A stretch of 64,000 bases of DNA from a virus, in IMG/VR virus record IMGVR_UViG_3300042934_000594, positions 1-64,000 of that record; one strand, 5' to 3'. A program made the position numbers and the translations under genes. Below are positions 1 through 64,000 of the stretch, piece after piece. The stretch's first letter is position 1. Every line of letters begins with the position of its first letter. A model generated the notes under the pieces. It saw only the letters and a list, made by a program, of their open reading frames with translations. It had not been told where the DNA came from and ran no database searches.

Positions 1-2
1 TA

Positions 3-104
3 CCTACGTGGGGTTACTCACGCAGTTGGGGTTATGGGCCAGGTGGAATCGTCGGCACCCTCCTAATCATCGTCATTGTCTTGGCGTTGATGGGACGGTT
101 GTAG
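3..104 (+). CDS. Small Gly-rich membrane protein, 5' end cut off
   Basis: The reading frame is open from the window edge and stops at TAG 102-104, giving 33 visible residues. A Tyr/Gly/Trp-rich stretch (SWGYGPGG) is followed by one strongly hydrophobic segment of about 18 residues and a short MGRL end. This is the pattern of small single-pass membrane proteins with a glycine-rich front. The start lies outside the window. A hairpin terminator follows within 10 bases, so this is the last gene of its unit. Function unknown. Confidence 0.55.
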   Translation, partial: PTWGYSRSWGYGPGGIVGTLLIIVIVLALMGRL

Positions 105-112
105 CACCACCG

Positions 113-132
113 CCCTTCCCTTCGGGGAAGGG
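113..132 (+). terminator. TTCG-loop hairpin terminator
   Basis: Stem CCCTTCCC/GGGAAGGG with a TTCG tetraloop, followed by TGTTATTT. It closes the unit ending at 104. Confidence 0.75.
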
Positions 133-173
133 TGTTATTTCCTGTACCTCTGAAGAAGATGAGAAACTTACCT

Positions 174-794
174 ATGTCGAATGTCATCGACCTCTTTGCT
201 AAGCGCAGTGATGCAGAACAGCGCGGTATCCGTCAACGCCAGAAATTGAAACACTTTCTGAACGTACTGTCCGAACCTGATCGTTTGTTAGGAGGCCTCT
301 TTAAAGATGCCATCACCGAAACGGCCAGTCGACTCCATCAAAGTTGGATGGACTGTTTGGCCTTTGGTTACCAAGTCCGTCAGGATGGGGGACAGTCGGC
401 TATCTATTTCATCGGGCGCAGTATGCTGCACCGCAACTTCACTGGGGAGAAGAACCACCCGCCCGAACTCTTTCAAGTGCGCTTCATGGCGCGGCCAGTG
501 GATGTCGCCGAGCAAGGCAGTTACCCGATGCTGGGCCTGGCTGAACGGATGGACCGTTGGATCACTCGTAACCACATCCAGGAAACGCGACTGATCTACC
601 CTGCGGTGTGGCTGTTGGGTGCGTTGCAAAGTCCGGCGGAGAACTTCCTGATCAAAGAAATCCGTGACCACAACAACATCTTCGAGGTGCACTTAGGCTC
701 CTACAACGGATTGTGTCGCGTGCGAATCTACGCAGACGCCTTACTCTCTGATCAAAAGACCTTGTTGGACCTTAATCTAATCCCCGGAGCTTAA
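174..794 (+). CDS. Hypothetical protein, 206 aa
   Basis: No family recognised. The start at 174 is preferred over the upstream ATGs at 132 and 159 because the protein then begins MSNVIDLFAKR, an N-terminus typical of Pseudomonas and its phages; a purine-rich GAAGAAGATGAG stretch precedes it. The protein is soluble-looking with mixed charge. It sits one base before a two-segment membrane protein, so the two are probably translated together. Confidence 0.7.
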   Translation: MSNVIDLFAKRSDAEQRGIRQRQKLKHFLNVLSEPDRLLGGLFKDAITETASRLHQSWMDCLAFGYQVRQDGGQSAIYFIGRSMLHRNFTGEKNHPPELFQVRFMARPVDVAEQGSYPMLGLAERMDRWITRNHIQETRLIYPAVWLLGALQSPAENFLIKEIRDHNNIFEVHLGSYNGLCRVRIYADALLSDQKTLLDLNLIPGA

Positions 795-795
795 C

Positions 796-1080
796 ATGCT
801 ACAGCTGCTCATCGCCATTGCACTCGGCACCCTGGCCGTCACACTACTGGTCGCCTATGGGTACTATCATCGGGAAAAACAGTGTCTGCCCGGTGAAGAT
901 TATGATGGTGATACGCGCAACACCCTGCTGGGTATCATGGTGGTCATGCACCACAGACCCAAGAGTTACCTACGTCACTTCTTGCGCAACTTTGAGAAGT
1001 ACATGCTGCTCTGGTTCTCGCTGACCCTGTGCTCTCTCATCGCCGCGTTCATGTGGTTTATCGGTTTTAATCGTCACTGA
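796..1080 (+). CDS. Small membrane protein with two transmembrane segments
   Basis: A 94-residue protein. Hydrophobic segments lie at about residues 1-23 and 68-90, with a basic/acidic loop between them (YYHREKQC, then KSYLRHFLRNFEKY). Both ends and the loop placement suggest an inner-membrane hairpin. It follows the preceding gene by one base and is closed by a terminator at 1085. No family recognised. Confidence 0.7.
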   Translation: MLQLLIAIALGTLAVTLLVAYGYYHREKQCLPGEDYDGDTRNTLLGIMVVMHHRPKSYLRHFLRNFEKYMLLWFSLTLCSLIAAFMWFIGFNRH

Positions 1081-1084
1081 ACAC

Positions 1085-1106
1085 ACGGGGTCCTGTCGGG
1101 CCCCGT
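1085..1106 (+). terminator. Hairpin terminator with TTTATACCGCCTC tail
   Basis: Stem ACGGGGTCC/GGGCCCCGT (one T.G pair) with a TGTC loop. The tail TTTATACCGCC resembles the TTTATGCCGTCT tail found after most terminators here. Confidence 0.7.
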
Positions 1107-1134
1107 TTATACCGCCTCAGGCTAAGGAGCCATT

Positions 1135-1374
1135 ATGAGCTTTATACTCTACACCGCTATGACCATCACCAACGTGCATGACAAGCACAGTGCCACCAGC
1201 CAGGCCTTTCAAAGCTTCCCCACCGAGCAGGGCTGCAAGGACATGCGTGACACCATCGTCACGGGTGGCCGGATCATTGATCAGGGTAATAAGCGCATCG
1301 CCATCGAAAAGACTGTCGACGGTTACACCATCATCACCCGTACAGGCATATGCCAGTCCGACGGTGCGCCGTAG
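1135..1374 (+). CDS. Hypothetical protein, 79 aa
   Basis: Clear Shine-Dalgarno (TAAGGAGCCATT) before ATG 1135. The protein is short and polar with two cysteines (residues about 34 and 74) and no membrane segment or known motif. It stands alone between terminators at 1085 and 1399, so it forms a single-gene unit. Function unknown. Confidence 0.65.
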   Translation: MSFILYTAMTITNVHDKHSATSQAFQSFPTEQGCKDMRDTIVTGGRIIDQGNKRIAIEKTVDGYTIITRTGICQSDGAP

Positions 1375-1398
1375 CTTTTACCCAAGTTGCCAATAGAG

Positions 1399-1416
1399 TG
1401 GGTCCTTCGGGACCCA
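1399..1416 (+). terminator. TTCG-loop hairpin terminator
   Basis: Stem TGGGTCC/GGACCCA with a TTCG loop, 24 bases after the stop at 1374. Confidence 0.75.
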
Positions 1417-1461
1417 TTCATGGACTTCTTTATTTTTGGTTATTGCAGTTAGTTTAAGACC

Positions 1462-1469
1462 TACATTAC
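1462..1469 (+). promoter_or_regulatory. Putative phage RNA polymerase promoter, TACATTAC
   Basis: TACATTAC lies between a terminator and the next gene (1484). It differs by one base from TATATTAC, the known phiKZ early promoter sequence, and its context (AAGACCTACATTACTACGG) resembles the motif at 40310 (GAGACCTATATAACACAGG). Weakest member of the set. Confidence 0.4.
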
Positions 1470-1483
1470 TACGGTGAGTCTTT

Positions 1484-1609
1484 ATGGAAATGAAAACTGT
1501 ACTGTTAGGGCTACTGACCCTAGTCGTGCTGGTAGCGGTAGGTACCGCAGTCGTCGTGGTATTACACGATCCCCCGGTTCCCCCACAATTCAGTCCCCTG
1601 AAACCCTAA
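1484..1609 (+). CDS. 41-aa single-pass membrane peptide
   Basis: ATG 1484 to TAA 1607-1609. MEMK is followed by about 24 hydrophobic residues (residues 5-28, Leu/Val-rich) and a short proline-rich tail (HDPPVPPQF). This is the form of a tiny inner-membrane protein or signal-anchor peptide. A GGTGAG stretch precedes the start, and a promoter-like motif lies 15 bases further up. Found by reading the sequence between annotated genes; no family recognised. Confidence 0.6.
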   Translation: MEMKTVLLGLLTLVVLVAVGTAVVVVLHDPPVPPQFSPLKP

Positions 1610-1627
1610 TACTCCTTTGGAGGTGTC

Positions 1628-2095
1628 ATGTTTAGCGCCAATCGTAAGGCCGAAATGTTCGCAGGCCTGCTTATGGATTACCTCAGCCAGCACCGTTTCG
1701 ACGGTGCCGCTTTTGACGTCCAGCTCAATCGTGAGGTGGGCGACCCTAACCACGTCCTGCTCGAAGTGCTGATCGTGGAGTTCAGCGACCTGGAAGGCGA
1801 TCGCAAGCCGGTGAACCTGCGCGCAAGCATCACCCATGACTTGGTGGGTCATACCCCGACTGCCATACCCTTCATCAGCAACCTTCCCGACAAGCTCAAT
1901 TACTCAGCGCGAGCCTGCAATGCGTTGATCGAGTGTGTTCGGCTGTGCGTAGCAGCGCACCTGAACATCTGCGTGCAAGACATCACTGAAGACGGGTGGG
2001 TCGTGCGCATGTGGGGCACGTTGGGTATTCGCGACTACTACGTTGACCTGGTGCTGGCTGAACCCAAACCTACCACCGCGGTGGAACCGGTATGA
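1628..2095 (+). CDS. Hypothetical protein, 155 aa
   Basis: A strong Shine-Dalgarno (TTTGGAGGTGTC) decides ATG 1628. The protein is soluble and mixed alpha/beta in appearance, with no recognisable motif. Its stop overlaps the next start (ATGA at 2092), so it heads a run of three coupled genes ending at 3020. Confidence 0.7.
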   Translation: MFSANRKAEMFAGLLMDYLSQHRFDGAAFDVQLNREVGDPNHVLLEVLIVEFSDLEGDRKPVNLRASITHDLVGHTPTAIPFISNLPDKLNYSARACNALIECVRLCVAAHLNICVQDITEDGWVVRMWGTLGIRDYYVDLVLAEPKPTTAVEPV

Positions 2096-2571
2096 AGAAC
2101 CCGTTCGCACACTACTTTGGCATCGGGCATCGTCAGGAACTGATCCACGTCCATCAGGGCGGTGACGTCCCTACCGCAGGGGAAGTCCTGCTCTGTCAAC
2201 ACCCGGGGATTACCCATGGGGTGCTGGTGTTGATGTCCTGGACCGGTGAGCGCGACCCTGTGGCGATCCCCAAGATGCTGGCGTCAGGCTACACCCTGTT
2301 TCATGAGGAAGTCACCTTCAACCCGGCCAAGGCCGAGGCGGAGTTTCGTGAAGCCAGTCGTGACCCTGACTTCGTCATTATTGGGGAGACCATCGCTACC
2401 CAGCTGAAGCGTCAGCTCAAAGACTATCCAGAATCGGAACACTACGGTGCGACCCCCGTGCAATACGATGTCACCGATGAGACCCTGATCAAACTGGGTA
2501 TGGGCGCGCCTAAGCACCACACCCACCTCAACCGCAATGGCATCCCCCGTCGAAAAGGAAAAAGCTGGTGA
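2092..2571 (+). CDS. Hypothetical protein, 159 aa
   Basis: Starts in an ATGA overlap with the preceding gene and ends in a GTGA overlap with the next one, so it is translationally coupled on both sides. The C-terminus is basic (RRKGKSW), which could contact nucleic acid, but this is only a hint. No family recognised. Confidence 0.68.
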   Translation: MKNPFAHYFGIGHRQELIHVHQGGDVPTAGEVLLCQHPGITHGVLVLMSWTGERDPVAIPKMLASGYTLFHEEVTFNPAKAEAEFREASRDPDFVIIGETIATQLKRQLKDYPESEHYGATPVQYDVTDETLIKLGMGAPKHHTHLNRNGIPRRKGKSW

Positions 2572-3020
2572 ATAACGGCAATCAGATCGCGCATCATTTC
2601 GTGCGAAACGAAACCATGTCCACCATCGGGTTACTCAAGACCCTGTGCCTGGAATCCGGTAAACCCCTGCTGGAAAAACTCATGGCTGGCATGATCGCCT
2701 CCAAGTACCACGAGGGGCGAGTCAACGGTCACGATCAACAATTGATCTTGGAATTGGCTTGGAGTAAGGCTGAGCAGTCTTCAGCCCGGGTGGAGTTTCA
2801 CCCGGCAGAACGCTTGACCCGCTACCTTGAGCGCTTTACCGCGTTGGCGAAAGCACCCGTATTCAAAGACAAAGAGCACCGTAAGGCGTTCAGCAAGTTG
2901 TTGGAGGATTCTGACTACGTCTGCTGGTACGCTGAAAACGAGAACACCGAGTCGGTGCTGCTTTACCCTAAAGACGTTACCGTACAACCCACCACCATCC
3001 TGCTGATATCGTTTAAATAA
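2568..3020 (+). CDS. Hypothetical protein, 150 aa, GTG start
   Basis: GTG 2568 is supported by AAGGAAAA just upstream and by the GTGA overlap with the preceding gene; the next ATG (2616) lacks a comparable ribosome site. The sequence is predicted to be largely helical in its middle part (residues 25-110). No family recognised. Confidence 0.65.
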   Translation: MNNGNQIAHHFVRNETMSTIGLLKTLCLESGKPLLEKLMAGMIASKYHEGRVNGHDQQLILELAWSKAEQSSARVEFHPAERLTRYLERFTALAKAPVFKDKEHRKAFSKLLEDSDYVCWYAENENTESVLLYPKDVTVQPTTILLISFK

Positions 3021-3043
3021 CTGACCGTTTTACGGAGTTCAGT

Positions 3044-3592
3044 ATGAAAGATCCCATCGTTCCGCCAAACGAGTATGGCAAATCGTTCGTCCTTGAGAAA
3101 AGTAACCTCCCGTTGTTTGCGGGAGTACGACGCATGTTGAACCTGATGGAAAGTCGCATCGGTCACCGCACCGAGGTGATGGACCTGGTTATCGAACGCC
3201 ATACCCGCCAAGACCGGGACGTCTTCTATAAGCTGCATGCAGGGTTAGGAGGCACGCAAGAGTACCGCGTGGTGGTGTCCAACAACTTGCCTGATGAGAT
3301 CATCCTCAACTGGCAGCCGTACTTGTTTGACGTGCAAGTGAAAGTGGTGGCCTCACCGCTGGATCCTGAGCAGACGCCCACAGGGACCCAAGAGATCGCC
3401 AAGTACAACCTGAAGTTGTGCCAGCTTCAGTGCATCGCCGTGTTAATCAAAGACATTGCTCGCCAGCATGGCTTTACGTTCGTCTACGACGCCAAATGCG
3501 TCAGGGCCTTTACCTTAACGCCTCACCCACTGGAGATGACCCTTCAGTTTGAGGGGTCAGGCTTCTATTTACACACCGATCTGTGGAAGTAA
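3044..3592 (+). CDS. Hypothetical protein, 182 aa
   Basis: ATG 3044 follows ACGGAGTTCAGT. The protein is soluble with no membrane segment and no known motif. It lies four bases before the proteasome-like gene at 3597 and is probably co-transcribed with it. Function unknown. Confidence 0.68.
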   Translation: MKDPIVPPNEYGKSFVLEKSNLPLFAGVRRMLNLMESRIGHRTEVMDLVIERHTRQDRDVFYKLHAGLGGTQEYRVVVSNNLPDEIILNWQPYLFDVQVKVVASPLDPEQTPTGTQEIAKYNLKLCQLQCIAVLIKDIARQHGFTFVYDAKCVRAFTLTPHPLEMTLQFEGSGFYLHTDLWK

Positions 3593-3596
3593 GTCC

Positions 3597-4235
3597 ATGA
3601 CAGTTATCGTGTTTGACGGCCGTTACCTGGCTGCCGATTCAATGAGCACCTACGTGAGAGACGGTAAGCCTCTCCAGCACCACTGCAAAACGTGCAAGAC
3701 CGAAACCCCACGTGCTGAGACGGATGCCCAGAAGATCTTTCTGGCCCCTGAAGGCACGTTCTTCGGTGACCGTGAAGTCATGGTCATGGCCACCGCTGGG
3801 GCAGGTCCTTTGGCCTGCGGGATGAAAACCCTGTTGGTGGCAGGCGACATGATGCCTAGGCTGGGTATGATCCATGAGTTCTGGAAAGCGGGGCGTTTCC
3901 CCCACGACTCCTCAATGCTGCTGGTCTGTAAAGACAACTACGTCTTTAAGATCAACTTCAACAACAAGGAACTCAAGATTCAAGGCACGGACCGGGAATG
4001 GCCGTTGCTGTTGGGTTCAGGGGCAGAGGCTGCGCACATGGCACTGACCCTAACTGGGTGTAAGGCCTATGAGGCCGTGGCCCACAGCTATAAGGTCTCC
4101 CCACATGTAGGGGGTCCGATCAAATACGTGGACGTCCAAGCCAAGGGCGATCTTGTGATTCAAGAATACACCATACCCGACGCGGAGCAGAAACCATGTC
4201 CAACCAGACCCAAGAAACCGGGGAAATCACGATAA
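3597..4235 (+). CDS. Proteasome/HslV-like Ntn hydrolase
   Basis: Probable N-terminal nucleophile hydrolase of the 20S proteasome beta/HslV fold. ATG 3597 is preferred over 3549 because it places Thr directly after the initiator Met (MTVIVFDGRYLAADS), the position of the catalytic nucleophile after Met removal. The following DGRYLAADS matches the first beta hairpin with its Asp, and DAQKIF near residue 46 has the lysine-hydrophobic signature of the active-site lysine. GAGPLACGM near residue 77 fits the glycine-rich turn of the fold. Odd feature: CKTCKTE (residues about 29-35) inserted before the lysine could bind metal. HslV proteins are shorter (about 175 aa). No HslU-like ATPase is present nearby. 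Substrate unknown. Confidence 0.6.
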   Translation: MTVIVFDGRYLAADSMSTYVRDGKPLQHHCKTCKTETPRAETDAQKIFLAPEGTFFGDREVMVMATAGAGPLACGMKTLLVAGDMMPRLGMIHEFWKAGRFPHDSSMLLVCKDNYVFKINFNNKELKIQGTDREWPLLLGSGAEAAHMALTLTGCKAYEAVAHSYKVSPHVGGPIKYVDVQAKGDLVIQEYTIPDAEQKPCPTRPKKPGKSR

Positions 4236-4825
4236 GTGGTGTCTCACCTGAATGTGCCGTACTGATTCAAGAACTGGTCCGCCGAGCACTGCGGGTCAAT
4301 GACTTCATCGGCTGTGAGGTGCACTACCACCCGCCGGTGATTGACTCGGATGCAGAGACCGCACCTGCACGCAATCACAGTGGCCTGGATGAGACCTACT
4401 TGGACCTCACCAACGCTGTGGCTGAAATGTTGCAGGACCCTAAAGTGCTGCGGCTCTTTGATCACCGCTGGTCAGGGAAGTACCACTACATGTGGCCAGG
4501 TCAAACGTGGGAGACTGCCCCACTGGGATCCCTACTGCGTAATCGCCTGCTGAGGTTACGCGAGTTTTTGTCCAGCACGTCCCACAATGGAAAACTCGAC
4601 GCCATGTCCCGTCGCCTGCTGGCCCTGGGGGTGGATGCTAAAGTCTACTTGGGTATCGAGAAACCCATCTACACGGTGGATCTGGGTCAACTGCCTAAGA
4701 TCACCCCCACCGCCGTCCCTTACAGCGAACACATCGCCCGACCGGATTTCGTGGACGCCCAGGGCAATGTTACGCACTGGTTGTCCATTGAGATCAATGC
4801 CAAAAGTGGCGTGATGGTGTTCTAA
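4196..4825 (+). CDS. Hypothetical protein, 209 aa
   Basis: ATG 4196 overlaps the end of the proteasome-like gene by 40 bases in another frame and is preceded by GCGGAGCAG. The reading frame has no later reasonable start before residue 80. The protein is soluble with no recognised domain. The long overlap suggests coupled translation with the hydrolase gene, but no functional link can be shown. Confidence 0.65.
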   Translation: MSNQTQETGEITISGVSPECAVLIQELVRRALRVNDFIGCEVHYHPPVIDSDAETAPARNHSGLDETYLDLTNAVAEMLQDPKVLRLFDHRWSGKYHYMWPGQTWETAPLGSLLRNRLLRLREFLSSTSHNGKLDAMSRRLLALGVDAKVYLGIEKPIYTVDLGQLPKITPTAVPYSEHIARPDFVDAQGNVTHWLSIEINAKSGVMVF

Positions 4826-4835
4826 GGAGACCTTC

Positions 4836-5084
4836 ATGAACTACGTACTGCTGTTAACCGTGTTGTTTTGTGTGGGCTTTCGAATCCGACGCATCTACGA
4901 CGAGGCCCAGTCTTATCGCCTGGCCTGGGGCATCAGTTGGAAAACCTCACTGCGTTACCACGTCGAATGGGATCGGCATATTGCCCGCACCATTGGTACG
5001 GCGGTAGCGATCATCGTCATTTATGCCCTGGTGTGGGGGACGGTCAACTACGGTTGCCTGTTCCTCAAGGGTGTGGCCTGCTGA
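4836..5084 (+). CDS. Small membrane protein, 82 aa
   Basis: Good Shine-Dalgarno (AAGGAGACCTTC) before ATG 4836. A hydrophobic N-terminus (residues 1-15) is followed by a basic, aromatic loop and a clear transmembrane segment at about 52-76. The C-terminus carries two cysteines. Probably an inner-membrane protein; no family recognised. Confidence 0.65.
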   Translation: MNYVLLLTVLFCVGFRIRRIYDEAQSYRLAWGISWKTSLRYHVEWDRHIARTIGTAVAIIVIYALVWGTVNYGCLFLKGVAC

Positions 5085-5104
5085 AAAACACTGGCTTGTC
5101 AAAG

Positions 5105-5112
5105 CTATGTAA
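5105..5112 (+). promoter_or_regulatory. Putative phage RNA polymerase promoter, TATGTAAC
   Basis: TATGTAAC followed by TC lies 22 bases before ATG 5134. The identical octamer occurs upstream of genes at 36560 and 61460. It fits TAT(A/G)TNAC, close to the phiKZ early promoter TATATTAC. Confidence 0.5.
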
Positions 5113-5133
5113 CTCATCCCAAGGAATATCCCC

Positions 5134-5982
5134 ATGTCTAACTCGTTCAATGACGTGCTCAGCGTTGCTGACAGCATCTCCATCGCCCTGGATCCACGCA
5201 ACACGCATGGCTCGTATCGCGCCAGTATTACCTGCGGTGCTAGCACGCTGTCCACGCGCTATGCCCCTGAAAAGGGTGAAGGTGTACTGGCGGCGTTCGT
5301 CAAGACGCTGAACCTGTCGATGTCCGACATCGATCAGCACGCAGACGGTGCCCCCGGCGAGTTCGCAGAACGTCTGCAACAGGTGCGTATCTTTGAGATC
5401 GACACCAGCAAGGAATTCCAGTTCCCGAACCTGCCGTTCGACGGCACCGACAGCGAAACCCTGTTCAAGAACGCACGCAGCGTAAACTGGGCGTGGAATC
5501 AGCTGATCGTTGACGAGAAGCCGGTGACCGAGCTGACCTGTTCGGTGTCGTTGGGTGCTGTGACGGAAAGCGTGTCGATCACCCCTGAAGGTCCGCGCAT
5601 GGCCAACATGGTGTCCACCCTGGTGACCTGCCTGAACAACCTGCTCAAGCGTATCACCCTGGTCAAAGGTGAAATCCGTCCCAAGCTCAACAGCGGCGGC
5701 GTGATGACCACCAGCGAAGAACTGTTGAATCAGGCGTTGAGCATTGACTACAGCTTCGTCGAACAGCGCGACCGCAGTTTCGCGGTGATGTGCTCCGTCG
5801 ACCTGCTGTTCTGGGGCCGTGGTCGCAGTGTGGCCGTGGTGGGTAATCGTACTGAAGCGATGGCTGAAGCATTGGAAGAGTGCCTGGTGGCACTGTCCTT
5901 TGACTTTGCAGAAGCCGCGGCCGGTACCGAGATGGCCATCTCTGAAATCCTCAAGACGCGCAAGGCTGCCGAGGAGGCGTAA
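5134..5982 (+). CDS. Hypothetical protein, 282 aa
   Basis: ATG 5134 follows AAGGAATATCCCC and a promoter-like TATGTAAC. The reading frame uses strongly C/G-ending codons (CTG, GGC, AAC), like the sheath and tubulin genes and unlike its small neighbours, which suggests high expression. The protein is soluble, begins MSNSFNDVLSVAD and has no recognised motif. The next gene starts in its stop codon (TAATG). Confidence 0.7.
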   Translation: MSNSFNDVLSVADSISIALDPRNTHGSYRASITCGASTLSTRYAPEKGEGVLAAFVKTLNLSMSDIDQHADGAPGEFAERLQQVRIFEIDTSKEFQFPNLPFDGTDSETLFKNARSVNWAWNQLIVDEKPVTELTCSVSLGAVTESVSITPEGPRMANMVSTLVTCLNNLLKRITLVKGEIRPKLNSGGVMTTSEELLNQALSIDYSFVEQRDRSFAVMCSVDLLFWGRGRSVAVVGNRTEAMAEALEECLVALSFDFAEAAAGTEMAISEILKTRKAAEEA

Positions 5983-6224
5983 TGAGCGAGCCGACCAAGG
6001 CTAACATCGGGGCGTCAATGCCCCCTGTTAAAGACACCACCACCAAGGTCATGCAGATTGACCCAGACGATGTCAACCCTGCACAAACGGCTGAGCGGGC
6101 ACACGCCGAGGGCTTTGCGGTGCGTGACACCAACGGCGAACTGGTGGACGAAGAAAACTTCCGTCACCTCAAGCCCAACTTCGTACCGGTACATATCGAC
6201 TTGATTGAACCTAAGGACAGCTAA
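5982..6224 (+). CDS. Hypothetical protein, 80 aa
   Basis: Starts in a TAATG overlap with the preceding gene and is probably coupled to it. The protein is hydrophilic and acidic in its second half, likely flexible at the N-terminus (SEPTKANIGASMPP). No family recognised. Confidence 0.65.
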   Translation: MSEPTKANIGASMPPVKDTTTKVMQIDPDDVNPAQTAERAHAEGFAVRDTNGELVDEENFRHLKPNFVPVHIDLIEPKDS

Positions 6225-6225
6225 C

Positions 6226-6564
6226 GTGGGATACGAGGTTGATGCAAAGTGTGCCTCGTGGTCCCTCACCGAACACGGCCGCGGTAAACGCGCGGTCGTG
6301 GTACGGACAGGGTGTTACGTGGTGGAACACATCTCAACGGGTAAGTTCATTGTGGCGTGCAGTAAGAATGTCACCGAAGAGGTCGACCTCACCATTCACC
6401 ACCTGTTGCAAGGTACGAGCAAGAATAAGGCGTTCAACCGGTTGGTTGCCACTGAGCCTGACTTGCGTCTGCTGGAGTACGCAACCCGTACGCTGGTCGA
6501 TGCCCGTAAGCTTGAAGCGGCGATTCGAAAGACGGTGACGCCTCGGTATTTACTCCTCAACTGA
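6226..6564 (+). CDS. Degenerate GIY-YIG-fold protein (inferred)
   Basis: GTG 6226 is chosen because AAGGA lies 11 bases upstream and the start abuts the previous stop. Residues about 27-48 (GCYVVEHISTGKFIVACSKN) align by eye with the GIY...YIG core of GIY-YIG nucleases (G-x-Y, 10 residues, YIG/GSSKN), and the helix LVDARKLEAAIRK near residue 90 sits where the metal-binding Glu is found. The YIG tyrosine is Phe and the catalytic Arg is not evident, so it may be an inactive relative. Known roles of the fold include homing and repair nucleases. The match is modest. Confidence 0.5.
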   Translation: MGYEVDAKCASWSLTEHGRGKRAVVVRTGCYVVEHISTGKFIVACSKNVTEEVDLTIHHLLQGTSKNKAFNRLVATEPDLRLLEYATRTLVDARKLEAAIRKTVTPRYLLLN

Positions 6565-6633
6565 GAAACTACTGGTGCAGGTAATACTGTGCTAGTAGTC
6601 CGCTAGTGTTTGTCCCACTACAGGAGCCCCAGC

Positions 6634-6855
6634 ATGAACGATAGTCCGCGTGGGCTGATAGGCGATAAGGGTGACGAAGGAGCCAGGGGTCCTATCATCC
6701 CTCCCGAGGAATGGGCAGCGATTATGTCAGACGTTGCCAAGGAGCGACCGCCGGCACCCCGTAGCCGGTTGAGCTACCAGATCCCTTTTGCGATCAGCGC
6801 GTTGATTCTATTGTTCACGGTGGTGCTCCATTACTTTCCAATAAGGAATTTGTGA
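6634..6855 (+). CDS. Small membrane protein with collagen-like G-X-Y run
   Basis: ATG 6634 is set by CAGGAGCCCCAGC. The 73-residue protein opens with GLIGDKGDEGARGP, about four to five Gly-X-Y triplets, and has one C-terminal transmembrane segment at about residues 50-68. Its stop overlaps the next ATG by one base (TGATG). Likely anchored in the inner membrane with the short N-terminal region in the cytoplasm. No family recognised. Confidence 0.62.
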   Translation: MNDSPRGLIGDKGDEGARGPIIPPEEWAAIMSDVAKERPPAPRSRLSYQIPFAISALILLFTVVLHYFPIRNL

Positions 6856-7163
6856 TGTCTGAAGTAGAAAAGTCTCAAGCCGCCGCCGCTGCCTTCCTGA
6901 GCGCAGTCAAAGTCCGCCGTGACGCAATCGTCAACAGCGACACCACCGTCTACGAAAAGCTTGAATCGGCCGACGGTAGCCCAAGCTTTGCGACCGCACT
7001 GGTAGACGCCGGCGTGATGGCTGTGCTGGAAGTGATCGACGGTAAAGACGGTGGCCCAGGCTACATGGCCGCGATCCGTCCAGTTGAAGGCGACGACATG
7101 AACTACGAGCCGATCGATCTGGGTAGCCAGTTGGCTGAAAGCTGGCTCGAAATCAACAGCTGA
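6855..7163 (+). CDS. Hypothetical protein, 102 aa
   Basis: ATG 6855 rather than GTG 6852: AAGGAAT lies nine bases upstream and the start overlaps the previous stop. The protein is acidic and soluble (MSEVEKSQAAAAAFLSAVK), with C/G-ending codon use like the highly expressed genes. Followed by a terminator at 7171. Function unknown. Confidence 0.68.
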   Translation: MSEVEKSQAAAAAFLSAVKVRRDAIVNSDTTVYEKLESADGSPSFATALVDAGVMAVLEVIDGKDGGPGYMAAIRPVEGDDMNYEPIDLGSQLAESWLEINS

Positions 7164-7170
7164 TCCTCCA

Positions 7171-7192
7171 GGGGCGTCCTTCGGGGCGTCCC
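7171..7192 (+). terminator. Hairpin terminator
   Basis: Stem GGGGCGTC/GGCGTCCC (two G.T pairs) followed by GCTATGCCC, the TATGCC tail typical of this genome. Confidence 0.6.
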
Positions 7193-7237
7193 GCTATGCC
7201 CTTTATTCTGCAATGTCCTTTTTATCACGAGGTTTTC

Positions 7238-7531
7238 ATGGCACGTCCCAACGAAGTGCAGATCACCCTGGACCCAAAAAACCCGATGTATCCCGCAGGC
7301 CAACTGGTCCTCAAGGTGCCTCAAAAGGACTACCCGGACACCTCTGAGGTGTACCGTGTGCTGCGTCCCTTTCGTGTGGACCCTGAGGACACTGTGATCG
7401 GGGCGCGGATGATCAAGGAATTGATCGATCACCACTGGCTTGAGAAGCTGACTTTACCCGTCTGGACCACCCACCGCTACGACAGCAACTGGGCACAGAC
7501 CGTCATTCACGAAGACATACAGGAAGCCTAA
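7238..7531 (+). CDS. Hypothetical protein, 97 aa
   Basis: ATG 7238 follows CACGAGGTTTTC and gives MARPNEVQITLD; the upstream ATG at 7196 lies inside the terminator tail and has no ribosome site. The stop at 7529-7531 is directly followed by the next ATG. Soluble, no motif recognised. Confidence 0.62.
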   Translation: MARPNEVQITLDPKNPMYPAGQLVLKVPQKDYPDTSEVYRVLRPFRVDPEDTVIGARMIKELIDHHWLEKLTLPVWTTHRYDSNWAQTVIHEDIQEA

Positions 7532-8044
7532 ATGCGCAACCTTGAGAAATACTCCGACCGTGCTGCGTTCATGAAGACCTTCTACGAATGGTTCTGCGCG
7601 GAAGGTAAGTTCCGTGCGGATGAGCGCGAGTCCGTTGAACGGGCACTCGCCTACCAGGCCATCTTCTACCGCAAGCACGTCGGTGGGATGGCCGTAATGC
7701 TGGAAGAGTACTTCCCGCGCTCGGTGGCTTCCTACGAACTGATCTTGTTGCTGGATGAGTTCGAGCTGCACATCGCTGAACTGGCGGGTTACGAGTTTGA
7801 TGCTGCCCTCGAATCGGCTACTAAGATCAACGACCTGATGGGCCTGATCTACAAGAAGCGCTCGATCGTCTGGACCCCCAAAGACTGGGTTGTGGCAGCC
7901 TGGGTCACTGAGATGCTCGTGGAGCGTATGACGGTGGAGTTGATCCTGGACGAGAGCTTTGACCTCAACAGCTTCATCCGCCTGTTGCGCACCGAGGCCA
8001 ACGCGGCGTGGTTGGAACGTCATGGTGACGCCCATGACGCCTAA
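7532..8044 (+). CDS. Hypothetical protein, 170 aa
   Basis: Start abuts the preceding stop (TAAATG). The protein is strongly helical and acidic in appearance (MEEYF, LDEFELHIAELAG), with C/G-ending codon use. No recognised domain. Overlaps the next gene by about 11 bases. Confidence 0.68.
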   Translation: MRNLEKYSDRAAFMKTFYEWFCAEGKFRADERESVERALAYQAIFYRKHVGGMAVMLEEYFPRSVASYELILLLDEFELHIAELAGYEFDAALESATKINDLMGLIYKKRSIVWTPKDWVVAAWVTEMLVERMTVELILDESFDLNSFIRLLRTEANAAWLERHGDAHDA

Positions 8045-8477
8045 AGCCCATTGCGTGGCAGGGCGCTACTGCATCCTACCCGGTCTGTACATCGAGGTGT
8101 CTACTCGGGGTACCGTGGGCACCCACGCAGGCTTTGTGCAGTTCTACCTGCGTGATGCGATGGACCGGCACGAGTGGCCAGCCACCAACACCATCTGGCT
8201 GAAGGTCGAGAACCTGTTGACTGAGCCTGAAACGGCGAATCTGCTCAACTGGCCTGAGGTCGTTAAGGCCTGGGTGGCGCTGTACCTGGCCGAGCTGCCA
8301 GCGTACGCCCGGGTGGACAACGTCTACCTCAACAAAAACCTGTTCCCTGCTGATTACGCGCCAGGGCATAAAACGGTTCATGGCGAACCGTTTGTGGACT
8401 TTGAAGGCAGTCGCAAATGGGGTGCGCTGGAGTGTCAGTACCCTGAATCCCCTTTCCCTGATGAGGACGTCACATGA
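8034..8477 (+). CDS. Hypothetical protein, 147 aa
   Basis: ATG 8034 (MTPKAHCVAGRYC) overlaps the previous stop; ATG 8022 is a possible alternative, and neither has a strong ribosome site. The protein is soluble and ends acidic. It overlaps the exonuclease gene by four bases (ATGA), suggesting coupled translation. No family recognised. Confidence 0.6.
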   Translation: MTPKAHCVAGRYCILPGLYIEVSTRGTVGTHAGFVQFYLRDAMDRHEWPATNTIWLKVENLLTEPETANLLNWPEVVKAWVALYLAELPAYARVDNVYLNKNLFPADYAPGHKTVHGEPFVDFEGSRKWGALECQYPESPFPDEDVT

Positions 8478-9226
8478 AAGCTGCTGTCAAACTATTTCTG
8501 GACACCGAGTTCAACGGCACCAACGGTTGCCTGATTTCGGCGGCCCTGGTCTCAGCCGAAGGCCATGAGTGGTACGAGGTACTGGACACCGGTGACACCG
8601 AGCTGGTGCCTTGGGTGGTGGAGAATGTCATCCCGAACTTGGGGAAACCTGCGATCAGCATGGAGGCGTTCGAACAATCGCTCAGTAATTTCCTGAGTCA
8701 GTTCGGCTACGTGGAGTTCATCTACAACGCACACGCTGATAAGCGCTACCTGGATGCAATGCTGGATGGCCTTCAACGGCTGCCTATGCACCGTTTGTCC
8801 CGAGACGGTAAGTTGCATGCCCACCATGCGTTAATCCCTCACAACGCCCTCTCAGACGCCCGTGCTATCGTTTCCTACGTGGCCGGGGACGATCAAGTGA
8901 AGCATTTCGGTGTGACCGAGCGGGAAATGTTCATGGGTCTGTGGCGGGCAGGGTATCCGTTTGACCGGCGTGACGTATTGGTGGCCTGGGATACGGCCGA
9001 GGGCTTTGGCATCAAGGGTGCTATCGCCACCCTAGCACCCACGCACAATCACAAGACCCTGTCTGGCAGTATCCAGGTGATGATGCCTGAGAAGTTGCAG
9101 AACAGTGGGTACAGTGGCGGTGAAACCCCCAAGTGGGCGCACATGGTTGTGCTGTACCTACCGCGGGTAGCCGCAGCCCTCAATGTGATGGACATCGCCC
9201 AACATTCCCAGCGACTGGCGCGATGA
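8474..9226 (+). CDS. DEDDh 3'-5' exonuclease-like protein
   Basis: Probable DnaQ/RNase T-superfamily exonuclease. Motif I is FLDTEFNG near residue 9 (catalytic Asp-x-Glu), motif II is NAHADKRYL near residue 86 (Asp), and motif III is HNALSDA near residue 123 (His and Asp five residues apart), which makes it the DEDDh subclass. The N-terminal 150 residues suffice for this fold and are similar in size to small exoribonucleases of the RNase AS type. About 100 further C-terminal residues have no recognised domain. It could act on host or phage RNA, or on DNA ends; the substrate cannot be read from the sequence. Confidence 0.72.
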   Translation: MKAAVKLFLDTEFNGTNGCLISAALVSAEGHEWYEVLDTGDTELVPWVVENVIPNLGKPAISMEAFEQSLSNFLSQFGYVEFIYNAHADKRYLDAMLDGLQRLPMHRLSRDGKLHAHHALIPHNALSDARAIVSYVAGDDQVKHFGVTEREMFMGLWRAGYPFDRRDVLVAWDTAEGFGIKGAIATLAPTHNHKTLSGSIQVMMPEKLQNSGYSGGETPKWAHMVVLYLPRVAAALNVMDIAQHSQRLAR

Positions 9227-9253
9227 TATAACCCAACCCTCCTGGAGACTGTC

Positions 9254-9772
9254 ATGCCTACCACCCTTTACCACGGATCGATGTACGCCCAAGAAGAGCT
9301 GATGCCAGGCATCAAACGTTCAGGGGAGAAGGTTGAGTGGGACGGTACGGAATCCAACGAGTACCTTTACGCCACGACCGACCGTGAGACCGCGGTCAGT
9401 CAGGGTTTTGCCAGCGCCATGGAGAAGGTCTTCCCGGTTCGACGGTTTCGCACCGAAGGCCGGGACATCCACATCTTCCTGGAAGGCAAACACCCCACCC
9501 CTGAGCAACTTAAAAAGCTCACGGTAAACCTGTACACGATCCGTGTGCTGCCGCAAGACCAGTGGCGTAAAAATAACAACAAGGTCAATGGTTTGGATAC
9601 TGAGTGGACTACTCAACAGACCATCACCTCGGGCATTGAGTCGCGGGAGACCATTGACGTACCGACCTGGCTTAATGGACGCACCATTAAGTTCTTCGAC
9701 CACGTGGATGAAAACCCCAACAGCCACATTGTCCAACACACCCCGTTAACGAAGTACTTCTTTAAGAAATAA
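9254..9772 (+). CDS. Possible ADP-ribosyltransferase-fold protein
   Basis: Shine-Dalgarno CCTGGAGACTGTC precedes ATG 9254. The N-terminus TLYHGSMYAQEELMPG with NEYLYATTDRETAV about 30 residues later is the pattern of small ADP-ribosyltransferase-like (ART) proteins: a histidine in YHGS binds NAD and the tyrosine of LYATTD stacks on nicotinamide. A candidate third residue lies in the IESRETIDV region near residue 125. The family is known from toxins and phage effectors that modify host proteins or RNA; the target here is unknown. The assignment rests on motif reading only. Confidence 0.5.
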   Translation: MPTTLYHGSMYAQEELMPGIKRSGEKVEWDGTESNEYLYATTDRETAVSQGFASAMEKVFPVRRFRTEGRDIHIFLEGKHPTPEQLKKLTVNLYTIRVLPQDQWRKNNNKVNGLDTEWTTQQTITSGIESRETIDVPTWLNGRTIKFFDHVDENPNSHIVQHTPLTKYFFKK

Positions 9773-9780
9773 GGACCTGC

Positions 9781-10224
9781 ATGGACCGTTACGAACGCGA
9801 AGCTTATTGGACGGGTACCCGGCTGTTTCTGGCCTTGGTGGCCATGGGTATTCTGATGGCACTGGGCGGTTACGCCTGGAAGTACTTCATGGCCCCTGTG
9901 GCTGGGAAGGCCGAAGCGGAATGGCAACAAGAATCGGGTGCCAACCGCACCGCGCAGTACGACAAGTTCTTTGACCTGTGTGCAGCGATCCAGGGTTATG
10001 AATCCACGATCCGCATCCAGAGCGAAGCCTTGAAGACAGCCACTGCGCCTGAAGACCGTTCTCGCTTGACCACGGTGGTTGCAGGGGTGCGTGCACAGCG
10101 CGGCCGTGCGATTGCCCAATACAACGCCGACGCTCGCAAGAGCTACACCCAAGGGCGTTTTCTCGACGGGTCCCTGCCGACCCAACTCAATGATGCTGCG
10201 GAGCAAACACAATGCGTAAACTGA
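9781..10224 (+). CDS. Membrane-anchored protein, one N-terminal segment
   Basis: ATG 9781 follows AAGGACCTGC. One transmembrane segment lies at about residues 15-36, and the remaining 110 residues are polar and helical. The order of charges suggests a cytoplasmic N-terminus and a periplasmic domain. Its end overlaps the following secreted protein gene by 13 bases, so the two probably work at the envelope together. No family recognised. Confidence 0.65.
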   Translation: MDRYEREAYWTGTRLFLALVAMGILMALGGYAWKYFMAPVAGKAEAEWQQESGANRTAQYDKFFDLCAAIQGYESTIRIQSEALKTATAPEDRSRLTTVVAGVRAQRGRAIAQYNADARKSYTQGRFLDGSLPTQLNDAAEQTQCVN

Positions 10225-10751
10225 TCTATCTGCTGTGCGGTCTGTTCCTGACCGCAGGTCTGCTGGGTAACACCAGTTGCAATCAGGAACGTCCAACGGC
10301 ACGTGAAACCAACGTGGTGGCGCAGCAGGATCTGATGACACGGGCTACCCAGGCCGTGCCGGTACCGCGTGTCAGCAACTTTCTCAATCGCGAAGCGGTG
10401 GCCAAGCAGGTCACACGCCTCGATGAGAAGGGTAAGCTCTTCTACATCTACCTCTTCGGCGACAACGGACAGCAGATGGGCTACTTCGTTGCGTACACCC
10501 GTCCCGTGGCGACCTGTTCACTCCTTACCCCACCGGACGACGTCTGGAAGTACGGCGACACCGGGCGCACCAGTCAGGCATTGAAAGCCCCAGGTCTGGG
10601 CGGTGTGTGGAACCCGGGTAACTGCGGTCCGAACTACTTCTTCTTCGATGCCTCCACCGATGCGTACATCGAGTTCGGTGACTTCAAGTACTTCATCAGT
10701 GACCAACCACTGAGCCTGAAAGCTGAACCGATTCACGTCAACACCAAGTAA
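10212..10751 (+). CDS. Exported protein, possible lipoprotein
   Basis: MRKLIYLLCGLFLTAGLL is a Sec-type signal peptide followed by GNTSC. The cysteine is placed like a lipoprotein cysteine, but the preceding NTS does not fit the usual lipobox well. The mature part (about 155 residues) is soluble with several aromatic residues and further cysteines that could form disulphides in the periplasm. Translation is coupled to the preceding membrane protein through a 13-base overlap. Terminator at 10761. Confidence 0.62.
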   Translation: MRKLIYLLCGLFLTAGLLGNTSCNQERPTARETNVVAQQDLMTRATQAVPVPRVSNFLNREAVAKQVTRLDEKGKLFYIYLFGDNGQQMGYFVAYTRPVATCSLLTPPDDVWKYGDTGRTSQALKAPGLGGVWNPGNCGPNYFFFDASTDAYIEFGDFKYFISDQPLSLKAEPIHVNTK

Positions 10752-10760
10752 CAACGCACG

Positions 10761-10780
10761 GCAGTCCCTTCGGGGACTGC
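10761..10780 (+). terminator. Strong intrinsic terminator
   Basis: Perfect stem GCAGTCCC/GGGACTGC with TTCG loop, followed by TGGCTTTATTTTTT. One of the few terminators here with a classical run of T. Confidence 0.85.
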
Positions 10781-10806
10781 TGGCTTTATTTTTTCTAGGG
10801 ACGTTT

Positions 10807-11418
10807 ATGAATTTATCTAATACCGTTGTCGTCGATGCTCAAGGTCAGCCTCTGGCAGTCTACCGAGGTGAGCATGGGATGCACGATCATTTCATCCAAA
10901 GCCTATTACCTTCCATCTCTTTTGGTGATGAGGCAGCGGCGCGTCAATACGCCATGCACCCCAATCAACCTCACCTGCGGGCAGAACGACCCCGCATTCT
11001 GAAAGCCTATCTGAATATCACCAAGCCGGTGTTCAACCGCTCAGGCGACTCCTACGTTGACTACGACGATCTGGTGGAGTTGGTGGGGTTGCGATTGGCC
11101 AACCGGATGTTCTGCAAGTTTGCTGAAGTGGTCATGGCCACTGATGCTTGGGCGGACATGGTGGTGCACAGCCTCAAGGCCTGGCGTACGGTGGAATCAC
11201 TGATTGCTCAACGCTTGGACCTCATGTCACAGCTGTGTATTCAGGTCTACCCATTGCTGGATGATCCTGAGTTTATCGAGCACACACGCTCCTTGGGCTT
11301 TGACGGGGCCATTCACATGGGCAGCGGGTTTAACTCCGGGGCAGACGAGTACCGGGTGTTTGACCAAAATCAGATCGTCTTCATCGGTGAAGAACGTCTA
11401 CAGGGGTGCGCAGCATGA
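10807..11418 (+). CDS. ADP-ribosyltransferase-like protein (ART-PolyVal type)
   Basis: The sequence follows the ART-PolyVal pattern seen in phage and mobile-element polyproteins: PLAVYRGEHG near residue 16 (Arg/His region), SISFGDEAAARQYA near residue 37 (Ser-Phe strand), YLNITKPVFN near residue 69, a central helical part, then LGFDGAIHM near residue 164 and EYRVFDQNQIVFIG near residue 184. Enzymes of this fold transfer ADP-ribose from NAD+ to proteins or nucleic acids, and phages use such proteins to reprogramme hosts. Here it is a free-standing 203-residue protein, not part of a polyprotein. Starts a new unit after the terminator at 10761; overlaps the next gene by four bases. Confidence 0.65.
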   Translation: MNLSNTVVVDAQGQPLAVYRGEHGMHDHFIQSLLPSISFGDEAAARQYAMHPNQPHLRAERPRILKAYLNITKPVFNRSGDSYVDYDDLVELVGLRLANRMFCKFAEVVMATDAWADMVVHSLKAWRTVESLIAQRLDLMSQLCIQVYPLLDDPEFIEHTRSLGFDGAIHMGSGFNSGADEYRVFDQNQIVFIGEERLQGCAA

Positions 11419-11654
11419 ACGGGGCTAACAAAGCAACCATCCGGGGATTGACCATCCGGGCCAAGAATACGTTGCGTGATCAGCTGGTGCGTTTCCTGGA
11501 AAGCAAACGCGACCTCAGCGGTAATGAGCAAATGGCTTTGAGCATCCTGCAAGCCGATGAGCGCCTGACCCTGACGGTGTCTGACACCCACCTCGCCCTA
11601 CAAGGGGTTGACCAGCAGGGTAAGTTCAGCAGCACTACCTTGCACTTGGTTTAA
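11415..11654 (+). CDS. Hypothetical protein, 79 aa
   Basis: ATG 11415 overlaps the stop of the ADP-ribosyltransferase-like gene (ATGA), pointing to coupled expression. The protein is basic at the N-terminus (KATIRGLTIRAKNTLRDQL) and otherwise mixed. It could be a partner of the enzyme, but no motif supports a specific role. Confidence 0.62.
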   Translation: MNGANKATIRGLTIRAKNTLRDQLVRFLESKRDLSGNEQMALSILQADERLTLTVSDTHLALQGVDQQGKFSSTTLHLV

Positions 11655-11658
11655 CGTC

Positions 11659-11666
11659 TATATCAC
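11659..11666 (+). promoter_or_regulatory. Putative phage RNA polymerase promoter, TATATCAC
   Basis: The core is part of CTATATCACCCAGG (11658-11671), which shares 12 of 14 positions with the motifs at 18726 and 40309. It lies 29 bases before ATG 11696. Confidence 0.6.
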
Positions 11667-11695
11667 CCAGGTGTCCCTAGCCGTTTGGAGGACCC

Positions 11696-12208
11696 ATGGT
11701 CTACCCCATTGTGTTACAACGTCCCACCGGCACACGCCGGCGTGAGTACTTCGCGTTTAGTCAACAGGATTATCGGTTGACGCTGGATGAGTTCGTGCAG
11801 GTGTTGGACCGTTGTGACGAATGGGTGGTGGCTGCAACGCTGCACCACTACCACACCGTGGACGTCGCCACGCAACAGCGCGTCATGCGCGAATGGCAAG
11901 ACAGACTCAATAACCCCGCCATCCGCACCCAACGGACGGTGGACACCGAGGTTGCCCTACGGTACGCCCCCGCCCACATGCAGAAAGAGCATGGGTGGGC
12001 CTTGTTGTCCTGTCGAGCGACTTCCTTGGTGGTGAAAATCGCCAGGGATTCTTACTTACTGGACCTAAGCTATGGCAGAGTGATGGCGGTCTTTGCTTTT
12101 GACCCTATCCACCAAGTCCGCGTCGGTCAAAAGCTCCACACTCTGACCATTCCAGGCGATCACCCCGTTCTGGAATTGTTTGTTCAAGAACACACCCCCC
12201 TTGATTAA
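11696..12208 (+). CDS. Hypothetical protein, 170 aa
   Basis: TTTGGAGGACCC before ATG 11696 is a good ribosome site. The protein is soluble with a charged middle region and a hydrophobic C-terminal half. Preceded by a promoter-like CTATATCACCCAGG, so it probably opens the unit 11696-12799. No family recognised. Confidence 0.66.
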   Translation: MVYPIVLQRPTGTRRREYFAFSQQDYRLTLDEFVQVLDRCDEWVVAATLHHYHTVDVATQQRVMREWQDRLNNPAIRTQRTVDTEVALRYAPAHMQKEHGWALLSCRATSLVVKIARDSYLLDLSYGRVMAVFAFDPIHQVRVGQKLHTLTIPGDHPVLELFVQEHTPLD

Positions 12209-12217
12209 GAGGTTGTA

Positions 12218-12799
12218 ATGAAAACGGTCAAACTACTGTACACCAGCGCCGGCTGGATGTTGGAGTGGCAAGGTCGTGCACCTTTGGAGGTGTATGAGTT
12301 TGTAGAAGAACTGCAACGCAGCCAGCAGAACGTCTTGGCCGATATCCTGCTCGCTCTGAACAAGGACAACCCGGTCGCGGCATTGGCGTACATGAAAGTG
12401 CTGTCGGACCCGAACGGTCCTGCTTACTTCGTTGCCCCTGAGGTGGATAACGCCACCTTGCGTTCAGAAGTGTGGTACCGCTCCGAACCGAACCTGCTCA
12501 CGCAGACTGGGGTCGCCGCCTGCGGTGGGTTGATCGAAGGGCGCGATGTGATGATCCACTTTGAAAACGGTCGGATCGTCGTCGTGAACAAAGGTGATGA
12601 GAACAAACCCCATGTGCGTCACCAGATGGTTCAACGCCATGGGGAGGTTATCACCAGTCTGGAGATTCCAGAAACCCATTCTCTGTTCGACACATTGTAC
12701 GTGATCGGTCCTCGCCTGCGCCAAGGCGGGTACCCCAAGATCGACACCCGTCCGATCTCGATCCGTGAGTGGTACGCCCTGCAACCCAAAAGCGCCTAA
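12218..12799 (+). CDS. Hypothetical protein, 193 aa
   Basis: ATG 12218 follows AAGAGGTTGTA. The protein is soluble; a central LPT-free beta-rich stretch (VMIHFENGRIVVVNKGDENK) may be a small beta domain. It ends at a terminator (12804). No recognised family. Confidence 0.64.
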   Translation: MKTVKLLYTSAGWMLEWQGRAPLEVYEFVEELQRSQQNVLADILLALNKDNPVAALAYMKVLSDPNGPAYFVAPEVDNATLRSEVWYRSEPNLLTQTGVAACGGLIEGRDVMIHFENGRIVVVNKGDENKPHVRHQMVQRHGEVITSLEIPETHSLFDTLYVIGPRLRQGGYPKIDTRPISIREWYALQPKSA

Positions 12800-12803
12800 A
12801 CCC

Positions 12804-12824
12804 AGGGGGTCTTCGGACCTCCCT
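12804..12824 (+). terminator. TTCG-loop hairpin terminator
   Basis: AGGGGGTC/GACCTCCCT with a TTCG loop and one bulged base, then TTGTGCCGCTT, a variant of the recurring TTTATGCCGTCT tail. Confidence 0.65.
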
Positions 12825-12933
12825 TTGTGCCGCTTCCCAAGACCAGTGTAATGATGTGGTCTAGGCCGGCTACTTACCACCCCGACCCACTACCCTTAAG
12901 CTGACCTCACCCTCGAAAGAGTTTGGAGCACGT

Positions 12934-13482
12934 ATGTCTTTACCCTTTGATAGCGACACGGTGTTTGATGCCATTGTCGAACAGACCAACGGCGTGCCGA
13001 CGCAGGCCGCCTACGCCCTGGCATTTGACCTGGTGATGGAGCAAGGCATCGATTACCCCGAAGCCGTGCAGAAAATCGTCAATGCTGACCTGGTCGCTGT
13101 CGGCGACAAAGACCGCATTGATGAAGCCATCGCCATCGCCGTCAATCAAGGCCAGACCCCAGGCGAAGACCACAAGATGTTTGTGATCGATCAAATGCTG
13201 CGCACACTCGCCGCCGGCGAATACCGCGGTATCGTCGAGACCTACAACACCCCGGCTGAAGCCGACGAACCTGAGTCGGACGACGACGAAGACGAGGGTG
13301 ACGACGCTGAAGTCGACGACGATCAAGATCGCCCGTTGCCAGTGGAAGAAGATTCCGTCGTGGTTGAAGTCGGTGTGGGTATCCCAGCACCTGCGGCCAA
13401 CCGCCATTGGGACTGCGGTGAGAAAGCCACCGGTCTGGAAATCCTGGCCACTGCCACCGGCATCACCGTTACCCGTTTCTAA
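12934..13482 (+). CDS. Acidic hypothetical protein, 182 aa
   Basis: ATG 12934 follows TTTGGAGCACGT. Residues 1-105 look helical; residues about 108-135 form a very acidic stretch (EADEPESDDDEDEGDDAE); a short ordered-looking end with one cysteine follows. Codon use is like that of the highly expressed genes. Highly acidic phage proteins often mimic DNA or bind basic partners, but no specific role can be shown. Confidence 0.65.
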   Translation: MSLPFDSDTVFDAIVEQTNGVPTQAAYALAFDLVMEQGIDYPEAVQKIVNADLVAVGDKDRIDEAIAIAVNQGQTPGEDHKMFVIDQMLRTLAAGEYRGIVETYNTPAEADEPESDDDEDEGDDAEVDDDQDRPLPVEEDSVVVEVGVGIPAPAANRHWDCGEKATGLEILATATGITVTRF

Positions 13483-13493
13483 AGACCTAACAG

Positions 13494-13511
13494 GCCTGGG
13501 GAAACCCAGGC
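13494..13511 (+). terminator. GAAA-loop hairpin terminator
   Basis: Perfect stem GCCTGGG/CCCAGGC with a GAAA tetraloop, followed by TTTGTGCCCTG. Confidence 0.75.
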
Positions 13512-13557
13512 TTTGTGCCCTGTACTACCTGAGGGATTTATTTTGAAGGAGAGCACC

Positions 13558-14244
13558 ATGTTTAAAGTTCTTGCCACGGCCCAGGGTAAACGCCAAAGCG
13601 CCGCGTTTCACCAGGTCCTGAGTCAATTGGGGCTACTGACGTTCTGGAGCCAGATCGAGAAGACCAACCCGGCGGTCAACGCGCCCTACCACAGCAATCA
13701 GCACATGTACCACGTGGCGCGGATTGCGTACGAGCTGTACTGCCTGGACCACGTTAACGCCGGGACCTACAACAAGGATCATGCGCGCAACATCGTGGTG
13801 GCGGGTCTGGTGCACGACTACGACCACTCCATGGGCCGGTTTGTGGATTCGGTCAACATTGAACGCGTCCTGCGTTCAATCGAGTGGTGGGGGATGGAAC
13901 ACCCCGGACTGTGCGACTGGGACGAAGTGGCTGACCTGGTGCGGTCCACCCAGTTTCCCTACGTGGAGTACAACTACCCACCCCTGCACCCGTACTTGCG
14001 TGATGCTGACCTGATGTACGGCATGGAGATCCATGCGCAGCAGGGGTTGCTTAAGGGATTACCTGAGGAGATTGCTCAGGGTTCAGGGACCCAAATGACC
14101 AGCGTGCAGTTTCTCCCCTTGCAACGTAAGTTCTTAGACGGCATTGAACCGACCTCTCGGCCGGCACAGTTTATCTGGCGAGCCTGCCTGGAAGAAGCTT
14201 TCTACATGCAGTCGAAAATGGCTGAGTATTTCGACAAGAAGTAG
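13558..14244 (+). CDS. HD-domain phosphohydrolase, cyclic-nucleotide PDE-like
   Basis: ATG 13558 is fixed by GAAGGAGAGCACC. Metal ligands are visible: PYHSNQHMYHV (His near residue 45), GLVHDYDHSMG (His-Asp near residue 86) and RDADLMYG (Asp near residue 151). The spacing and the HDYDHSMGRFVDSVN region resemble the YHN...HDxxH signatures of class I cyclic nucleotide phosphodiesterases more than those of generic dNTPases. At 228 residues it is a minimal catalytic domain. A reasonable hypothesis is hydrolysis of a nucleotide signal, including those used by bacterial antiphage defence, but a role in nucleotide salvage is also possible. Confidence 0.68.
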   Translation: MFKVLATAQGKRQSAAFHQVLSQLGLLTFWSQIEKTNPAVNAPYHSNQHMYHVARIAYELYCLDHVNAGTYNKDHARNIVVAGLVHDYDHSMGRFVDSVNIERVLRSIEWWGMEHPGLCDWDEVADLVRSTQFPYVEYNYPPLHPYLRDADLMYGMEIHAQQGLLKGLPEEIAQGSGTQMTSVQFLPLQRKFLDGIEPTSRPAQFIWRACLEEAFYMQSKMAEYFDKK

Positions 14245-14304
14245 CGGTATGGCGTTACGATTTAAAGCAGAAGACAAATACACTTTCCGCAGTACGGAGG
14301 TTGC

Positions 14305-14663
14305 ATGACACGTCGTAGTCCGAATGCGCCTGTCCAGGTCGAGTTGATTGCTCGCCTGACGCGCAAGATCGATGACGCCCGTGATTGGGTGTTTATCACC
14401 GATCACGAACAGCACACCAAGCAAAAAATCCTGGAAGGGGAATGGCGCGCCCGCCTGTACCGTTTCACCGCAGACCCTGAAAACGGGATTACCGAACAGG
14501 AAACCAAATGGGTAGCGGCGCTCCTGACCAAGCGTTATGCCGAGTACCTGCCTCGCACGGTGGTGGAGAAACTCACCCGTATCCTCACACCGCCCGTGCA
14601 AGCCAAACCTTCCCGTGAAGAAGCCCTGGCCAAGGTCAAACGCGACATTCGAAAGGTAAGGCC

Positions 14664-14667
<4 letters not shown>
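14305..14667 (+). CDS. Basic hypothetical protein, 120 aa
   Basis: ATG 14305 follows GTACGGAGGTTGC. The protein is rich in Arg and Lys, helical throughout and ends VKRDIRKVRP, so nucleic-acid binding is plausible. It overlaps the next gene by four bases (ATGA). No family recognised. Confidence 0.64.
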
Positions 14668-17154
<2,487 letters not shown>

Positions 17155-17155
<1 letters not shown>

Positions 17156-17451
17156 TGGATCAGCAAGTTGTAGTAAAGGCTTTCAAGATTACTGAGATTC
17201 CCAGGTGGCTATCCGACACCCTGGGTGGTGAGCCGTCGGCGGCCTGCACCCTCGTGTGTGAGTCGGGACACACCCTCTCCGTTAACGATGCCTGGGCGAG
17301 TGTCTACTCGCCTCAGGTAGGGGGCTGGCTGCTGGTGAACCGTCAGGGTAAGCCCGTCTACCGTTCGGACGAAGAGTTCCAGAAGATCGCGACTCACATT
17401 CAGAACAACTTCTACCACGTCCCCCGCGGTGGGGACTTTACAGGAGAGTAA
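17155..17451 (+). CDS. Hypothetical protein, 98 aa
   Basis: Overlaps the ligase stop by one base (TAATG), so it is coupled to ligA. The sequence is soluble and mostly beta-like (LVCESGHTLSVNDAWASVY). No family recognised. Confidence 0.64.
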
Positions 17452-17453
17452 CC

Positions 17454-18038
17454 ATGGCAATGTCCGACTGCGTGAAATGTTGGGACACCCCCTGCACGTG
17501 TGGCCACGACCTCAAAGAACGTTCTGAGGATTGGTTGAAGAACCAGTTGAAGATCATCACCGCCGAATTGGAATCGCGTACACCGGCTCGACTGGGTCAG
17601 CGTGTGGAGTTGTTACGCTTTGGGGTGGTATCAGAACACACCGGTTTGGTGTTGGTGCCCACCGAGGAAGCTGTAGCTGCCGTGCAAGCTATTCTGGGTA
17701 AGACCCGGTATTGCGAGTTTGGTCGGGTTGAACTCCCCCGTGACGCCAGTGCGACGGAGACCATTAATCGGATGGGCGTAGTCAAGGAAGCTCGAGTCTG
17801 CGCCTTCCTGGACCGTCTCCATTACGACTCTGAAGAACAAGTGCTTTGGGGACATTACTACGCGTACGGCCCATTTGCCAACAAAGCTAACATGCTTTTC
17901 GAGGGAACGGCACGCCTGACCTACCGCTGCTCATCGTACACTGATCCTAACGCCGGGACCCGTGAGATCAAGAAGTTGATCACGTTTGACCTTATCCCCA
18001 TCACCGAGGAGTTAGAGCATGCGTCTCCTGAAATCTGA
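17454..18038 (+). CDS. Hypothetical protein with N-terminal Cys cluster, 194 aa
   Basis: ATG 17454 follows ACAGGAGAGTAACC. The N-terminus DCVKCWDTPCTCGHD has four cysteines within 13 residues and could bind one zinc. The rest (residues 20-194) is soluble with no recognised domain. It overlaps the next gene by 20 bases. Confidence 0.62.
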   Translation: MAMSDCVKCWDTPCTCGHDLKERSEDWLKNQLKIITAELESRTPARLGQRVELLRFGVVSEHTGLVLVPTEEAVAAVQAILGKTRYCEFGRVELPRDASATETINRMGVVKEARVCAFLDRLHYDSEEQVLWGHYYAYGPFANKANMLFEGTARLTYRCSSYTDPNAGTREIKKLITFDLIPITEELEHASPEI

Positions 18039-18660
18039 ATCGCCCCGTTACAAGGCCCTGCCGCCGATGCACCTGCGCAAAGACCAGTTCGGTCGTTTGT
18101 TGCGGCTGCAATACGGCCCCAAGATCATGCAGGAATGCGTGAACCAGCACCGCCCATATGGCGACGACTGCTGGGACGGTGGGGTGACCGAGTTGCCCAT
18201 CCGGGAGGCTCGCCGTAAGCACCTGAACAAACTCAGACGCTACTGGCACCGCACTCAACCCAAACCCCTGGACACCACCAAGGTCAATGCGGAGCACCCG
18301 CGATACCCTGGGCACTATTTCTACCCGCTGGTCGGTAATGCCGCGCTGGTGGAGTTACCCCTGATTGACCGTATGAAAATACTGTCGGATGAGGGCAACT
18401 ACATGGTGATGCTGGCCAACCTGAATGACGAGGGCCAACGCACGGACGCTCTTTGCGCCTGTGACAATGCCCGCATCCCCACTCACCGTCGGCAGGACGC
18501 CCCAACGATACCTACGCTGGCCGAACACCTCAGCGCCTCACTGGCCGAAGTAAGGGCCACGTCACCCAATGCCCCGTCCCCCTACGGCAAGCTGTATGAA
18601 ACCACCCCCATCAGTGAGGAGGATTTTGTCAAGGCTTGGCAGGCGCCCTCCAAGGCATAA
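18019..18660 (+). CDS. Hypothetical protein, 213 aa
   Basis: ATG 18019 lies within the end of the preceding gene after GAGGAGTTAGAGC, a strong ribosome site. Basic N-terminal half (many Arg, Lys, His), soluble. The unit ends with a terminator at 18666. No family recognised. Confidence 0.64.
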   Translation: MRLLKSESPRYKALPPMHLRKDQFGRLLRLQYGPKIMQECVNQHRPYGDDCWDGGVTELPIREARRKHLNKLRRYWHRTQPKPLDTTKVNAEHPRYPGHYFYPLVGNAALVELPLIDRMKILSDEGNYMVMLANLNDEGQRTDALCACDNARIPTHRRQDAPTIPTLAEHLSASLAEVRATSPNAPSPYGKLYETTPISEEDFVKAWQAPSKA

Positions 18661-18665
18661 AAGCG

Positions 18666-18683
18666 GGCACCCTTCGGGGTGCC
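18666..18683 (+). terminator. TTCG-loop terminator with TTATGTCGTCTTTT tail
   Basis: Perfect stem GGCACCC/GGGTGCC, TTCG loop, then TGTTATGTCGTCTTTTCTTTTT. Confidence 0.85.
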
Positions 18684-18726
18684 TGTTATGTCGTCTTTTC
18701 TTTTTGATCGCACGGGTTTTGAAACC

Positions 18727-18734
18727 TATATGAC
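18727..18734 (+). promoter_or_regulatory. Putative phage RNA polymerase promoter, TATATGAC
   Basis: Part of CTATATGACTCAGG (18726-18739), the CTATATNACNCAGG motif also found at 11658 and 40309. A sigma70-like reading (TTGATC 18704-18709, 17 bases, TATATG) is also possible. It serves the repressor-like gene at 18791. Confidence 0.6.
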
Positions 18735-18740
18735 TCAGGT

Positions 18741-18761
18741 GTGAAAGCTGGCAGCTTTTAC
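18741..18761. promoter_or_regulatory. Palindromic operator candidate
   Basis: GTGAAAGCTG and CAGCTTTTAC are inverted around one central G, matching at 9 of 10 positions. The site begins two bases after the promoter-like motif and 30 bases before the ribbon-helix-helix gene, the expected place for an autoregulatory operator. Confidence 0.45.
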
Positions 18762-18790
18762 AAACACATACCACTTATTGGAGCAATACC

Positions 18791-19162
18791 ATGACTGAGA
18801 AGTCCAGGGGTCAAGGACACGCGTACCCATCACGTTTCGCGGACAAATTTGTCGTGCGTTTGGCCGATGGCGTGCGGGAACGCATTCTGGCGATGAGCAA
18901 AGAAAAGCACATGTCCATGAACAGCTTGATGCACGGCTGGGTCATGGAGGGCCTTCTGCGTGATGAAGGTGGGGCTGCCCGCTGGGTACCACGAAAGGGC
19001 ATGGTGATCTACGACACCCTTCAGTCTAAGGTCGGCGAGATCGTCGGCTTTACGTTAAGGCAGGGTGAGCTCTACATCAACTACGAAGACATAGAAGACC
19101 CCATGCGCGACCGCATCCTCACCCAACATGCGGCCGATTGCCAACCGTTCACGGTTTTCTAA
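18791..19162 (+). CDS. Arc-like ribbon-helix-helix DNA-binding protein
   Basis: Residues about 14-57 follow the Arc/MetJ ribbon-helix-helix pattern: DKFVVRLADGVRERILAMSK (strand then helix A) and HMSMNSLMHGWVMEGLL (helix B), as in phage P22 Arc. Such proteins act as dimers that insert a beta ribbon into the major groove of palindromic operators. A 65-residue C-terminal extension starting at KGMVIYDTL is not part of Arc and may sense a ligand or partner. The palindrome at 18741-18761 just upstream suggests autoregulation. Confidence 0.75.
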   Translation: MTEKSRGQGHAYPSRFADKFVVRLADGVRERILAMSKEKHMSMNSLMHGWVMEGLLRDEGGAARWVPRKGMVIYDTLQSKVGEIVGFTLRQGELYINYEDIEDPMRDRILTQHAADCQPFTVF

Positions 19163-19232
19163 TCCAGGTGGGGTTGCCCCGCCATTGTAAGTCCGGCTTT
19201 TGCCACCAAACTGCTATTAGGAGTTACCCAAG

Positions 19233-19940
19233 ATGAACATCAAATCGCGCGTCATCCACATGAACCTGCGCAACATTGTTCGCCATGTGACCGATACACC
19301 GGGCAACATCGAGCAAGTCCCGCATTACACCCTCTCTATTCAAAACCGAGGGGCTCGGGGTGTGGAATGGTACGGTGTGTTTATCCAGTCGATCAAACCT
19401 GCCGATCGCTGGACACCTGAAGACACGTACTTCATCAAGCGTTGCCTGTGTAACTTCGTCCGAGACTTGGGTGGGGATCGGCGTCTAAGCCTTGGGGTTG
19501 AGAAAACCGCTGAACAAATCATCGACGTGGGTCTGCGCCGTAAGCCCTCCGCACTGTACGCGGAAGGCCACCCAACGCTGCTTAAAGCGTACCTGACCAA
19601 TGGCCTGGAATTGGACGTCGTGCGCCCTGGTGCGCAGCTGGGGGACGTTGAGGGGTACGGTGGGTTTAAGATCGCCATCCCCGTGATGGGTCTGGTGCAT
19701 GAAGGGTTGGTTTACCACCGCGGACTGCCGCTGTACAACTACCTGGACGTGGGTCATGTCCCTGGTATTGTGCGGGAACATTTAAGTTTGCAGTTTCCTT
19801 TGTTCTTTGGGGGACAGCGTGAACTGTGCGTGACCCAAGACCTCGTTCCCCGAACTCGTAATCAACGTATGGCAGTCGTTGCCGTCCGTGATCAGGCCGC
19901 ATTCGCCAGCGGGCCTGGACTTTCTACTGACCAGCATTAA
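19233..19940 (+). CDS. Hypothetical protein, 235 aa
   Basis: ATG 19233 follows TTAGGAGTTACCCAAG. The first ten residues include a second possible start (residue 10). The protein is soluble and basic with a beta-rich C-terminal half. No family recognised; its neighbours are equally unknown. Confidence 0.64.
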   Translation: MNIKSRVIHMNLRNIVRHVTDTPGNIEQVPHYTLSIQNRGARGVEWYGVFIQSIKPADRWTPEDTYFIKRCLCNFVRDLGGDRRLSLGVEKTAEQIIDVGLRRKPSALYAEGHPTLLKAYLTNGLELDVVRPGAQLGDVEGYGGFKIAIPVMGLVHEGLVYHRGLPLYNYLDVGHVPGIVREHLSLQFPLFFGGQRELCVTQDLVPRTRNQRMAVVAVRDQAAFASGPGLSTDQH

Positions 19941-19997
19941 GATCTGAAGGGTTTTGCTGTTCCTCCCCTTCCTCTATGTCCCACTACGGATTGAGTT

Positions 19998-20507
19998 ATG
20001 AACCTGAATTTAAAGACCCAGATTATTCTAGCCCTGTCACTGGGTGCGCAGTTGACAGCGTATTCATCGTTTACTGACGCGGCTGAAGTGACCCTAAGGC
20101 TCGACAACACAGACAACACCGTGTCGGCGTACCGTGACGACACGTTGGTGGAATCGGACCTTGCGTTCAGCACAGGTGATCGGGTGGACAACAAGTGGCA
20201 GCTCACCGACGCTGCCGAAGAAGTCCTGGCCCGTACCCTGACCGATTGGTCGGTCAAACGGCACCTGCGCATGATCAAGCCGCACTTGGCGATCATCCGT
20301 GAGGCGTTCCCTGACGTCACCCTGTGGCGACTGCGTGATGTCCGCCTGACTGATGTAAACGGCTTTGCGGTGATCGCCCGGTACCGTGAAGGTGATCCTG
20401 ATCGTCTACCGTGCCCAAGCATGGGCGGCTTCGGTCTTTCCACTGATGGGCGGTCTATTGTGTATGTCGAGGCCGAGATCTGGCGTTACGAACCGTTGCA
20501 AGAATAA
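19998..20507 (+). CDS. Possible exported protein, 169 aa
   Basis: The N-terminus MNLNLKTQIILALSLGAQL followed by TAYSSFTDAAE looks like a weak Sec signal peptide with a cleavage site near residue 29. The mature part is acidic and soluble. If the signal is real, the product acts in the periplasm; if not, it is a soluble cytoplasmic protein. ATG 19998 has only a weak ribosome site (TTGAGTT). Confidence 0.58.
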   Translation: MNLNLKTQIILALSLGAQLTAYSSFTDAAEVTLRLDNTDNTVSAYRDDTLVESDLAFSTGDRVDNKWQLTDAAEEVLARTLTDWSVKRHLRMIKPHLAIIREAFPDVTLWRLRDVRLTDVNGFAVIARYREGDPDRLPCPSMGGFGLSTDGRSIVYVEAEIWRYEPLQE

Positions 20508-20517
20508 CGAGGTAGGT

Positions 20518-20967
20518 ATGCTGTCGCAGTTAATCGTGATTGACTTTACAGGAGGTCAACGGAAGTTCAGCTTTGGTGAGTTCAGTGGGGCGCACGACAG
20601 TGCCGTCTCCCACGTCAACTCCCGACCGCTGGCTGACGAAATGACATACCTGTTTAACTACGACAGGTACCACTCCAACCGAACGCTGCTCCAAGTCGTC
20701 TTTCTGTTCGCCAGCAGTACAGAAGCTGAGTTTTGCCATCGGGCCAATCCCGATCCCAAAGCCCAAGCCTTCTGTCAACGGATCGAGGAGTTGGCGCTGC
20801 GTTACCGGGCTCTTACTAGCAGTCGGTTAAGTGTCGTGAAATACGATGGGTGGAACACACTCTGTGAGTTCAGCTCCACCGAACATGACCTGACTCTCAG
20901 TAACCAACTGGACTGGTTAACGTGTCCGATGACTGACTTACCGGATCCACCGGGAACCGATGCTTAA
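20518..20967 (+). CDS. Hypothetical protein, 149 aa
   Basis: ATG 20518 is supported by AACGAGGTAGGT and starts 11 bases after the preceding stop; an upstream in-frame ATG (20386) would run through the previous gene. Soluble, mixed composition, no motif recognised. Confidence 0.62.
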   Translation: MLSQLIVIDFTGGQRKFSFGEFSGAHDSAVSHVNSRPLADEMTYLFNYDRYHSNRTLLQVVFLFASSTEAEFCHRANPDPKAQAFCQRIEELALRYRALTSSRLSVVKYDGWNTLCEFSSTEHDLTLSNQLDWLTCPMTDLPDPPGTDA

Positions 20968-21010
20968 GTTATGCGCCTGTGTGTCACCCCTAACCGAAAA
21001 GGAACGTGGT

Positions 21011-21142
21011 ATGGAAAATCCATTGCTTGACCAGATCCACCACAAGCGTCGCATCCGTCAATTGTTCTACGTCACTGTATTCGCCGTTCTGGCCGTATCG
21101 CTGACGCACATCGTGGTCAAAGGCATTTTGCCAATGTTCTAA
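21011..21142 (+). CDS. 43-aa single-pass membrane peptide
   Basis: ATG 21011 is preceded by AAAAGGAACGTGGT. A basic stretch (HHKRRIRQ) is followed by one hydrophobic segment at about residues 19-40, giving a cytoplasmic N-terminus by the positive-inside rule. A terminator follows at 21148. No family recognised. Confidence 0.6.
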   Translation: MENPLLDQIHHKRRIRQLFYVTVFAVLAVSLTHIVVKGILPMF

Positions 21143-21147
21143 TTGTG

Positions 21148-21172
21148 TCCTCCCTACACCCGTGGGGAGGGC
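21148..21172 (+). terminator. Hairpin terminator
   Basis: Stem TCCTCCC/GGGAGGG extended inward by CAC/GTG, then CTTTATACC. Confidence 0.75.
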
Positions 21173-21197
21173 TTTATACCCTTCTGGGAGCAGTACC

Positions 21198-21434
21198 GTG
21201 TCCACAACCAAAACTGAAACAACGATTGCTGAATTCACCCTGGCCGAGCACTTTAAAGCTCATATCCAAATTGTGCGGATCGTTGAGATCAGCCCGACTG
21301 AGAAGTTTGAGTCGTACCGTATCGACATTAATGAGAACGGTGTGGTGGTGAGCCATACTCGTGAAACCCAACTCGCCACCTGGGACCTCTTCCAAGTGGC
21401 GGTTGAACAGATTGTAGAAAAGGCGAAGAACTAA
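21198..21434 (+). CDS. Hypothetical protein, 78 aa, GTG start
   Basis: GTG 21198 is set by CTGGGAGCAGTACC; no ATG is available in a useful place. The protein is helical with acidic and basic residues alternating, soluble. The next gene starts one base after its stop. Function unknown. Confidence 0.6.
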   Translation: MSTTKTETTIAEFTLAEHFKAHIQIVRIVEISPTEKFESYRIDINENGVVVSHTRETQLATWDLFQVAVEQIVEKAKN

Positions 21435-21435
21435 A

Positions 21436-21798
21436 ATGGCTGACCTACCCGTAGTTACCGTGGACCGTAAAACCCTGGTCGAACGCCTGAAGATGCAGTT
21501 AGCCAGCCGTCTGTTACTGCGCCGCTACAAGGCACAAGAGATTTACGCCATGCTGGATGCGTACATCGCGGGTGAACAGTCCGAGGTGGAGCAGCTGATT
21601 GTCGAGCTGGTGACGCACGCCACTCGCGATCGTGTCTTGTTGGGGATGCTCTGCGAACCCAACATCGGTGAAGTCATTCAATTCCCCCATCACACCACCC
21701 ACTACGCCGTGGAGCTCTCAGGTTCCCTACCTAAGCCGGTGCTGACCACCCTGCACGCCTTTCTCAACGAGCCTAAAGAGGTTGCTGTAGATGCCTAA
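21436..21798 (+). CDS. Hypothetical protein, 120 aa
   Basis: Starts one base after the preceding stop. Mostly helical (LVERLKMQLASRLLLRRYKA), with a less ordered C-terminal third. No motif recognised. It is the last gene before a 230-base segment that may encode a small RNA. Confidence 0.64.
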   Translation: MADLPVVTVDRKTLVERLKMQLASRLLLRRYKAQEIYAMLDAYIAGEQSEVEQLIVELVTHATRDRVLLGMLCEPNIGEVIQFPHHTTHYAVELSGSLPKPVLTTLHAFLNEPKEVAVDA

Positions 21799-21836
21799 AT
21801 TCATGAATGATGACGAATAGACATCACTTTTGTGTA

Positions 21837-21845
21837 TGGTATGTT
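21837..21845 (+). promoter_or_regulatory. Extended -10 promoter candidate TGGTATGTT
   Basis: TGG followed by TATGTT in ATGGTATGTTAG; the ATGGTAT core matches the tRNA-array promoters at 24560 and 25691. No clear -35 element. It would start transcription near 21853. Confidence 0.4.
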
Positions 21846-21852
21846 AGACACT

Positions 21853-22003
21853 GTCTGACTGCTCTTTCACAACTTAAGCACTACCCCCAGCGGAATGGTC
21901 CGCATTAAAGCACCCTTGTCAGCGACTGGGTGCGTTGAGCAACGTGCGCAAGCATCAGGCTCAACAGATACACACGTCATAGGCCCTCCCGATTGGGAGG
22001 GCT
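21853..22003 (+). ncRNA. Candidate small RNA or long leader
   Basis: No open frame with a ribosome site is found here. The segment runs from a promoter-like ATGGTATGTT to a strong hairpin terminator at 21983, so it could give a free transcript of about 150 nt. Alternatively it is simply an untranslated leader cut short by the terminator. Confidence 0.35.
21983..22002 (+). terminator. Hairpin terminator with TTTATGCCGTCT tail
   Basis: Perfect stem GCCCTCCC/GGGAGGGC with GATT loop; CATAG on the left and TTTATGCCGTCT on the right give the full form of this genome's recurring element. Confidence 0.85.
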
Positions 22004-22032
22004 TTATGCCGTCTCAACCAAACGGAGGCTTC

Positions 22033-22296
22033 ATGGTTATTCAAGAGGAGGGCGATGGGTCAGTGCATCTAGAAGAAGGTCCGGTTCACGTTTACTTGGG
22101 TCGCGACTTGACTCACTTGAAAGAAATCCACCACGGTTACGATCCACGTGACAGTTATCTGTGGATAGATCCATTGGGAGTAAGGCACATGCTTGTAACA
22201 AGTCCACACCTGCACAAAATCATCGACCCTGCCGTCAAACATCGGATTGGGGCTGAACTGTTTATCGATTACTGTTGTAATCACAAAGGACTCTAA
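22033..22296 (+). CDS. Hypothetical protein, 87 aa
   Basis: ATG 22033 follows AACGGAGGCTTC. A short acidic N-terminus is followed by a His-rich region (ten histidines in all) and two adjacent cysteines near the end (DYCCNHKG), so metal binding is possible. Single-gene unit between terminators at 21983 and 22305. Confidence 0.62.
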   Translation: MVIQEEGDGSVHLEEGPVHVYLGRDLTHLKEIHHGYDPRDSYLWIDPLGVRHMLVTSPHLHKIIDPAVKHRIGAELFIDYCCNHKGL

Positions 22297-22304
22297 CGCT
22301 AAAT

Positions 22305-22324
22305 GCCCTCCCGCTGGGGAGGGC
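22305..22324 (+). terminator. Hairpin terminator
   Basis: Stem GCCCTCCC/GGGAGGGC, loop GCTG, then CTATAACTCTTTATTTTTTTATT. Confidence 0.85.
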
Positions 22325-22356
22325 CTATAACTCTTTATTTTTTTATTGGCTGATTC

Positions 22357-22364
22357 TATGTAAT
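22357..22364 (+). promoter_or_regulatory. Putative phage RNA polymerase promoter, TATGTAAT
   Basis: TATGTAAT lies 24 bases before ATG 22389 and differs by one base from the TATGTAAC seen at 5105, 36530 and 61384. Confidence 0.4.
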
Positions 22365-22388
22365 TTCCTTATTCCCAGGTACCGCACC

Positions 22389-23081
22389 ATGCTTGAAGCC
22401 CTGCTCAGCGGTAAACCCGCCATCTTTTCACAAGCCCCCGTACTGATGCTCGACCCGAGCAATCTGGCAACCGGCTCGACCGCTATCGCTGACAGCTCAG
22501 GGAAGGCTGTGACCGTGACCAACACTGGGGTAGTGGTAGCCAACAAAGGACCTAAGGCCGGGATGAAGTCGCTGTACTTCAGCAACACGGCGAACTGTTA
22601 CCTGCGCCTGCCGTATGCGCAGCTTCCCAACCTGCTGCGTGGTGACTTCACCATCGAGTTCTGGTACCAGCCTGAATCGCTACCCAACGGCGTTGAGGCC
22701 ATTATCGCTCAGTGGGCTCAAATCACCAACAAGGGTGGTTTCCTTACACACACCGGTTCGGGCAACCGCATCTTCACGTGGGGGCCCTACAGCGAGAACG
22801 CTGCCCTTAACACCGAATCGCAAGACACCATCGGCGTCTGGCGACACACAGCCATTGTGCGCAAGGACGGTGTCTTCAGCTTCTTCACGGATGGTACGTA
22901 CCGAAGCGGTGGATCGCGGCCAGAGTCGCGTGACCAGATCGGCGTGGACTGGACCGTGGGGGCCTACTTCGGGCCTGGCAACGGTATCCCACAAAGTGGA
23001 TACGCCCGTTTGAACGGTTGGATAGCAGGATTGCGTGTTTATACCGCGGCCAAATACACCAGTAATTTCACCCCTGCTTAA
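22389..23081 (+). CDS. LamG/concanavalin A-like lectin-fold tail protein
   Basis: The pattern DFTIEFWYQPESL (near residue 82), a middle IFTWGPYSENA, then WRHTAIVRKDGVFSFFTDG (near 155) and a C-terminal IAGLRVYTAAKYTSNF is that of LamG/concanavalin A-like jelly-roll domains, which bind sugars. In phages these sit on tail fibres or baseplate decorations and contact host polysaccharide. The protein starts MLEALLSGKP, an N-terminus shared with the next two genes. About 230 residues, a single domain. Confidence 0.72.
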   Translation: MLEALLSGKPAIFSQAPVLMLDPSNLATGSTAIADSSGKAVTVTNTGVVVANKGPKAGMKSLYFSNTANCYLRLPYAQLPNLLRGDFTIEFWYQPESLPNGVEAIIAQWAQITNKGGFLTHTGSGNRIFTWGPYSENAALNTESQDTIGVWRHTAIVRKDGVFSFFTDGTYRSGGSRPESRDQIGVDWTVGAYFGPGNGIPQSGYARLNGWIAGLRVYTAAKYTSNFTPA

Positions 23082-23091
23082 TAGGTGCTGT

Positions 23092-23775
23092 ATGTACGAA
23101 GCGTTACTCACGGTTCAAAAGAAAGCCAATGGCGGTGGCCCAGGCCCTAAGACTCTGGTGGCGGGTGACGCCACCAACGGTTTCTACGGAGAAGTGGCTG
23201 CTGCTGATCTCTTTACCGCGACTGAACTGGCGACCCTAACTGGGGCGAATGCGTATGGGACTACCATCAATGACACCACCCCGTGGCTTAAATGCAGCCT
23301 GGACGGCAACGTGGTGTACCTGCCCAAGAAACCTATTCGCCACAGCATGACCTGGTTTCAGATTGATGCCCTAAAGATGCGCACCAAAGCCCAAGACAAG
23401 CAAGTCAGTAAAGACGGCCTGTCATATCGAGTGCGTTCAATGTCGGGGGTGGGCAGTACCTGGACAGGGGTGCAGGGTGAAGACCCACCGGGATGTTCGG
23501 ACAGTGAGTACAACCGGTTGATCTACCGGCTGTGTGTGCTGAACCCACCCAGTGAGACGCCGCCGGTGTTAGGCAGCTACACGCTCGATGACCTGGGGCT
23601 GACCCTGGGCCCTGGGTGCTGTCTGATTTGCCAGGAAGGCGGTAACACCTACGTCCAACGCAACGGGGGTGGTAACGCGACTAACACCAACTCCTGGCAC
23701 TCGCTGCAATCGGGCGTGCGTTCGGACCTGTCTGACCAATATCGTGGGTGGCGACCGATCTTGGAATTGCTCTAA
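23092..23775 (+). CDS. Tail-fibre module protein, paralogue of 63031-63741
   Basis: ATG 23092 gives MYEALLTVQKK. Residues about 20-100 (GFYGEV...TPWLKCSLDGNVVYLPKKPIR) match residues 70-150 of the protein encoded at 63031-63741 (WYGEV...TPWLKFMVDGNYVYTPKLPI), and both end SEYNRLI or SEWNRLF...GWRPILELL or CWRPVLEQL. The WRP-LEL end is common in phage tail-fibre tips. A virion tail role is therefore likely. Two adjacent cysteines (GPGCCLICQ) are unusual for a fibre. Confidence 0.68.
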   Translation: MYEALLTVQKKANGGGPGPKTLVAGDATNGFYGEVAAADLFTATELATLTGANAYGTTINDTTPWLKCSLDGNVVYLPKKPIRHSMTWFQIDALKMRTKAQDKQVSKDGLSYRVRSMSGVGSTWTGVQGEDPPGCSDSEYNRLIYRLCVLNPPSETPPVLGSYTLDDLGLTLGPGCCLICQEGGNTYVQRNGGGNATNTNSWHSLQSGVRSDLSDQYRGWRPILELL

Positions 23776-23833
23776 CCCTTTCTTTAATTCTGGCGGATAA
23801 CTACCGCCCTCCTGCTCTCTAGTAGGCCTCGCA

Positions 23834-24541
23834 ATGATTGAAGCTCTTTTGCAACACTCAGGACCCTTTCGTGAAGACACCGGGAACGTGCTCTTTCTAT
23901 TTGACCCCGAAACCGGCACGGACCTCATGGGCTCAACGCCCACGGTGGCCTATACCAACTCCGCAGGGCCAGATGCTTTCGCCATCCGGGGCAAACCTAC
24001 TTATGCCCTCCCAAACACCAATGCGGGTCTGACCATCACTCTGGCCACACCGCTAAACCTTCAAGGCAAGAACTGGACACTGGAGTGGTCCACGTACAAC
24101 ACAGGTGCGTTTTCTGCCTACGCTTGGGAATTGGGTTTGGTAAACGCCAGTGCAGGGATTCAGGCGCGGTATGGCAACTCAGGTTTTGGCAGTCGTCTGC
24201 AAGTGGGGACTAACTTTCGAACGGTTGGAGCCGCCTGGAACCCACCGGTGTCTAACGCCTCGACGTTGAACGTGCTTAAAGAATACGCCCTGGTCTGCAA
24301 GAACAACGCCATCAGTATGTTTGTTGACGGCAAGAAACAAAAGTTCGCCAACGGAACCGGGTCAGTGTACAACACTGATTCGTTTGCCCCTGCTGATGAC
24401 TTGTCGGGTTTGACCCGGATCATTGCCGGCTTTCAAGGCAGTACGGTCCCGGCGGTAATCAGTAAGCACGGACGCATTCGCATCAGTGACTTTGCCCGCT
24501 ACACCCGCGACTACGAACCTAAGTTGTTGGAAATGGTGTAA
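23834..24541 (+). CDS. LamG-like lectin-fold tail protein
   Basis: NWTLEWSTYNTG (near residue 78), EYALVCKNNAISMFVDG (near 155) and GRIRISDFARYTRDY (near 215) give the same jelly-roll signature as 22389-23081, so the two are diverged copies. It starts MIEALLQHSG. With its two neighbours it forms a cassette of host-surface-binding tail proteins. Its stop overlaps the tRNA-array promoter by one base. Confidence 0.7.
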   Translation: MIEALLQHSGPFREDTGNVLFLFDPETGTDLMGSTPTVAYTNSAGPDAFAIRGKPTYALPNTNAGLTITLATPLNLQGKNWTLEWSTYNTGAFSAYAWELGLVNASAGIQARYGNSGFGSRLQVGTNFRTVGAAWNPPVSNASTLNVLKEYALVCKNNAISMFVDGKKQKFANGTGSVYNTDSFAPADDLSGLTRIIAGFQGSTVPAVISKHGRIRISDFARYTRDYEPKLLEMV

Positions 24542-24568
24542 AAGAATACTGGCGGTAGTATGGTATAC
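24541..24568 (+). promoter_or_regulatory. tRNA-array promoter, copy 1
   Basis: AAAGAATACTG, 8 bases, ATGGTATAC. The TGGTATAC part is an extended -10 element (TGNTATAAT type). The same bipartite motif with the same spacing occurs at 25672-25699. Transcription should begin a few bases before the tRNA-Tyr gene. Confidence 0.65.
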
Positions 24569-24590
24569 AGGAGCAGTCTGTCCCTGTAAT

Positions 24591-24675
24591 GGAGAGGTTC
24601 CCGAGCGGTCAAAGGGAGGGGACTGTAAATCCCCCGTCGTGTACTTCGAAGGTTCGAATCCTTCCCTCTCCACCA
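24591..24675 (+). tRNA. tRNA-Tyr (GTA)
   Basis: Acceptor GGAGAGG/CCTCTCC, discriminator A and encoded CCA. Anticodon GTA at 24625-24627, a long class II variable arm and the T arm GGTTCGAATCC. A full bacterial-type tRNA-Tyr. Confidence 0.93.
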
Positions 24676-24681
24676 TTTCAT

Positions 24682-24760
24682 TGGGGCATAGCCAAGTCTG
24701 GCCTAAGGCAACAGGTTTTGATCCTGTCATTCGTTGGTTCGAATCCAACTGCCCTTACCA
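24682..24760 (+). tRNA. tRNA-Gln (TTG)
   Basis: Anticodon stem ACAGG/CCTGT with loop TTTTGAT gives TTG. Acceptor TGGGGCA/TGCCCTT with a weak first pair, as usual for tRNA-Gln, then A and encoded CCA. T arm GTTGGTTCGAATCCAAC. Six bases after tRNA-Tyr, so co-transcribed. Confidence 0.88.
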
Positions 24761-24765
24761 TTTAC

Positions 24766-24852
24766 GACCCTTTGCCATTGCCCGCGCTTGCCTATGTGCG
24801 AACAGCGCAGGAGGCGTCGCATTAACCCAGCGGTACGTCCGCTGGGAGGGTC
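24766..24852 (+). ncRNA. tRNA-sized structured element A
   Basis: Closed by GACCCT (24766-24771) and AGGGTC (24847-24852). It contains an arm GCGCT/AGCGC and, stacked on the closing stem, an 8-bp perfect hairpin CCCAGCGG/CCGCTGGG (24826-24846). No T arm or D arm consensus. Could be an RNA gene or a folded spacer. Confidence 0.35.
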
Positions 24853-24860
24853 ACCCTTGT

Positions 24861-25019
24861 TTGAAGCGTTGAGAGCGAGTGGTGGAACATGGTATACGTG
24901 GGGGATAGCATCCCCTAGTCGGGGAATATAGACTCCGGCCGCCTGTCCGTTGGTGCCTTCGTGGTTTGCGGGTTCGAACCCCGCCTCAGAGAGAACGGAT
25001 CATATTCTCAACGCTTCAA
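24861..25019 (+). ncRNA. tRNA-like element B inside a 14-bp stem
   Basis: TTGAAGCGTTGAGA (24861-24874) is perfectly complementary to 25006-25019. Inside are a D-arm-like AGTGGTGGAACATGGTATACG, a hairpin GGGGATAGCATCCCC, and a perfect T arm GCGGG-TTCGAAC-CCCGC (24968-24984), as in tRNA-Leu. The segment between D-like and T arms is about 70 nt, far too long for a tRNA, and the nucleotides after the T arm do not pair with a 5' acceptor. Either a disrupted tRNA-Leu or a new structured RNA. Confidence 0.45.
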
Positions 25020-25026
25020 CTTTTTA

Positions 25027-25103
25027 GACGCCGTAGCTCAGTTGGTTAGAGCACTAGCCTGTCACGCTAGGGGTCGAGGGTTCGAGTCCCTTCGGTGTCG
25101 CCA
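25027..25103 (+). tRNA. tRNA-Asp (GTC)
   Basis: Acceptor GACGCCG/CGGTGTC, discriminator G, encoded CCA; D arm AGCTCAGTTGGTTAGAGC; anticodon GTC at 25061-25063; T arm AGGGTTCGAGTCCCT. Canonical in every arm. Confidence 0.95.
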
Positions 25104-25107
25104 TATT

Positions 25108-25191
25108 CAACGTAGGGAGAACTAGGGATCATACCCCTAGCCAGTTACTCATGAACTGGTCGCTTAGTCAGGTATAAAGCAATCTACGTTG
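25108..25191 (+). ncRNA. Cloverleaf-like element C without T-loop
   Basis: Closed by CAACGTAG (25108-25115) and CTACGTTG (25184-25191). Three arms follow: CTAGGG-ATCATAC-CCCTAG (a 7-nt loop that reads like a CAT anticodon loop), CCAGTT-ACTCATG-AACTGG, and GCTT/AAGC. Length 84 nt, as for a tRNA, but neither a GTTC T-loop nor a D arm is present. Placed exactly between tRNA-Asp and tRNA-Asn. Confidence 0.4.
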
Positions 25192-25203
25192 TCTTAGTTT
25201 CAT

Positions 25204-25279
25204 TCCATGATAGCTCAGTTGGTAGAGCAACGGACTGTTAATTCGTTGGTCCCTGGTTCGAGTCCAGGTCATGGAGCCA
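25204..25279 (+). tRNA. tRNA-Asn (GTT)
   Basis: Acceptor TCCATGA/TCATGGA, discriminator G, encoded CCA; D arm AGCTCAGTTGGTAGAGC; anticodon GTT at 25237-25239; T arm CTGGTTCGAGTCCAG. Canonical. Confidence 0.95.
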
Positions 25280-25289
25280 CATTCATACG

Positions 25290-25307
25290 GCCTCCCGCAA
25301 GGGAGGC
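25290..25307 (+). terminator. Terminator of the first tRNA unit
   Basis: Stem GCCTCCC/GGGAGGC with GCAA loop, CATACG on the left and TTTATGTCGG on the right. Confidence 0.8.
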
Positions 25308-25339
25308 TTTATGTCGGATCTGTATTTAAGGAGTGGAGT

Positions 25340-25660
25340 ATGCTGTCAGTTCGCCTGGATAAAGAGTGTGACGAGTACCTGCGAAAATTGGCAGACCTCG
25401 AAGACCGCTCCATCAACAACCTGATCAAGCGCATGATCCTGGAGCATAAGCGTTACAACCCACTGGCTGAGGACGGTGGCATCCTACAGCTGGAACGGGG
25501 CGTCAAGCATGCGTTCATGATTGTCTTGGACGGTAAGGTCGTAGGGACACTCAACCGCGGTCCTGGTGGGTTACTGGCCTTGGAGCTGGACACTACTAAC
25601 CTAGGTTCTCCTGTGCCACATTGGTCTAAAGACCTGCCAAGCGGTGCTGTGACGGACTGA
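25340..25660 (+). CDS. Ribbon-helix-helix protein, 106 aa
   Basis: ATG 25340 follows TAAGGAGTGGAGT. The first 40 residues (MLSVRLDKECDEYLRKLAD, then SINNLIKRMILEHK) match the CopG-type ribbon-helix-helix: a strand with alternating hydrophobic and basic residues and two helices. The C-terminal 65 residues (beta-rich, ending AVTD) are unassigned. It lies inside the tRNA array, just before the second tRNA-type promoter, so it may regulate that region; it is the second such protein in the window (see 18791). Confidence 0.7.
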   Translation: MLSVRLDKECDEYLRKLADLEDRSINNLIKRMILEHKRYNPLAEDGGILQLERGVKHAFMIVLDGKVVGTLNRGPGGLLALELDTTNLGSPVPHWSKDLPSGAVTD

Positions 25661-25671
25661 CCTGGTTACTG

Positions 25672-25699
25672 AAAGAATACTGACCAGGTCATGGTATAC
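25672..25699 (+). promoter_or_regulatory. tRNA-array promoter, copy 2
   Basis: AAAGAATACTG, 8 bases, ATGGTATAC: the same bipartite motif and spacing as at 24541. It drives the oversized tRNA-like gene that starts 17 bases downstream. Confidence 0.65.
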
Positions 25700-25716
25700 G
25701 AAGCAGTTATGCAATC

Positions 25717-25822
25717 CCCTGGGTAGCTCAGTTGGTTAGAGCGTTGCCGTTGTGAGAGTCCGTTAGTCCGGGTGCTTTTGCAGCAGTGAAGGCCGATGGT
25801 TCAAATCCATCCCTCGGGGCCT
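25717..25822 (+). tRNA. Oversized tRNA-like gene, possible intron or pseudogene
   Basis: Acceptor CCCTGGG/CCTCGGG (one mismatch), TA, a perfect D arm (GCTC/GAGC) and a perfect T arm GATGG-TTCAAAT-CCATC are present. Between D and T arms lie 52 nt where 23-40 are normal. TTGTGA near 25750 resembles a His anticodon loop (GTG), but no normal 5-bp anticodon stem forms across it. The extra sequence includes TGCT/AGCA. The 3' end reads GCCT instead of CCA. It has its own promoter and terminator. Confidence 0.55.
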
Positions 25823-25839
25823 ATTTTGTGAATTATACA

Positions 25840-25857
25840 GCCTCCTTCACGGGAGGC
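25840..25857 (+). terminator. Hairpin terminator after oversized tRNA
   Basis: Stem GCCTCC/GGAGGC, left flank ATACA, right flank TTTATATCGTCG. Confidence 0.75.
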
Positions 25858-25880
25858 TTTATATCGTCGAGGCATTAGCC

Positions 25881-26117
25881 ATGTTTGGTTGCTGTAAGTT
25901 CGCCATGCAACATGTGTACTGCGTTGATTACGGGGACAAACCCGATTTGGAAGTACTGAAGTCAGAATACGGTGATGAAATCTCCTTGGAGCAACGGCCC
26001 AATCTGCGCAACCCACAGGACATACCGCTTAAATGGGTGATGGTGAGCCCAGGTAAAGAAGAGGACGTCTGCACGTGTGGTTGCCACGTGCGCAACGGCC
26101 CAGCGATCATGTGTTAG
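25881..26117 (+). CDS. Cys-rich hypothetical protein, 78 aa
   Basis: Seven to eight cysteines, with GCC near the N-terminus and VCTCGCHV near the C-terminus, suggest a small metal-binding protein. ATG 25881 has only a weak ribosome site (CGAGGCATTAGCC). No family recognised. First gene of a coupled run that reaches 27644. Confidence 0.58.
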   Translation: MFGCCKFAMQHVYCVDYGDKPDLEVLKSEYGDEISLEQRPNLRNPQDIPLKWVMVSPGKEEDVCTCGCHVRNGPAIMC

Positions 26118-26125
26118 GAGCAGGT

Positions 26126-26482
26126 ATGGACGAGCGTTACGAATATGTCCGACTGGAAGTACAATACCAGATTCCCAAGATACTGCTGGACTATCTAGGC
26201 AACGTCGACGATTCCATCCGTAAACACTTGGCAAAGTTTGATGGCTGGGAAGACGCACGCATATTGAAGCAAGTTAGCCGTTACGTGGAGTGCCGTATTC
26301 GTCAAGAGATTCTGGCTAAGTACGAAAAGCTGGAAGTCCAACCCGATTACCTCGATGGGCACTGGGTTGAGCTGATCTTGGCATATCGGGACGCCGCTGA
26401 AGAGGCCAACGACGTCAGGGCAGAGCTTGAAACCATCCGGCGTATGCAGTTTAGAGCAACCATCTTCAAAGGGTCATGTTAA
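26126..26482 (+). CDS. Hypothetical helical protein, 118 aa
   Basis: ATG 26126 is set by TAGGAGCAGGT. The whole protein looks helical and highly charged (DDSIRKHLAKF, EEANDVRAELETIRRMQ), compatible with a coiled-coil end. Its stop overlaps the next start (TAATG). Confidence 0.64.
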   Translation: MDERYEYVRLEVQYQIPKILLDYLGNVDDSIRKHLAKFDGWEDARILKQVSRYVECRIRQEILAKYEKLEVQPDYLDGHWVELILAYRDAAEEANDVRAELETIRRMQFRATIFKGSC

Positions 26483-27033
26483 TGGACGACGACTACATCA
26501 AGAAACATTTCGGTAACCCACCCGTGCCTGAGGTGGTATCGCATATTCCGCTGATGCGCAATAGTGAGACTGTGGAGGCTACCGCAACCCCTGACATTGC
26601 TCGCTTGGGTGCGGCTATCGACGCCATCGCCAAGGCTACGAAGGGCATGGACAAAGAAGAACTCCTCAAGCGTATGGATCGTTACCTGGAGGACATCAAG
26701 GAAAAGCGTCTGCCCATTCACGTGGGTCCTGCTATTCAAACCAGCGACTACAGTTGGATGGTTTCGATCCCTATCACCGATAAGGGTATTCGTATCCTGC
26801 TGGAGGACGCGGTAATCCACATCGTGAAACAGCACGACCGTGAGGCCGTGCTGTCGTCTGCCGAGTTTGCTGGGAAGATCCAGTTAGAAGTGCTGGCTTA
26901 CCTGCAAGCGATGTTGGATTTCCAGGAATCGAACCTGGAGGTCGATGTTACCTTCAAAGCCTATGAGGGGGAAATCACATACACTGCTAACCTCTACGCC
27001 TTCGGCATCGGCACTCGGGTACATTTTCAATGA
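26482..27033 (+). CDS. Hypothetical protein, 183 aa
   Basis: ATG 26482 is preferred over 26476: it overlaps the previous stop and lies nine bases after AAAGGG. Helical first half with an amphipathic stretch (KATKGMDKEELLKRMDRYLE), mixed second half. Ends in an ATGA overlap with the next gene. No family recognised. Confidence 0.64.
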   Translation: MDDDYIKKHFGNPPVPEVVSHIPLMRNSETVEATATPDIARLGAAIDAIAKATKGMDKEELLKRMDRYLEDIKEKRLPIHVGPAIQTSDYSWMVSIPITDKGIRILLEDAVIHIVKQHDREAVLSSAEFAGKIQLEVLAYLQAMLDFQESNLEVDVTFKAYEGEITYTANLYAFGIGTRVHFQ

Positions 27034-27413
27034 CCGACCAATTCACGATGGATCAGCCGGGGTACGAAGCTGCCTACCAGTGGCTTAACCAAACCCATCA
27101 GTTTCACCTGCTGGATGCTATTCCTAAGTCCGATGGTTACACGGTCATCACCTTGGCCAATACACTGTGGGTGCAGCAGAACGGCGGCGTAGAACGTGAG
27201 TTCGAGATCTGGATGGAAGGCTACCAGGCCACCGGTGAGAGCGGTGGGGCACAACTGGTCGGTAAGTCCACCGGGTGGACCTTCTACGACGCGGTTAAGA
27301 ACCTGGCAGACCGGTCACACAAGGGTAAGTTTGACTGGTACGGTGGCCGTTGGAGTATTTGGGCCTGTCGTTTGTTCGACAATGAAGCCGACGCTCGCAA
27401 GAGCTTTGGCTAA
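27030..27413 (+). CDS. Hypothetical protein, 127 aa
   Basis: Starts in an ATGA overlap. The sequence is aromatic-rich (eight Trp), soluble, with a repeated GWTFYD/GRWSIW look that suggests a compact beta fold. No family recognised. Confidence 0.63.
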   Translation: MTDQFTMDQPGYEAAYQWLNQTHQFHLLDAIPKSDGYTVITLANTLWVQQNGGVEREFEIWMEGYQATGESGGAQLVGKSTGWTFYDAVKNLADRSHKGKFDWYGGRWSIWACRLFDNEADARKSFG

Positions 27414-27422
27414 GGATCTGCT

Positions 27423-27644
27423 ATGCGTTACGCGCTAGAGCAACGGCTGCGGTTGATTGACTTCCTCCTGGCGCAGTATGGTTGGTTGCACCGCAAGATG
27501 GTCATGGACTACTACGCCATCACCATGGCAGCAGCATCCAAAGACTTTGCTGATTATATGAAACTGGCGCCTGACAACATGGCTTACAACTTAAAGGCTA
27601 AGCGCTACGAGCGTCAGTCTGGGTTTAAGCGGTTGTTTGAGTAG
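27423..27644 (+). CDS. Basic hypothetical protein, 73 aa
   Basis: ATG 27423 follows AAGGATCTGCT-type spacing (AAGGATCT). Helical, basic C-terminus (KAKRYERQSGFKRLF). Last gene of the coupled run from 25881. No motif recognised. Confidence 0.62.
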   Translation: MRYALEQRLRLIDFLLAQYGWLHRKMVMDYYAITMAAASKDFADYMKLAPDNMAYNLKAKRYERQSGFKRLFE

Positions 27645-27835
27645 TCGGTACCGTCCATGACCCTTGGGCCTTAGGGTGCCAATCTCGCTGTGTAGGATGC
27701 CGGCGCATCTGAGCATGGGAGCCCCCTTCGAGAGGTGGGCAAGTGTAGAGGCAGGACAGACGATGTGGTCGCGTGCGACCTGCGCTGGACTGGGGTCAGC
27801 TTATTCCGTACAGATCCCTCCCGCTTGGGAGGGGT
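27645..27835 (+). other. Non-coding segment with hairpins, possible leader or RNA
   Basis: No convincing gene. Hairpins GATGC-CGGC-GCATC and GGTCG-CGTG-CGACC are seen, and a terminator closes the segment at 27816-27833. It may hold a small RNA or a long 3' untranslated region. Confidence 0.3.
27816..27833 (+). terminator. Hairpin terminator
   Basis: Stem CCCTCCC/GGGAGGG, loop GCTT, then GTTTATTTCGC. Confidence 0.8.
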
Positions 27836-27863
27836 TTATTTCGCAACGTTCAGGCGACCTGAT

Positions 27864-28490
27864 ATGAAATGCAAGCACTGTGACCAACCCATGGTCTTTG
27901 AATTGGGGGTGGACAACGGAACAGATGAAGAAGCGTACTGCTACAACCTACACAGCTGTCGCGATTGCGGTACCCTCCTTAAGGAAGACATCCACAATCG
28001 ACTGCTGATCTGGATTCCCCCAAGCAATCAGATTCTTCGTGAGGGTAGTGAGGACCTTGACAGTCCTTTCAAACTGCCTCCCGTGACGCACGCACCGTTG
28101 GGGGTGCAGGAGTTCCTAAAGATGTTGCGCTCGCGCATCAACCAAGGGTACATGCCTTCAGCGACGGGGGAACAACAATACAACAGCAAGCCTGAGTACT
28201 TGCGTAACCTGCAACTGATTTTGGACAAGCCTGGGCAAAGTGGACTGTCGTATGGCTCAGGCTTTTATGCACAGGACGGCGCTTACCTGGAGTACACAGG
28301 GGGCAAGAAGGTTCATGACATTTACTTGTTCTTGGATGTGAGTAATGTGGCAGTGTTGGTGAACCTGTTGACCGATGAAGCCTACGTGGCCTTAAGCGGT
28401 GAAACCATTGGGGCGTGGGAACCGTGGACAGCACAGTTGCTGTCCGTAGATCGCCACCTGTTGGCGGAGAAGATTGACGCGTATTGCTAA
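27864..28490 (+). CDS. Zinc-ribbon-like protein, 208 aa
   Basis: ATG 27864 gives MKCKHCDQPM, and a second pair CRDCGTLL follows near residue 36: a CxxC...CxxC zinc ribbon at the N-terminus. The remaining 160 residues are soluble and mixed, with an aromatic SYGSGFYAQDGAYLEY stretch. Zinc ribbons of this type usually bind nucleic acid or protein partners; no specific role can be read. Confidence 0.62.
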   Translation: MKCKHCDQPMVFELGVDNGTDEEAYCYNLHSCRDCGTLLKEDIHNRLLIWIPPSNQILREGSEDLDSPFKLPPVTHAPLGVQEFLKMLRSRINQGYMPSATGEQQYNSKPEYLRNLQLILDKPGQSGLSYGSGFYAQDGAYLEYTGGKKVHDIYLFLDVSNVAVLVNLLTDEAYVALSGETIGAWEPWTAQLLSVDRHLLAEKIDAYC

Positions 28491-28567
28491 CGTCAGTCGT
28501 GGCAACTTTCACCCGGGAGCACACTACTATGAAACTTACCCGCCCACCCAAGACACGGAGAATCTTT

Positions 28568-29302
28568 ATGTCCGAGCCATCACGCCGTTACGTACAGTCT
28601 GAAGAATCCAGCGCCCCGTTCTTCAGCCTGCATGAAGTCCTGATCCTGCACTTCGTAGATGCCGCAGGTATCGCAGCCCACGTCATCGGTTACGTCGAGC
28701 GCGTAAACACCGAAACCGAAGGTCCGGCTCTGTTTGACTTCGCCTTCCGCAACAAGTGGCGCAGTGGCGGCTTCGGCGGTCTGCTGACGCTCACCAACGT
28801 ACCAGCCTGGCGTTACCTGGTCGACCGTCTGCCGAACCAGGACGAACTCAAGTTGATCTTCGACGGTGCTGAAGAGTCCGCCAAGCCACACCTGTTCTTC
28901 CGTGATGCCGACGGCCAGCCGGTACTGGTGTCCAAGGCGCTGGAAGGGTACACCCCTACCCAACCACTGCCAGTCTTTGACAACGACGAAGGCCACGTGC
29001 TGGAATCGGGTGAAGGTGTGGCCACCGCGGCTGACTCTGACACCGAACTGCGCGATCAAGTCAACCAGATCATCGTCGCAGCCCACAACCACGTCACCGG
29101 TGACTCGAAGCTGACTGAACAGGAACTGGCCGAAGTCGTCGAGAAAAACATCGCCGAAGCTGTCACGGAACTGACCCACAACGAATGGCGCGCCACCTCC
29201 AAGACCCGTCTGGTCAATGGAGATCTGGTCACCGACGTGAGCCTGTTCCGGGTGGATGAACCCAAGACCTTCCACGTAGAAGCCAACCGCATCAGCGAAT
29301 AA
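28568..29302 (+). CDS. Hypothetical protein, 244 aa
   Basis: ATG 28568 follows CACGGAGAATCTTT; upstream in-frame ATGs (28529, 28484) are less well placed. Codons end in C/G as in the structural genes, which suggests strong expression. Acidic, soluble, with a helical C-terminal third (DQVNQIIVAAHNHV). No family recognised. A terminator follows at 29310. Confidence 0.68.
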   Translation: MSEPSRRYVQSEESSAPFFSLHEVLILHFVDAAGIAAHVIGYVERVNTETEGPALFDFAFRNKWRSGGFGGLLTLTNVPAWRYLVDRLPNQDELKLIFDGAEESAKPHLFFRDADGQPVLVSKALEGYTPTQPLPVFDNDEGHVLESGEGVATAADSDTELRDQVNQIIVAAHNHVTGDSKLTEQELAEVVEKNIAEAVTELTHNEWRATSKTRLVNGDLVTDVSLFRVDEPKTFHVEANRISE

Positions 29303-29309
29303 CCATACG

Positions 29310-29327
29310 GCCTCCCTTCGGGGAGGC
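29310..29327 (+). terminator. TTCG-loop terminator with TTTATGCCGTCT tail
   Basis: Stem GCCTCCC/GGGAGGC, left flank CATACG, right flank TTTATGCCGTCT: the exact consensus form. Confidence 0.88.
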
Positions 29328-29389
29328 TTTATGCCGTCTCGGGAAATACCCCCGCTTTATATCCTATGCCAAAACGCCTTGTCTTGGCG

Positions 29390-29450
29390 GTCCACAAGGA
29401 CCTTACATGCGCTGTCCACAAGGACACTTGGCGCATCACCCACAAGGGAA
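29390..29450 (+). repeat. Three 24-nt-spaced CCACAAGG hairpin repeats
   Basis: The core CCACAAGG occurs at 29392, 29416 and 29440, exactly 24 bases apart. The first two are full GTCC-ACAA-GGAC hairpins; the third is CCC-ACAA-GGG and contains the AAGGGA ribosome site of the gene at 29456. In the upstream frame they encode an 8-residue repeat (VHKD twice, then THKG), so a coding origin is possible. Confidence 0.55.
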
Positions 29451-29455
29451 ACCAC

Positions 29456-30502
29456 ATGGTTAACATGTCTGTTGTACAAGAGCTGTACCTGCAATTGGTG
29501 CGTTGTGCCCTGGAAGGCCGCACAACCACCCGTAGTGAGTTGATTAGCCGGATCCCGGACGTTCTAGGGGATGGCGATAAAGAAGGCGCTATCGACGCTG
29601 TAGACCCGATGACGGACCCTCTGGGTGTACTGTGCACCTGGCTTAAAGAGCGGAACTTGCCGATGCTCACCAGTTTGCTGGTGAAAGAATCCGGTGGGGG
29701 TGTAGGTCGGGTTGGCTTAGGCTTCTGGCGTGGCCTGGGCTTTGAGTTAAACGACAAGGAGCTGACCTCCGACGCTGCCGGGATGTTCCAGCGGTATCTG
29801 CAAACCCAGTGCTTTGATTACTTTCAAGGGGTGGGGGTCAACAACTATGCCTTGGACCAACTGGTCAACCGTCGCTTGTTGGCTGTTTTGGGCAGTGAGT
29901 ACCCGGACCTGCGTGATGCCTGCCGTGCATTAGTGGAAGAGCTGTTGGCCAAACCCGACGTGGACCATAAACAGGTCAGCCGTGACGGGAGCCTTACCTC
30001 TGAGCCCGTCAACATGGCGGTTAGCCTCAATGCCTGGTTTGATCGGGTGTGCACGTGGTCAGACCTGGGTCTGCTGCTGGACTACGATCGGACCCTGGTC
30101 ATGAGCTACGAGCAGAAGCACTCCCATACCCGCACCGGTGTCTTGCCGATTGGCACCGAACTGGACATTGCCAGCTTTATGTTTGGTGACCTCTTGGCGG
30201 GCCATTACTTCACCTTGCTCAACCTGGAAGTCACTGGCGGCCTGGACAGTGAACGCAAACCGATCTACGGCCTGGAGATGACCTACTCAGGCTCATTGCC
30301 AGGGACGTGGAACTACGCCATCAAAGCGGACAACCGTGGCATTGGCGGGGTCACTGTGGACCCGCAGCGTTGCATCTTCCGGGCATCGGTCGACAGCAGC
30401 ACACCCATCAAGGAACTGATCGTCTCCGTGAAGGCCCTGGCCCATCCCCTCACCGACCCTGACCCGGATGTAGGGGGCGTACCCAAAGCCCTGTTGATGT
30501 AA
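29456..30502 (+). CDS. Hypothetical protein, 348 aa
   Basis: ATG 29456 has AAGGGA eight bases upstream. An in-frame ATG at 29366 would add 30 residues containing an 8-residue repeat, but it has no ribosome site. The protein is soluble and mixed, with a Gly-rich stretch (ESGGGVGRVGLGFWRGLG) near residue 80. No family recognised. The start is overlapped by the hairpin repeats at 29390-29450, which could control translation. Confidence 0.66.
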   Translation: MVNMSVVQELYLQLVRCALEGRTTTRSELISRIPDVLGDGDKEGAIDAVDPMTDPLGVLCTWLKERNLPMLTSLLVKESGGGVGRVGLGFWRGLGFELNDKELTSDAAGMFQRYLQTQCFDYFQGVGVNNYALDQLVNRRLLAVLGSEYPDLRDACRALVEELLAKPDVDHKQVSRDGSLTSEPVNMAVSLNAWFDRVCTWSDLGLLLDYDRTLVMSYEQKHSHTRTGVLPIGTELDIASFMFGDLLAGHYFTLLNLEVTGGLDSERKPIYGLEMTYSGSLPGTWNYAIKADNRGIGGVTVDPQRCIFRASVDSSTPIKELIVSVKALAHPLTDPDPDVGGVPKALLM

Positions 30503-30511
30503 GCGACATAG

Positions 30512-30533
30512 GCCCCTCCCCGAAGGGAGGGGC
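30512..30533. terminator. Bidirectional terminator between convergent genes
   Basis: Stem GCCCCTCCC/GGGAGGGGC with CGAA loop. CATA on the left and TTTATGCTGTCTTTATTTT on the right let it work in both directions, ending the + gene at 30502 and the - gene at 30546. Confidence 0.88.
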
Positions 30534-30545
30534 TTTATGCTGTCT

Positions 30546-31415
30546 TTATTTTACCGACGCATCGATCCACTTGGCCATGGCTTCGATGTAGTTGGTGATG
30601 TAAACATAGTAGTGCTGGTAGGATTCAGAGGCGTGGTAGTAACTGTGCTCAGCACCGTACGCACACTCGGAGACTTCATTGACCAGGTACTTGAGTTTGT
30701 CCGCCAACTCTGGATCGGACGACCAGTGCTTGTCGATCTCATCTTCGAATGGGTTATCGGAGGTGTACATCTTATCCCCGCCCATAGGTGCTAAACGGTC
30801 GTACCATTTCTTACCAAACGGGGTGGCGAGCCGATTACCTTCATACAGCTCCAGCATCAATTTGGCAGTGGCCTGTACGCCGTCCTTGTCCAGGGCGGGT
30901 AACTTAGCCGTCTCAGGCGCCTGATATGCTTCAGTGGGTTGGGTCCACTTAGGGTCATTGAGGTCGTCGTTGAAGATCAATTTGTCCAAGAACGCACGAC
31001 AGGCTTTGGCATCCTTCCATTTACCCGACGCAAAGAACTGCGACACCGTGTCGATCTGGTGGGTCAGTTTAATGACCAATTGTTCATCCTGATGCGCCGC
31101 AGCGCGCGAGGCTTGCAGTAACTTACGGGCCTGGGCTTCCCAATTTCCTTGTAAGTAGTTACCGCCTTTGACCGACACCGTCCCTTCAACAAAGCGGCGG
31201 TTACTGAGCCAACTGTAGTTAAGGTAGGTGCGGCTAAGCACTTGTTTCATGTCGCTGTTGGCGGGGATCTTCTCCGTCTTGCCGTGGCGCATGTTGCGAA
31301 AGGTGTCGCCTAGCGATTCCAACAGGCCTTCGCTGGAAGGACGAAAGAACACGCTTTCAATGCTGGTGTGGGTCGGTTGCGAGTGGTGTTGCTCAAGGTA
31401 CTTACGATAGTCCAT
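30546..31415 (-). CDS. Hypothetical protein, 289 aa
   Basis: Starts MDYRKYLEQHH; the C-terminal half is rich in Tyr and helix formers (HSYYHASESYQHYYVYI) and ends AMAKWIDASVK. The middle has LLQASRAAAHQDEQLV. No membrane segment. It resembles the size and composition of phage virion-associated or internal proteins, but no family was recognised. It follows nrdB after a bidirectional terminator, so it may be a separate unit. Confidence 0.62.
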   Translation of the reverse strand: MDYRKYLEQHHSQPTHTSIESVFFRPSSEGLLESLGDTFRNMRHGKTEKIPANSDMKQVLSRTYLNYSWLSNRRFVEGTVSVKGGNYLQGNWEAQARKLLQASRAAAHQDEQLVIKLTHQIDTVSQFFASGKWKDAKACRAFLDKLIFNDDLNDPKWTQPTEAYQAPETAKLPALDKDGVQATAKLMLELYEGNRLATPFGKKWYDRLAPMGGDKMYTSDNPFEDEIDKHWSSDPELADKLKYLVNEVSECAYGAEHSYYHASESYQHYYVYITNYIEAMAKWIDASVK

Positions 31416-31494
31416 TTTAGTTCACTTGCCCAGGCGGAGGAAGGAGGCCCACAGGCATCCCGATGTATAGCATTGGACGTGTGGACGGCATAAA

Positions 31495-31515
31495 CCCTCC
31501 CCGTAACAGGGAGGG
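31495..31515. terminator. Bidirectional hairpin with TTTATGCCGTC on the - side
   Basis: Stem CCCTCCC/GGGAGGG. On the - strand it follows nrdB and is continued by TTTATGCCGTCCAC, the recurring tail; on the + strand by CCTTTTGGTGTCTTTTA. Confidence 0.8.
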
Positions 31516-31529
31516 CCTTTTGGTGTCTT

Positions 31530-32723
31530 TTACAGCACCAGTTCGAAGTCTTCGTTGTCATCGTCACGCGACAACAGGTTAACCTTGTACTGAGCGTTCT
31601 GCTCCTCCTGTGGGGCGCTCTGAGACGCGCTGACGTCCAGGTAGTCCAACATGAAGGGCAATGGGTTGGTCTGTGGGAATTCGTGCCCACGGGCGATCAG
31701 GTCCTGCTCTACGCCCATGAACACTGCCGCAGCGCGACCGTTGAACTTGTTCCAGCGTTTACCGTGACTCAAGGTAAAGCCTGGCAGTTCGTTGCCTGAG
31801 CTGAATAGGTACTCCAACCAAGTGTCTTCGCTGTTGAGGATCTCATCCAACAGGTTGACGATCATCGGTTTGCACTGCTGGTACGCGATACGGCCGCGCT
31901 CGGTGGCCAGTTCGATGCGCAGCACTTCCTGACCGAACTGAGCGTGGATCTCGAACTCGTCCTGGGCAATACGCTCCACCGCTTTACCAATCGGTTGGAA
32001 CAGGCCGGTGCGGCACACCGCGAAGGTGATGGCGAACGAGGACATGAACTGCACGCGCTCCAGGAAGTACATGGCCACCAGGAACATGAAGATGGCGTTG
32101 TACGACTCTTGATCGGCTTCCACCTGACCCAAGGCGTATTTGTGGCTGACTTCATGAGCACGACCCATGACCTGGGCCACCGACGTCAGGCGCGACATGG
32201 CTTCCTTGACTTCCAGGATTTCTTTGAGCACTTCATCCGGGTTGTCGAAGCTGGAACGCACGATCTCCGAGTACGTCAGGCCGTGAACGTTTTCGTTCTC
32301 GTTGATCTTGACGTAACCGCACCAGAGTTCAGTCGAGCTGCACACCGGGCCCATGATCGTCGCAATGGCCCGTGAGGCCATCGAGTCGGCTTCCCACTGC
32401 CAGGCCAACGTCTTGATCATGAAGTCGGCGCAGATACGCCCTGTAGGGTCACTGGTGGCAAACTCCACGTTACAGCTGGAGTAGTCGAACTCGTTTTCGT
32501 CCCAGTCGAGCGAGCGCAGCGTTTTGTACAACGACCACAGCTGGGGGTACTGCTTGTTGATGGTGTCCAGTAGACCACCCTCTTGACCGAAGAACAGCGG
32601 GGTGCGTTCGTAGTCGGTTTTCTGGGTGTTGAAGATCTTGGCCGGCAGGGCAGACGGTGGTGCGTAGCCCCGGGAAGGTTCGTGGGGTAGTTCGGAATCG
32701 GGTTGGAATTCGCGGTCAGTCAT
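31530..32723 (-). CDS. nrdB: Ribonucleotide reductase class Ia, beta subunit
   Basis: Holds the diiron-tyrosyl radical used by NrdA to make dNTPs. Visible ligands: WEADSM (Asp, near residue 110), ENENVHGLTYSEI (Glu, His and, four residues on, the radical Tyr, near 141-149), FLERVQF (Glu, near 220) and DEFEIHAQF (Glu and His, near 254). The radical tyrosine shows it is class Ia and not the Phe-containing Ic type. It ends EDFELVL, a hydrophobic tail of the kind that docks on NrdA. At 397 residues it is of normal size. It lies 60 bases after nrdA. Confidence 0.93.
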   Translation of the reverse strand: MTDREFQPDSELPHEPSRGYAPPSALPAKIFNTQKTDYERTPLFFGQEGGLLDTINKQYPQLWSLYKTLRSLDWDENEFDYSSCNVEFATSDPTGRICADFMIKTLAWQWEADSMASRAIATIMGPVCSSTELWCGYVKINENENVHGLTYSEIVRSSFDNPDEVLKEILEVKEAMSRLTSVAQVMGRAHEVSHKYALGQVEADQESYNAIFMFLVAMYFLERVQFMSSFAITFAVCRTGLFQPIGKAVERIAQDEFEIHAQFGQEVLRIELATERGRIAYQQCKPMIVNLLDEILNSEDTWLEYLFSSGNELPGFTLSHGKRWNKFNGRAAAVFMGVEQDLIARGHEFPQTNPLPFMLDYLDVSASQSAPQEEQNAQYKVNLLSRDDDNEDFELVL

Positions 32724-32751
32724 GAATGGTCTCGGATCAAGAGGGTATAGA

Positions 32752-32777
32752 GAGTGGGGACCCGTAGGTCCCCACTC
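32752..32777. terminator. 11-bp hairpin between nrdA and nrdB
   Basis: GAGTGGGGACC-CGTA-GGTCCCCACTC is a perfect 11-bp stem in the 60-base gap. No T run follows on the - strand, so it may attenuate, process or stabilise the nrdA-nrdB message instead of fully ending it. Confidence 0.55.
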
Positions 32778-32783
32778 GGGGGT

Positions 32784-35258
32784 TCACAGTGCGCAGGCAC
32801 CGGAGGCACAATTGGCTTCGCTGGTATTGTTGGCTACCGCTGTTTCCATGTGCTCCAAGTCCAGCCCTTCGGCGGTCTCGCAGTTCTGGTAATAGCGGGT
32901 CTTCAGGCCCATCTTGACCATGTACAGGTAATCGCGAATCATCTCGGTCGAGGTAATCTTCTCGTCTTTGATGATGCGACGGAACAGGTCAGCACTGATG
33001 GCTTGGTCGGTGAACTTCTGGAACAGCGCGTAGCAGTCGATCATGTCCTTGGTGGGAATGTCCCAGGCCATTTCGTACTCGTAGTCAGGATCATCGCCAA
33101 ACGGCGCTGCCCAACGGATCGAGTTCTGCTCGTCGGTCTTCTTCAAGATCTTGCGACGGATCGGGTAGATGCTGTTGGTCAAGCCGGCAGCTTTGGACGA
33201 CGACTCACCTGGCATGAAGTTCACCAGGCAGCTGTGTGCAATACCACCGTTTTCAATGACGCGTTGCTTCTGACCGGCCCAGTCGTAGGTCAGTGAGAAC
33301 TCACCGATCGAGTCGACGTTACGGTTGTAGGTGTCCAGAGGGGACCAACCCTCAGGCCACTTGGTCTTGTGGATCCATGGCGCCAGGCCACGCTCCTTGG
33401 AGATCATCAGCGAGGCTTCGATCGCCATGTACATGTGACGCTCGGCCAGCCAGTGAATCTCTTGTTTGCCGGCAATCGAGGAGTACTTGAGCTTGTTGCG
33501 GGCCATGTGTGTGGCCAGCCCCATCATGCCCATGCCAGCGTTCATGCGTTGCTTGGCCGTAAAGCCCACATGCGGCAGCGGGTAGATCGACTTACCGATG
33601 GTGTAGTCAATCATTTTGTACCCGTAGTACATCACTTCCTGGTACTGCGCATCGTTTTCGATGTTGTCGACGCAGGTGGCACCCAGTGAGCACATGGCCA
33701 CTTCAGGCTGCTGCGTACGTTCCAGGACTTCCACCACGTCGTGAACGATGGCCTCGTTACGGGCGGTGAAGCGATCACCGACCTGCAAGTCGATGGCCGA
33801 ACGAACGATACCGCGCTGTTTGCCGTTTTCCAGCACAACCGGTTCCCACGCGTCCAGGATGTACTCGCCGCCATCCGTGTCACGCCAGGAGAACACACCG
33901 ACTTCACGGTCGGAGTAGACGTGTTCCATCTTGTAATACGGGTTGGTCGGCTCGGTCACTTCAGCGCACAGGTTCGAGGACCAGATGGTTTCCTTGAACG
34001 GGGTGTGGCGGTTGATCTCGTCCATGAAGGACAGGTAAGCCGTACCGGTTTCGTACGCTTCGTTGAGCGAGGTCAGCAACAGCTCACGGGCGTCGAAGTA
34101 GTTCTTGACGAACAGTGGATCGGCTTCGTACTTCTCGTACAGTGCGATGAAGTGACTCAGGTCTGCACTGTAGAAGGCCTGGAACAGATCCGGTGCCGTC
34201 TTGCAGCTCCAGGAGAAGATCTGACGCTCTTCTGGGGTTTTCTTCGCAACCTTGGAGGCGAAGAATTTGTTCTGCATCATGTTGTAATGCAGGTCGCGGT
34301 TCTGCTTGTCCACAGTCTGACGTGGATTACGCAGCTGGACCAGGAAGTCCGCTTCCGGGTCGAATGCATTGAAGTACATGGTGCCTGCGCCACCACGACC
34401 GTTTTTGGTGTTGGCCAGGACCGACTTGGCGATGTCAGCGATGTACGCTTTCTTGCCCAAGTGTTTGATGGTGCCATTGCGCACCGGCTCACCCACGCCA
34501 CGGGTCACCAGGTTCACACCGATGCCGGCGTTGGCTTGGGTCATGATGTTGGCAATGTAGCTGGTGATCGCCAGGGACTGGCCGTCGTCACCGGACACCA
34601 GTAGGCAGCAGGACGCCAGGCCTGGACGTGGGGTTCCGAAGTCAACGTAGTTAGGGGTCGGGGCACTCAGGCGTTTAGCCGAAAGGTGCTCGTACCACTT
34701 GGCCAGGTGCTTCATGCGCACATCGCGCGGTTCGTCTTCTGCCATGGCCATCGCCATACGCATGTACATGAACTGCTGAGTTTCGAACTCCTCGCCAGTG
34801 ACGCGGTTCTTCAGTGCGTACTTCTCACGGCTGTGGTGCAGCGAGAAGTGTGGGCAGTGGTAATCGCGGTCGTGGTCGATCAGCTCTTCGACCATCGCGT
34901 ATTCGGCGTCGGAGTAATCCAACTTGGCCATGATGCCGCGAAATGCCAGACGCGAATGCAGGGCTTTAACGGTCGGTACCTTACCGCCGTAGATTTTCTT
35001 GAAGAGGTAGGCCGCGTAAAGACGCCCTGCCATTTTGTAGGACGACCAGGTGCGCTGATCCAGGCACTCTTCGATCAGCCCCAGTTGAAAGTCCTGACTT
35101 GTGACCTTTTCCGGCATGTGGCGCACGGTGTTTGCCACAATGGAGGTCCAATCAACCTTGTCTCCCAGGTTTTCAGCTGCCCACTCCCCCCAGCCGTTTG
35201 CTTTTTGGGGCATGAAAGCCTGTTCGGAGCCATCAAGTTTGACAATAGTCTTGATCAT
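32784..35258 (-). CDS. nrdA: Ribonucleotide reductase class Ia, alpha subunit
   Basis: Reduces ribonucleoside diphosphates to deoxyribonucleotides. Active-site cysteines are seen in GLASCCLLV (near residue 215), NLCAEV (near 430) and AMCSLGA (near 523); the radical-path tyrosine pair is in LKTRYYQN, and the C-terminus CASGACAL carries the redox cysteine pair that accepts electrons from thioredoxin or glutaredoxin. Between NLCAEV and AMCSLGA lie about 93 residues where bacterial NrdA has about 23: an extra segment of about 70 residues that contains EYILDAW and GDRFTARNEAIV. The N-terminal ATP-cone region is short. 824 residues in total. Confidence 0.93.
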   Translation of the reverse strand: MIKTIVKLDGSEQAFMPQKANGWGEWAAENLGDKVDWTSIVANTVRHMPEKVTSQDFQLGLIEECLDQRTWSSYKMAGRLYAAYLFKKIYGGKVPTVKALHSRLAFRGIMAKLDYSDAEYAMVEELIDHDRDYHCPHFSLHHSREKYALKNRVTGEEFETQQFMYMRMAMAMAEDEPRDVRMKHLAKWYEHLSAKRLSAPTPNYVDFGTPRPGLASCCLLVSGDDGQSLAITSYIANIMTQANAGIGVNLVTRGVGEPVRNGTIKHLGKKAYIADIAKSVLANTKNGRGGAGTMYFNAFDPEADFLVQLRNPRQTVDKQNRDLHYNMMQNKFFASKVAKKTPEERQIFSWSCKTAPDLFQAFYSADLSHFIALYEKYEADPLFVKNYFDARELLLTSLNEAYETGTAYLSFMDEINRHTPFKETIWSSNLCAEVTEPTNPYYKMEHVYSDREVGVFSWRDTDGGEYILDAWEPVVLENGKQRGIVRSAIDLQVGDRFTARNEAIVHDVVEVLERTQQPEVAMCSLGATCVDNIENDAQYQEVMYYGYKMIDYTIGKSIYPLPHVGFTAKQRMNAGMGMMGLATHMARNKLKYSSIAGKQEIHWLAERHMYMAIEASLMISKERGLAPWIHKTKWPEGWSPLDTYNRNVDSIGEFSLTYDWAGQKQRVIENGGIAHSCLVNFMPGESSSKAAGLTNSIYPIRRKILKKTDEQNSIRWAAPFGDDPDYEYEMAWDIPTKDMIDCYALFQKFTDQAISADLFRRIIKDEKITSTEMIRDYLYMVKMGLKTRYYQNCETAEGLDLEHMETAVANNTSEANCASGACAL

Positions 35259-35293
35259 GTTAAGGTTGGCCTGTCGTGTAGATATGACAATTA

Positions 35294-35312
35294 TGATTCT
35301 CGTATAGAATCA
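35294..35312. promoter_or_regulatory. Perfect inverted repeat upstream of nrdA
   Basis: TGATTCT-CGTAT-AGAATCA, 7-bp arms around 5 bases, 36 bases before the nrdA start in an AT-rich stretch. Candidate operator, or a promoter-associated element for the reductase genes. Confidence 0.4.
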
Positions 35313-35321
35313 CTTGACGAG

Positions 35322-35347
35322 TAAAAAACCCACCCAAAAAAGGTAGG
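35322..35347 (-). terminator. Terminator after the 35386-35877 gene
   Basis: On the - strand: ACCTACC, a loop with T6, GGTGGGT (one G.T pair), then TTTTTTA. It separates the upstream gene from nrdA. Confidence 0.65.
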
Positions 35348-35385
35348 TCTGAAAATGTGTTGTGGTCTTCCTAAAGTGCATACCA

Positions 35386-35877
35386 TTACTTTAAATGGAT
35401 AACTTCCCGGACCTGATACGGAGAGATCTTTTGGTTAGTCCGGTGGGGCACGTAAGTACCTAAATGACCCGGCTCAATGATTGCGTTGGTAGGCACATCC
35501 ACAGCAATCACGACACGCTCTGTGAGCGATCCTAAGACACTTTCGCTCACTTCCTGCAAGGTAGTGACGGGTTGGTTTAGGAAGCCTGCTATGTGCACCA
35601 GAAGCTCTCCTACGTAGAGCTCCCGTCGGGTGGGTAGATCAAAGGGGTGCTCACAGGCCTCCCCCACAGTGCAGTAGAAATCACTGCTGCCCGCTAAGGC
35701 CGGTACAGGCACCGCCGTCAGAATTTCATCGGGGACATTGAAGAAATCCTTGATGCGGTTGTACAGATAACAGTAGTCATTGGCGTCCATGCCCACCCCC
35801 GTACGTTTAATGCGGGGTACACACGCCGCACGTGTGCTGTGATACAGCCGGATGACTGCGGCTTCCGTTGGCTTCAT
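35386..35877 (-). CDS. Possible ADP-ribosyltransferase-fold protein, 163 aa
   Basis: IRLYHSTRAACVPRIKRTG at residues 9-27 matches the YH(G/S) strand of small ADP-ribosyltransferase-like proteins; FYCTVGEACEHPFDLP near residue 67 fits the second strand, and VVIAVDVPTNAIIEPG near 120 fits the third. This is the weakest of the three such proteins in the window. It could also be an unrelated protein with a similar first strand. On the - strand it is promoted by a TGGTATGCT extended -10-like sequence just upstream (35889-35900). Target unknown. Confidence 0.4.
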   Translation of the reverse strand: MKPTEAAVIRLYHSTRAACVPRIKRTGVGMDANDYCYLYNRIKDFFNVPDEILTAVPVPALAGSSDFYCTVGEACEHPFDLPTRRELYVGELLVHIAGFLNQPVTTLQEVSESVLGSLTERVVIAVDVPTNAIIEPGHLGTYVPHRTNQKISPYQVREVIHLK

Positions 35878-35980
35878 TGCTAGTCCCTCCTCTAAAGCAT
35901 ACCATCGGGGTGGTAGCTTTTACTCAGAGACTACTATTATGATTGTTTGTAAAAACTTCCCGTAAACGTTGAGGTGTCCT

Positions 35981-36526
35981 ATGAATTACGCTTTATTGGA
36001 CCGTGTGTTGAACACACTGATCACCAGCCAGGCTAATAACACCGAGCCTCAAGAGTACCTCCTGACTGAAGATGCCATCCCTGTCAGCATCAACGACCTA
36101 CGTGACTTGGTTGCCCTGCGTGACAGCACCTACACGTTGTTCCAAGGGACTTTGGGTCTAGGGCAGGCCTTGGTCAATGTGTTCTGGACTGAGGGGGAGA
36201 ACCCGACCGACTACCCGCTGGAAGGCAGTGTGCCAATCCTTAGCTGCGGGATGTACGATGGGGTGTTCGTAATGGACCTGCAATACCGACCACCTGGAAA
36301 CGGTGCGTTGCAGGACATCCATACTTCCCATGTGGAGGTGACCCAAGCACAACGTCTGCACGTGCTGCGCATTCTGGGTGGTGTGTGCCCTAAGGCCCGG
36401 GAACTCAAGAAGGCCGGGTGGATGCAAGACTTCAATGTGTCCGTCACCAACGACGGTTCGACCATGCGTCTGAACGGTGAGACGTTCATTCACCAGATCT
36501 GCGAGGAACGGCTGGGTAAAAGCTAA
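35981..36526 (+). CDS. Hypothetical protein, 181 aa
   Basis: ATG 35981 follows GTTGAGGTGTCCT. Soluble, mixed alpha/beta, several cysteines spread through the C-terminal half. First gene of the DHFR unit. No family recognised. Confidence 0.64.
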   Translation: MNYALLDRVLNTLITSQANNTEPQEYLLTEDAIPVSINDLRDLVALRDSTYTLFQGTLGLGQALVNVFWTEGENPTDYPLEGSVPILSCGMYDGVFVMDLQYRPPGNGALQDIHTSHVEVTQAQRLHVLRILGGVCPKARELKKAGWMQDFNVSVTNDGSTMRLNGETFIHQICEERLGKS

Positions 36527-36529
36527 CTC

Positions 36530-36537
36530 TATGTAAC
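36530..36537 (+). promoter_or_regulatory. Putative phage RNA polymerase promoter, TATGTAAC
   Basis: CTATGTAACTC, identical over ten bases to the motif at 5104-5114, lies 22 bases before ATG 36560. Confidence 0.5.
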
Positions 36538-36559
36538 TCCCTGCCTAACGAGGACTGGC

Positions 36560-36931
36560 ATGAAAACTCAACACGTGTACGCCAAAATTGCCGCCGCCCT
36601 GTGGGTGACGTTTCTGCAACAAGAAATCCCCACCAGTGAACCGGCTGAGCTGAAGATGTTGACAGTCACCCTGAAGGATCAGATGTTGACGGTGGACGTT
36701 AAGACCCGTCGTGAAACCGACCCTACCCAGTCCGACTACACCTTCACCTATCCCGTGGGTGAAACCAGTCGTCGTGAAGTGGTGATCCAACTGTTGAGCC
36801 AGATCCTGGAAGAGCTGGACGATGTCCCGCAAGACTTGCTGGACCGCAACTTCGTACTCACCGTCAAGGTTTCCCCACAGGAAATCTCCGACATTGACCT
36901 GACTCATACCGAACCTGGATCCGATGACTAA
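36560..36931 (+). CDS. Hypothetical protein, 123 aa
   Basis: ATG 36560 follows CGAGGACTGGC. Soluble; it overlaps the DHFR gene by eight bases, so the two are co-translated. An acidic C-terminus (TEPGSDD). No family recognised. Confidence 0.64.
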   Translation: MKTQHVYAKIAAALWVTFLQQEIPTSEPAELKMLTVTLKDQMLTVDVKTRRETDPTQSDYTFTYPVGETSRREVVIQLLSQILEELDDVPQDLLDRNFVLTVKVSPQEISDIDLTHTEPGSDD

Positions 36932-37430
36932 GCTCTGTGTGATTGTAGCGGTTTCTGAAAACCACGTCATTGGTCGCAATGGCAAACTCCCCTGGCACTT
37001 TCCTGAAGACCTTAAGCACTTTAAGGACGTGACCATGGGTTGCCCGGTGATCATGGGACGTAACACCTTCGAAGACATCGGACGGCCATTGCCCGGTCGC
37101 AAGAACATCGTGGTCACCAGTCGTCCACTGGAACACGAGCATCCTGACCTGGTACGCGTGGCCTCGTTGCCTGAGGCCATGGCGCTGGTACAGAGCAGTC
37201 GGGCGGCTAAAGCGTTCTTCATTGGTGGTGAACGGATCTTCCGGGACGGTCTGCGCTGGGCGACGGAAGTTTACTTGACGCGAGTGACGGGTAAATTTGA
37301 CGGTGATCGTTTCCTGGACCTGTCGAACTTGCGCGAAACCTTTCGCCGGGTGGAGTCCACGTTTGTGATTTCTGAATCACCCCGAAACCCTGGGATGGTT
37401 GGGCACTTCGAACGCTGGGTTCGGCATTGA
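36924..37430 (+). CDS. folA: Dihydrofolate reductase
   Basis: Reduces dihydrofolate to tetrahydrofolate with NADPH, supplying thymidylate synthesis. The fold's signatures are in order: VIGRNGKLPWHFPEDLKHF (residues 15-33, with Trp and the catalytic acid), VIMGRNTFEDIGRPLPGRK (42-60, NADPH and folate contacts), NIVVTSR (61-67) and FFIGGERIF (near 98-106, the GG dinucleotide-binding turn). 168 residues is the usual bacterial length. A terminator follows. With NrdA and NrdB it points to a phage that makes its own dNTP pool; no thymidylate synthase is in this window. Confidence 0.96.
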   Translation: MTKLCVIVAVSENHVIGRNGKLPWHFPEDLKHFKDVTMGCPVIMGRNTFEDIGRPLPGRKNIVVTSRPLEHEHPDLVRVASLPEAMALVQSSRAAKAFFIGGERIFRDGLRWATEVYLTRVTGKFDGDRFLDLSNLRETFRRVESTFVISESPRNPGMVGHFERWVRH

Positions 37431-37436
37431 TGTAGA

Positions 37437-37457
37437 GCCCCCTGCTTCGGCAGGGGC
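37437..37457 (+). terminator. TTCG-loop terminator
   Basis: Stem CCCCTGC/GCAGGGG, TTCG loop, then CTTTATGTTGTTTATCC. Confidence 0.85.
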
Positions 37458-37507
37458 TTTATGTTGTTTATCCTCTGAGCACCACGTTCGGGCTCAGGGG
37501 AGGGTAC

Positions 37508-38008
37508 ATGAGTAGTTTTACGCGGTTTGATGCACGGCTGTTAACCAGCTATGACCCCCATGCCAGTGCAATCCTGGGTAAGGATTACTGGTTGGTGGAG
37601 TTGGGCTTTCGTTACTACCTGGGGGACAAAGACTCCACCAAGTGGGTCGATATCCCTAAGTACTTTTTGACCGATGGGGCCTCAGTCCCACGTTTTCTGT
37701 GGAACCTGATCCCACCATGGGGTATCTACGGCCAAGCGGCTGTGGTACACGACTGGTTGTGCGAACACCTGTACATTTGTGAGCAGGTGGCGGATGGGAC
37801 GATCGTGCACACGCCGATTACCCGCAAGCAGTGCGACCAGATCCTCTACGAAGCCATGCAGGTGCTGGGCGTGCCTAAGCTGAACCTGTATGTCATTCAA
37901 GCGGGTGTGAACCTGTACCGCATGGTGGCGAACCCACAGAAGCCAGTCGTGGCGCAAGCCAAGCTGGATCTGGAAGCGACCTACGTCAAACAAGAACTGG
38001 CTGCCTGA
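37508..38008 (+). CDS. DUF1353 family protein
   Basis: The family pattern is clear: FLTDGASVPRFLWNLIPPWG (residues 57-76), YGQAAVVHDWLCEH (79-92), then RKQCDQILYEAMQVLGVP. DUF1353 proteins are common in large phages and often lie near virion genes; their biochemical role is not established. The conserved HDW suggests a metal or active-site histidine. 166 residues is a usual length. ATG 37508 follows AGGGGAGGGTAC. Confidence 0.85.
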   Translation: MSSFTRFDARLLTSYDPHASAILGKDYWLVELGFRYYLGDKDSTKWVDIPKYFLTDGASVPRFLWNLIPPWGIYGQAAVVHDWLCEHLYICEQVADGTIVHTPITRKQCDQILYEAMQVLGVPKLNLYVIQAGVNLYRMVANPQKPVVAQAKLDLEATYVKQELAA

Positions 38009-38018
38009 GGCGGCATAG

Positions 38019-38038
38019 GCCCCTCCCGTAGGAGGGGC
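38019..38038. terminator. Bidirectional terminator between DUF1353 and terminase
   Basis: Stem GCCCCTCC/GGAGGGGC, CGTA loop; GGCATAG on the left and GCTATGTCCTTTA on the right. It serves both converging genes. Confidence 0.85.
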
Positions 38039-38048
38039 GCTATGTCCT

Positions 38049-40214
38049 TTATGCTGCGTAGCGCATAGGACTGCCGTGTCCCAGACGTTTGGTACGCAGT
38101 TTACGCAGACGGTCGTTGTGTGCCTGTTGCAGCATGGCATCGATACCGACACCCCCTGACTCAGTCACATCCACCACCTGCGACAAGCGACGCAGTTTCA
38201 TCTCCAAGCGTGCAACCGACATCATGTCCTTGCAGCTCTTGAGTTCTTCCAGTGCTTCGTCGAACTCAGCACGTTGACGGGCAGTGCGCTGTTCACGGTA
38301 GATGTCCAGCTGACTCATTTCCTCTTCACGGCGCAAGGCCTTGGCGAAGATGCGTTGCGAGTCAATCCCGTAGTAGTCCAGGTTCTTGGACAAGATGCAG
38401 AACCAGTGCGCCAACAGGAAGCTGACCACCATGTCATCGTGGTTACCGCTGGAGTGATCCAGACGACCGTTCTTGATCGTGAGCGACAACAGCTCATTGA
38501 TCAGGATGTTGTCGTGCACCCGCTTGACCCCGTATTCCAACATCGACTTAAACGCAGTATTGAACAACGCATCGCGCGAATGGCCCCCACTCGACGAGGT
38601 GTTGAACCCAAAGTGACGTTTGAAGCGATCGTAGAAGTAGGGCTGTCGTTGGTTAACCGGCAACTGGATTTCACGGAACTCCGTTGCAAACTCTTCCCGA
38701 CTGTCCACGATGCGGTTGTACAAACGCTTGAACGGGTCAACCCCGGCTTTGGTCAGCTGAATGATCAGCATGTCCAAGATCGAGATGCCTGAGGACTTGC
38801 GTTCAATCACCAGCGTGGTGCGTGGGTAACGCAGCAGGAAGTTACCGATGAACTGCGCCAGTACCGGCAGACTCGTTTCGTTGTAGCGACCGGTTGCCAG
38901 CACATCGTGCGTTTCGGTGTCGATCATCACAAAACCGGTGGCGTCGTTGTCTTTGCCCAGGGCTTCGGAGGGGTCGATACCAATGACGCAGGTGGAGCGG
39001 GCCATCCGCTCAGCGATGTCCAGCTTACCGATGTACCAGCGCACGATGTAGCCTTCAGGCGAGATCTCGGTGTACTCAGGCTCACGCTCCGATTCCTTGA
39101 TCATGCGCTTCTCATCAGGCCCCAACGGCCCGCCTTCGGTACCGGCAGTCCAGATGTTGAAGTAGTCGCGGTCGGCCAGTTCCCCCGTGGAGGCGGTTTC
39201 ACGCAGTTCCTGGTAGAGCCATTCATCCGTCTTACCCAACTGACGGTGGTTAAACGGCCCATAGATCAACGGCTTACTGCCCGAGTTCTTCTCGATGACC
39301 CGTTTGAGGGCGGCCTGGTTAGGCTGATCGAAGTAATGCTCGGTCCACGGTGCGCCGCCTGTCATGAACTGGTAGGCGTACTGACCGTCACGGCTGTTGA
39401 TCGAGCCTGCCGTTGTGGTGAAGATGTTACCGTAAGGCTGGCCAGCGTTCTTGGCTTCCAGACGCGCAGCAGAACCCGACGACAGGGCTACAGGCAACGA
39501 GGCGGCGATCCAGTTGATGTACGACAGCTCGTCGAACTGCATGATCGGTACGGTCAAACCACGACCGAGTTTGTCCGCTTCTTTCTTGTCGTTACGACCC
39601 ACGGCCGTCTTGTACTTGTTGCCCAAGCGGATGCAGGTGATCAGCTCCTGGTTATCGGCGTCCAGGGCGTTCTTGCGGTACAAGTAATCAGGCAGCAAGT
39701 CACGCATGTCTTTCAAGCGGTCAACGTTGGAGTTGCGCAGCTTGATGTCCTTGGTGATCAGAACGATGTCGGTGTTCTCACACCAGATGTGCATCAACCC
39801 GTTCATCAGGACGTCAGTGGATGCTGACTTACCTGTTTGACGGGGCTGGAGCAACCCGAAGTCGACGTGGTTGAAGAAACTCCAATACAGTGCGATGTTT
39901 CCGCGGTTGGCTCGGAAACGGATCGGCACGGTACCGGCGTTCGGAGGTAGGCGCGCCACTTCACGAAAGAAGTACCAGGGGTTGTACTTACATTCCCGGG
40001 AAATCATGAACTGCTGTTCCATCGTCAGGTTCGGGTCAAATGGATCGACCCCACTGAGTTCAGGCTGATACAGCGCCAAGATAAATTCACAGTTTTCAAT
40101 GCCTTGCTTTTTGTACAGGGCCACTGTACGCAGGAAGGACTTGTTCGTGGTGTTGTAGTCCACCACCGCGGTTGGGAACTTAGCCCAGTCCGACTTAAAC
40201 AGAATCATGTCCAT
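38049..40214 (-). CDS. terL: Terminase large subunit
   Basis: Packages DNA into the prohead: an ATPase motor fused to a nuclease. ATPase: Walker A LLQPRQTGKS (residues 121-130, with the Q-x6-GKS form of phage terminases) and Walker B PIMQFDELSYI (near 223). Nuclease of the RNase H-like type: CVIGIDPSEA (near 416), TLVIERKSSG (near 472) and NHDDMVVSFL (near 594), supplying the acidic metal ligands. AAGGAA lies seven bases before the start. At 721 residues it is like the terminases of phiKZ-type phages. About 90 C-terminal residues are helical and charged. Confidence 0.95.
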   Translation of the reverse strand: MDMILFKSDWAKFPTAVVDYNTTNKSFLRTVALYKKQGIENCEFILALYQPELSGVDPFDPNLTMEQQFMISRECKYNPWYFFREVARLPPNAGTVPIRFRANRGNIALYWSFFNHVDFGLLQPRQTGKSASTDVLMNGLMHIWCENTDIVLITKDIKLRNSNVDRLKDMRDLLPDYLYRKNALDADNQELITCIRLGNKYKTAVGRNDKKEADKLGRGLTVPIMQFDELSYINWIAASLPVALSSGSAARLEAKNAGQPYGNIFTTTAGSINSRDGQYAYQFMTGGAPWTEHYFDQPNQAALKRVIEKNSGSKPLIYGPFNHRQLGKTDEWLYQELRETASTGELADRDYFNIWTAGTEGGPLGPDEKRMIKESEREPEYTEISPEGYIVRWYIGKLDIAERMARSTCVIGIDPSEALGKDNDATGFVMIDTETHDVLATGRYNETSLPVLAQFIGNFLLRYPRTTLVIERKSSGISILDMLIIQLTKAGVDPFKRLYNRIVDSREEFATEFREIQLPVNQRQPYFYDRFKRHFGFNTSSSGGHSRDALFNTAFKSMLEYGVKRVHDNILINELLSLTIKNGRLDHSSGNHDDMVVSFLLAHWFCILSKNLDYYGIDSQRIFAKALRREEEMSQLDIYREQRTARQRAEFDEALEELKSCKDMMSVARLEMKLRRLSQVVDVTESGGVGIDAMLQQAHNDRLRKLRTKRLGHGSPMRYAA

Positions 40215-40309
40215 GTGTTATTCCTTAGGCGCTATAAAAGAAAGATGACGAAATACGCCTGTATCCACAGCATTAGTGCATATTTAGGTAACGAAAAACT
40301 CTAGAGACC

Positions 40310-40317
40310 TATATAAC
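40310..40317 (+). promoter_or_regulatory. Putative phage RNA polymerase promoter, TATATAAC
   Basis: Part of CTATATAACACAGG (40309-40322), the best representative of the CTATATNACNCAGG motif. It lies in the 157-base divergent region between terL (-) and the gene at 40372 (+). Confidence 0.65.
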
Positions 40318-40371
40318 ACAGGGGACAGCTACACAATGGTCGTAACTTTTATACCCTCATTCGGAGGCTAG

Positions 40372-40644
40372 ATGGAAACTATTTCGCTTCGAGGCCGTTT
40401 TCAAAAAGGTCATCGTATCAACGAAGGGCGCATCCATACACCAGAACACCGTGAGGCCACGCGGCAAGCGGCATTGCGACGCTCTACCAAGGTCTACCGT
40501 AAGTTGAGTGTGTCGGGTGTGGTCTACCCTAACTTGACGCAAGCGGCTAAAGCGACTGGAATCAGCGCACGAGCACTGGGTATGTATGCCCGTTCCGACA
40601 ACAACATCTTTAAACACATTTTCTTTATCGAGCCGGAGAACTGA
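40372..40644 (+). CDS. NUMOD-type DNA-binding fragment, no nuclease
   Basis: ATG 40372 follows TTCGGAGGCTAG. Residues 14-38 (GRIHTPEHREATRQAALRRS) resemble the NUMOD3 DNA-binding repeat, and residues 47-75 (VSGVVYPNLTQAAKATGISA) resemble a NUMOD1 helix-turn-helix, both known as specificity modules of homing endonucleases. No HNH or GIY-YIG catalytic domain is attached or nearby. It may be a remnant of a homing nuclease or a domesticated DNA-binding protein. It starts the + unit 40372-46889. Confidence 0.55.
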   Translation: METISLRGRFQKGHRINEGRIHTPEHREATRQAALRRSTKVYRKLSVSGVVYPNLTQAAKATGISARALGMYARSDNNIFKHIFFIEPEN

Positions 40645-40646
40645 AC

Positions 40647-41054
40647 ATGCCATGCGTCTCTTCCCACATGGAACCCACCGCTACAGAGAAGCACATTCAA
40701 CGTACCGCCAAGTTGTTTGTGTACCTCTACACCAAACTGGCGCTGGAGATTCCGGCACCCATCGCGGCAGCGGCTAAAGACATGTACGCTTCGAGCCGTG
40801 ACATTGAGCCTGCCCTGTGCAAAGCAATGCAAGCGCTCAAGGACACCAACGAAACAGCCTTTGACACCATCGTGTACGACGGACGCATTCCAGAAGCACG
40901 TGACCTGGCTGCCTGGTGGCAAGCACACGAAACGGCCGATCAGCAGCGCGAGCAAAGTCTGTCCGTGCTGGAGACAGCGGTGAAGAAATTGAACCGTGCT
41001 GAAGCGGATGCGTTGGGCCATCGTTCCCTGTGGGATCGCCTCAATAAGGAGTAA
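40647..41054 (+). CDS. Hypothetical helical protein, 135 aa
   Basis: ATG 40647 has CGGAGAACTGAAC upstream; a later ATG (40668) is possible. All-helical appearance with an Ala-rich middle (EIPAPIAAAAKDMYASS). Soluble. No family recognised. Confidence 0.63.
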   Translation: MPCVSSHMEPTATEKHIQRTAKLFVYLYTKLALEIPAPIAAAAKDMYASSRDIEPALCKAMQALKDTNETAFDTIVYDGRIPEARDLAAWWQAHETADQQREQSLSVLETAVKKLNRAEADALGHRSLWDRLNKE

Positions 41055-41056
41055 GT

Positions 41057-41788
41057 ATGTTTCGTCGTCTGGTCGTAGAACAACGCCACCCCATGCAACG
41101 CGAAGAGGCGTTGTTGGTGGCCCATGCAGAAACCCTGGGTATCCCTGTTGAAGGGGTGTACCTCAAACACATGTCGCGTGGTTTCGTACGACCGGGCTCT
41201 GCGGATCTAGTGGCGGGAACGATCCAGTTCATGCAACACGCCGTGCGCCAGTATGGCAAAGAACTGGCTGAGCACACGCCATACCCCGAGTGCCTGAAAC
41301 CTTTCATGCACCGTAAGACTTGGCAACTGGACACCTTGGCTCAAGCCAAGGCCATGCTCGACAGCGGTCGCAAGTTCTTCATCAAGCCTGTGCACTGGAA
41401 AGTGTTCACCGGCTTTGTGGCTGAATACAGCGATGACTTTCGTTTCAACGGGGTGTCTAACCAGACGCCTGTGTATTTGTCTGAGGTCGTAGAGTTCATC
41501 GCCGAGTACCGAGCCTACGTGGCCCATGGTGAAGTCTTGACCGTGGAGTTTGCGGGAGGGGATGAACGCTGCGGAATGATTCCTCATCCTACCATCTTTG
41601 AAGCGGTGAAGATCCTGACGCAACACGGTGTGCCTGCGGGCTACGCCATTGACTTCGGGATCCTGACCACCGGCCAAACGGCACTGGTGGAACTCAACGA
41701 TGGTTTCTCCATCGGGGCTTACGGCAACATCACCGCCGAGCAATATTGGAAAGTGATCGCAGCACGCTGGCCAGAACTCATTAAATAG
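41057..41788 (+). CDS. ATP-grasp domain protein (DUF4343-like)
   Basis: ATP-grasp enzymes join a carboxylate to an amine or thiol through an acyl phosphate. Visible parts: FFIKPVHWKVFTGFV (near residue 111, nucleotide-binding lysine strand), PVYLSEVVEFIAEYRAYV (near 137, Glu at the adenine site) and ALVELNDGFSIGAYG (near 215, the E-x-N magnesium motif LVELND). This order matches phage and bacterial ATP-grasp proteins of the DUF4343 type, whose substrate is unknown. 243 residues is short, close to the catalytic core alone. Starts two bases after the previous stop. Confidence 0.75.
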   Translation: MFRRLVVEQRHPMQREEALLVAHAETLGIPVEGVYLKHMSRGFVRPGSADLVAGTIQFMQHAVRQYGKELAEHTPYPECLKPFMHRKTWQLDTLAQAKAMLDSGRKFFIKPVHWKVFTGFVAEYSDDFRFNGVSNQTPVYLSEVVEFIAEYRAYVAHGEVLTVEFAGGDERCGMIPHPTIFEAVKILTQHGVPAGYAIDFGILTTGQTALVELNDGFSIGAYGNITAEQYWKVIAARWPELIK

Positions 41789-41801
41789 ATTCGAGGTTTG
41801 C

Positions 41802-42182
41802 ATGGCCACACCCTTTCTGGACGAACTGGCAGCACTGTACATGGGGGTGTCTTCGGTCACCCCCGAGTGTCTGATCACCTTCCGTCCTAGGCAACAACCT
41901 GCCAACAATGAATACGCCCTGAAGGCCTTTACGGCTGACGGGGGTCACATGAAACTGGACGGCTACAGTTACTACACCCAGGTTAAGGGGACGTTGGTAC
42001 TGGTGCTGTCCCGCGACTCCCTGCGGCGCAATAACCATCTGGAGATAGCCTTCTACCTACACCGCAAAGGCGGTTGGTTAATGGACTACCCCAGTGCGTT
42101 GCGTTCCACGGACTTACCTCGGGAAGACTTTGAAATCTTCCAGAACCTGTTGTTAACGTTTCAGCGCAGCATGGTGCCTTAG
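41802..42182 (+). CDS. Hypothetical protein, 126 aa
   Basis: ATG 41802 follows TCGAGGTTTGC. Soluble, mixed alpha/beta, with no recognised motif. Lies 13 bases after the ATP-grasp gene in the same unit. Confidence 0.62.
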   Translation: MATPFLDELAALYMGVSSVTPECLITFRPRQQPANNEYALKAFTADGGHMKLDGYSYYTQVKGTLVLVLSRDSLRRNNHLEIAFYLHRKGGWLMDYPSALRSTDLPREDFEIFQNLLLTFQRSMVP

Positions 42183-42215
42183 GGCACCGTTCCATACCCT
42201 TCGAGGAGCAACACT

Positions 42216-43991
42216 ATGGCAGAAGAGAAACCCGTCATCGTCAGCGGTGACTATTATACCGCGTTGGAGAAAGCAGCCCCAGGACGGCATATTCGTCCTG
42301 AAGGGACCGCTGGCGAAGTCCACGTCACAGAGCGTAGTATTCCGATGCGCTCTCAAGGGGAAAGCGAGACCCGGCTTCCGCTGGGTAACGATGTCATCAT
42401 CAACAACATCCCAACCTTCAATCGCATGAACCACGGGCGTTTGCTGGAGAAACACCTGACAGAAATGGGGGGTTACAAGAATCAACCCAAGAACAACCCT
42501 GACGGCCGAGGGATGATCAATCCGTTTGACAGCTTTGCTGACCGCACGGGTCTGCTGCCTTCGCCTGAAGGAGACGAAGATCCAGAAGAAGAAGCGCTGA
42601 TGGCTGCATCACCTCTGTACAACCAGAAGTTTGTCGACATCCGCGACGTCATGGCGCAACTGCGTGACGAGCAGCCTGAAGGGTGGGAGCAGCAAGTAGC
42701 TGAGATGCAAGACTACCTGGACAACGTCCAGAAGCGCTTCTTTCCCCAAGAAGAACCCATTGACATGGAGGTACTGGCGCAGAAAGTGGCAGACGGGGAA
42801 CGACTGACCCCCTTGGAACACCGCGCTTACATCGAGCACATCTTGCAGGCGAATGAACTGACGTCAGCCGGTAAAACCCTGCTGACCGCAGCCACCCCAC
42901 TGTCGGACACGGAGTACGTGAACCGCAAGCTGCAATTGGGTGGCGTCCCGGAAGAAGAGACTTTAAGTTCTGCGCAGGAGAAGAAAGAACGGCGTAAGCT
43001 GGCCAATCGCGAACGCAAGATTGAAGCACGCATGGCTCAGGGCATGTCTCGTGAAGAGGCTGAGCGCAGCCTGGATTACAACTCCACTGCACTTAAGGAC
43101 AACTTGGCCCTCCAGCGCGATCTGGCGTTTGATAACGATCTGTTTAACCGGCGTTACGCCAGTCCGTTGCTCAAGGCACAGGCGTACGAGGAGCACATCG
43201 AAAGCATCCTGGAGACCAAGCCCTTTGGTTGGGAGCAGCGGATCATCACCTTGCGTAAGCAGCAGGCGGAGTTGTTAGCCCCTGTAGCCCCTGTGGTCGC
43301 CGTAGAGCCGCCCCCACCGCCACCGGTACTGGACTTCAGCACTGAAGACCTGGAATTGCCTGAGCGCTTTATCATCAAGGATCTGGAAGGCTTTAAGTTT
43401 GAGCCAGACACAAAGTTTGATGGGCTGCGCTTGCCGTACGAGTCGTGCTTGTTTGTGTTGGGTGAAGAACCGTTGCGTGCGGTGGTCTTGGCCACTCAGG
43501 AAGACGAAGACGTCATCAGTCTGAAATTGCTGTCCGAACAAAAGGCTGAATTGCCGTGGCACTCGATGGCCACGCTTTATGTCCGTCTGAACGGTAGCCG
43601 GGCTCGGCTTAAATGGGCTAACACCAAACGCACGCTGGACAAGCGTTTGGGCATGGTGTCGTCGGTCTTGGCGTTTCTGGCCGGTGAGCAGATCGGTGAC
43701 GTGGAAATCGAAACCGTGATCAACGCACCGATGGGTCGTGAGATCCCTCCACCGAAACCTGGCTACAGCTACAGCGTGGTCAGCATTGTTCACGAGCAAC
43801 GCAAAGCCAAGCGTCGGGACTGGCAGGGCGGTACGCATGCCTCACCACGGGAACACAAACGCAAAGGTCACTGGTGGCCGGGTAAGAAGGGCCTGATCTG
43901 GCGTCCCGCTACGATCGTTAACAAGGGTGTACTCGGCCGAGTCGAGAAAGAATACCACGTCACTAAACTAGAGGGAGGCCACGATGCCTAA
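42216..43991 (+). CDS. Large unknown protein, 591 aa, coiled-coil and linker
   Basis: ATG 42216 follows CGAGGAGCAACACT. Three parts: residues 1-110 with an acidic end (EGDEDPEEEALM); residues 110-360 helical and highly charged (QEKKERRKLANRERKIEARM), probably coiled coil; a short Pro-rich linker (VVAVEPPPPPPVLDF near 365); and residues 380-591, a globular part ending in a basic region (HEQRKAKRRDW...HKRKGHWWPGKKG). The end is strongly basic, suggesting nucleic-acid contact. No family recognised; its size and build suit a virion-associated or scaffold-like protein, but this is not shown. Confidence 0.62.
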   Translation: MAEEKPVIVSGDYYTALEKAAPGRHIRPEGTAGEVHVTERSIPMRSQGESETRLPLGNDVIINNIPTFNRMNHGRLLEKHLTEMGGYKNQPKNNPDGRGMINPFDSFADRTGLLPSPEGDEDPEEEALMAASPLYNQKFVDIRDVMAQLRDEQPEGWEQQVAEMQDYLDNVQKRFFPQEEPIDMEVLAQKVADGERLTPLEHRAYIEHILQANELTSAGKTLLTAATPLSDTEYVNRKLQLGGVPEEETLSSAQEKKERRKLANRERKIEARMAQGMSREEAERSLDYNSTALKDNLALQRDLAFDNDLFNRRYASPLLKAQAYEEHIESILETKPFGWEQRIITLRKQQAELLAPVAPVVAVEPPPPPPVLDFSTEDLELPERFIIKDLEGFKFEPDTKFDGLRLPYESCLFVLGEEPLRAVVLATQEDEDVISLKLLSEQKAELPWHSMATLYVRLNGSRARLKWANTKRTLDKRLGMVSSVLAFLAGEQIGDVEIETVINAPMGREIPPPKPGYSYSVVSIVHEQRKAKRRDWQGGTHASPREHKRKGHWWPGKKGLIWRPATIVNKGVLGRVEKEYHVTKLEGGHDA

Positions 43992-44724
43992 AGTAGCCAA
44001 GAGTAACCAAGCTTTCAAGATTATCGCCATCAATGTACCCCCTATTGGGGCACCTGAAGATGATACGTACCACCTGATCGGGCAAGAGCTGACTCAGCTC
44101 CTCAGTATCCCTAAAGAAGTCTACGACGTTTGGCAGCCGAAGATTGGTGGTTGGGTGGATTTCGAAAACACCACTCGCGGTTGTCAGCCCGGAGCCTACC
44201 CAGAGGCGATGGCTGTTTACCGTGAAGACCTTCTGCCCAACACCGTGGGGGACTTTGATGGGGACAGTCTGGGGGACCCTCTCAAGAAACCTGTTAACTT
44301 CAGCCGTTTGGACAAACTGTTCGAATACTCCAACGGTCGCAAGGACCCTTCGGTGCTGAACCTGGTTCAATCCATGCGGGTCTTCACCCGCCGGCATGGT
44401 GGTGCTTATGGCGCCATGCTGATCAACAACCGTGATCACGGTAACGATGCGTTCGAGATGATCGCTGAAGACTACGGCCTGAGTCATCACTTGAGCCAAC
44501 GCCCATGGTTCCCCTACCGTGAATCCGACACCGCCACGGGGGCAATCACTGCCCTGATGGACTTCCTCAATAACGAACTGACCCAAGATCGCGAGCAATT
44601 GATCAACTGGTCTGTCAACTGCGCCTTGTTTGAGTACAAGCTCAGTCAAGGCGGTGATGGTTACTACGACATCGCCACCGGCTGGTGCCTGAGCGCCGAA
44701 GAAGCTTACGCCCCACAGAAATAA
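43984..44724 (+). CDS. Hypothetical protein, 246 aa
   Basis: Starts eight bases inside the end of the preceding gene, after AGAGGGAGGCCACG, so translation is coupled. Soluble and globular, no membrane segment, no recognised family. Aromatic residues near the middle (HLSQRPWFPYRESD). Confidence 0.66.
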   Translation: MPKVAKSNQAFKIIAINVPPIGAPEDDTYHLIGQELTQLLSIPKEVYDVWQPKIGGWVDFENTTRGCQPGAYPEAMAVYREDLLPNTVGDFDGDSLGDPLKKPVNFSRLDKLFEYSNGRKDPSVLNLVQSMRVFTRRHGGAYGAMLINNRDHGNDAFEMIAEDYGLSHHLSQRPWFPYRESDTATGAITALMDFLNNELTQDREQLINWSVNCALFEYKLSQGGDGYYDIATGWCLSAEEAYAPQK

Positions 44725-44767
44725 ACTGAAGTTCCATTTCGTCACTAATACTCATTTGAGGTTTACC

Positions 44768-45190
44768 ATGCGTTTAATCACCCGTAAACAATTCCTGGAA
44801 CTCCCAGAAGACACTGAGGTATTGTATTCGCAGTACCACCCCATCGTGTTTGAAGGTTGGTCGATCAAGACCGGCAATACCGGTCGTAATGACTGGTGCT
44901 ACACCCGCCTGCAACCGGACGACATCGCTAACCGCGGTTCGGACGATCACTGCGACAAACTCTTCAACGCTGAGCGCCTGGTGTTGGACCCTAATCAACC
45001 TGAACTCCCGATGGACTTCGATTGCGGCGAACGTGACGGGTTGTATGAAGCCGACAATACGTTGATCGCGGTCTACTCGGAAGCGGACGTGTTGGCCATG
45101 GCTGAGCGATTGGTACGGCTGTTGCCTAACCACCGCCTGATCGACGCCGACGGTAACGACGTACCACGCCCTCCCATCGATGTCGACTAA
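44768..45190 (+). CDS. Hypothetical protein, 140 aa
   Basis: ATG 44768 follows TTGAGGTTTACC. Acidic, soluble, with an N-terminus MRLITRKQFLELPEDT and a possible beta-rich core. No family recognised. Confidence 0.64.
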   Translation: MRLITRKQFLELPEDTEVLYSQYHPIVFEGWSIKTGNTGRNDWCYTRLQPDDIANRGSDDHCDKLFNAERLVLDPNQPELPMDFDCGERDGLYEADNTLIAVYSEADVLAMAERLVRLLPNHRLIDADGNDVPRPPIDVD

Positions 45191-45200
45191 GGGGATTCCC

Positions 45201-45860
45201 GTGACTCCTCTTGAACGGCTGTTTCGTAAATACCCTCTCCAGGTAGGTAAGCATTACCGTCACGACGGCAAGCTTCGTCGGAACCAGAAGAAGACCTGCC
45301 CCTGGTTGGGTGAAGAAGTAGAAGTAATCAGGCAGTTGAAATCCGGGCTGTACCAAGTCCGGGTCATCAACTGCCGCTTCTCGTGGTTTGACCCTGAGAC
45401 GACTTACACCCTCCCCAAAAACGAGTTCTTGCCTATTCCGGGTACGGCGTACGATTACCCTGAGGATGTTTCAATGGGTCTGACCCTTAAGCAGGTCACT
45501 GAGAACAGCGATCTGATCTACATCGCCACCAGCGAAGGCATCGGCGCATTGATGCCCCGCAATACCCAGCTGCAACGGGTGCTGATGTTGTTGACAGAAC
45601 CTGGCAACGAGGTCTTCGACAACTACTTCAATTCCACCTGGTTCCCGATGGCACGGGGCGGCAGTGTGGAAGGCAATATGGCAGTGGTTGCGGACAAGGT
45701 CGCCACCTTGAACGAAGACCGCCTGGAAGACTTCGTCAAAGTAATCGTGTCGCATTGGCAAGCTATTGAAGACAACTTCAAATGGCCGCTGGAAGTTGAC
45801 TTTGACGCCGCTGTTAAACGAGAGGGCGAACTGGAACAAACCGTTGACCGCCTGCAATAA
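45201..45860 (+). CDS. Hypothetical protein, 219 aa, GTG start
   Basis: GTG 45201 is preceded by AAGGGGATTCCC at ideal spacing, better than ATG 45180, which lies inside the previous gene. The N-terminal 60 residues are basic; the rest is globular, ending in a helical QTVDRLQ. No family recognised. Confidence 0.62.
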   Translation: MTPLERLFRKYPLQVGKHYRHDGKLRRNQKKTCPWLGEEVEVIRQLKSGLYQVRVINCRFSWFDPETTYTLPKNEFLPIPGTAYDYPEDVSMGLTLKQVTENSDLIYIATSEGIGALMPRNTQLQRVLMLLTEPGNEVFDNYFNSTWFPMARGGSVEGNMAVVADKVATLNEDRLEDFVKVIVSHWQAIEDNFKWPLEVDFDAAVKREGELEQTVDRLQ

Positions 45861-45887
45861 CACCCACACCTAACGAGGAGCAACACC

Positions 45888-46181
45888 ATGAGCCGTACTT
45901 TGACTTGGGAACAAATCGTCAGTGCCGTCGACCGGCACGGCAACAGCGCCAATGGCCGTGAGGCCTGGGAAAATGAAGAAGACCTCGACACCGAGGAGAC
46001 TGCACTGATCGATGAAGACGACGGCGCAGTGATTGTGGTCGGCACCGACGATGGTGACGCCTGGATCAAAGAACACTCCTTGAAGTACCCTGATGGGGTA
46101 GTGGTCACGTACGAAAACGATCACCACCGCGAAACTTGCGTGCGTGATGTCCTGCCACGTTACATTGCTGATAAGCTCTAA
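45888..46181 (+). CDS. Acidic hypothetical protein, 97 aa
   Basis: ATG 45888 follows CGAGGAGCAACACC, the same ribosome site as at 42216. Very acidic (WENEEDLDTEETALIDEDDG). Possibly a DNA mimic or a charged partner protein, but no motif supports this. Nine bases before the next gene. Confidence 0.64.
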   Translation: MSRTLTWEQIVSAVDRHGNSANGREAWENEEDLDTEETALIDEDDGAVIVVGTDDGDAWIKEHSLKYPDGVVVTYENDHHRETCVRDVLPRYIADKL

Positions 46182-46189
46182 GGATTACC

Positions 46190-46498
46190 ATGGCTCTTGA
46201 ACCCTGTAATGACGATGTCTACAAGTACGGCGAAAGCTTAGGCTTCCACGACATGTCCAAAGAAAAGGCTGAAGAATACTGCAAGCAGCAAACCGAGGCA
46301 ACCGGTCGTCTGCACGACTGGCACTACGTCGGTGGTCGTGTGCACATCAAAGCCTTGCTCGCGTCGCCTGCCTCGGGTGACAGCGCATATGACGCTGCCG
46401 TGATCAAAGGTTACAAGGGTACGTTGGAGGAATGGAAGGTGGCTCTTGGAGCCGGTGCTTCTAAAGTTCTTCCTGACTCCAATACGGAGGCTTCCTAA
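46190..46498 (+). CDS. Hypothetical protein, 102 aa
   Basis: ATG 46190 follows AAGGATTACC. Helical N-terminus; the C-terminal DAAVIKGYKGTLEEWKVALGAG resembles the short Gly-X-E-W turns found in some fibre and peptide-carrier proteins. No family can be assigned. Confidence 0.62.
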   Translation: MALEPCNDDVYKYGESLGFHDMSKEKAEEYCKQQTEATGRLHDWHYVGGRVHIKALLASPASGDSAYDAAVIKGYKGTLEEWKVALGAGASKVLPDSNTEAS

Positions 46499-46499
46499 C

Positions 46500-46889
46500 A
46501 TGGAACCTCCGGATCCGTGTCTGCGTAAAGAAGATGGTCTCCTGCGCTACTTGGCATGGAATGCAGTCGCCTTGCTACTGTTAGGGTTGTTCTACCTCTA
46601 CATGGGGTTGATCCGCCCGTTCTTCTATGCCGTGGCCTACGTACGCAGCTGGTACCGTTGGCGGCATCACCGTGACCTGGGGTACCTCACCCTCGATTCA
46701 TTGATCGGCGCTTACAGTGACCGTTCTTCGAGTCTGGTGGCCCGAGCGTTTATAGAAGCCCATGGCGACTTCGTGCACACGTACGAGTTCGCCATCCGTC
46801 CGGGTTACCACCCCGCGCACGCCGTCATCGTGCTGCGCCACGGTAGGGACTGGGTCAAGGTTCCCACCCGTAACACTAACGCCCGTTAG
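46500..46889 (+). CDS. Membrane-anchored protein, 129 aa
   Basis: ATG 46500 follows CGGAGGCTTCCTAAC. One long hydrophobic segment lies at about residues 14-43 (WNAVALLLLGLFYLYMGL then PFFYAVAYV), with a basic stretch (WYRWRHHR) after it and a soluble C-terminal domain. Probably inner-membrane with the C-terminus in the cytoplasm. Last gene of its unit; terminator at 46898. Confidence 0.64.
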   Translation: MEPPDPCLRKEDGLLRYLAWNAVALLLLGLFYLYMGLIRPFFYAVAYVRSWYRWRHHRDLGYLTLDSLIGAYSDRSSSLVARAFIEAHGDFVHTYEFAIRPGYHPAHAVIVLRHGRDWVKVPTRNTNAR

Positions 46890-46897
46890 GACATAAC

Positions 46898-46920
46898 GCC
46901 CTCCCCGGTTTGGGGAGGGC
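46898..46920. terminator. Bidirectional terminator
   Basis: Stem GCCCTCCCC/GGGGAGGGC; CATAAC on the left and TTATGCCGTCTCTTTCTTTTTT on the right. It separates the + unit ending at 46889 from the - virion unit. Confidence 0.88.
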
Positions 46921-46944
46921 TTATGCCGTCTCTTTCTTTTTTGT

Positions 46945-48585
46945 TTACTGACCGCGTTGACGAACCACCAAAGCAGTAGTCGCCAATTGCAGGTCGGTTT
47001 CGTACGTACGGCGCAACCATTGGATCAACAGCAACTCGCCGTTGGCCAAATCGTTGTTCACCACCAGGGCTTGGTTCCACTGGCTGACCGCAAACTCGTA
47101 CGTGTTGTGTGCAAACACGAGGCGGAAGTGCGTCGGGTCTGGTGCGATCGCTTCCAAGTCTGGGTTGTACAGCGGCTCGGTACGTTCGAACAAGGTCTTA
47201 AGCCACAGGGCCTGTTCAGTGATACCGTTGGCCAACCGCAGGCGCCAGGAGTTGGTGTTGACGTATTCCAGATCGGCGATGAGGTCGCGACCGTAGCCTT
47301 GCGCCTGGTTGGGGGTGAAGAACACTTCCCAGTTCGCCGTGTCGGCTCCACCGTTGAGCAGCGCGAGTTGCACGTTCTGCACATGACGGTGAGGGGCAAA
47401 GCGCCCGTCGACTTTGTTCAGGTCCAGCGCGTAGGTCATCTTTTGGATGACGCCAAATGCCAGAGGGTCGAACGCGTTCGAGTTGACGCCCAGCTCCACG
47501 TACGGCGTGACGTTGTAGAACGTCTGCCGGTCGAGGTTGTACATCCAGAACTCCAGGCGGTAGCCTTTGGCTGCGCTGACCCAGAACGGGTAAACGAACA
47601 GCTTGACTTCGTACGCACCGTCAGCCGTGGTGGTGGTTGCCGTGTAGTCCATGACCAACGAACGATCCAGCGCTGGAGTGAGGTTATACGACACCTCATC
47701 TTCAGCCAGGGTGTACTTGAGGACCAACGGGAACTTTTGACCGACTTCGGTAGCGATGTAGTCATTCAAGCCCAACAACTGGAACTTGGAGTTCTGCACC
47801 GACATGCGGTTCTTGGAACCGTCGCTGTAATACACGACGGCCGTCATCGGCAAGGACTCAACCGTGACGTTGATCGGGAACTCGATCGTCTGCGGATCAG
47901 CCGAGGACAGGAACGGTGATTCCAGGGCAATGGCCTTGATGTAACGCTTGGAGGTGTCAGCCTGACGGTTAGCCGAGGAGTTAACAATCACCAATTGGTT
48001 CTTGCTGGCCGGTGTTCCGTTGCGGTAAGGCACCAGTGTTACGATCTCACCGTTGCTCAACTGCTCGGAGGTAAAGCCCACCGAGGGAATACGCACGGTC
48101 TTGTGCAGCGCCCCTGGGATTTCCATTTCTTCAAATGGAACCGATTCACCCAGGAAGTTACCGGAGGGATCAAAGAACGTCGAGATGACTTTACCGAACT
48201 CCTCCGACGTGTCAGTCCCCAGGAACACCTTGTAATGCGTGACATCCGTGGCGTAGGTGTGCAGGCGCACATCAGGCGACAGGGTGTGTGGGGTGACGGT
48301 CTGATCCAGGAACGCACGGTACGACTCATCGATCGTTCCTGGCCCATGACCGGTCAAGGTCAGGGAGACCCCCTCTTCCGTTGGCTGGGTGGGAGCGAAC
48401 CAAGGGCGCATCTTCGATTCACCAGTGGTGTAGTCCACCTCGGTGATCAGGAAATCCCCTTGGTCTTCGTCAAAGAGCTTGTCCCCGACGTTAGGCACCC
48501 AGGGACCACCGAAGGAGACGACTTCGCCTCGAGCCCAGTAGTGAAAGCCGCGATCGGGATCGCGGTAGTTGGTTGAAGTTGGCAC
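46945..48585 (-). CDS. Virion structural protein (inferred), 546 aa
   Basis: Lies in a three-gene - block with the 897- and 311-residue proteins, next to the tail sheath and tube genes, as in phiKZ where virion proteins precede the sheath. Sequence is beta-rich with many Thr and Tyr (VTVESLPMTAVVYYSDGSKN), without cysteine clusters or membrane segments, as usual for virion proteins. Codon use is C/G-ending. No enzymatic motif. Could be a tail or baseplate protein. It starts six bases after the preceding - gene ends. Confidence 0.6.
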   Translation of the reverse strand: MPTSTNYRDPDRGFHYWARGEVVSFGGPWVPNVGDKLFDEDQGDFLITEVDYTTGESKMRPWFAPTQPTEEGVSLTLTGHGPGTIDESYRAFLDQTVTPHTLSPDVRLHTYATDVTHYKVFLGTDTSEEFGKVISTFFDPSGNFLGESVPFEEMEIPGALHKTVRIPSVGFTSEQLSNGEIVTLVPYRNGTPASKNQLVIVNSSANRQADTSKRYIKAIALESPFLSSADPQTIEFPINVTVESLPMTAVVYYSDGSKNRMSVQNSKFQLLGLNDYIATEVGQKFPLVLKYTLAEDEVSYNLTPALDRSLVMDYTATTTTADGAYEVKLFVYPFWVSAAKGYRLEFWMYNLDRQTFYNVTPYVELGVNSNAFDPLAFGVIQKMTYALDLNKVDGRFAPHRHVQNVQLALLNGGADTANWEVFFTPNQAQGYGRDLIADLEYVNTNSWRLRLANGITEQALWLKTLFERTEPLYNPDLEAIAPDPTHFRLVFAHNTYEFAVSQWNQALVVNNDLANGELLLIQWLRRTYETDLQLATTALVVRQRGQ

Positions 48586-48591
48586 CGGATG

Positions 48592-51285
48592 TTACTCCTG
48601 TAGATATACGAACACGGAGGTTTCGGGAACTTTGCGCAGGTACAGCTTGATCACCCGCTGGAAGAACGCCCACTGATACGTATTCAACGCCACCGGTGAC
48701 CCAAACCAATGTGGATAGACCATGACGTGGATCGGATCGTAGTCGTTGTTGCAGATGTCGAAGGGCACCAGCCATTCGTACGCTTTGCACCAGGTGCGAA
48801 TGTCTTGCTCGCTATAGAAGCCGGACGAGATTCCCTTGGGGTTGAGTACACCGGTCCGCAGGTCATGAAGGATTTTGTTCGTGAAGGCGGAAAACACGTG
48901 GTACGGTTCTTTAATAAAGTCAACACCCCGGTCTCGCGTGGGGTAGTACTGACTCATGTAGTCACTGACCATCTGGTCCCGAGCATCGTCCTCTTCCCGA
49001 GCCAGCTTATCACTGGTGTACACGTCCCTGAAGACGATCGGTGGGGTTTGGATGGTGTACGGAGCCCCGTTACGCTCGTTGGTGATGGTCAGGGCATTAA
49101 GCTGCTCCTCGAACACCAACTCTTTTGCGTCACGGTAATGGCCGTCAATCACTACGCGCTGAACCTTGTGCGTGTGGATGTCGTAACGGTGGTCGTTAGA
49201 CAGCACCCCGTGTTCGACAAAGCCCACTTCACTGGGTGGGTAACGCGTCATGTCGTCGTTGCAGAACCCGTGGCCACGGAGCATGACGTTGGTGACGTCA
49301 GTGCCCAAGTACTCCAGGTTATTGATCACCACTTGCGGCCAGCGCACGAAGTAATCCAACCCCTCGATCAGGGTACGCCAGCGTTGACCTGCCCCTGGCT
49401 GCACCAGGATGTCCAGTTGCCCGAACGGGATGTCCATCAGCTGGTAGGTTTTGAGGTCCGAATGGATCTCGTCACTGGCCACTGAGAAACGGATCACCCC
49501 CGCTGACTTGTTAAAGGTCAGGGTATCCAGGAAGAACTGATCGTCCTGACGCACGGCACCCATGTACCGGGTAGCGTCTACGGACCACACCCAGCGGTGC
49601 ACGTCCTGGGTTTCATCCAGGAAGCCGTACTTGGCCAGATCCGGGGATTCGGTGATGTCCACCCAATCGCCCTTGGGCTCGCCACCCCACACCGAGCTGA
49701 TGTACAGTCGGTAGTTGTAACCGGTGCGCAGGGTAACAGGCTTGGTGCCGTAGACCGTGTTGAGCGCCTGACCCCCGTAACCTGTGATGGCTTCAACCCG
49801 GACGCAGGCCAGGTTGCGGACCATCCACTGTCGACCGCCGGAATGGTAGTAGTGATCGATCAACAATCCTTTGTCATCGTACTCAAAGATCGTGGCGTTT
49901 TGCCAGTGCTCATAGCACAGGTCTGCCCAACGGTAGCCATCCTTGGCGTAGACCGAACTTGGGGTGTTGGCCAGGATCTCAGCCGCTGCGTGGTAGCCGA
50001 AGACGTCCCCTACGAAGTTGTTGGCTTCTTCCTTACCAGGGGTGACGTCATCAGGGCGAAAGAAAGCAATCGGGTAGATGAACTTAGCGTCCGCCGACAT
50101 GAAGCGCACGTAAGGGCACATCTCCAACTGCGCCGCTTGCCAGAGTGGGTTGCTCGATTCCAACCCAGTCAGGGCGCGCACCACTTGTGCATCGGTGAGC
50201 TTATACAGCTCTTGGATGCGGTTGGCTTCAGCGACCAACGGACGTTCGTAGCCTGAGTGACGCAGGTACACCCGCACCGTCAGATCAGACGCTGACTTCC
50301 AGTCGTCCGCCGGCCAGCGTACGTTGTCGATGGCATTGCGAGGGTCTGGGGTGTGGGTTCGGACAAAGCCTTCCACGCGGGCTACAGGGATGCTGTAGTC
50401 TTTGTGTGTGACCATGCGCAACCACTCACCTTCGTTGTGGTGGTAATACACCCCCATGAACCGACCAGCCTGGGCTTGCGGCCGAAGCAGGTAGATGTCG
50501 ATGTCATCGAGGTAGTCAATCGACTTCGCACTGGGGTCGTTGTAATGGAGTAGGTACTTGCGCGCCTTGTCCAGCACCGAGGTGAAGGTGGGCAGCTGCG
50601 GTACCTGGAACTCCAGCAGACGCTTGATCGAGGAATCCAGCACCAACTCCACCACGTCACCGATGGTTGCAGTGGTGAGGTTGATCCCTTGCACAAACCG
50701 GCCGTTGACGAAGTACAGGGGGAAGCCCCCTTTCGCGGCGACCAGGTCATCGACTGCGTGTTGGAAGCGCAGCAATTCCGCCTGGGTGGTCACCCGCAGC
50801 CCCATGACATCCACATAGCGCTTGGCTGCAAGGTCAGAGCGACCTGACTGGTAATAGGCGTTGGAGTAGAAGCGCAGGTACAGGTCTTGGTCATCCAGGT
50901 CGATGATCCGTGGGTTGATCTTGCACGCCACAATCAGGTTCCGGTTGGCGGTGACCAACACGTAGGACTCAAAGCGTGGGAACTGCAACCCGTTGGTCAC
51001 GTACAGGTCAGTGAGCAGTTGGTCACTGATGGCCATGGAAGCCAGCGAGACCCATTGGTTGATCCGGGTCGGCATGCCCAATAGCTTGGGCACCACCTGA
51101 CCAATTTGATACACGTGCCAGTAATCATCACTGGTAGGCAACCGGTAGCGCTCGTAGTTAACGGGCCAGGTGCCGCGAGCACCGTACCGAGGGGTGAGTT
51201 GCGCCAGCTTATAAACGTACTGGCGGTCCTGACCCGGGTTGCACCAGACGTTGGCAATCGCGTGACGTAACAGGTAATCGTTCAT
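48592..51285 (-). CDS. Large virion structural protein (inferred), 897 aa
   Basis: Starts at ATG 51285 after CAGGGGGCGGTG (a GTG three bases earlier is less likely). The sequence is aromatic-rich (many Tyr and Trp) with repeated strand-loop patterns and no recognisable enzymatic motif. Its place between two other structural-type genes and next to the sheath gene, and its size, fit a tail or baseplate component. phiKZ-like phages have similar large proteins at this position. Assignment is from context. Confidence 0.6.
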   Translation of the reverse strand: MNDYLLRHAIANVWCNPGQDRQYVYKLAQLTPRYGARGTWPVNYERYRLPTSDDYWHVYQIGQVVPKLLGMPTRINQWVSLASMAISDQLLTDLYVTNGLQFPRFESYVLVTANRNLIVACKINPRIIDLDDQDLYLRFYSNAYYQSGRSDLAAKRYVDVMGLRVTTQAELLRFQHAVDDLVAAKGGFPLYFVNGRFVQGINLTTATIGDVVELVLDSSIKRLLEFQVPQLPTFTSVLDKARKYLLHYNDPSAKSIDYLDDIDIYLLRPQAQAGRFMGVYYHHNEGEWLRMVTHKDYSIPVARVEGFVRTHTPDPRNAIDNVRWPADDWKSASDLTVRVYLRHSGYERPLVAEANRIQELYKLTDAQVVRALTGLESSNPLWQAAQLEMCPYVRFMSADAKFIYPIAFFRPDDVTPGKEEANNFVGDVFGYHAAAEILANTPSSVYAKDGYRWADLCYEHWQNATIFEYDDKGLLIDHYYHSGGRQWMVRNLACVRVEAITGYGGQALNTVYGTKPVTLRTGYNYRLYISSVWGGEPKGDWVDITESPDLAKYGFLDETQDVHRWVWSVDATRYMGAVRQDDQFFLDTLTFNKSAGVIRFSVASDEIHSDLKTYQLMDIPFGQLDILVQPGAGQRWRTLIEGLDYFVRWPQVVINNLEYLGTDVTNVMLRGHGFCNDDMTRYPPSEVGFVEHGVLSNDHRYDIHTHKVQRVVIDGHYRDAKELVFEEQLNALTITNERNGAPYTIQTPPIVFRDVYTSDKLAREEDDARDQMVSDYMSQYYPTRDRGVDFIKEPYHVFSAFTNKILHDLRTGVLNPKGISSGFYSEQDIRTWCKAYEWLVPFDICNNDYDPIHVMVYPHWFGSPVALNTYQWAFFQRVIKLYLRKVPETSVFVYLQE

Positions 51286-51300
51286 CACCGCCCCCTGGGG

Positions 51301-52236
51301 TTATTCGAAGTGTTCTGCCACGTGCCGGGAAACCAGGTCCGTGAAAGCTTTAAGGTCGTTAGGTCGACCTGCGGTTTCAGCCCGACGGGCCAAAACTGTT
51401 TTACGGTATGAGCGTTCATCGAGTGCGCTATACGCCATCGCAATAAAGGTGGGTAGATGCTCCATTGCCACCCCTACGTTTTCCCGGCCGTTGTGTCCGC
51501 CCCATGAAGCGGCCAACAGTTTGTAAACGTCGGCGTACTTGATCGCGTTCAAACGAATCGTTCCAGCGTGCTCTGCCAGTTCCCGGGCCAGTGCGCTTGC
51601 GTCAGGCATCGGTCCAATGCGCTCAGCATAATCGAGCACGGTGTTCAGAGGCGCCATCGTGGCACGAGAGATCATCGGTGCAAGCCGATGGCGTTCGTCC
51701 ACCGACGCCAAGCTTTCCGCGCCATTGACCATGCCGTAATAGTAGTAGCCACAGATGATCGACACCGCGATCTGCGTATCGAGTGGCAGGTTGAAACTGC
51801 TGGCCAGTTGTACTGTGATCCAGCGCACGAATATTTTCGCCGGGACGTCACCCAACCGGTTGAAAACCCGCAAGTCTCCATCCATTAACCGAAGGGTCAA
51901 AGCCATTCGAATGCACTGAAAGGTGTAATCGTTTTCAGCAGTCAGACGGTATGTATCCGAACGTGGTTCCCAGCGCATATAAGGCCGGGCATCAATGACG
52001 AGTTTAGGGTTCACAGCATCGCCCATGTTGAGAAACTGGGTAAAGCTGGGCACGTCCTGATGCTCGTCCCGCGGAGTAATGAACACTGCGCCGGCCAGTA
52101 GGTTGCCGGCCGGTGTTTTGACACGCGGAAGCGGGTAGTCCAGATCTGCGCGACGGATCGCATTGAGTGTTCGCTCCAGCGACGGTTCGGGGTACAGACC
52201 CCGGCACAGTGTGGTCTGGTAGGGTAATGTTAGCAT
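51301..52236 (-). CDS. Virion-associated protein (inferred), 311 aa
   Basis: Starts at ATG 52236 (MLTLPYQTTLCRGLYPEP); an in-frame TTG five codons earlier is less likely. The protein is helical in the C-terminal half (SYRKTVLARRAETAGR...VSRHVAEHF) and soluble. It is the first gene of the - virion block and diverges from the sheath gene across a 136-base region. No family recognised. Confidence 0.6.
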   Translation of the reverse strand: MLTLPYQTTLCRGLYPEPSLERTLNAIRRADLDYPLPRVKTPAGNLLAGAVFITPRDEHQDVPSFTQFLNMGDAVNPKLVIDARPYMRWEPRSDTYRLTAENDYTFQCIRMALTLRLMDGDLRVFNRLGDVPAKIFVRWITVQLASSFNLPLDTQIAVSIICGYYYYGMVNGAESLASVDERHRLAPMISRATMAPLNTVLDYAERIGPMPDASALARELAEHAGTIRLNAIKYADVYKLLAASWGGHNGRENVGVAMEHLPTFIAMAYSALDERSYRKTVLARRAETAGRPNDLKAFTDLVSRHVAEHFE

Positions 52237-52372
52237 GACCTGGGCTTCCAAAAGGGTTGTGAAAAATAACTAACGTTACTTCTATGCGCAGTTATTGGTT
52301 AATATTTATGGATTGACTGTAGTTAACGCTCATAACATCGAGTTGCTTTGCTCCAAACCTGGGAGATACACA
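52237..52372. promoter_or_regulatory. Divergent control region before sheath gene
   Basis: AT-rich segment between two divergent virion units. AATAACT (52265-52271) and AGTTATT (52290-52296) form a perfect inverted repeat around an AACGTT palindrome; TATTTATGGATTG follows and includes a TATG. Confidence 0.35.
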
Positions 52373-54463
52373 ATGGGTACCACGAACGCCTCTCCAAAGA
52401 TTGTCTTTGGGGGTATCGACGATCAGTCCCGGCGGCCGCTCGCGCGTCCCGCTGTGACTTTCGCGCAACACGCCCCGCTGCTCCGTCTGTTTGCTCAGAC
52501 CGGGCCTGAGACCACTGAATGGGTGGGCACCGAATCTGGTGGTTTCGCTTCACTCTACGGTGCGCTGACCCTGGCCCGTCGTGGTCAGTATTACAACCTT
52601 CAGTCGATGCTGGCTGAAAAGCTCCTGGGTGAGGGTAACGGCTTTGCAGTCAAACGCCTGATTCCAGACGATGCGCCTGCACCTGCGCGCATCATCATCG
52701 CACTCGAGCTGGTGCGTGACGCCATCCCTGCCACGACCGTGGCGCTGTCTGGGTTTGACTACCCGGAAGATGTGGCTGACGTCAGCGGTAATACCGCTCA
52801 AGCTCAAGCCGTCGGCGACACCGTCAATGGCCTGCGTGCTCGCATCATCACCATCCAGGACAACCAGTCGGGCGTGGGTAAGCAACGCGTTCTGCCAGGT
52901 ACTCTGGTGGCTGAATCCGATTCGACTCAGTCGATGGTTTACCCGCTGTTCGAATTGCCGGCTTCTTTTGTCGGCAGTGGCGGTAACCTGCTCGGCTGGC
53001 GCGCATGGGCGCCCACCACGCAAGACGACATCGGTTTCGACGAAACCACCGCTGCTCAGTTCAAGACCCGCATGTACCGCATGCAGTTCTTGCAGCGTGC
53101 CACCAGCTCGGCTTCCCCGGCTGTGGTCAAGACTGCCCTGGGTGACGACTACGTTGACGTCTGCTTCACTGAAGGCGCCTACAGCGAGTCCACTGACAAA
53201 GAATACTACATCGGCCAGACGCTTGTTCAAGCGTACAAGGACGACGGTTTGGACAGCGGCCTGGCGCCCCTGTACTCCCCGTTCGAAAAGATCTACGTCT
53301 ATAAGGACAACATCAAAACTGTCCAGGACCTGATCTACGAAGTAGAGCTGGAAGTCAACCCGGCTGCTCAGGCCCTGATCGCGGCCCCTGGCCAGATCGA
53401 TTTCCTGACCGGTACCGGTATCGACGGCGACCTGTACCAGGGCATCCTGTTCGAAGGTCCGCTCAACGGCGGCATCAAGCTGGGTGACCAGACCACTGTT
53501 TATGCAGTGGGTGGCGGTGACGGTACCACCGACCTCGCCATGTACGAGAAGTTGGTCAACCTGGAAAACGACAACTTCGGTCAGCTCAAAGACCAGTACG
53601 AAAACTTGGCGGTCTTCCCGTTCACTCGTCTGTACGACACTGGCCTGTCCATGGACGGCAAGTATCGCATGATGGGTGTGCTGGGCAAGCGTCAGGACCT
53701 GATGCTGACCTTCACCACGTACGTGGAAGCAGAAGGTGTGGCACCGACGGCGTCTGAAGAGCTGTCCCGTGCGCAAGCCCTGACCACGCGTCTGAAGGCG
53801 TTCCCTGAGTCGACGCTGTATGGCACTCCAGTGTGCCGTGCTGAAATCATCATGCAAACCGGTTACCTGGCAGGCGGTGGTTACACCAAGCCTGTGCCAC
53901 AGGTCATCGACTACGCCGTACGTTGGGCTCGCTTCGGCGGTGCTGGCAGCGGCAAGATGCGTGAAGGCTTCGACATCGACGTCAGCCCGAACAACCGTGT
54001 GACTGAGATCAAAGACCACAACGTCAAGTATTTCAACGCACGGGCGCAATCCAACGCCTGGGTCAACGGTGGTTCGTACTCGTTGTCTTACGACAACCGC
54101 AGCATGTACTACCCGGCGATCCACACCGTCTACAACGACGACACCTCGGTGTTGACCTCGCCGATCACCACGTCGATCTGCTGCGACCTGATGCGCCTGT
54201 CGCGTCTGGTACACGCTGATTTCTCCGGTAACGCCAAGCTGACCGATGAGCAATTCATCGAGCGCTGCGATGCGCGCCTGCTGGCTCTGGTGGACGGTCG
54301 TTACAACGGTCGTGTGGACCTGGTACCCACCACGTACTTCACCGCTGATGACAAGAACAATGGCTTCAGCTGGCACGTGAAGTGGGAAGTCCGTGCGAGC
54401 GTGCCTCGTACCGTGATGTACCTGGACATCATCACCGAACGTCGGGACTCCGTTGCGGCGTAA
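52373..54463 (+). CDS. Tail sheath protein
   Basis: Forms the contractile outer tail. ATG 52373 follows CTGGGAGATACACA. The length (696 residues), the very high C/G-ending codon use, the absence of enzymatic motifs and the directly following tail-tube gene identify it. The N-terminal part (PLARPAVTFAQHAPLLRLFAQTGPETTEWVG) and the C-terminal part with RVDLVPTTYFTADDKNNGFSW fit the sheath pattern of a variable middle and conserved C-terminal beta strand that extends to the next ring. In phiKZ the sheath also precedes the tube. Confidence 0.78.
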   Translation: MGTTNASPKIVFGGIDDQSRRPLARPAVTFAQHAPLLRLFAQTGPETTEWVGTESGGFASLYGALTLARRGQYYNLQSMLAEKLLGEGNGFAVKRLIPDDAPAPARIIIALELVRDAIPATTVALSGFDYPEDVADVSGNTAQAQAVGDTVNGLRARIITIQDNQSGVGKQRVLPGTLVAESDSTQSMVYPLFELPASFVGSGGNLLGWRAWAPTTQDDIGFDETTAAQFKTRMYRMQFLQRATSSASPAVVKTALGDDYVDVCFTEGAYSESTDKEYYIGQTLVQAYKDDGLDSGLAPLYSPFEKIYVYKDNIKTVQDLIYEVELEVNPAAQALIAAPGQIDFLTGTGIDGDLYQGILFEGPLNGGIKLGDQTTVYAVGGGDGTTDLAMYEKLVNLENDNFGQLKDQYENLAVFPFTRLYDTGLSMDGKYRMMGVLGKRQDLMLTFTTYVEAEGVAPTASEELSRAQALTTRLKAFPESTLYGTPVCRAEIIMQTGYLAGGGYTKPVPQVIDYAVRWARFGGAGSGKMREGFDIDVSPNNRVTEIKDHNVKYFNARAQSNAWVNGGSYSLSYDNRSMYYPAIHTVYNDDTSVLTSPITTSICCDLMRLSRLVHADFSGNAKLTDEQFIERCDARLLALVDGRYNGRVDLVPTTYFTADDKNNGFSWHVKWEVRASVPRTVMYLDIITERRDSVAA

Positions 54464-54490
54464 GCCGCAACACCTTTAGAGGATTACACA

Positions 54491-55354
54491 ATGTCGCGCT
54501 ATACCAGTCCCTTCGTTGGACAAACCGGGTACGGTCGCGGTCAGGCAGACAACACCATCAACCTGGCGCAAGCCGGTACGATGCAGTTTGCTCCAGACTT
54601 GGCCAACATCGCCTCCAACACGCCGTACGTGCGGCGCAACGTCATCCCTTTCTTGATCGAGGCACCACGCTTCTTCCAATTCACCTCCAACCCTGAGTTG
54701 ATGGTGCGTTGCCTGAAGGCCATGATCGAGAACCACACGCGTACCATCGATGGTCTGAACCAACAGATCAACGTGGACCTGGCTGAAGCGCCATACGGCG
54801 GTTCGGGCGAGCGCATCCAGGTGGCGACCAACGTCACCCGTGCAACCTCGGCCCCAAGCCATGGCATGTGGGAACTGCAAGGTCGTGCGGTGAGCCGCTT
54901 CATCAAGTGGTGGATCACCTACGGTATCGGCGACGAAAACACCAAGGTGCCTTTGGTGGTTGCAGACGGTCAGGTGAAAGCCTCCGACTACGACGCAACC
55001 TTCTACGGCGCCACCGTGCTGTACGTCGAGCCGGATCCGACCTTCACTCAGGTGGTCAGTGCCTGGTTGTGCACCAACATGTTCCCGACGGCGACTCCGC
55101 CATGGGAAGGTGGTAAGGACGCTTCGATTCTCGGTCAAAACCTCGACATCACCCTCGAGTTCACCGCGATCGCAGACGTCTCGATCGGTACTCAACTGTT
55201 CGCCCAGCAGCTGCTGCAAAGCCTGTCGGTCGGCGGTCTGAACCCGAACGAGAACAAGCTGTGGCTCGAATCGATCTCGGCCGACGTGAAAGCGGCGACC
55301 AACGGTATCGAGAACCAGCTCGAAGAAGGCGCGGCCAACCGCATCAGCTTCTAA
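54491..55354 (+). CDS. Tail tube protein
   Basis: Inner tail tube through which DNA passes. ATG 54491 follows TAGAGGATTACACA, 27 bases after the sheath. Long stretches such as [20 protein letters not shown] and [16 protein letters not shown] are those of jumbo-phage tail tube proteins, with alternating strands of the tube beta barrel. 287 residues matches phiKZ-like tubes. Codon use is strongly C/G-ending, as expected for a very abundant protein. Order sheath-tube is the classical myovirus order. Confidence 0.8.
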
Positions 55355-55364
55355 GGAGTAAGGT

Positions 55365-55535
55365 ATGGCAAATCCAACCACTCCGGTTCAGACCGGTCAA
55401 GACGGCACCACCAAACCTGCGGCTGCGTCCTACGCAGACCTCGTCGGTTCCAGTGTGGCCAAGGCGACCAATGGCATTGCTTCTCAACTGGCTGCCGGGG
55501 CGAAAGCACGGGCAACGGTGAGCAAGCCGTCCTAA
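55365..55535 (+). CDS. 56-aa acidic-basic peptide after the tail tube
   Basis: ATG 55365 to TAA 55533-55535, with a strong AAGGAGTAAGGT ten bases after the tube gene stop. The product begins MANPTTPVQTGQDGTTKPAA (disordered, Thr/Gly/Ala-rich) and continues into a helical stretch (SSVAKATNGIASQLAAGAKA). A small structural or chaperone-like partner of the tube is plausible from position. Terminator follows at 55543. Confidence 0.68.
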   Translation: MANPTTPVQTGQDGTTKPAAASYADLVGSSVAKATNGIASQLAAGAKARATVSKPS

Positions 55536-55542
55536 CACGAAG

Positions 55543-55560
55543 GCCTCCCTTCGGGGAGGC
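55543..55560 (+). terminator. TTCG-loop terminator with TTTTGTGCCGTC tail
   Basis: Stem GCCTCCC/GGGAGGC, TTCG loop, variant tail TTTTGTGCCGTCAC (TGTG in place of TATG). Confidence 0.85.
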
Positions 55561-55626
55561 TTTTGTGCCGTCACAAGAATCACCTCGCTGCCTTATATGA
55601 CACGTACCCCCACCCCTGGAGTCAAC

Positions 55627-56055
55627 ATGCCTACAACCTTCGTTATCGGTGTGCGCACGCACAACGTCACGCCTGAAGACTTGCCCGGCTTTGCCCGTAC
55701 GTTCGACTTAGAAGACCGCATCCCACATGAAGCTCCGGTCAATGTGTTTGCCGGTTACATCCTGGGGGAACAGACCTGGGTGATCAGCTTTCCAACCGTG
55801 CACGTAGACATTGATACCCTGCACTTTATCTGGGACGAAAACCTGGAAGACCAGGCCCACACCATGCGGTGGGTGGCGCACTGGCAAGAACTCTTTGGTG
55901 GTGTGTGCACCGGTTATCAATGGAGCGGTACCCGAAGCCATACTACGCTGGTGGGGTACAACACCATTCGCCTGCTGCATCAGATGGTGCAGTGGAAAAT
56001 TGAATCCGGGGCTGAAGACCGGGCGGAACGGTTGCCGTGGGACCTGATTCACTGA
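55627..56055 (+). CDS. Hypothetical protein, 142 aa
   Basis: ATG 55627 has CTGGAGTCAAC upstream; an earlier ATG (55597) has none. Soluble, aromatic-rich (His and Trp common: FIWDENLEDQAHTMRWVAHW), compact. Single-gene unit between terminators. No family recognised. Confidence 0.62.
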   Translation: MPTTFVIGVRTHNVTPEDLPGFARTFDLEDRIPHEAPVNVFAGYILGEQTWVISFPTVHVDIDTLHFIWDENLEDQAHTMRWVAHWQELFGGVCTGYQWSGTRSHTTLVGYNTIRLLHQMVQWKIESGAEDRAERLPWDLIH

Positions 56056-56065
56056 CAGCATAAAG

Positions 56066-56085
56066 CGCCTCCCTACGGGGAGGCG
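56066..56085. terminator. Bidirectional terminator
   Basis: Stem CGCCTCCC/GGGAGGCG with TACG loop; CATAAAG on the left and TCTATGAC on the right, closing two converging genes. Confidence 0.82.
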
Positions 56086-56093
56086 TCTATGAC

Positions 56094-57380
56094 CTATGCC
56101 ACGTGCTTGATATTGGAGCGCACGTTGACAGCCTGTGTGGACGCGCCTGAGCCGTTTGAGTAGTAACCCTTGGTCATCGCGCGGACTGTGATGTAAAGCA
56201 GCACACCGGTCCTCACAGCTGCCACCACAGCCGGATTACGGCTACGGATCGCTTGTCCTACCATCCGCTCGGTGTATTCACGCAACTTGAGTACGGTGGG
56301 GTCACTGGAACGCGACGCCATCAACAGCGAACGCAGTTTAGCCAACAGCGCCGCGATGTCATTGGAATGACCCACCATGGTGCGGTTGTTTTGCAGGTAG
56401 TCGAACGTGTATAGCAAGTTCTCGGTGATAATCTCATCGAGGTAACCCATGTTGGGTTTGCCGTAGTTGTTGGACATGAACAGCAACGCTTCACGCAGCA
56501 ACTGCGGTGGCATTGACTGCATGGCCGAAGCAATGACTTCGACCAGCTCTTCACGGATGAAGTTACGTTCTGTCTGGACCACCATCTTCAGGTAACGCAT
56601 GTAATCGGCGTAACCGTTCTTACGGTCTTTGAGCACTTGTTCCCCATCGGTGTTGAGCATGGTCTCTGAGGTCGAACGAATACGTCCCCCAGACGCCAAG
56701 GTCTCCAGGTACACCGCGTAGATCTTCTTGACCACTTCCCGGATACGGCCTTGGGTGTCCGTCACCACCCGGATCAGGGACGGATCGGGCTCAAAGCGTT
56801 CGATGGCCTGGCGGTAGATCGAGTTAGGGGAAATCAGATCCTCTGCCCGCGCTTGCAACAAGGCGCGCCAGCTGCCGTACCGACGGATGTCAAACCGACC
56901 CGACAGGGAAGCGTAGGTGGCAGTGGCCACTTCAGGGTCAGCGGGGTAACGGAAACGCTTGACCAACAGTGACGTCAGGAACCGGTAGTGCAGGACCATG
57001 AACGCATGGGTCATGGCCTCGTGGCGCAGCGCTTGAGGGATACCGCTCTCTTTCTGAAGCCGGTGGCAGATGTAGATGGGGGTGTAGTTGAACACATCCG
57101 ACATCACCTTGAACTCGAAGTTGATGGCCTTGACCTTGCGAAAGGCTGCAAACAACAAGTCCTCGTCCACTTCCAGCACGTCTTCGTACCAGGCTTCCCG
57201 GTCAGACTCCAGAAAGCGAATAGGGTTAACCCCCAATAACACACCGCCAAAGAAGGCGGAGTGGTCATCGTTGCGGTTCATGTACTTGAGGGAAAACTGG
57301 ATCACCCGCTTGCAAAAAGCCGTATCGAATTTAACCTGATCAAACTGCTGATCGAAGGCTTCTTTGATGGTGAGGTTCAT
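56094..57380 (-). CDS. Large unknown protein, 428 aa
   Basis: Starts at ATG 57380 after CCAGGGTCTTTT; an ATG at 57395 is less well placed. Predicted fully helical with many basic residues (VVQTERNFIREELVEVIASA), and a moderately hydrophobic stretch near the C-terminus (PAVVAAVRTGVLLYITV) that could be a membrane helix or a buried one. Isolated - gene between + units. Could be a virion or head protein, but no family recognised. Confidence 0.6.
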   Translation of the reverse strand: MNLTIKEAFDQQFDQVKFDTAFCKRVIQFSLKYMNRNDDHSAFFGGVLLGVNPIRFLESDREAWYEDVLEVDEDLLFAAFRKVKAINFEFKVMSDVFNYTPIYICHRLQKESGIPQALRHEAMTHAFMVLHYRFLTSLLVKRFRYPADPEVATATYASLSGRFDIRRYGSWRALLQARAEDLISPNSIYRQAIERFEPDPSLIRVVTDTQGRIREVVKKIYAVYLETLASGGRIRSTSETMLNTDGEQVLKDRKNGYADYMRYLKMVVQTERNFIREELVEVIASAMQSMPPQLLREALLFMSNNYGKPNMGYLDEIITENLLYTFDYLQNNRTMVGHSNDIAALLAKLRSLLMASRSSDPTVLKLREYTERMVGQAIRSRNPAVVAAVRTGVLLYITVRAMTKGYYSNGSGASTQAVNVRSNIKHVA

Positions 57381-57473
57381 AAAAGACCCTGGCATGATGT
57401 TTGAAAATATTTAAGACCTAGATCATTGGGATGAATAAACCCAATTGTACCAACTACTAAGGAGTAGACTCAC

Positions 57474-58400
57474 ATGAAACACCCAATGTCGGCCCTCGCT
57501 CAATTCAACTTTGCTCAAGAACCTGAGGTCCGCCGAATCCAACAGGCGCTTAAGCACTACTACAACAGCCACATGGCTGAAGCTGCCAAAGCCCCTTTGG
57601 CCGATATCCACGATTTCGGTCTGTTTCTGTATCACGATGCACATGGCGAGACCGAACTTAAAGTCGCCTACCTGCCCACCGGTGATTACACCCTGGTGAG
57701 TTGCCCACCGGACGTGACTGGGTTTGATGCCAGCGAATGGTTCTTGACCCAAGTGGACCGTTGGTTGTCGGAGTACACCCCCGACCTCGTCCAACTGTTT
57801 GAGTCGCATGCCGAACAGGTGAGTGCCAAAGAGCATGCCTGGTACCGGGTGAACTCTGTGTCGGCTGAGAACGCCCTGGTGCTGCAAAAGCAGCTGGAAG
57901 ACAGTAACTTCTGGTTGACGACGATGAGTATGCGCACCGAAATGCTGCCGCGCTACCAGTACCCGATGATGTTGCACGACGAGCAAGGTCTGCATCAGGA
58001 CGAAAGCATCGTGACGCGTGAAGAGCTGCGTTACCGACTGAAGTTCTTTGTGGCTGACAACCCGGATGCATTCAAGCATCAAGGTCTGATGCAGCAAGTG
58101 ACCAGCATCTTCCTGGACGATGACTTCTACTTCTTCAATGCCTCGGTACTGGAGCGTGACGATCACCGCGTTCTGCAATACCGCGGCCGGCAGCGATTGG
58201 CGGCTGACGACCTGGCACCTCACTTCTTTGAGTTGCGCCTGGAGCTGATCGTCGAAAAGGCCGACCCCCACGCCGTGCTGTCCACTCTCGCCCGAGTGCG
58301 TGATGTCGTGGGGGACCGCCTTGAAGTGAAGGACGGTTCCATGATCTCGGAAGAAAATCGCTTCGGTAGCCTTAAGACCCGTGCGGGTCTGACGGAATAA
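57474..58400 (+). CDS. Unknown protein, 308 aa
   Basis: ATG 57474 follows AAGGAGTAGACTCAC. Acidic, soluble, with long helical parts (LKHYYNSHMAEAAK; LRLELIVEKADPHAVL) and a beta-rich middle. Mostly C/G-ending codons. No family recognised. An AAGACCTAGATCATT sequence upstream (57412-57426) faintly resembles the promoter motif. Confidence 0.66.
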   Translation: MKHPMSALAQFNFAQEPEVRRIQQALKHYYNSHMAEAAKAPLADIHDFGLFLYHDAHGETELKVAYLPTGDYTLVSCPPDVTGFDASEWFLTQVDRWLSEYTPDLVQLFESHAEQVSAKEHAWYRVNSVSAENALVLQKQLEDSNFWLTTMSMRTEMLPRYQYPMMLHDEQGLHQDESIVTREELRYRLKFFVADNPDAFKHQGLMQQVTSIFLDDDFYFFNASVLERDDHRVLQYRGRQRLAADDLAPHFFELRLELIVEKADPHAVLSTLARVRDVVGDRLEVKDGSMISEENRFGSLKTRAGLTE

Positions 58401-58681
58401 AAGCGGCCCGCCGGCCGCCGTCATACAGGGTGAAACAACCAGGTACCCAAACAGAACGTGACGAAGCTAGAGACCTCTGTGTCTCTAGCGTTCTTCGAAA
58501 ACAACGTTCAGCTGTATAGAGAAATCTAAACAAAAATAACTTAAAAAGTGTATATATAGAGAGGGGGGACCGACACCGGAGGGGGCGGGACCCCCCTCCT
58601 TATTCTTTTATATTTTTTAGAGTTAGTTAGTGGTGATTATCACAGCATGTAGTTATTTAGTTTAATCTCCCAGAGGTGATT
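58401..58681. other. AT-rich non-coding segment with hairpins
   Basis: Longest gene-free stretch outside the tRNA array. It holds a perfect 9-bp hairpin GCTAGAGAC/GTCTCTAGC (58466-58489), an AT-rich core with TATATATAG (58548-58560), a hairpin with 8-bp GAGGGGGG/CCCCCCTC arms, and GTGATTATCAC. No open frame with a ribosome site. Candidate origin, strong promoter, or regulatory RNA. Confidence 0.4.
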
Positions 58682-59656
58682 ATGAACGAAGACCGTAAAC
58701 CCGGTGTACTGCAACGACTCAAGACCGCTGTGCGCAAAGTGTTCAAACGCCCAGCCCCTGAACCCAAGACCTTGGACGACACCGTCAAGCGCAAGGACGC
58801 CATGCCGGAAGCGATGCGTCAACACGCCCCCGAGCGCGGTCCTCTGGAACTGCCTACTCGCCAGATAGGTGAAGTAGAGCATGTATTCTTCACTCAACAA
58901 CCCGCAGACCCATCCGGCGTTACTCTGCACCGAGAGGAGGTTGACCAGGTTCAGTGGTCGCTCGATTGGTTCATGACCACCGCCGTTGCCGACCGGGCTG
59001 CCTTCGAATCGTTTCTGATGGACAACTGGTCGTCCTTCCAGGGCAGTGCCATCACCGATACGATCTTTCGTACCAAGCTCATCCGATCCAAACTCACGGA
59101 TTTCTTCCGCGATCATCCCCAGATGCATTTTGTGTTGCCCAACGAGTACAACGGCATCAAGGTCATCCACTGGGGGATTGCCAAAGAAGAAGACCGCACC
59201 GCATTCATTGAGATGTTCCGTGAGAAACACTGGTTGATCCGTGGGTTCACGCCTATTGAAGCGGATGACTTCAGTTTCAACCAGCCCGATGCGCAAAAAC
59301 AGCTTGATGCCTTTCTGGGCGAGCACTACCTGACTACCGCCGTGCACCCGGAAACCTTGGCCAGTTTCCAAGCGGCGGCTGCGTTGGACCTGAATGCAAG
59401 CCCCGAACCCTTTACGGGCAACCCGTACATCGTGGACCCTAAATCACCGGTCGGTCAGGTGCTGGCCCGGCAGTCGGGCAAGGCTCGTGTACAGGATGCG
59501 GTCGACGACGTCATTGAGCGTCTGGGTGGGATCGTCCCTGATGAAGCCGGGCACGCCAGTCGGGTCACCCCGATGACGGAGAAGCCGGTAAAGTTCCGTC
59601 AACAGGGTCAACCTCGCAACACCCGTAAGAAATCTAAGAAACCTGGTAAGAAATAA
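58682..59656 (+). CDS. Unknown protein, 324 aa, basic at both ends
   Basis: ATG 58682 is six bases after AGAGG; a GTG at 58676 is possible. The N-terminal 30 residues are basic (RLKTAVRKVFKRPAPEPK), the middle is globular and acidic, and the end is a disordered basic tail (RKKSKKPGKK). The basic tails suggest binding to DNA, RNA or acidic proteins. No family recognised. Followed nine bases later by the QueC-like gene. Confidence 0.64.
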   Translation: MNEDRKPGVLQRLKTAVRKVFKRPAPEPKTLDDTVKRKDAMPEAMRQHAPERGPLELPTRQIGEVEHVFFTQQPADPSGVTLHREEVDQVQWSLDWFMTTAVADRAAFESFLMDNWSSFQGSAITDTIFRTKLIRSKLTDFFRDHPQMHFVLPNEYNGIKVIHWGIAKEEDRTAFIEMFREKHWLIRGFTPIEADDFSFNQPDAQKQLDAFLGEHYLTTAVHPETLASFQAAAALDLNASPEPFTGNPYIVDPKSPVGQVLARQSGKARVQDAVDDVIERLGGIVPDEAGHASRVTPMTEKPVKFRQQGQPRNTRKKSKKPGKK

Positions 59657-59665
59657 GGAGTGGAT

Positions 59666-60934
59666 ATGACTGATGAGAAGCGCCCCCTGATCCTGTGGTC
59701 CGGGGGTTTGGATTCAACGTTCCTGATGTACCAACAGCTGCTCAATGGGCCGGTGGATTACATTGTCATGGACGGGGGTCAAAGCCGGTCTAAGATCCGC
59801 ATGGAGGAGGAAGCGCGCACCAAGGCACTGAATTGGTTCGCTGCGCAGGGCCTGCCCTACCCGCATCAATTGAACACGGCCGATCCCATGACGCTGGCTA
59901 AGATGCCCGGCATCAGTTGGTCGCAAACGATCCCGTGGTTGATCGGTGCGTTGTATGCCGCGGACCATCGTAAGCACCACAGTGTGATGATCGCCTACGT
60001 GATCGGTGATGAACCAGTGCACCTGAAGGACGTCTTCAGTCAAACCTTCGAAGGCCTGCAACGGATTTCCAAACACGGTGACCCCGTTCCCCTGTGCTTC
60101 CCGTTCCTGGATGGGTTCGTCAACAAGCGCCGGATCTTGCACGAGATCCCCCGTGGCCTGCTCGAGTGCGTCTGGTACTGCGAGCTGCCTGAGAAAATCA
60201 ACGTCACCCCGTGTCAGTTTGAGATGGTCAGTGGCAAGCGGTGTGAATGGAAGGCTAACGATCAGTTGGTGATTGAGGTCATCCAGGAAGGGGATGTGGA
60301 ACGCGTCGAATTGAGTGCGCTTTACCTTCAACCTGAACACCGGGTGGTCATGCCCGACGGCTCTGTCGAGGTGGTCAGCAAAGCGGTCGAGCAAATCGAC
60401 AACGTGTACATCTGGCAGCGTTGCAATAACTGTCCGGCGTGTGTGACGCATGACCTGGAACTGGTGCGCTATCAGCGCCTGGGTAAACACATCGGCTATC
60501 GCAAGGATGTGGGCGTGGAGGATCCTGTACCTGCCCCGGGTAAAGAGCTGCCACCCCCGGACGCCACCGTGTTCCTGGTGGCCACCGCTGAGCAAGTCTT
60601 GACCATCGCGCAAAGCGGTCTCACCGCCGGCACCCAGTTCCACGCCACCTCAGAACAGGCCGCCCTGGAAGTCAACAACTGGCTGGCGGGTGGGTTCCCA
60701 GGGGACGACATCCGCGTGATCGAAGTGGACTACCATTCGGGCATGCGTGGGCAAGACGCTCCAGCCAAAGACTGGATCTTAGACTGTGCGTTGAGCACAG
60801 GTTTCATCCGCCGCCTGCGCGATCGCAATGGCACCCAACTGCTCTGGCCCGTCCCGTGGGAAGAAACAAGCACCCCGGACGACGTCGTCGAGCAACTCGT
60901 CGAACTGGCAAACACACTCAAAGAGGAGGTCTAA
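59666..60934 (+). CDS. PP-loop ATPase, QueC-like
   Basis: ATG 59666 is fixed by AAGGAG. PP-loop SGGLDS at residues 12-17 (LILWSGGLDSTFL) activates a carboxyl or carbonyl with ATP. A zinc-type CNNCPAC (Cys 253, 256, 259) with another cysteine upstream (KRCEW near 192) resembles the QueC zinc site. QueC makes preQ0, the precursor of queuosine in tRNA and of 7-deazaguanine DNA modifications found in several phages. The protein is 422 residues, about twice QueC, with an insert between the two motifs and about 110 extra C-terminal residues, so another PP-loop reaction is possible. No QueD, QueE or FolE gene lies in this window. Confidence 0.68.
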   Translation: MTDEKRPLILWSGGLDSTFLMYQQLLNGPVDYIVMDGGQSRSKIRMEEEARTKALNWFAAQGLPYPHQLNTADPMTLAKMPGISWSQTIPWLIGALYAADHRKHHSVMIAYVIGDEPVHLKDVFSQTFEGLQRISKHGDPVPLCFPFLDGFVNKRRILHEIPRGLLECVWYCELPEKINVTPCQFEMVSGKRCEWKANDQLVIEVIQEGDVERVELSALYLQPEHRVVMPDGSVEVVSKAVEQIDNVYIWQRCNNCPACVTHDLELVRYQRLGKHIGYRKDVGVEDPVPAPGKELPPPDATVFLVATAEQVLTIAQSGLTAGTQFHATSEQAALEVNNWLAGGFPGDDIRVIEVDYHSGMRGQDAPAKDWILDCALSTGFIRRLRDRNGTQLLWPVPWEETSTPDDVVEQLVELANTLKEEV

Positions 60935-61263
60935 TGAAACGCATCAAGGATCTGATTAAAGCGTATGCGGTGGCTCCCATCGAAGTGGACCATGATGACC
61001 TGATTGATGGCAACCTGACGGTGTGGTACTCCACCGACGGTACACACGCTGAGCAGCGGTTGCTCAAGCACGACAACGAACCCCTGGCCGAAGGCGATCT
61101 TTACTATGGGTTCATGCCGATCGAAGGTACACAAGTGGCGGTGATGAACTTCCATTACTTGCACAACCTGCGTACCAACCGTATAAGCCCGGCATTGCGC
61201 CAGTGGCCCCAAGGCTTTCGAGCCATCCTCAGCGGCACTGCTTACGTCACCCCCAAGGAGTAA
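60934..61263 (+). CDS. Hypothetical protein, 109 aa
   Basis: Starts in the stop of the QueC-like gene (TAATG), preceded by GAGGAGGTC. Basic N-terminus (KRIKDLIKAYAV), then globular. Translation is coupled to the QueC-like gene. No family recognised. Confidence 0.62.
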   Translation: MKRIKDLIKAYAVAPIEVDHDDLIDGNLTVWYSTDGTHAEQRLLKHDNEPLAEGDLYYGFMPIEGTQVAVMNFHYLHNLRTNRISPALRQWPQGFRAILSGTAYVTPKE

Positions 61264-61265
61264 CC

Positions 61266-61361
61266 ATGGCTTCCATGTATGGCATGTACGGCCTTCGTCG
61301 TACCGTTAAATCCAAACCGTTGCCCAAAGCACTGAACAAGTTGCTGGCCCGGGCGAAGTAA
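61266..61361 (+). CDS. 31-aa basic peptide
   Basis: ATG 61266 follows CAAGGAGTAACC four bases after the preceding stop; TAA ends at 61361. The product starts MASMYGMYGLRRTVKSKPLP and ends KALNKLLARAK: Met/Tyr/Gly then strongly basic. The excellent ribosome site supports translation. It sits just upstream of the promoter for phuZ. No family recognised. Confidence 0.55.
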   Translation: MASMYGMYGLRRTVKSKPLPKALNKLLARAK

Positions 61362-61383
61362 AGAAACACCCGTAGCAATGTAG

Positions 61384-61391
61384 TATGTAAC
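61384..61391 (+). promoter_or_regulatory. Putative phage RNA polymerase promoter for phuZ, TATGTAAC
   Basis: TATGTAAC in the 98-base gap before ATG 61460; the same octamer is found at 5105 and 36530. Confidence 0.5.
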
Positions 61392-61459
61392 AAACCCTTT
61401 CCCTTCAGCCAGACGCGGTGCGTCTGGTTTATTTCCTCACTGTAACTAGGAGTTTCACC

Positions 61460-62398
61460 ATGTCTAAGATCAAAGCCCGTCTGTACAACTGCGGTGGTGC
61501 CGGTACTGACCTCGGCCTGCAAGTGCAGTCGGACACGTTCACCAAGTGCTACGTCGATGCCAGCGACTCCAACCTCAAAGAAGGCATGGACAAAGCAGAC
61601 TGCTTCTTCATCCCAGGTTTGAAAGGATCGGGCAAGAACCGCGCTGAAAACGCCAAGATCATCGCGCCGATCATCCCTGAGATCATGGATGCTCACGAGC
61701 CAGGTGAATTCAACGTCGTGGTGTACTCGCTGGCCGGCGGCAGCGGTTCGGTGATCGGTCCGTACATCGTGCGCTACCTGTTGGAACAGAACCTGCCGGT
61801 GATCTCGGTAGTGATCGGTGTCACCGATTCGGCGACCGACATCAAGAACAGCATGAACACGCTCAAAACCCTGGAAGCGTTCTCGGCGGCTACCCGCTTG
61901 CCGGCGGTGGTCAACTACCACGAAAACGTGTCGGGCCAACCACAGCGTATCACCGACCAGAGCGTACTGTTCTGCCTGGAAGCTTTGGGCGACCTGTTGA
62001 CTCAGGAAAACGATCGTCTGGACTTGATGGACCTGACCAACGCGGTTCAGTTCCACAAGGTCACCCCGATCCCGGCGCAGTTGGCCTACATGGGCATCTT
62101 CGACAATCGTCAGTCGGCCACGCAAGTGCCTGAACCGATCGTCACCGTGTCGCTGTACCAAGACCCGGACAAGAACATCGCCGTGGGTCAACCACACGTG
62201 GCGTACGCCGGTCTGCCGCGCAACGAGATCACCTCCGAGCAGCTGCACTTCATCGTCAACACCGCGACCATGGAACAGATCACCACCGATCTGATCACCA
62301 GTCAAACGGCGTTGAACCAGAAGCTTGGCGGTTACCGCAGTCGTAAGCCGGTGGTCTCGGTCGACGACAACATGGCGGCCGATGGCCTGGTGCTCTAA
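61460..62398 (+). CDS. phuZ: PhuZ-type phage tubulin
   Basis: Tubulin/FtsZ-fold GTPase whose filaments centre and rotate the phage nucleus in phiKZ-like phages. ATG 61460 follows CTAGGAGTTTCACC. The 312 residues match the phage family: N-terminal GGAG turn (12-15), the G-box YSLAGGSGSVIGP (89-101), the T7 loop DRLDLMDLTNAVQF (185-198) with Asp 188 and Asp 191 at the catalytic position, and the C-terminal acidic tail VVSVDDNMAADGLVL that contacts the next subunit in PhuZ. Codons are strongly C/G-ending, so it is probably made in quantity. Confidence 0.92.
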   Translation: MSKIKARLYNCGGAGTDLGLQVQSDTFTKCYVDASDSNLKEGMDKADCFFIPGLKGSGKNRAENAKIIAPIIPEIMDAHEPGEFNVVVYSLAGGSGSVIGPYIVRYLLEQNLPVISVVIGVTDSATDIKNSMNTLKTLEAFSAATRLPAVVNYHENVSGQPQRITDQSVLFCLEALGDLLTQENDRLDLMDLTNAVQFHKVTPIPAQLAYMGIFDNRQSATQVPEPIVTVSLYQDPDKNIAVGQPHVAYAGLPRNEITSEQLHFIVNTATMEQITTDLITSQTALNQKLGGYRSRKPVVSVDDNMAADGLVL

Positions 62399-62474
62399 CC
62401 CTCCCAGCAGCGGGGCTCTGAAAAGGGTCCCGTTTCACCCTTAGTTATGAGGGTAAGCACCGGGAGGACATGGC

Positions 62475-62987
62475 ATGTCAAAGTCCGCTGTCAAACACCT
62501 CGATCAGGCAGTGGCAACGGAGCTGGGCTTACAGAACAGTCCCTTCGCCATGACGTTCAAGCATGCACGACAACTTCACCGAGTGATCACAGGGTTTGTC
62601 TTTGCGTTCGAGAAAGACGGCCTGGTGCATTTCGACGAAGTAGGGATTTGGGACTCCACGCAGGGACTCAGGCATAAGGTCACCCGTTTCATCTCTCACC
62701 CTCGTATCGAACAACGGTTATCCAAAAGGCAGTACCAACGTTGGTACGTGCGAGATGAGAATGCTTTGTATCCCCTGCAAACAGCAAAGGTCGAGGACTT
62801 GAAAGATAACTTCTACTTTGTCGTGGACGACAACCCCTGTCACCGTACGCAGATAGTCATGAACGAAGAGACACAGTTCATCCGTAAGAAACCGTTGCTG
62901 GCAATGCGTAAACCTCACATCCCGTGGGGCGTACCCATGCCTGTCATCGTGGTCACCAAGCGTCAACGTATGGCCGTAGCAACATAG
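62475..62987 (+). CDS. Hypothetical protein, 170 aa
   Basis: ATG 62475 follows GGGAGGACATGGC. Basic, soluble (FKHARQLHRVITGFVFAF; RIEQRLSKRQYQRWY). It follows phuZ by 76 bases, across hairpin-forming sequence (ACCCTTAG/ATGAGGGT), so it may be co-transcribed. No family recognised. Confidence 0.64.
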   Translation: MSKSAVKHLDQAVATELGLQNSPFAMTFKHARQLHRVITGFVFAFEKDGLVHFDEVGIWDSTQGLRHKVTRFISHPRIEQRLSKRQYQRWYVRDENALYPLQTAKVEDLKDNFYFVVDDNPCHRTQIVMNEETQFIRKKPLLAMRKPHIPWGVPMPVIVVTKRQRMAVAT

Positions 62988-63011
62988 CGCCCTCCCGGTT
63001 GTGGGAGGGCG
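62988..63011. terminator. Bidirectional terminator
   Basis: Stem CGCCCTCCC/GGGAGGGCG, left flank CATAG, right flank TTTATGTCGTCTTTTCTTTTT. It closes the + unit at 62987 and the - unit at 63031. Confidence 0.88.
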
Positions 63012-63030
63012 TTTATGTCGTCTTTTCTTT

Positions 63031-63741
63031 TTAGTTCAATTGCTCAAGCACCGGTCGCCAACACACCATGATGTCGGTGTCCTTGTCCATCAGTTCAAAC
63101 CCGTCCACCCCACTGCGCACCAGTCCATTGGTACCCCCGTCGGTTTCACGCGTCCAGGCCAGTTTATCCAACCCCAGCTCAACCGCTGTCATGCTGGCAA
63201 ACTGACCGTTCTGCAAAGCACCGAAGAGGCGGTTCCATTCCGAACCACTGCCATCGGAGGCTCCTACGGGATTGTTCACTGAACCGCGCAGCAGTCGGAG
63301 CTTGTATTGGCGCCCATCGATCGTGGCCAGGGTATTGCCGGTACTGAGGTCTGCTTGCTCCAGTTGGTTGTAGGAGACGTCAGACATGATGGGCAGCTTT
63401 GGAGTGTAAACGTAGTTACCGTCTACCATGAACTTAAGCCACGGGGTTTCACCGTTGATGGGTACGCCGTCATCCAGACCCACCGATGTGCGGATCAAGT
63501 TCACGGTGGTGAAGTCTTCTTGCGAGACCTCACCGTACCAGGCCAGGGTATCGTCCCCAGCCAGGCGCGTAGCGTTTGCCGTCACGGCCCGAAAGCCTAG
63601 AACTTCAAACCCACCCACCGTCACACCGTCATGGAACCGTAAGGCTTTCTTTTCCAGGTCAATCGACAGCCGACCTTCAGGGAGCAGCAGGGCATCGTTT
63701 TGTGCGGTAGTGCCCCGCGTGACTTTAATGTTCAAGTTCAT
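63031..63741 (-). CDS. Tail-fibre protein, MTD-N-like front
   Basis: ATG 63741 follows TTGGAGTTTGTA. Residues 1-45 (NLNIKVTRGTTAQNDALLLP...RFHDGVTVGG) have the N-terminal fibre pattern RGTTAQN...LRFHDGVTVGG found at the base of phage tail fibres and the Bordetella phage tropism protein. Residues 70-150 (WYGEV...TPWLKFMVDGNYVYTPKLPI) match 23092-23775, and the end SEWNRLFGA...CWRPVLEQLN matches the fibre ends at 23775 and 63770. Receptor-binding or adaptor role in the virion is likely. 236 residues. Confidence 0.75.
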   Translation of the reverse strand: MNLNIKVTRGTTAQNDALLLPEGRLSIDLEKKALRFHDGVTVGGFEVLGFRAVTANATRLAGDDTLAWYGEVSQEDFTTVNLIRTSVGLDDGVPINGETPWLKFMVDGNYVYTPKLPIMSDVSYNQLEQADLSTGNTLATIDGRQYKLRLLRGSVNNPVGASDGSGSEWNRLFGALQNGQFASMTAVELGLDKLAWTRETDGGTNGLVRSGVDGFELMDKDTDIMVCWRPVLEQLN

Positions 63742-63769
63742 TACAAACTCCAAGAGCTGCAACTTGCGT

Positions 63770-64000
63770 TTATTGTGGTACCAGTTCGAGTAAAGGCCGC
63801 CAGTTAAGGGTGGCTGAATTTACAGCCGCGCTGGTGAAGTACAAAGGTCCCGTGCCCCCGCGTAGCACGGCAGCACCACCTGCCGTGAGTTCCTGACAGA
63901 CGCTAGGAACCGTTAACCCCAGTTCGGCGTTACTGAAGTTCGCCCAGCGGCTGGCCTGCCCTAGGGAGGTGGTGATCGGGTTAAACAAACTGTTCCACTC
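63770..64000 (-). CDS. Tail-fibre C-terminal fragment, 5' end beyond window
   Basis: The - frame is open from the window end to TAA at 63770-63772; 76 residues are visible. EWNSLFNPITTSLGQASRWA at the start and NWRPLLELVPQ at the end match the C-terminal module of the fibre proteins at 63031 and 23092 (EWNRL...WRPVLEQL). The upstream part, probably with an MTD-N-like front, lies outside. It is followed by the next fibre gene with 28 bases between, so the two form one - unit. Confidence 0.68.
   Translation of the reverse strand, partial: EWNSLFNPITTSLGQASRWANFSNAELGLTVPSVCQELTAGGAAVLRGGTGPLYFTSAAVNSATLNWRPLLELVPQ

Follow-up and report, generated by a model that had tools for sequence, protein, structure and literature searches.

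Predicted early promoters of a phiKZ-like nucleus-forming phage share one strand, and their leaders tend to open with a hairpin at the predicted start

Four sites in a 64,000-nt stretch of viral DNA (the window), at positions 1462, 11659, 18727 and 40310, very probably (roughly 90%) belong to a set of at least 17 early promoters that the injected virion RNA polymerase (vRNAP) of a phiKZ-like, nucleus-forming phage reads. The early-promoter code here reads TTTGAAACC-TATATNAC-N4-GTG, the centre of its AT-rich box lying some 10 nt ahead of an invariant G14 (first T of the box = 0). Taken alone, the promoter belongs to a class already known and is to be expected. Beyond the box, the early code of nucleus-forming jumbo phages may comprise a 5'-terminal RNA hairpin at +1 and the placement of all early promoters on the same strand, a proposal to which we give an even chance. 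Predicted early promoters of the window and associated features are as follows, R1 being a 16-site model built from this phage alone.

1453..1476, + strand: predicted early (vRNAP) promoter; core TACATTAC at 1462-1469; predicted +1 G at 1476; R1 20.6 bits, E 2.6e-5 in the window
1484..1609, + strand: 41-aa ORF with one hydrophobic stretch, from translation; first ORF past the 1462 promoter, with a predicted 8-nt leader
11650..11673, + strand: predicted early promoter; core TATATCAC at 11659-11666; predicted +1 at 11673; R1 19.0 bits; gap 11655-11695
18718..18741, + strand: predicted early promoter; core TATATGAC at 18727-18734; predicted +1 at 18741; R1 26.9 bits, E 2.2e-7
40301..40324, + strand: predicted early promoter; core TATATAAC at 40310-40317; predicted +1 at 40324; R1 19.1 bits
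55594..55601, + strand: TATATGAC, not counted as early; lacks T13/G14 and upstream AAACC
57410..57433, + strand: weak early-promoter candidate TAGATCAT; G at 57433; matrix score 17.1; no R1 match

An earlier note on this DNA had pointed at TAT(A/G)TNAC, exact or with one change, in eight gene-start gaps. All eight sites exist, position 5105 having to read 5106: TATGTAAC lies at 5106, 36530 and 61384, TATATNAC at 11659, 18727 and 40310, and the one-change forms TACATTAC and TATGTAAT at 1462 and 22357. The copy of TATATGAC at 55594 is absent from that list. TATRTNAC occurs seven times in the window, always on the + strand and always in gene gaps, so that it is not as common inside genes. The bare count is ordinary (7 against 6.45 expected for the two strands together), whereas the gap expectation is about 0.51 per strand and seven were reached in 0 of 300 shuffles; the pattern is thus unusual through its placement in gaps on one strand, not through its number. 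Genome-wide, 20 copies are forward and none reverse, compared with 4:5 for a reversed control pattern. The 14-nt form claimed at three sites is likewise borne out, with CTATATNACNCAGG exact at 11658, 18726 and 40309. Further exact genome copies lie at 201982, 228423 and 233475, one with a single mismatch lies at 136377, and none was found on the opposite genome strand.

The window is part of a 269-kb phiKZ-like, ChmA-encoding phage genome. The suggestion that multisubunit RNA polymerases (RNAPs) are encoded outside the window proved correct: searches with phiKZ proteins located a gp74-like nvRNAP subunit at 93982-95967 (57% identity) and a gp80-like vRNAP subunit at 101684-103093 (51% identity), each of the two RNAP sets being deduced from this one subunit. 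A PF04997 profile search for RNAP gave no match in the phage record and matches in 14 of 14 cellular controls. Together with the ChmA homologue (nuclear shell phrog_4795, E 1.3e-174) and a PhuZ tubulin gene in the window, downstream of 61384, the phage has the shell protein, the tubulin and the two RNAPs that mark the Chimalliviridae. IMG/VR searches for related loci with a phiKZ027-like protein and with ChmA returned no relatives; relatives were recovered with the gp74 homologue and with a 24-nt promoter pattern.

R1 finds 17 sites in its own genome, all on the + strand, including one at 77358 that precedes the ChmA homologue. The 16-site alignment has invariant columns T13, A14, A16, T17, C20 and G27, and G14 is invariant in all 16 sites. 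Core conservation is partly by construction, because most training sites were chosen by their TATRTNAC core; the flanks, G14, the cross-match to phiKZ and sites 133240, 232146 and 91785 are free of that selection. Applied to phiKZ, R1 yields 11 sites, all on the + strand, among them the promoters before the known early genes gp54 (chmA) and gp68. In 14 other phages, T13 is present in 91 and G14 in 94 of 97 promoters, and the model from this phage detects early promoters in most nucleus-forming phages tried. The four early sites of the window all lie in gaps ahead of + genes: the first gene after the 18727 promoter (18791-19162) encodes an Arc-like repressor (phrog_38161), and the 40310 promoter occupies a divergent gap (40215-40371) adjoining the terminase gene. 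True sites have position-matrix scores of 19-43, and the 1462 site scores 26.3 though outside that matrix's training set. The candidate at 57410..57433 is the best further + match in the window; the best - match scores 14.4.

Reading of the motif by vRNAP, with G14 as the putative +1, is extrapolated from mapped AR9 and phiKZ starts. The AR9 start was mapped as ATTAT-6N-G+1, and transcription begins 6 nt past the box in AR9 and likewise in phiKZ and phiR1-37 (PMC5312081); G14 coincides with this mapped AR9 +1. A downstream CAGG block, put forward in the earlier note as a new element, does not hold up as such. It belongs to an NNNG-GTG initiation region whose GTG is already present in the published consensuses of 201phi2-1 (TATATTACDWHDGTG), OBP and N1M2, the latter two ending in ...ADTG and AAGTG (PMC7058600). 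The motif matches the published consensuses of 201phi2-1, OBP, N1M2, EL and phiKZ (PMC7058600). TATATNAC also resembles TATAAT, as it would if the motifs were host sigma-70 -10 boxes, but the conserved flanks, AAACC before the box and GTG after it, fit a phage enzyme, the same architecture recurs in phages of Pseudomonas, Salmonella, Erwinia, Burkholderia and Klebsiella, and host RNAP is dispensable for phiKZ transcription, which is independent of it (PMC10612078). That the boxes are host promoters is extremely improbable.

Only half of the eight sites fit the model of phiKZ-type early promoters. Those at 1462, 11659, 18727 and 40310 do so, whereas the remaining four, which contain TATGTAA, are subthreshold; the earlier note had thus merged two elements.

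5106..5113, + strand: TATGTAAC, candidate late (nvRNAP TATG) start, not early; 25 nt from G to ATG 5134; fails the early models
22357..22364, + strand: TATGTAAT, candidate late start; 29 nt from G to ATG 22389; fails the early models
36530..36537, + strand: TATGTAAC, candidate late start; 27 nt from G to ATG 36560; fails the early models
61384..61391, + strand: TATGTAAC, a chance occurrence or a candidate late start; precedes the PhuZ tubulin gene, with a terminator-like hairpin after the site

That all eight form one early class with a loose TAT(A/G)TNAC core, as first proposed, would agree with the three sense-strand copies of TATGTAAC in gaps, where 0.09 would be expected. Yet each TATGTAA site scores below 6 in the matrix and has no R1 match, none of the four has T13, G14 or upstream TTTGAAACC (AAACC), and TATGTAAC has only three copies genome-wide, which makes a single class very unlikely. 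The four sites fit the late signal better than the early one and are most likely late nvRNAP promoters with G of TATG as +1, which would give leaders of 25-29 nt at three of them; we put this at about even odds. The phiKZ nvRNAP starts at T-3ATG+1 (PMC4666361), sense-oriented gaps are enriched in TATG (32 vs 17; 14 for its reverse complement), and 8 of the 32 gap copies sit 20-29 nt ahead of start codons, a bin selected post hoc. Against this, TATG is just four bases long, and copies at the ends of terminators (hairpin-TTTATG) raise its count. Splitting off these sites yields candidate late starts, a class so far unpredictable from sequence.

Early leaders tend to fold into a hairpin opening at the predicted +1. 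The mean folding z at this position is -1.74 in this phage and -1.02 over 97 promoters of 14 other phages, and z is about 0 at most other offsets. Two leaders of the window illustrate the range.

11673..11693, + strand: 5'-terminal hairpin of a predicted early leader; MFE -7.3, z 0.2, present, no stronger than in shuffles; extends into the ribosome-binding site (GGAGGAC ahead of ATG 11696)
18741..18761, + strand: 5'-terminal hairpin of a predicted early transcript, GUGAAAGCU-GGC-AGCUUUUAC, 9 bp from +1; MFE -9.7, z -2.9

The hairpin is weak or absent at 1462, 40310 and 132637 in this phage, and in Noxifer, HPP-Temi, PhiPA3 and 201phi2-1. For SPN3US, by contrast, pairing from +1 is predicted at four of four sites. 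Two terminator-like leaders (228358, 257230) do not solely account for the signal, the mean z at +1 without both still being -1.42. An ATACC box follows the hairpins in 8 of 17 leaders; reading it as the phiKZ middle-promoter motif AAANTTACC was dismissed, since a start 24 nt further on would land at or inside genes. The hairpin would remove the single-stranded 5' end of early mRNA, and its most likely role, in our judgement at about even odds, may be to shield the message from 5'-end-dependent decay. Hairpin sequence varies between promoters and position is locked to the promoter, as would also be expected if the inverted repeat acted as DNA, being a cruciform or downstream vRNAP recognition element comparable to the N4 vRNAP promoter hairpin. 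This is unlikely: the repeat is missing from many phiKZ-type promoters, and G.U pairs, which a DNA hairpin would disfavour, are undepleted in the stems (12% and 10% vs 15% and 11% in shuffles), a weak test.

All 177 model matches lie on one strand per record in 19 records (this phage and 18 related ones), though the terminase gene flips. In the literature covered, from which the original phiKZ, OBP and 201phi2-1 papers are excepted, no earlier mention of the one-strand rule or of the +1 leader hairpin was found. If both hold, the hairpin would protect or mark early mRNA, bearing on the open question of how this survives in the cell. One would expect such a strand rule if the injected polymerase, as it transcribes, helps to draw a circularly permuted genome inward in one direction; alternatively, the rule may keep early transcription co-directional with replication. 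One-strand early promoters among freely flipping late genes thus bear on a possible part of the injected polymerase in genome entry. Both regularities are testable in phages with laboratory hosts, e.g. SPN3US and phiKZ.

Compared with known systems, the promoters most resemble the early promoters of phiKZ (TATATTAC), with the same box, the same strand restriction and T13/G14 at most sites, and the model from the present phage finds the phiKZ chmA and gp68 promoters. Unlike in phiKZ, the sixth box base is free here (TATATNAC, mostly C or G), the AACC block ahead of the box is more marked, and 5' leader hairpins are more frequent (mean z -1.74 vs -0.60). The TATGTAA sites share with the phiKZ late promoter a TATG shortly before start codons; the extended TATGTAA(C/T) form is undescribed there (PMC4666361). 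Predicted promoters of 201phi2-1, OBP, N1M2 and EL have TTTRARR upstream and GTG 4 nt past the box, as in 201phi2-1 TATATTACDWHDGTG, the EL form being WTTTYAAACCTACATTATY, but this group has a fixed T at the base that is N here, and the box ends in ATTAT in OBP and N1M2 (PMC7058600, table 2). The AR9 early promoter, AAATATATATTAT-(6N)-G+1, has the identical spacing from box to start G (G at position 14), whereas AR9 has uracil-containing DNA, an ATTAT ending and no AACC block (PMC5312081).

Judged by its sequence, the present phage is a relative of phiKZ. Its record comprises 269,430 bases, the window being bases 1-64000, and keeps the phiKZ gene order of terminase, tail sheath and phiKZ026-032-like structural genes. 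The ribonucleotide reductase shares 61% identity with phiKZ; one conserved structural protein has its best relatives at ~50% identity, and no described phage is close. Both phage multisubunit polymerases, predicted by the earlier note to lie outside the window, are represented there among the following genes:

61418, in the window, PhuZ tubulin
77433 of the record, outside the window, ChmA nuclear shell protein
93982-95967 of the record, non-virion RNA polymerase (nvRNAP) subunit, gp74-like, 57% identity
101684-103093 of the record, virion RNA polymerase (vRNAP) subunit, gp80-like, 51% identity

A gene-poor stretch at 24591-25279 carries four tRNA genes, for Tyr, Gln, Asp and Asn.

The eight gap sites had been read as one TAT(A/G)TNAC promoter class with a novel CAGG block. 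All are present, with a single off-by-one (5105 is 5106), and TATATGAC at 55594 is a further site. TATRTNAC occurs in the window at chance level (7 versus 6.45 expected), and all seven copies lie on the + strand in gaps, which make up 9.6% of the window by our own gene calls (0.51 expected per strand). Across the entire record the motif has 20 forward occurrences and none on the other strand, compared with 4 and 5 occurrences on the two strands for a control read backwards; CTATATNACNCAGG has six exact copies and one with a single mismatch, all forward. The underlying observation is confirmed.

Alignment of 16 sites across the record yielded the consensus TTTGAAACC-TATATNAC-NCAG-GTG, and the resulting early-promoter model, R1, which uses sequence only, matches 17 places in the record, all on the + strand. 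Its only matches in the window are:

1462, +, early promoter
11659, +, early promoter
18727, +, early promoter
40310, +, early promoter

Site 1462 was recovered with a score of 26.3 by a position matrix trained without it, whereas the TATGTAA sites (5106, 22357, 36530 and 61384) score below 6 in the same matrix. The eight sites therefore split into two kinds, and the interpretation as early promoters with phage-encoded polymerases stands for the four R1 matches. CAGG is not a new element but the initiation region, since the G at position 14 (G14, counted from the first T of the box as 0), invariant in 16/16 sites, matches the mapped start G of AR9, six bases past the box, as also described for phiKZ and phiR1-37 (PMC5312081). 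In 97 promoters from 14 other records, G14 is kept in 94 and T13 in 91.

A 41-aa ORF with one hydrophobic stretch, absent from the gene calls, lies at 1484-1609 as the first ORF of the 1462 early transcript. At 228358-228520 of the record, three TATATCAC boxes stand within 160 bp, the first leading directly into a UUCG hairpin and TTTATGCC; its RNA might be just ~30 nt long.

Many leaders form stem-loops from the predicted start (+1), with unrelated sequences, for example:

18741, leader hairpin, GUGAAAGCU-GGC-AGCUUUUAC
228372, leader hairpin, GUAAGCGCAGUC-UUCG-GACUGCGUUUAU
250445, leader hairpin, GGUAAGCU...GGCUUGCU

Folding of each 28-nt stretch was compared with dinucleotide shuffles at offsets -60 to +84. 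The mean z in the present phage is -1.74 at the predicted start (-1.42 with two terminator-like leaders removed), -1.34 just upstream at offset -4, and -0.7 to +0.5 at the remaining offsets; stems begin exactly at +1 in 9/17 leaders versus 3.5 in shuffles. The 97 promoters of the 14 other records display a single minimum at offset 0 (mean z -1.02; elsewhere -0.67 to +0.23). The signal is strong in FLC9 (z -3.6) and SPN3US (z -2.9, stem from +1 in 4/4), clear in PCH45, Ea35-70, Centimanus and the IMG/VR records G001-G003; Noxifer, HPP-Temi, PhiPA3 and 201phi2-1 show it weakly or not at all. The promoter model was built without use of the hairpins, so their alignment with G14 also speaks independently for this base as the start. 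In bacteria, 5'-terminal stems protect against RppH/RNase E-type decay, and shielding of the 5' end is the likeliest role here. Alternatively, the hairpin could ease RNA release by vRNAP or serve as a tag for a phage protein; an inverted repeat acting as a DNA-level element is mildly disfavoured relative to RNA, G.U pairs in the stems not being depleted.

The hairpin at 11673-11696 takes in the Shine-Dalgarno sequence of gene 11696, possibly for translational control. An ATACC(C) box, possibly a translation element, occurs in 8/17 early leaders versus 4-8% of control stretches (after record positions 18741, 40324, 77372, 136392, 201997, 228438 and 233490), mostly 26-38 nt past the predicted start and usually a little upstream of the Shine-Dalgarno sequence; it is visible in G001-G003 leaders too.

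R1 was run on 19 further records, seven from IMG/VR (83 matches) and twelve named phages, of which phiKZ, Noxifer, EL, OBP, LucasX, FLC9, Ea35-70, Centimanus, PCH45, SPN3US and HPP-Temi gave 77 matches and Vibrio phage pVa-21 none. Including the present phage (17), all 177 matches in 19 records lie on a single strand within each record, although the records are related, R1 picks up better sites only, and the early strand holds most genes anyway (78/88 calls in this window). The gp74-like nvRNAP gene shares this strand wherever its orientation was obtained. Terminase lies on it in EL, LucasX, Ea35-70, Centimanus, PCH45, SPN3US and G001-G003, and opposite in phiKZ, PhiPA3, Noxifer, 201phi2-1, HPP-Temi, FLC9, OBP, G005, G006 and the present phage; the rule is therefore not mere inherited gene order. 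Late blocks were inverted repeatedly in the family, early promoters never. The rule possibly reflects polymerase-assisted genome entry: injected polymerase would help to pull in the circularly permuted genome, so that all promoters would have to point one way. The phiKZ virion carries 7-30 copies, comparable to the early-promoter number (PMC10612078). Co-orientation with replication is an alternative.

In the alignment, neither T13 nor G14 nor the upstream AAACC is present at the TATGTAA sites. They crowd into sense-strand gaps of the window (4 versus 0.33 expected), three carry the G of TATG 25-29 nt ahead of the start codon, TATG is over-represented in gaps (32 versus 17), and the phiKZ nvRNAP late promoter is TATG with G as +1 (PMC4666361 and PMC10612078). 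On these grounds they are candidate late starts, with odds only about even because TATG also closes this phage's terminators (hairpin-TTTATG). TTTAT is the top enriched 5-mer of sense gaps (27 versus 8). Terminators, which could also serve as late promoters with the terminal TATG as start signal, share one style in the window's gaps, a GC-rich hairpin whose loop is often TTCG, followed by TTTAT(G/A)CC, for example:

18661-18695, terminator
25290-25320, terminator
31485-31520, -, terminator
37431-37470, terminator

In a 281-bp gap without called gene (58401-58681), a stretch very rich in A and T (TATATATAGAGAGGGGGG) stands alongside a long GC hairpin.

Keyword look-ups in passages of the published literature returned no mention of the one-strand rule or of leader hairpins at +1, two family-wide regularities that raise the interest of an otherwise known promoter class. 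Published or annotated promoters of EL, OBP, 201phi2-1 and N1M2 are built alike, with TTTRARR or TTTYAAACC, then the box, then GTG where the consensus is long enough (PMC7058600; EL regulatory features). R1, although derived from the present phage alone, also finds 11 sites in five stretches of phiKZ (230 kb), all +, including those directly ahead of gp54 (chmA) and gp68, and phiKZ has a terminator of the same style near 206350. The early motif is another case of the phiKZ-type class, with a free sixth box base (C or G commoner than T) particular to the present phage.
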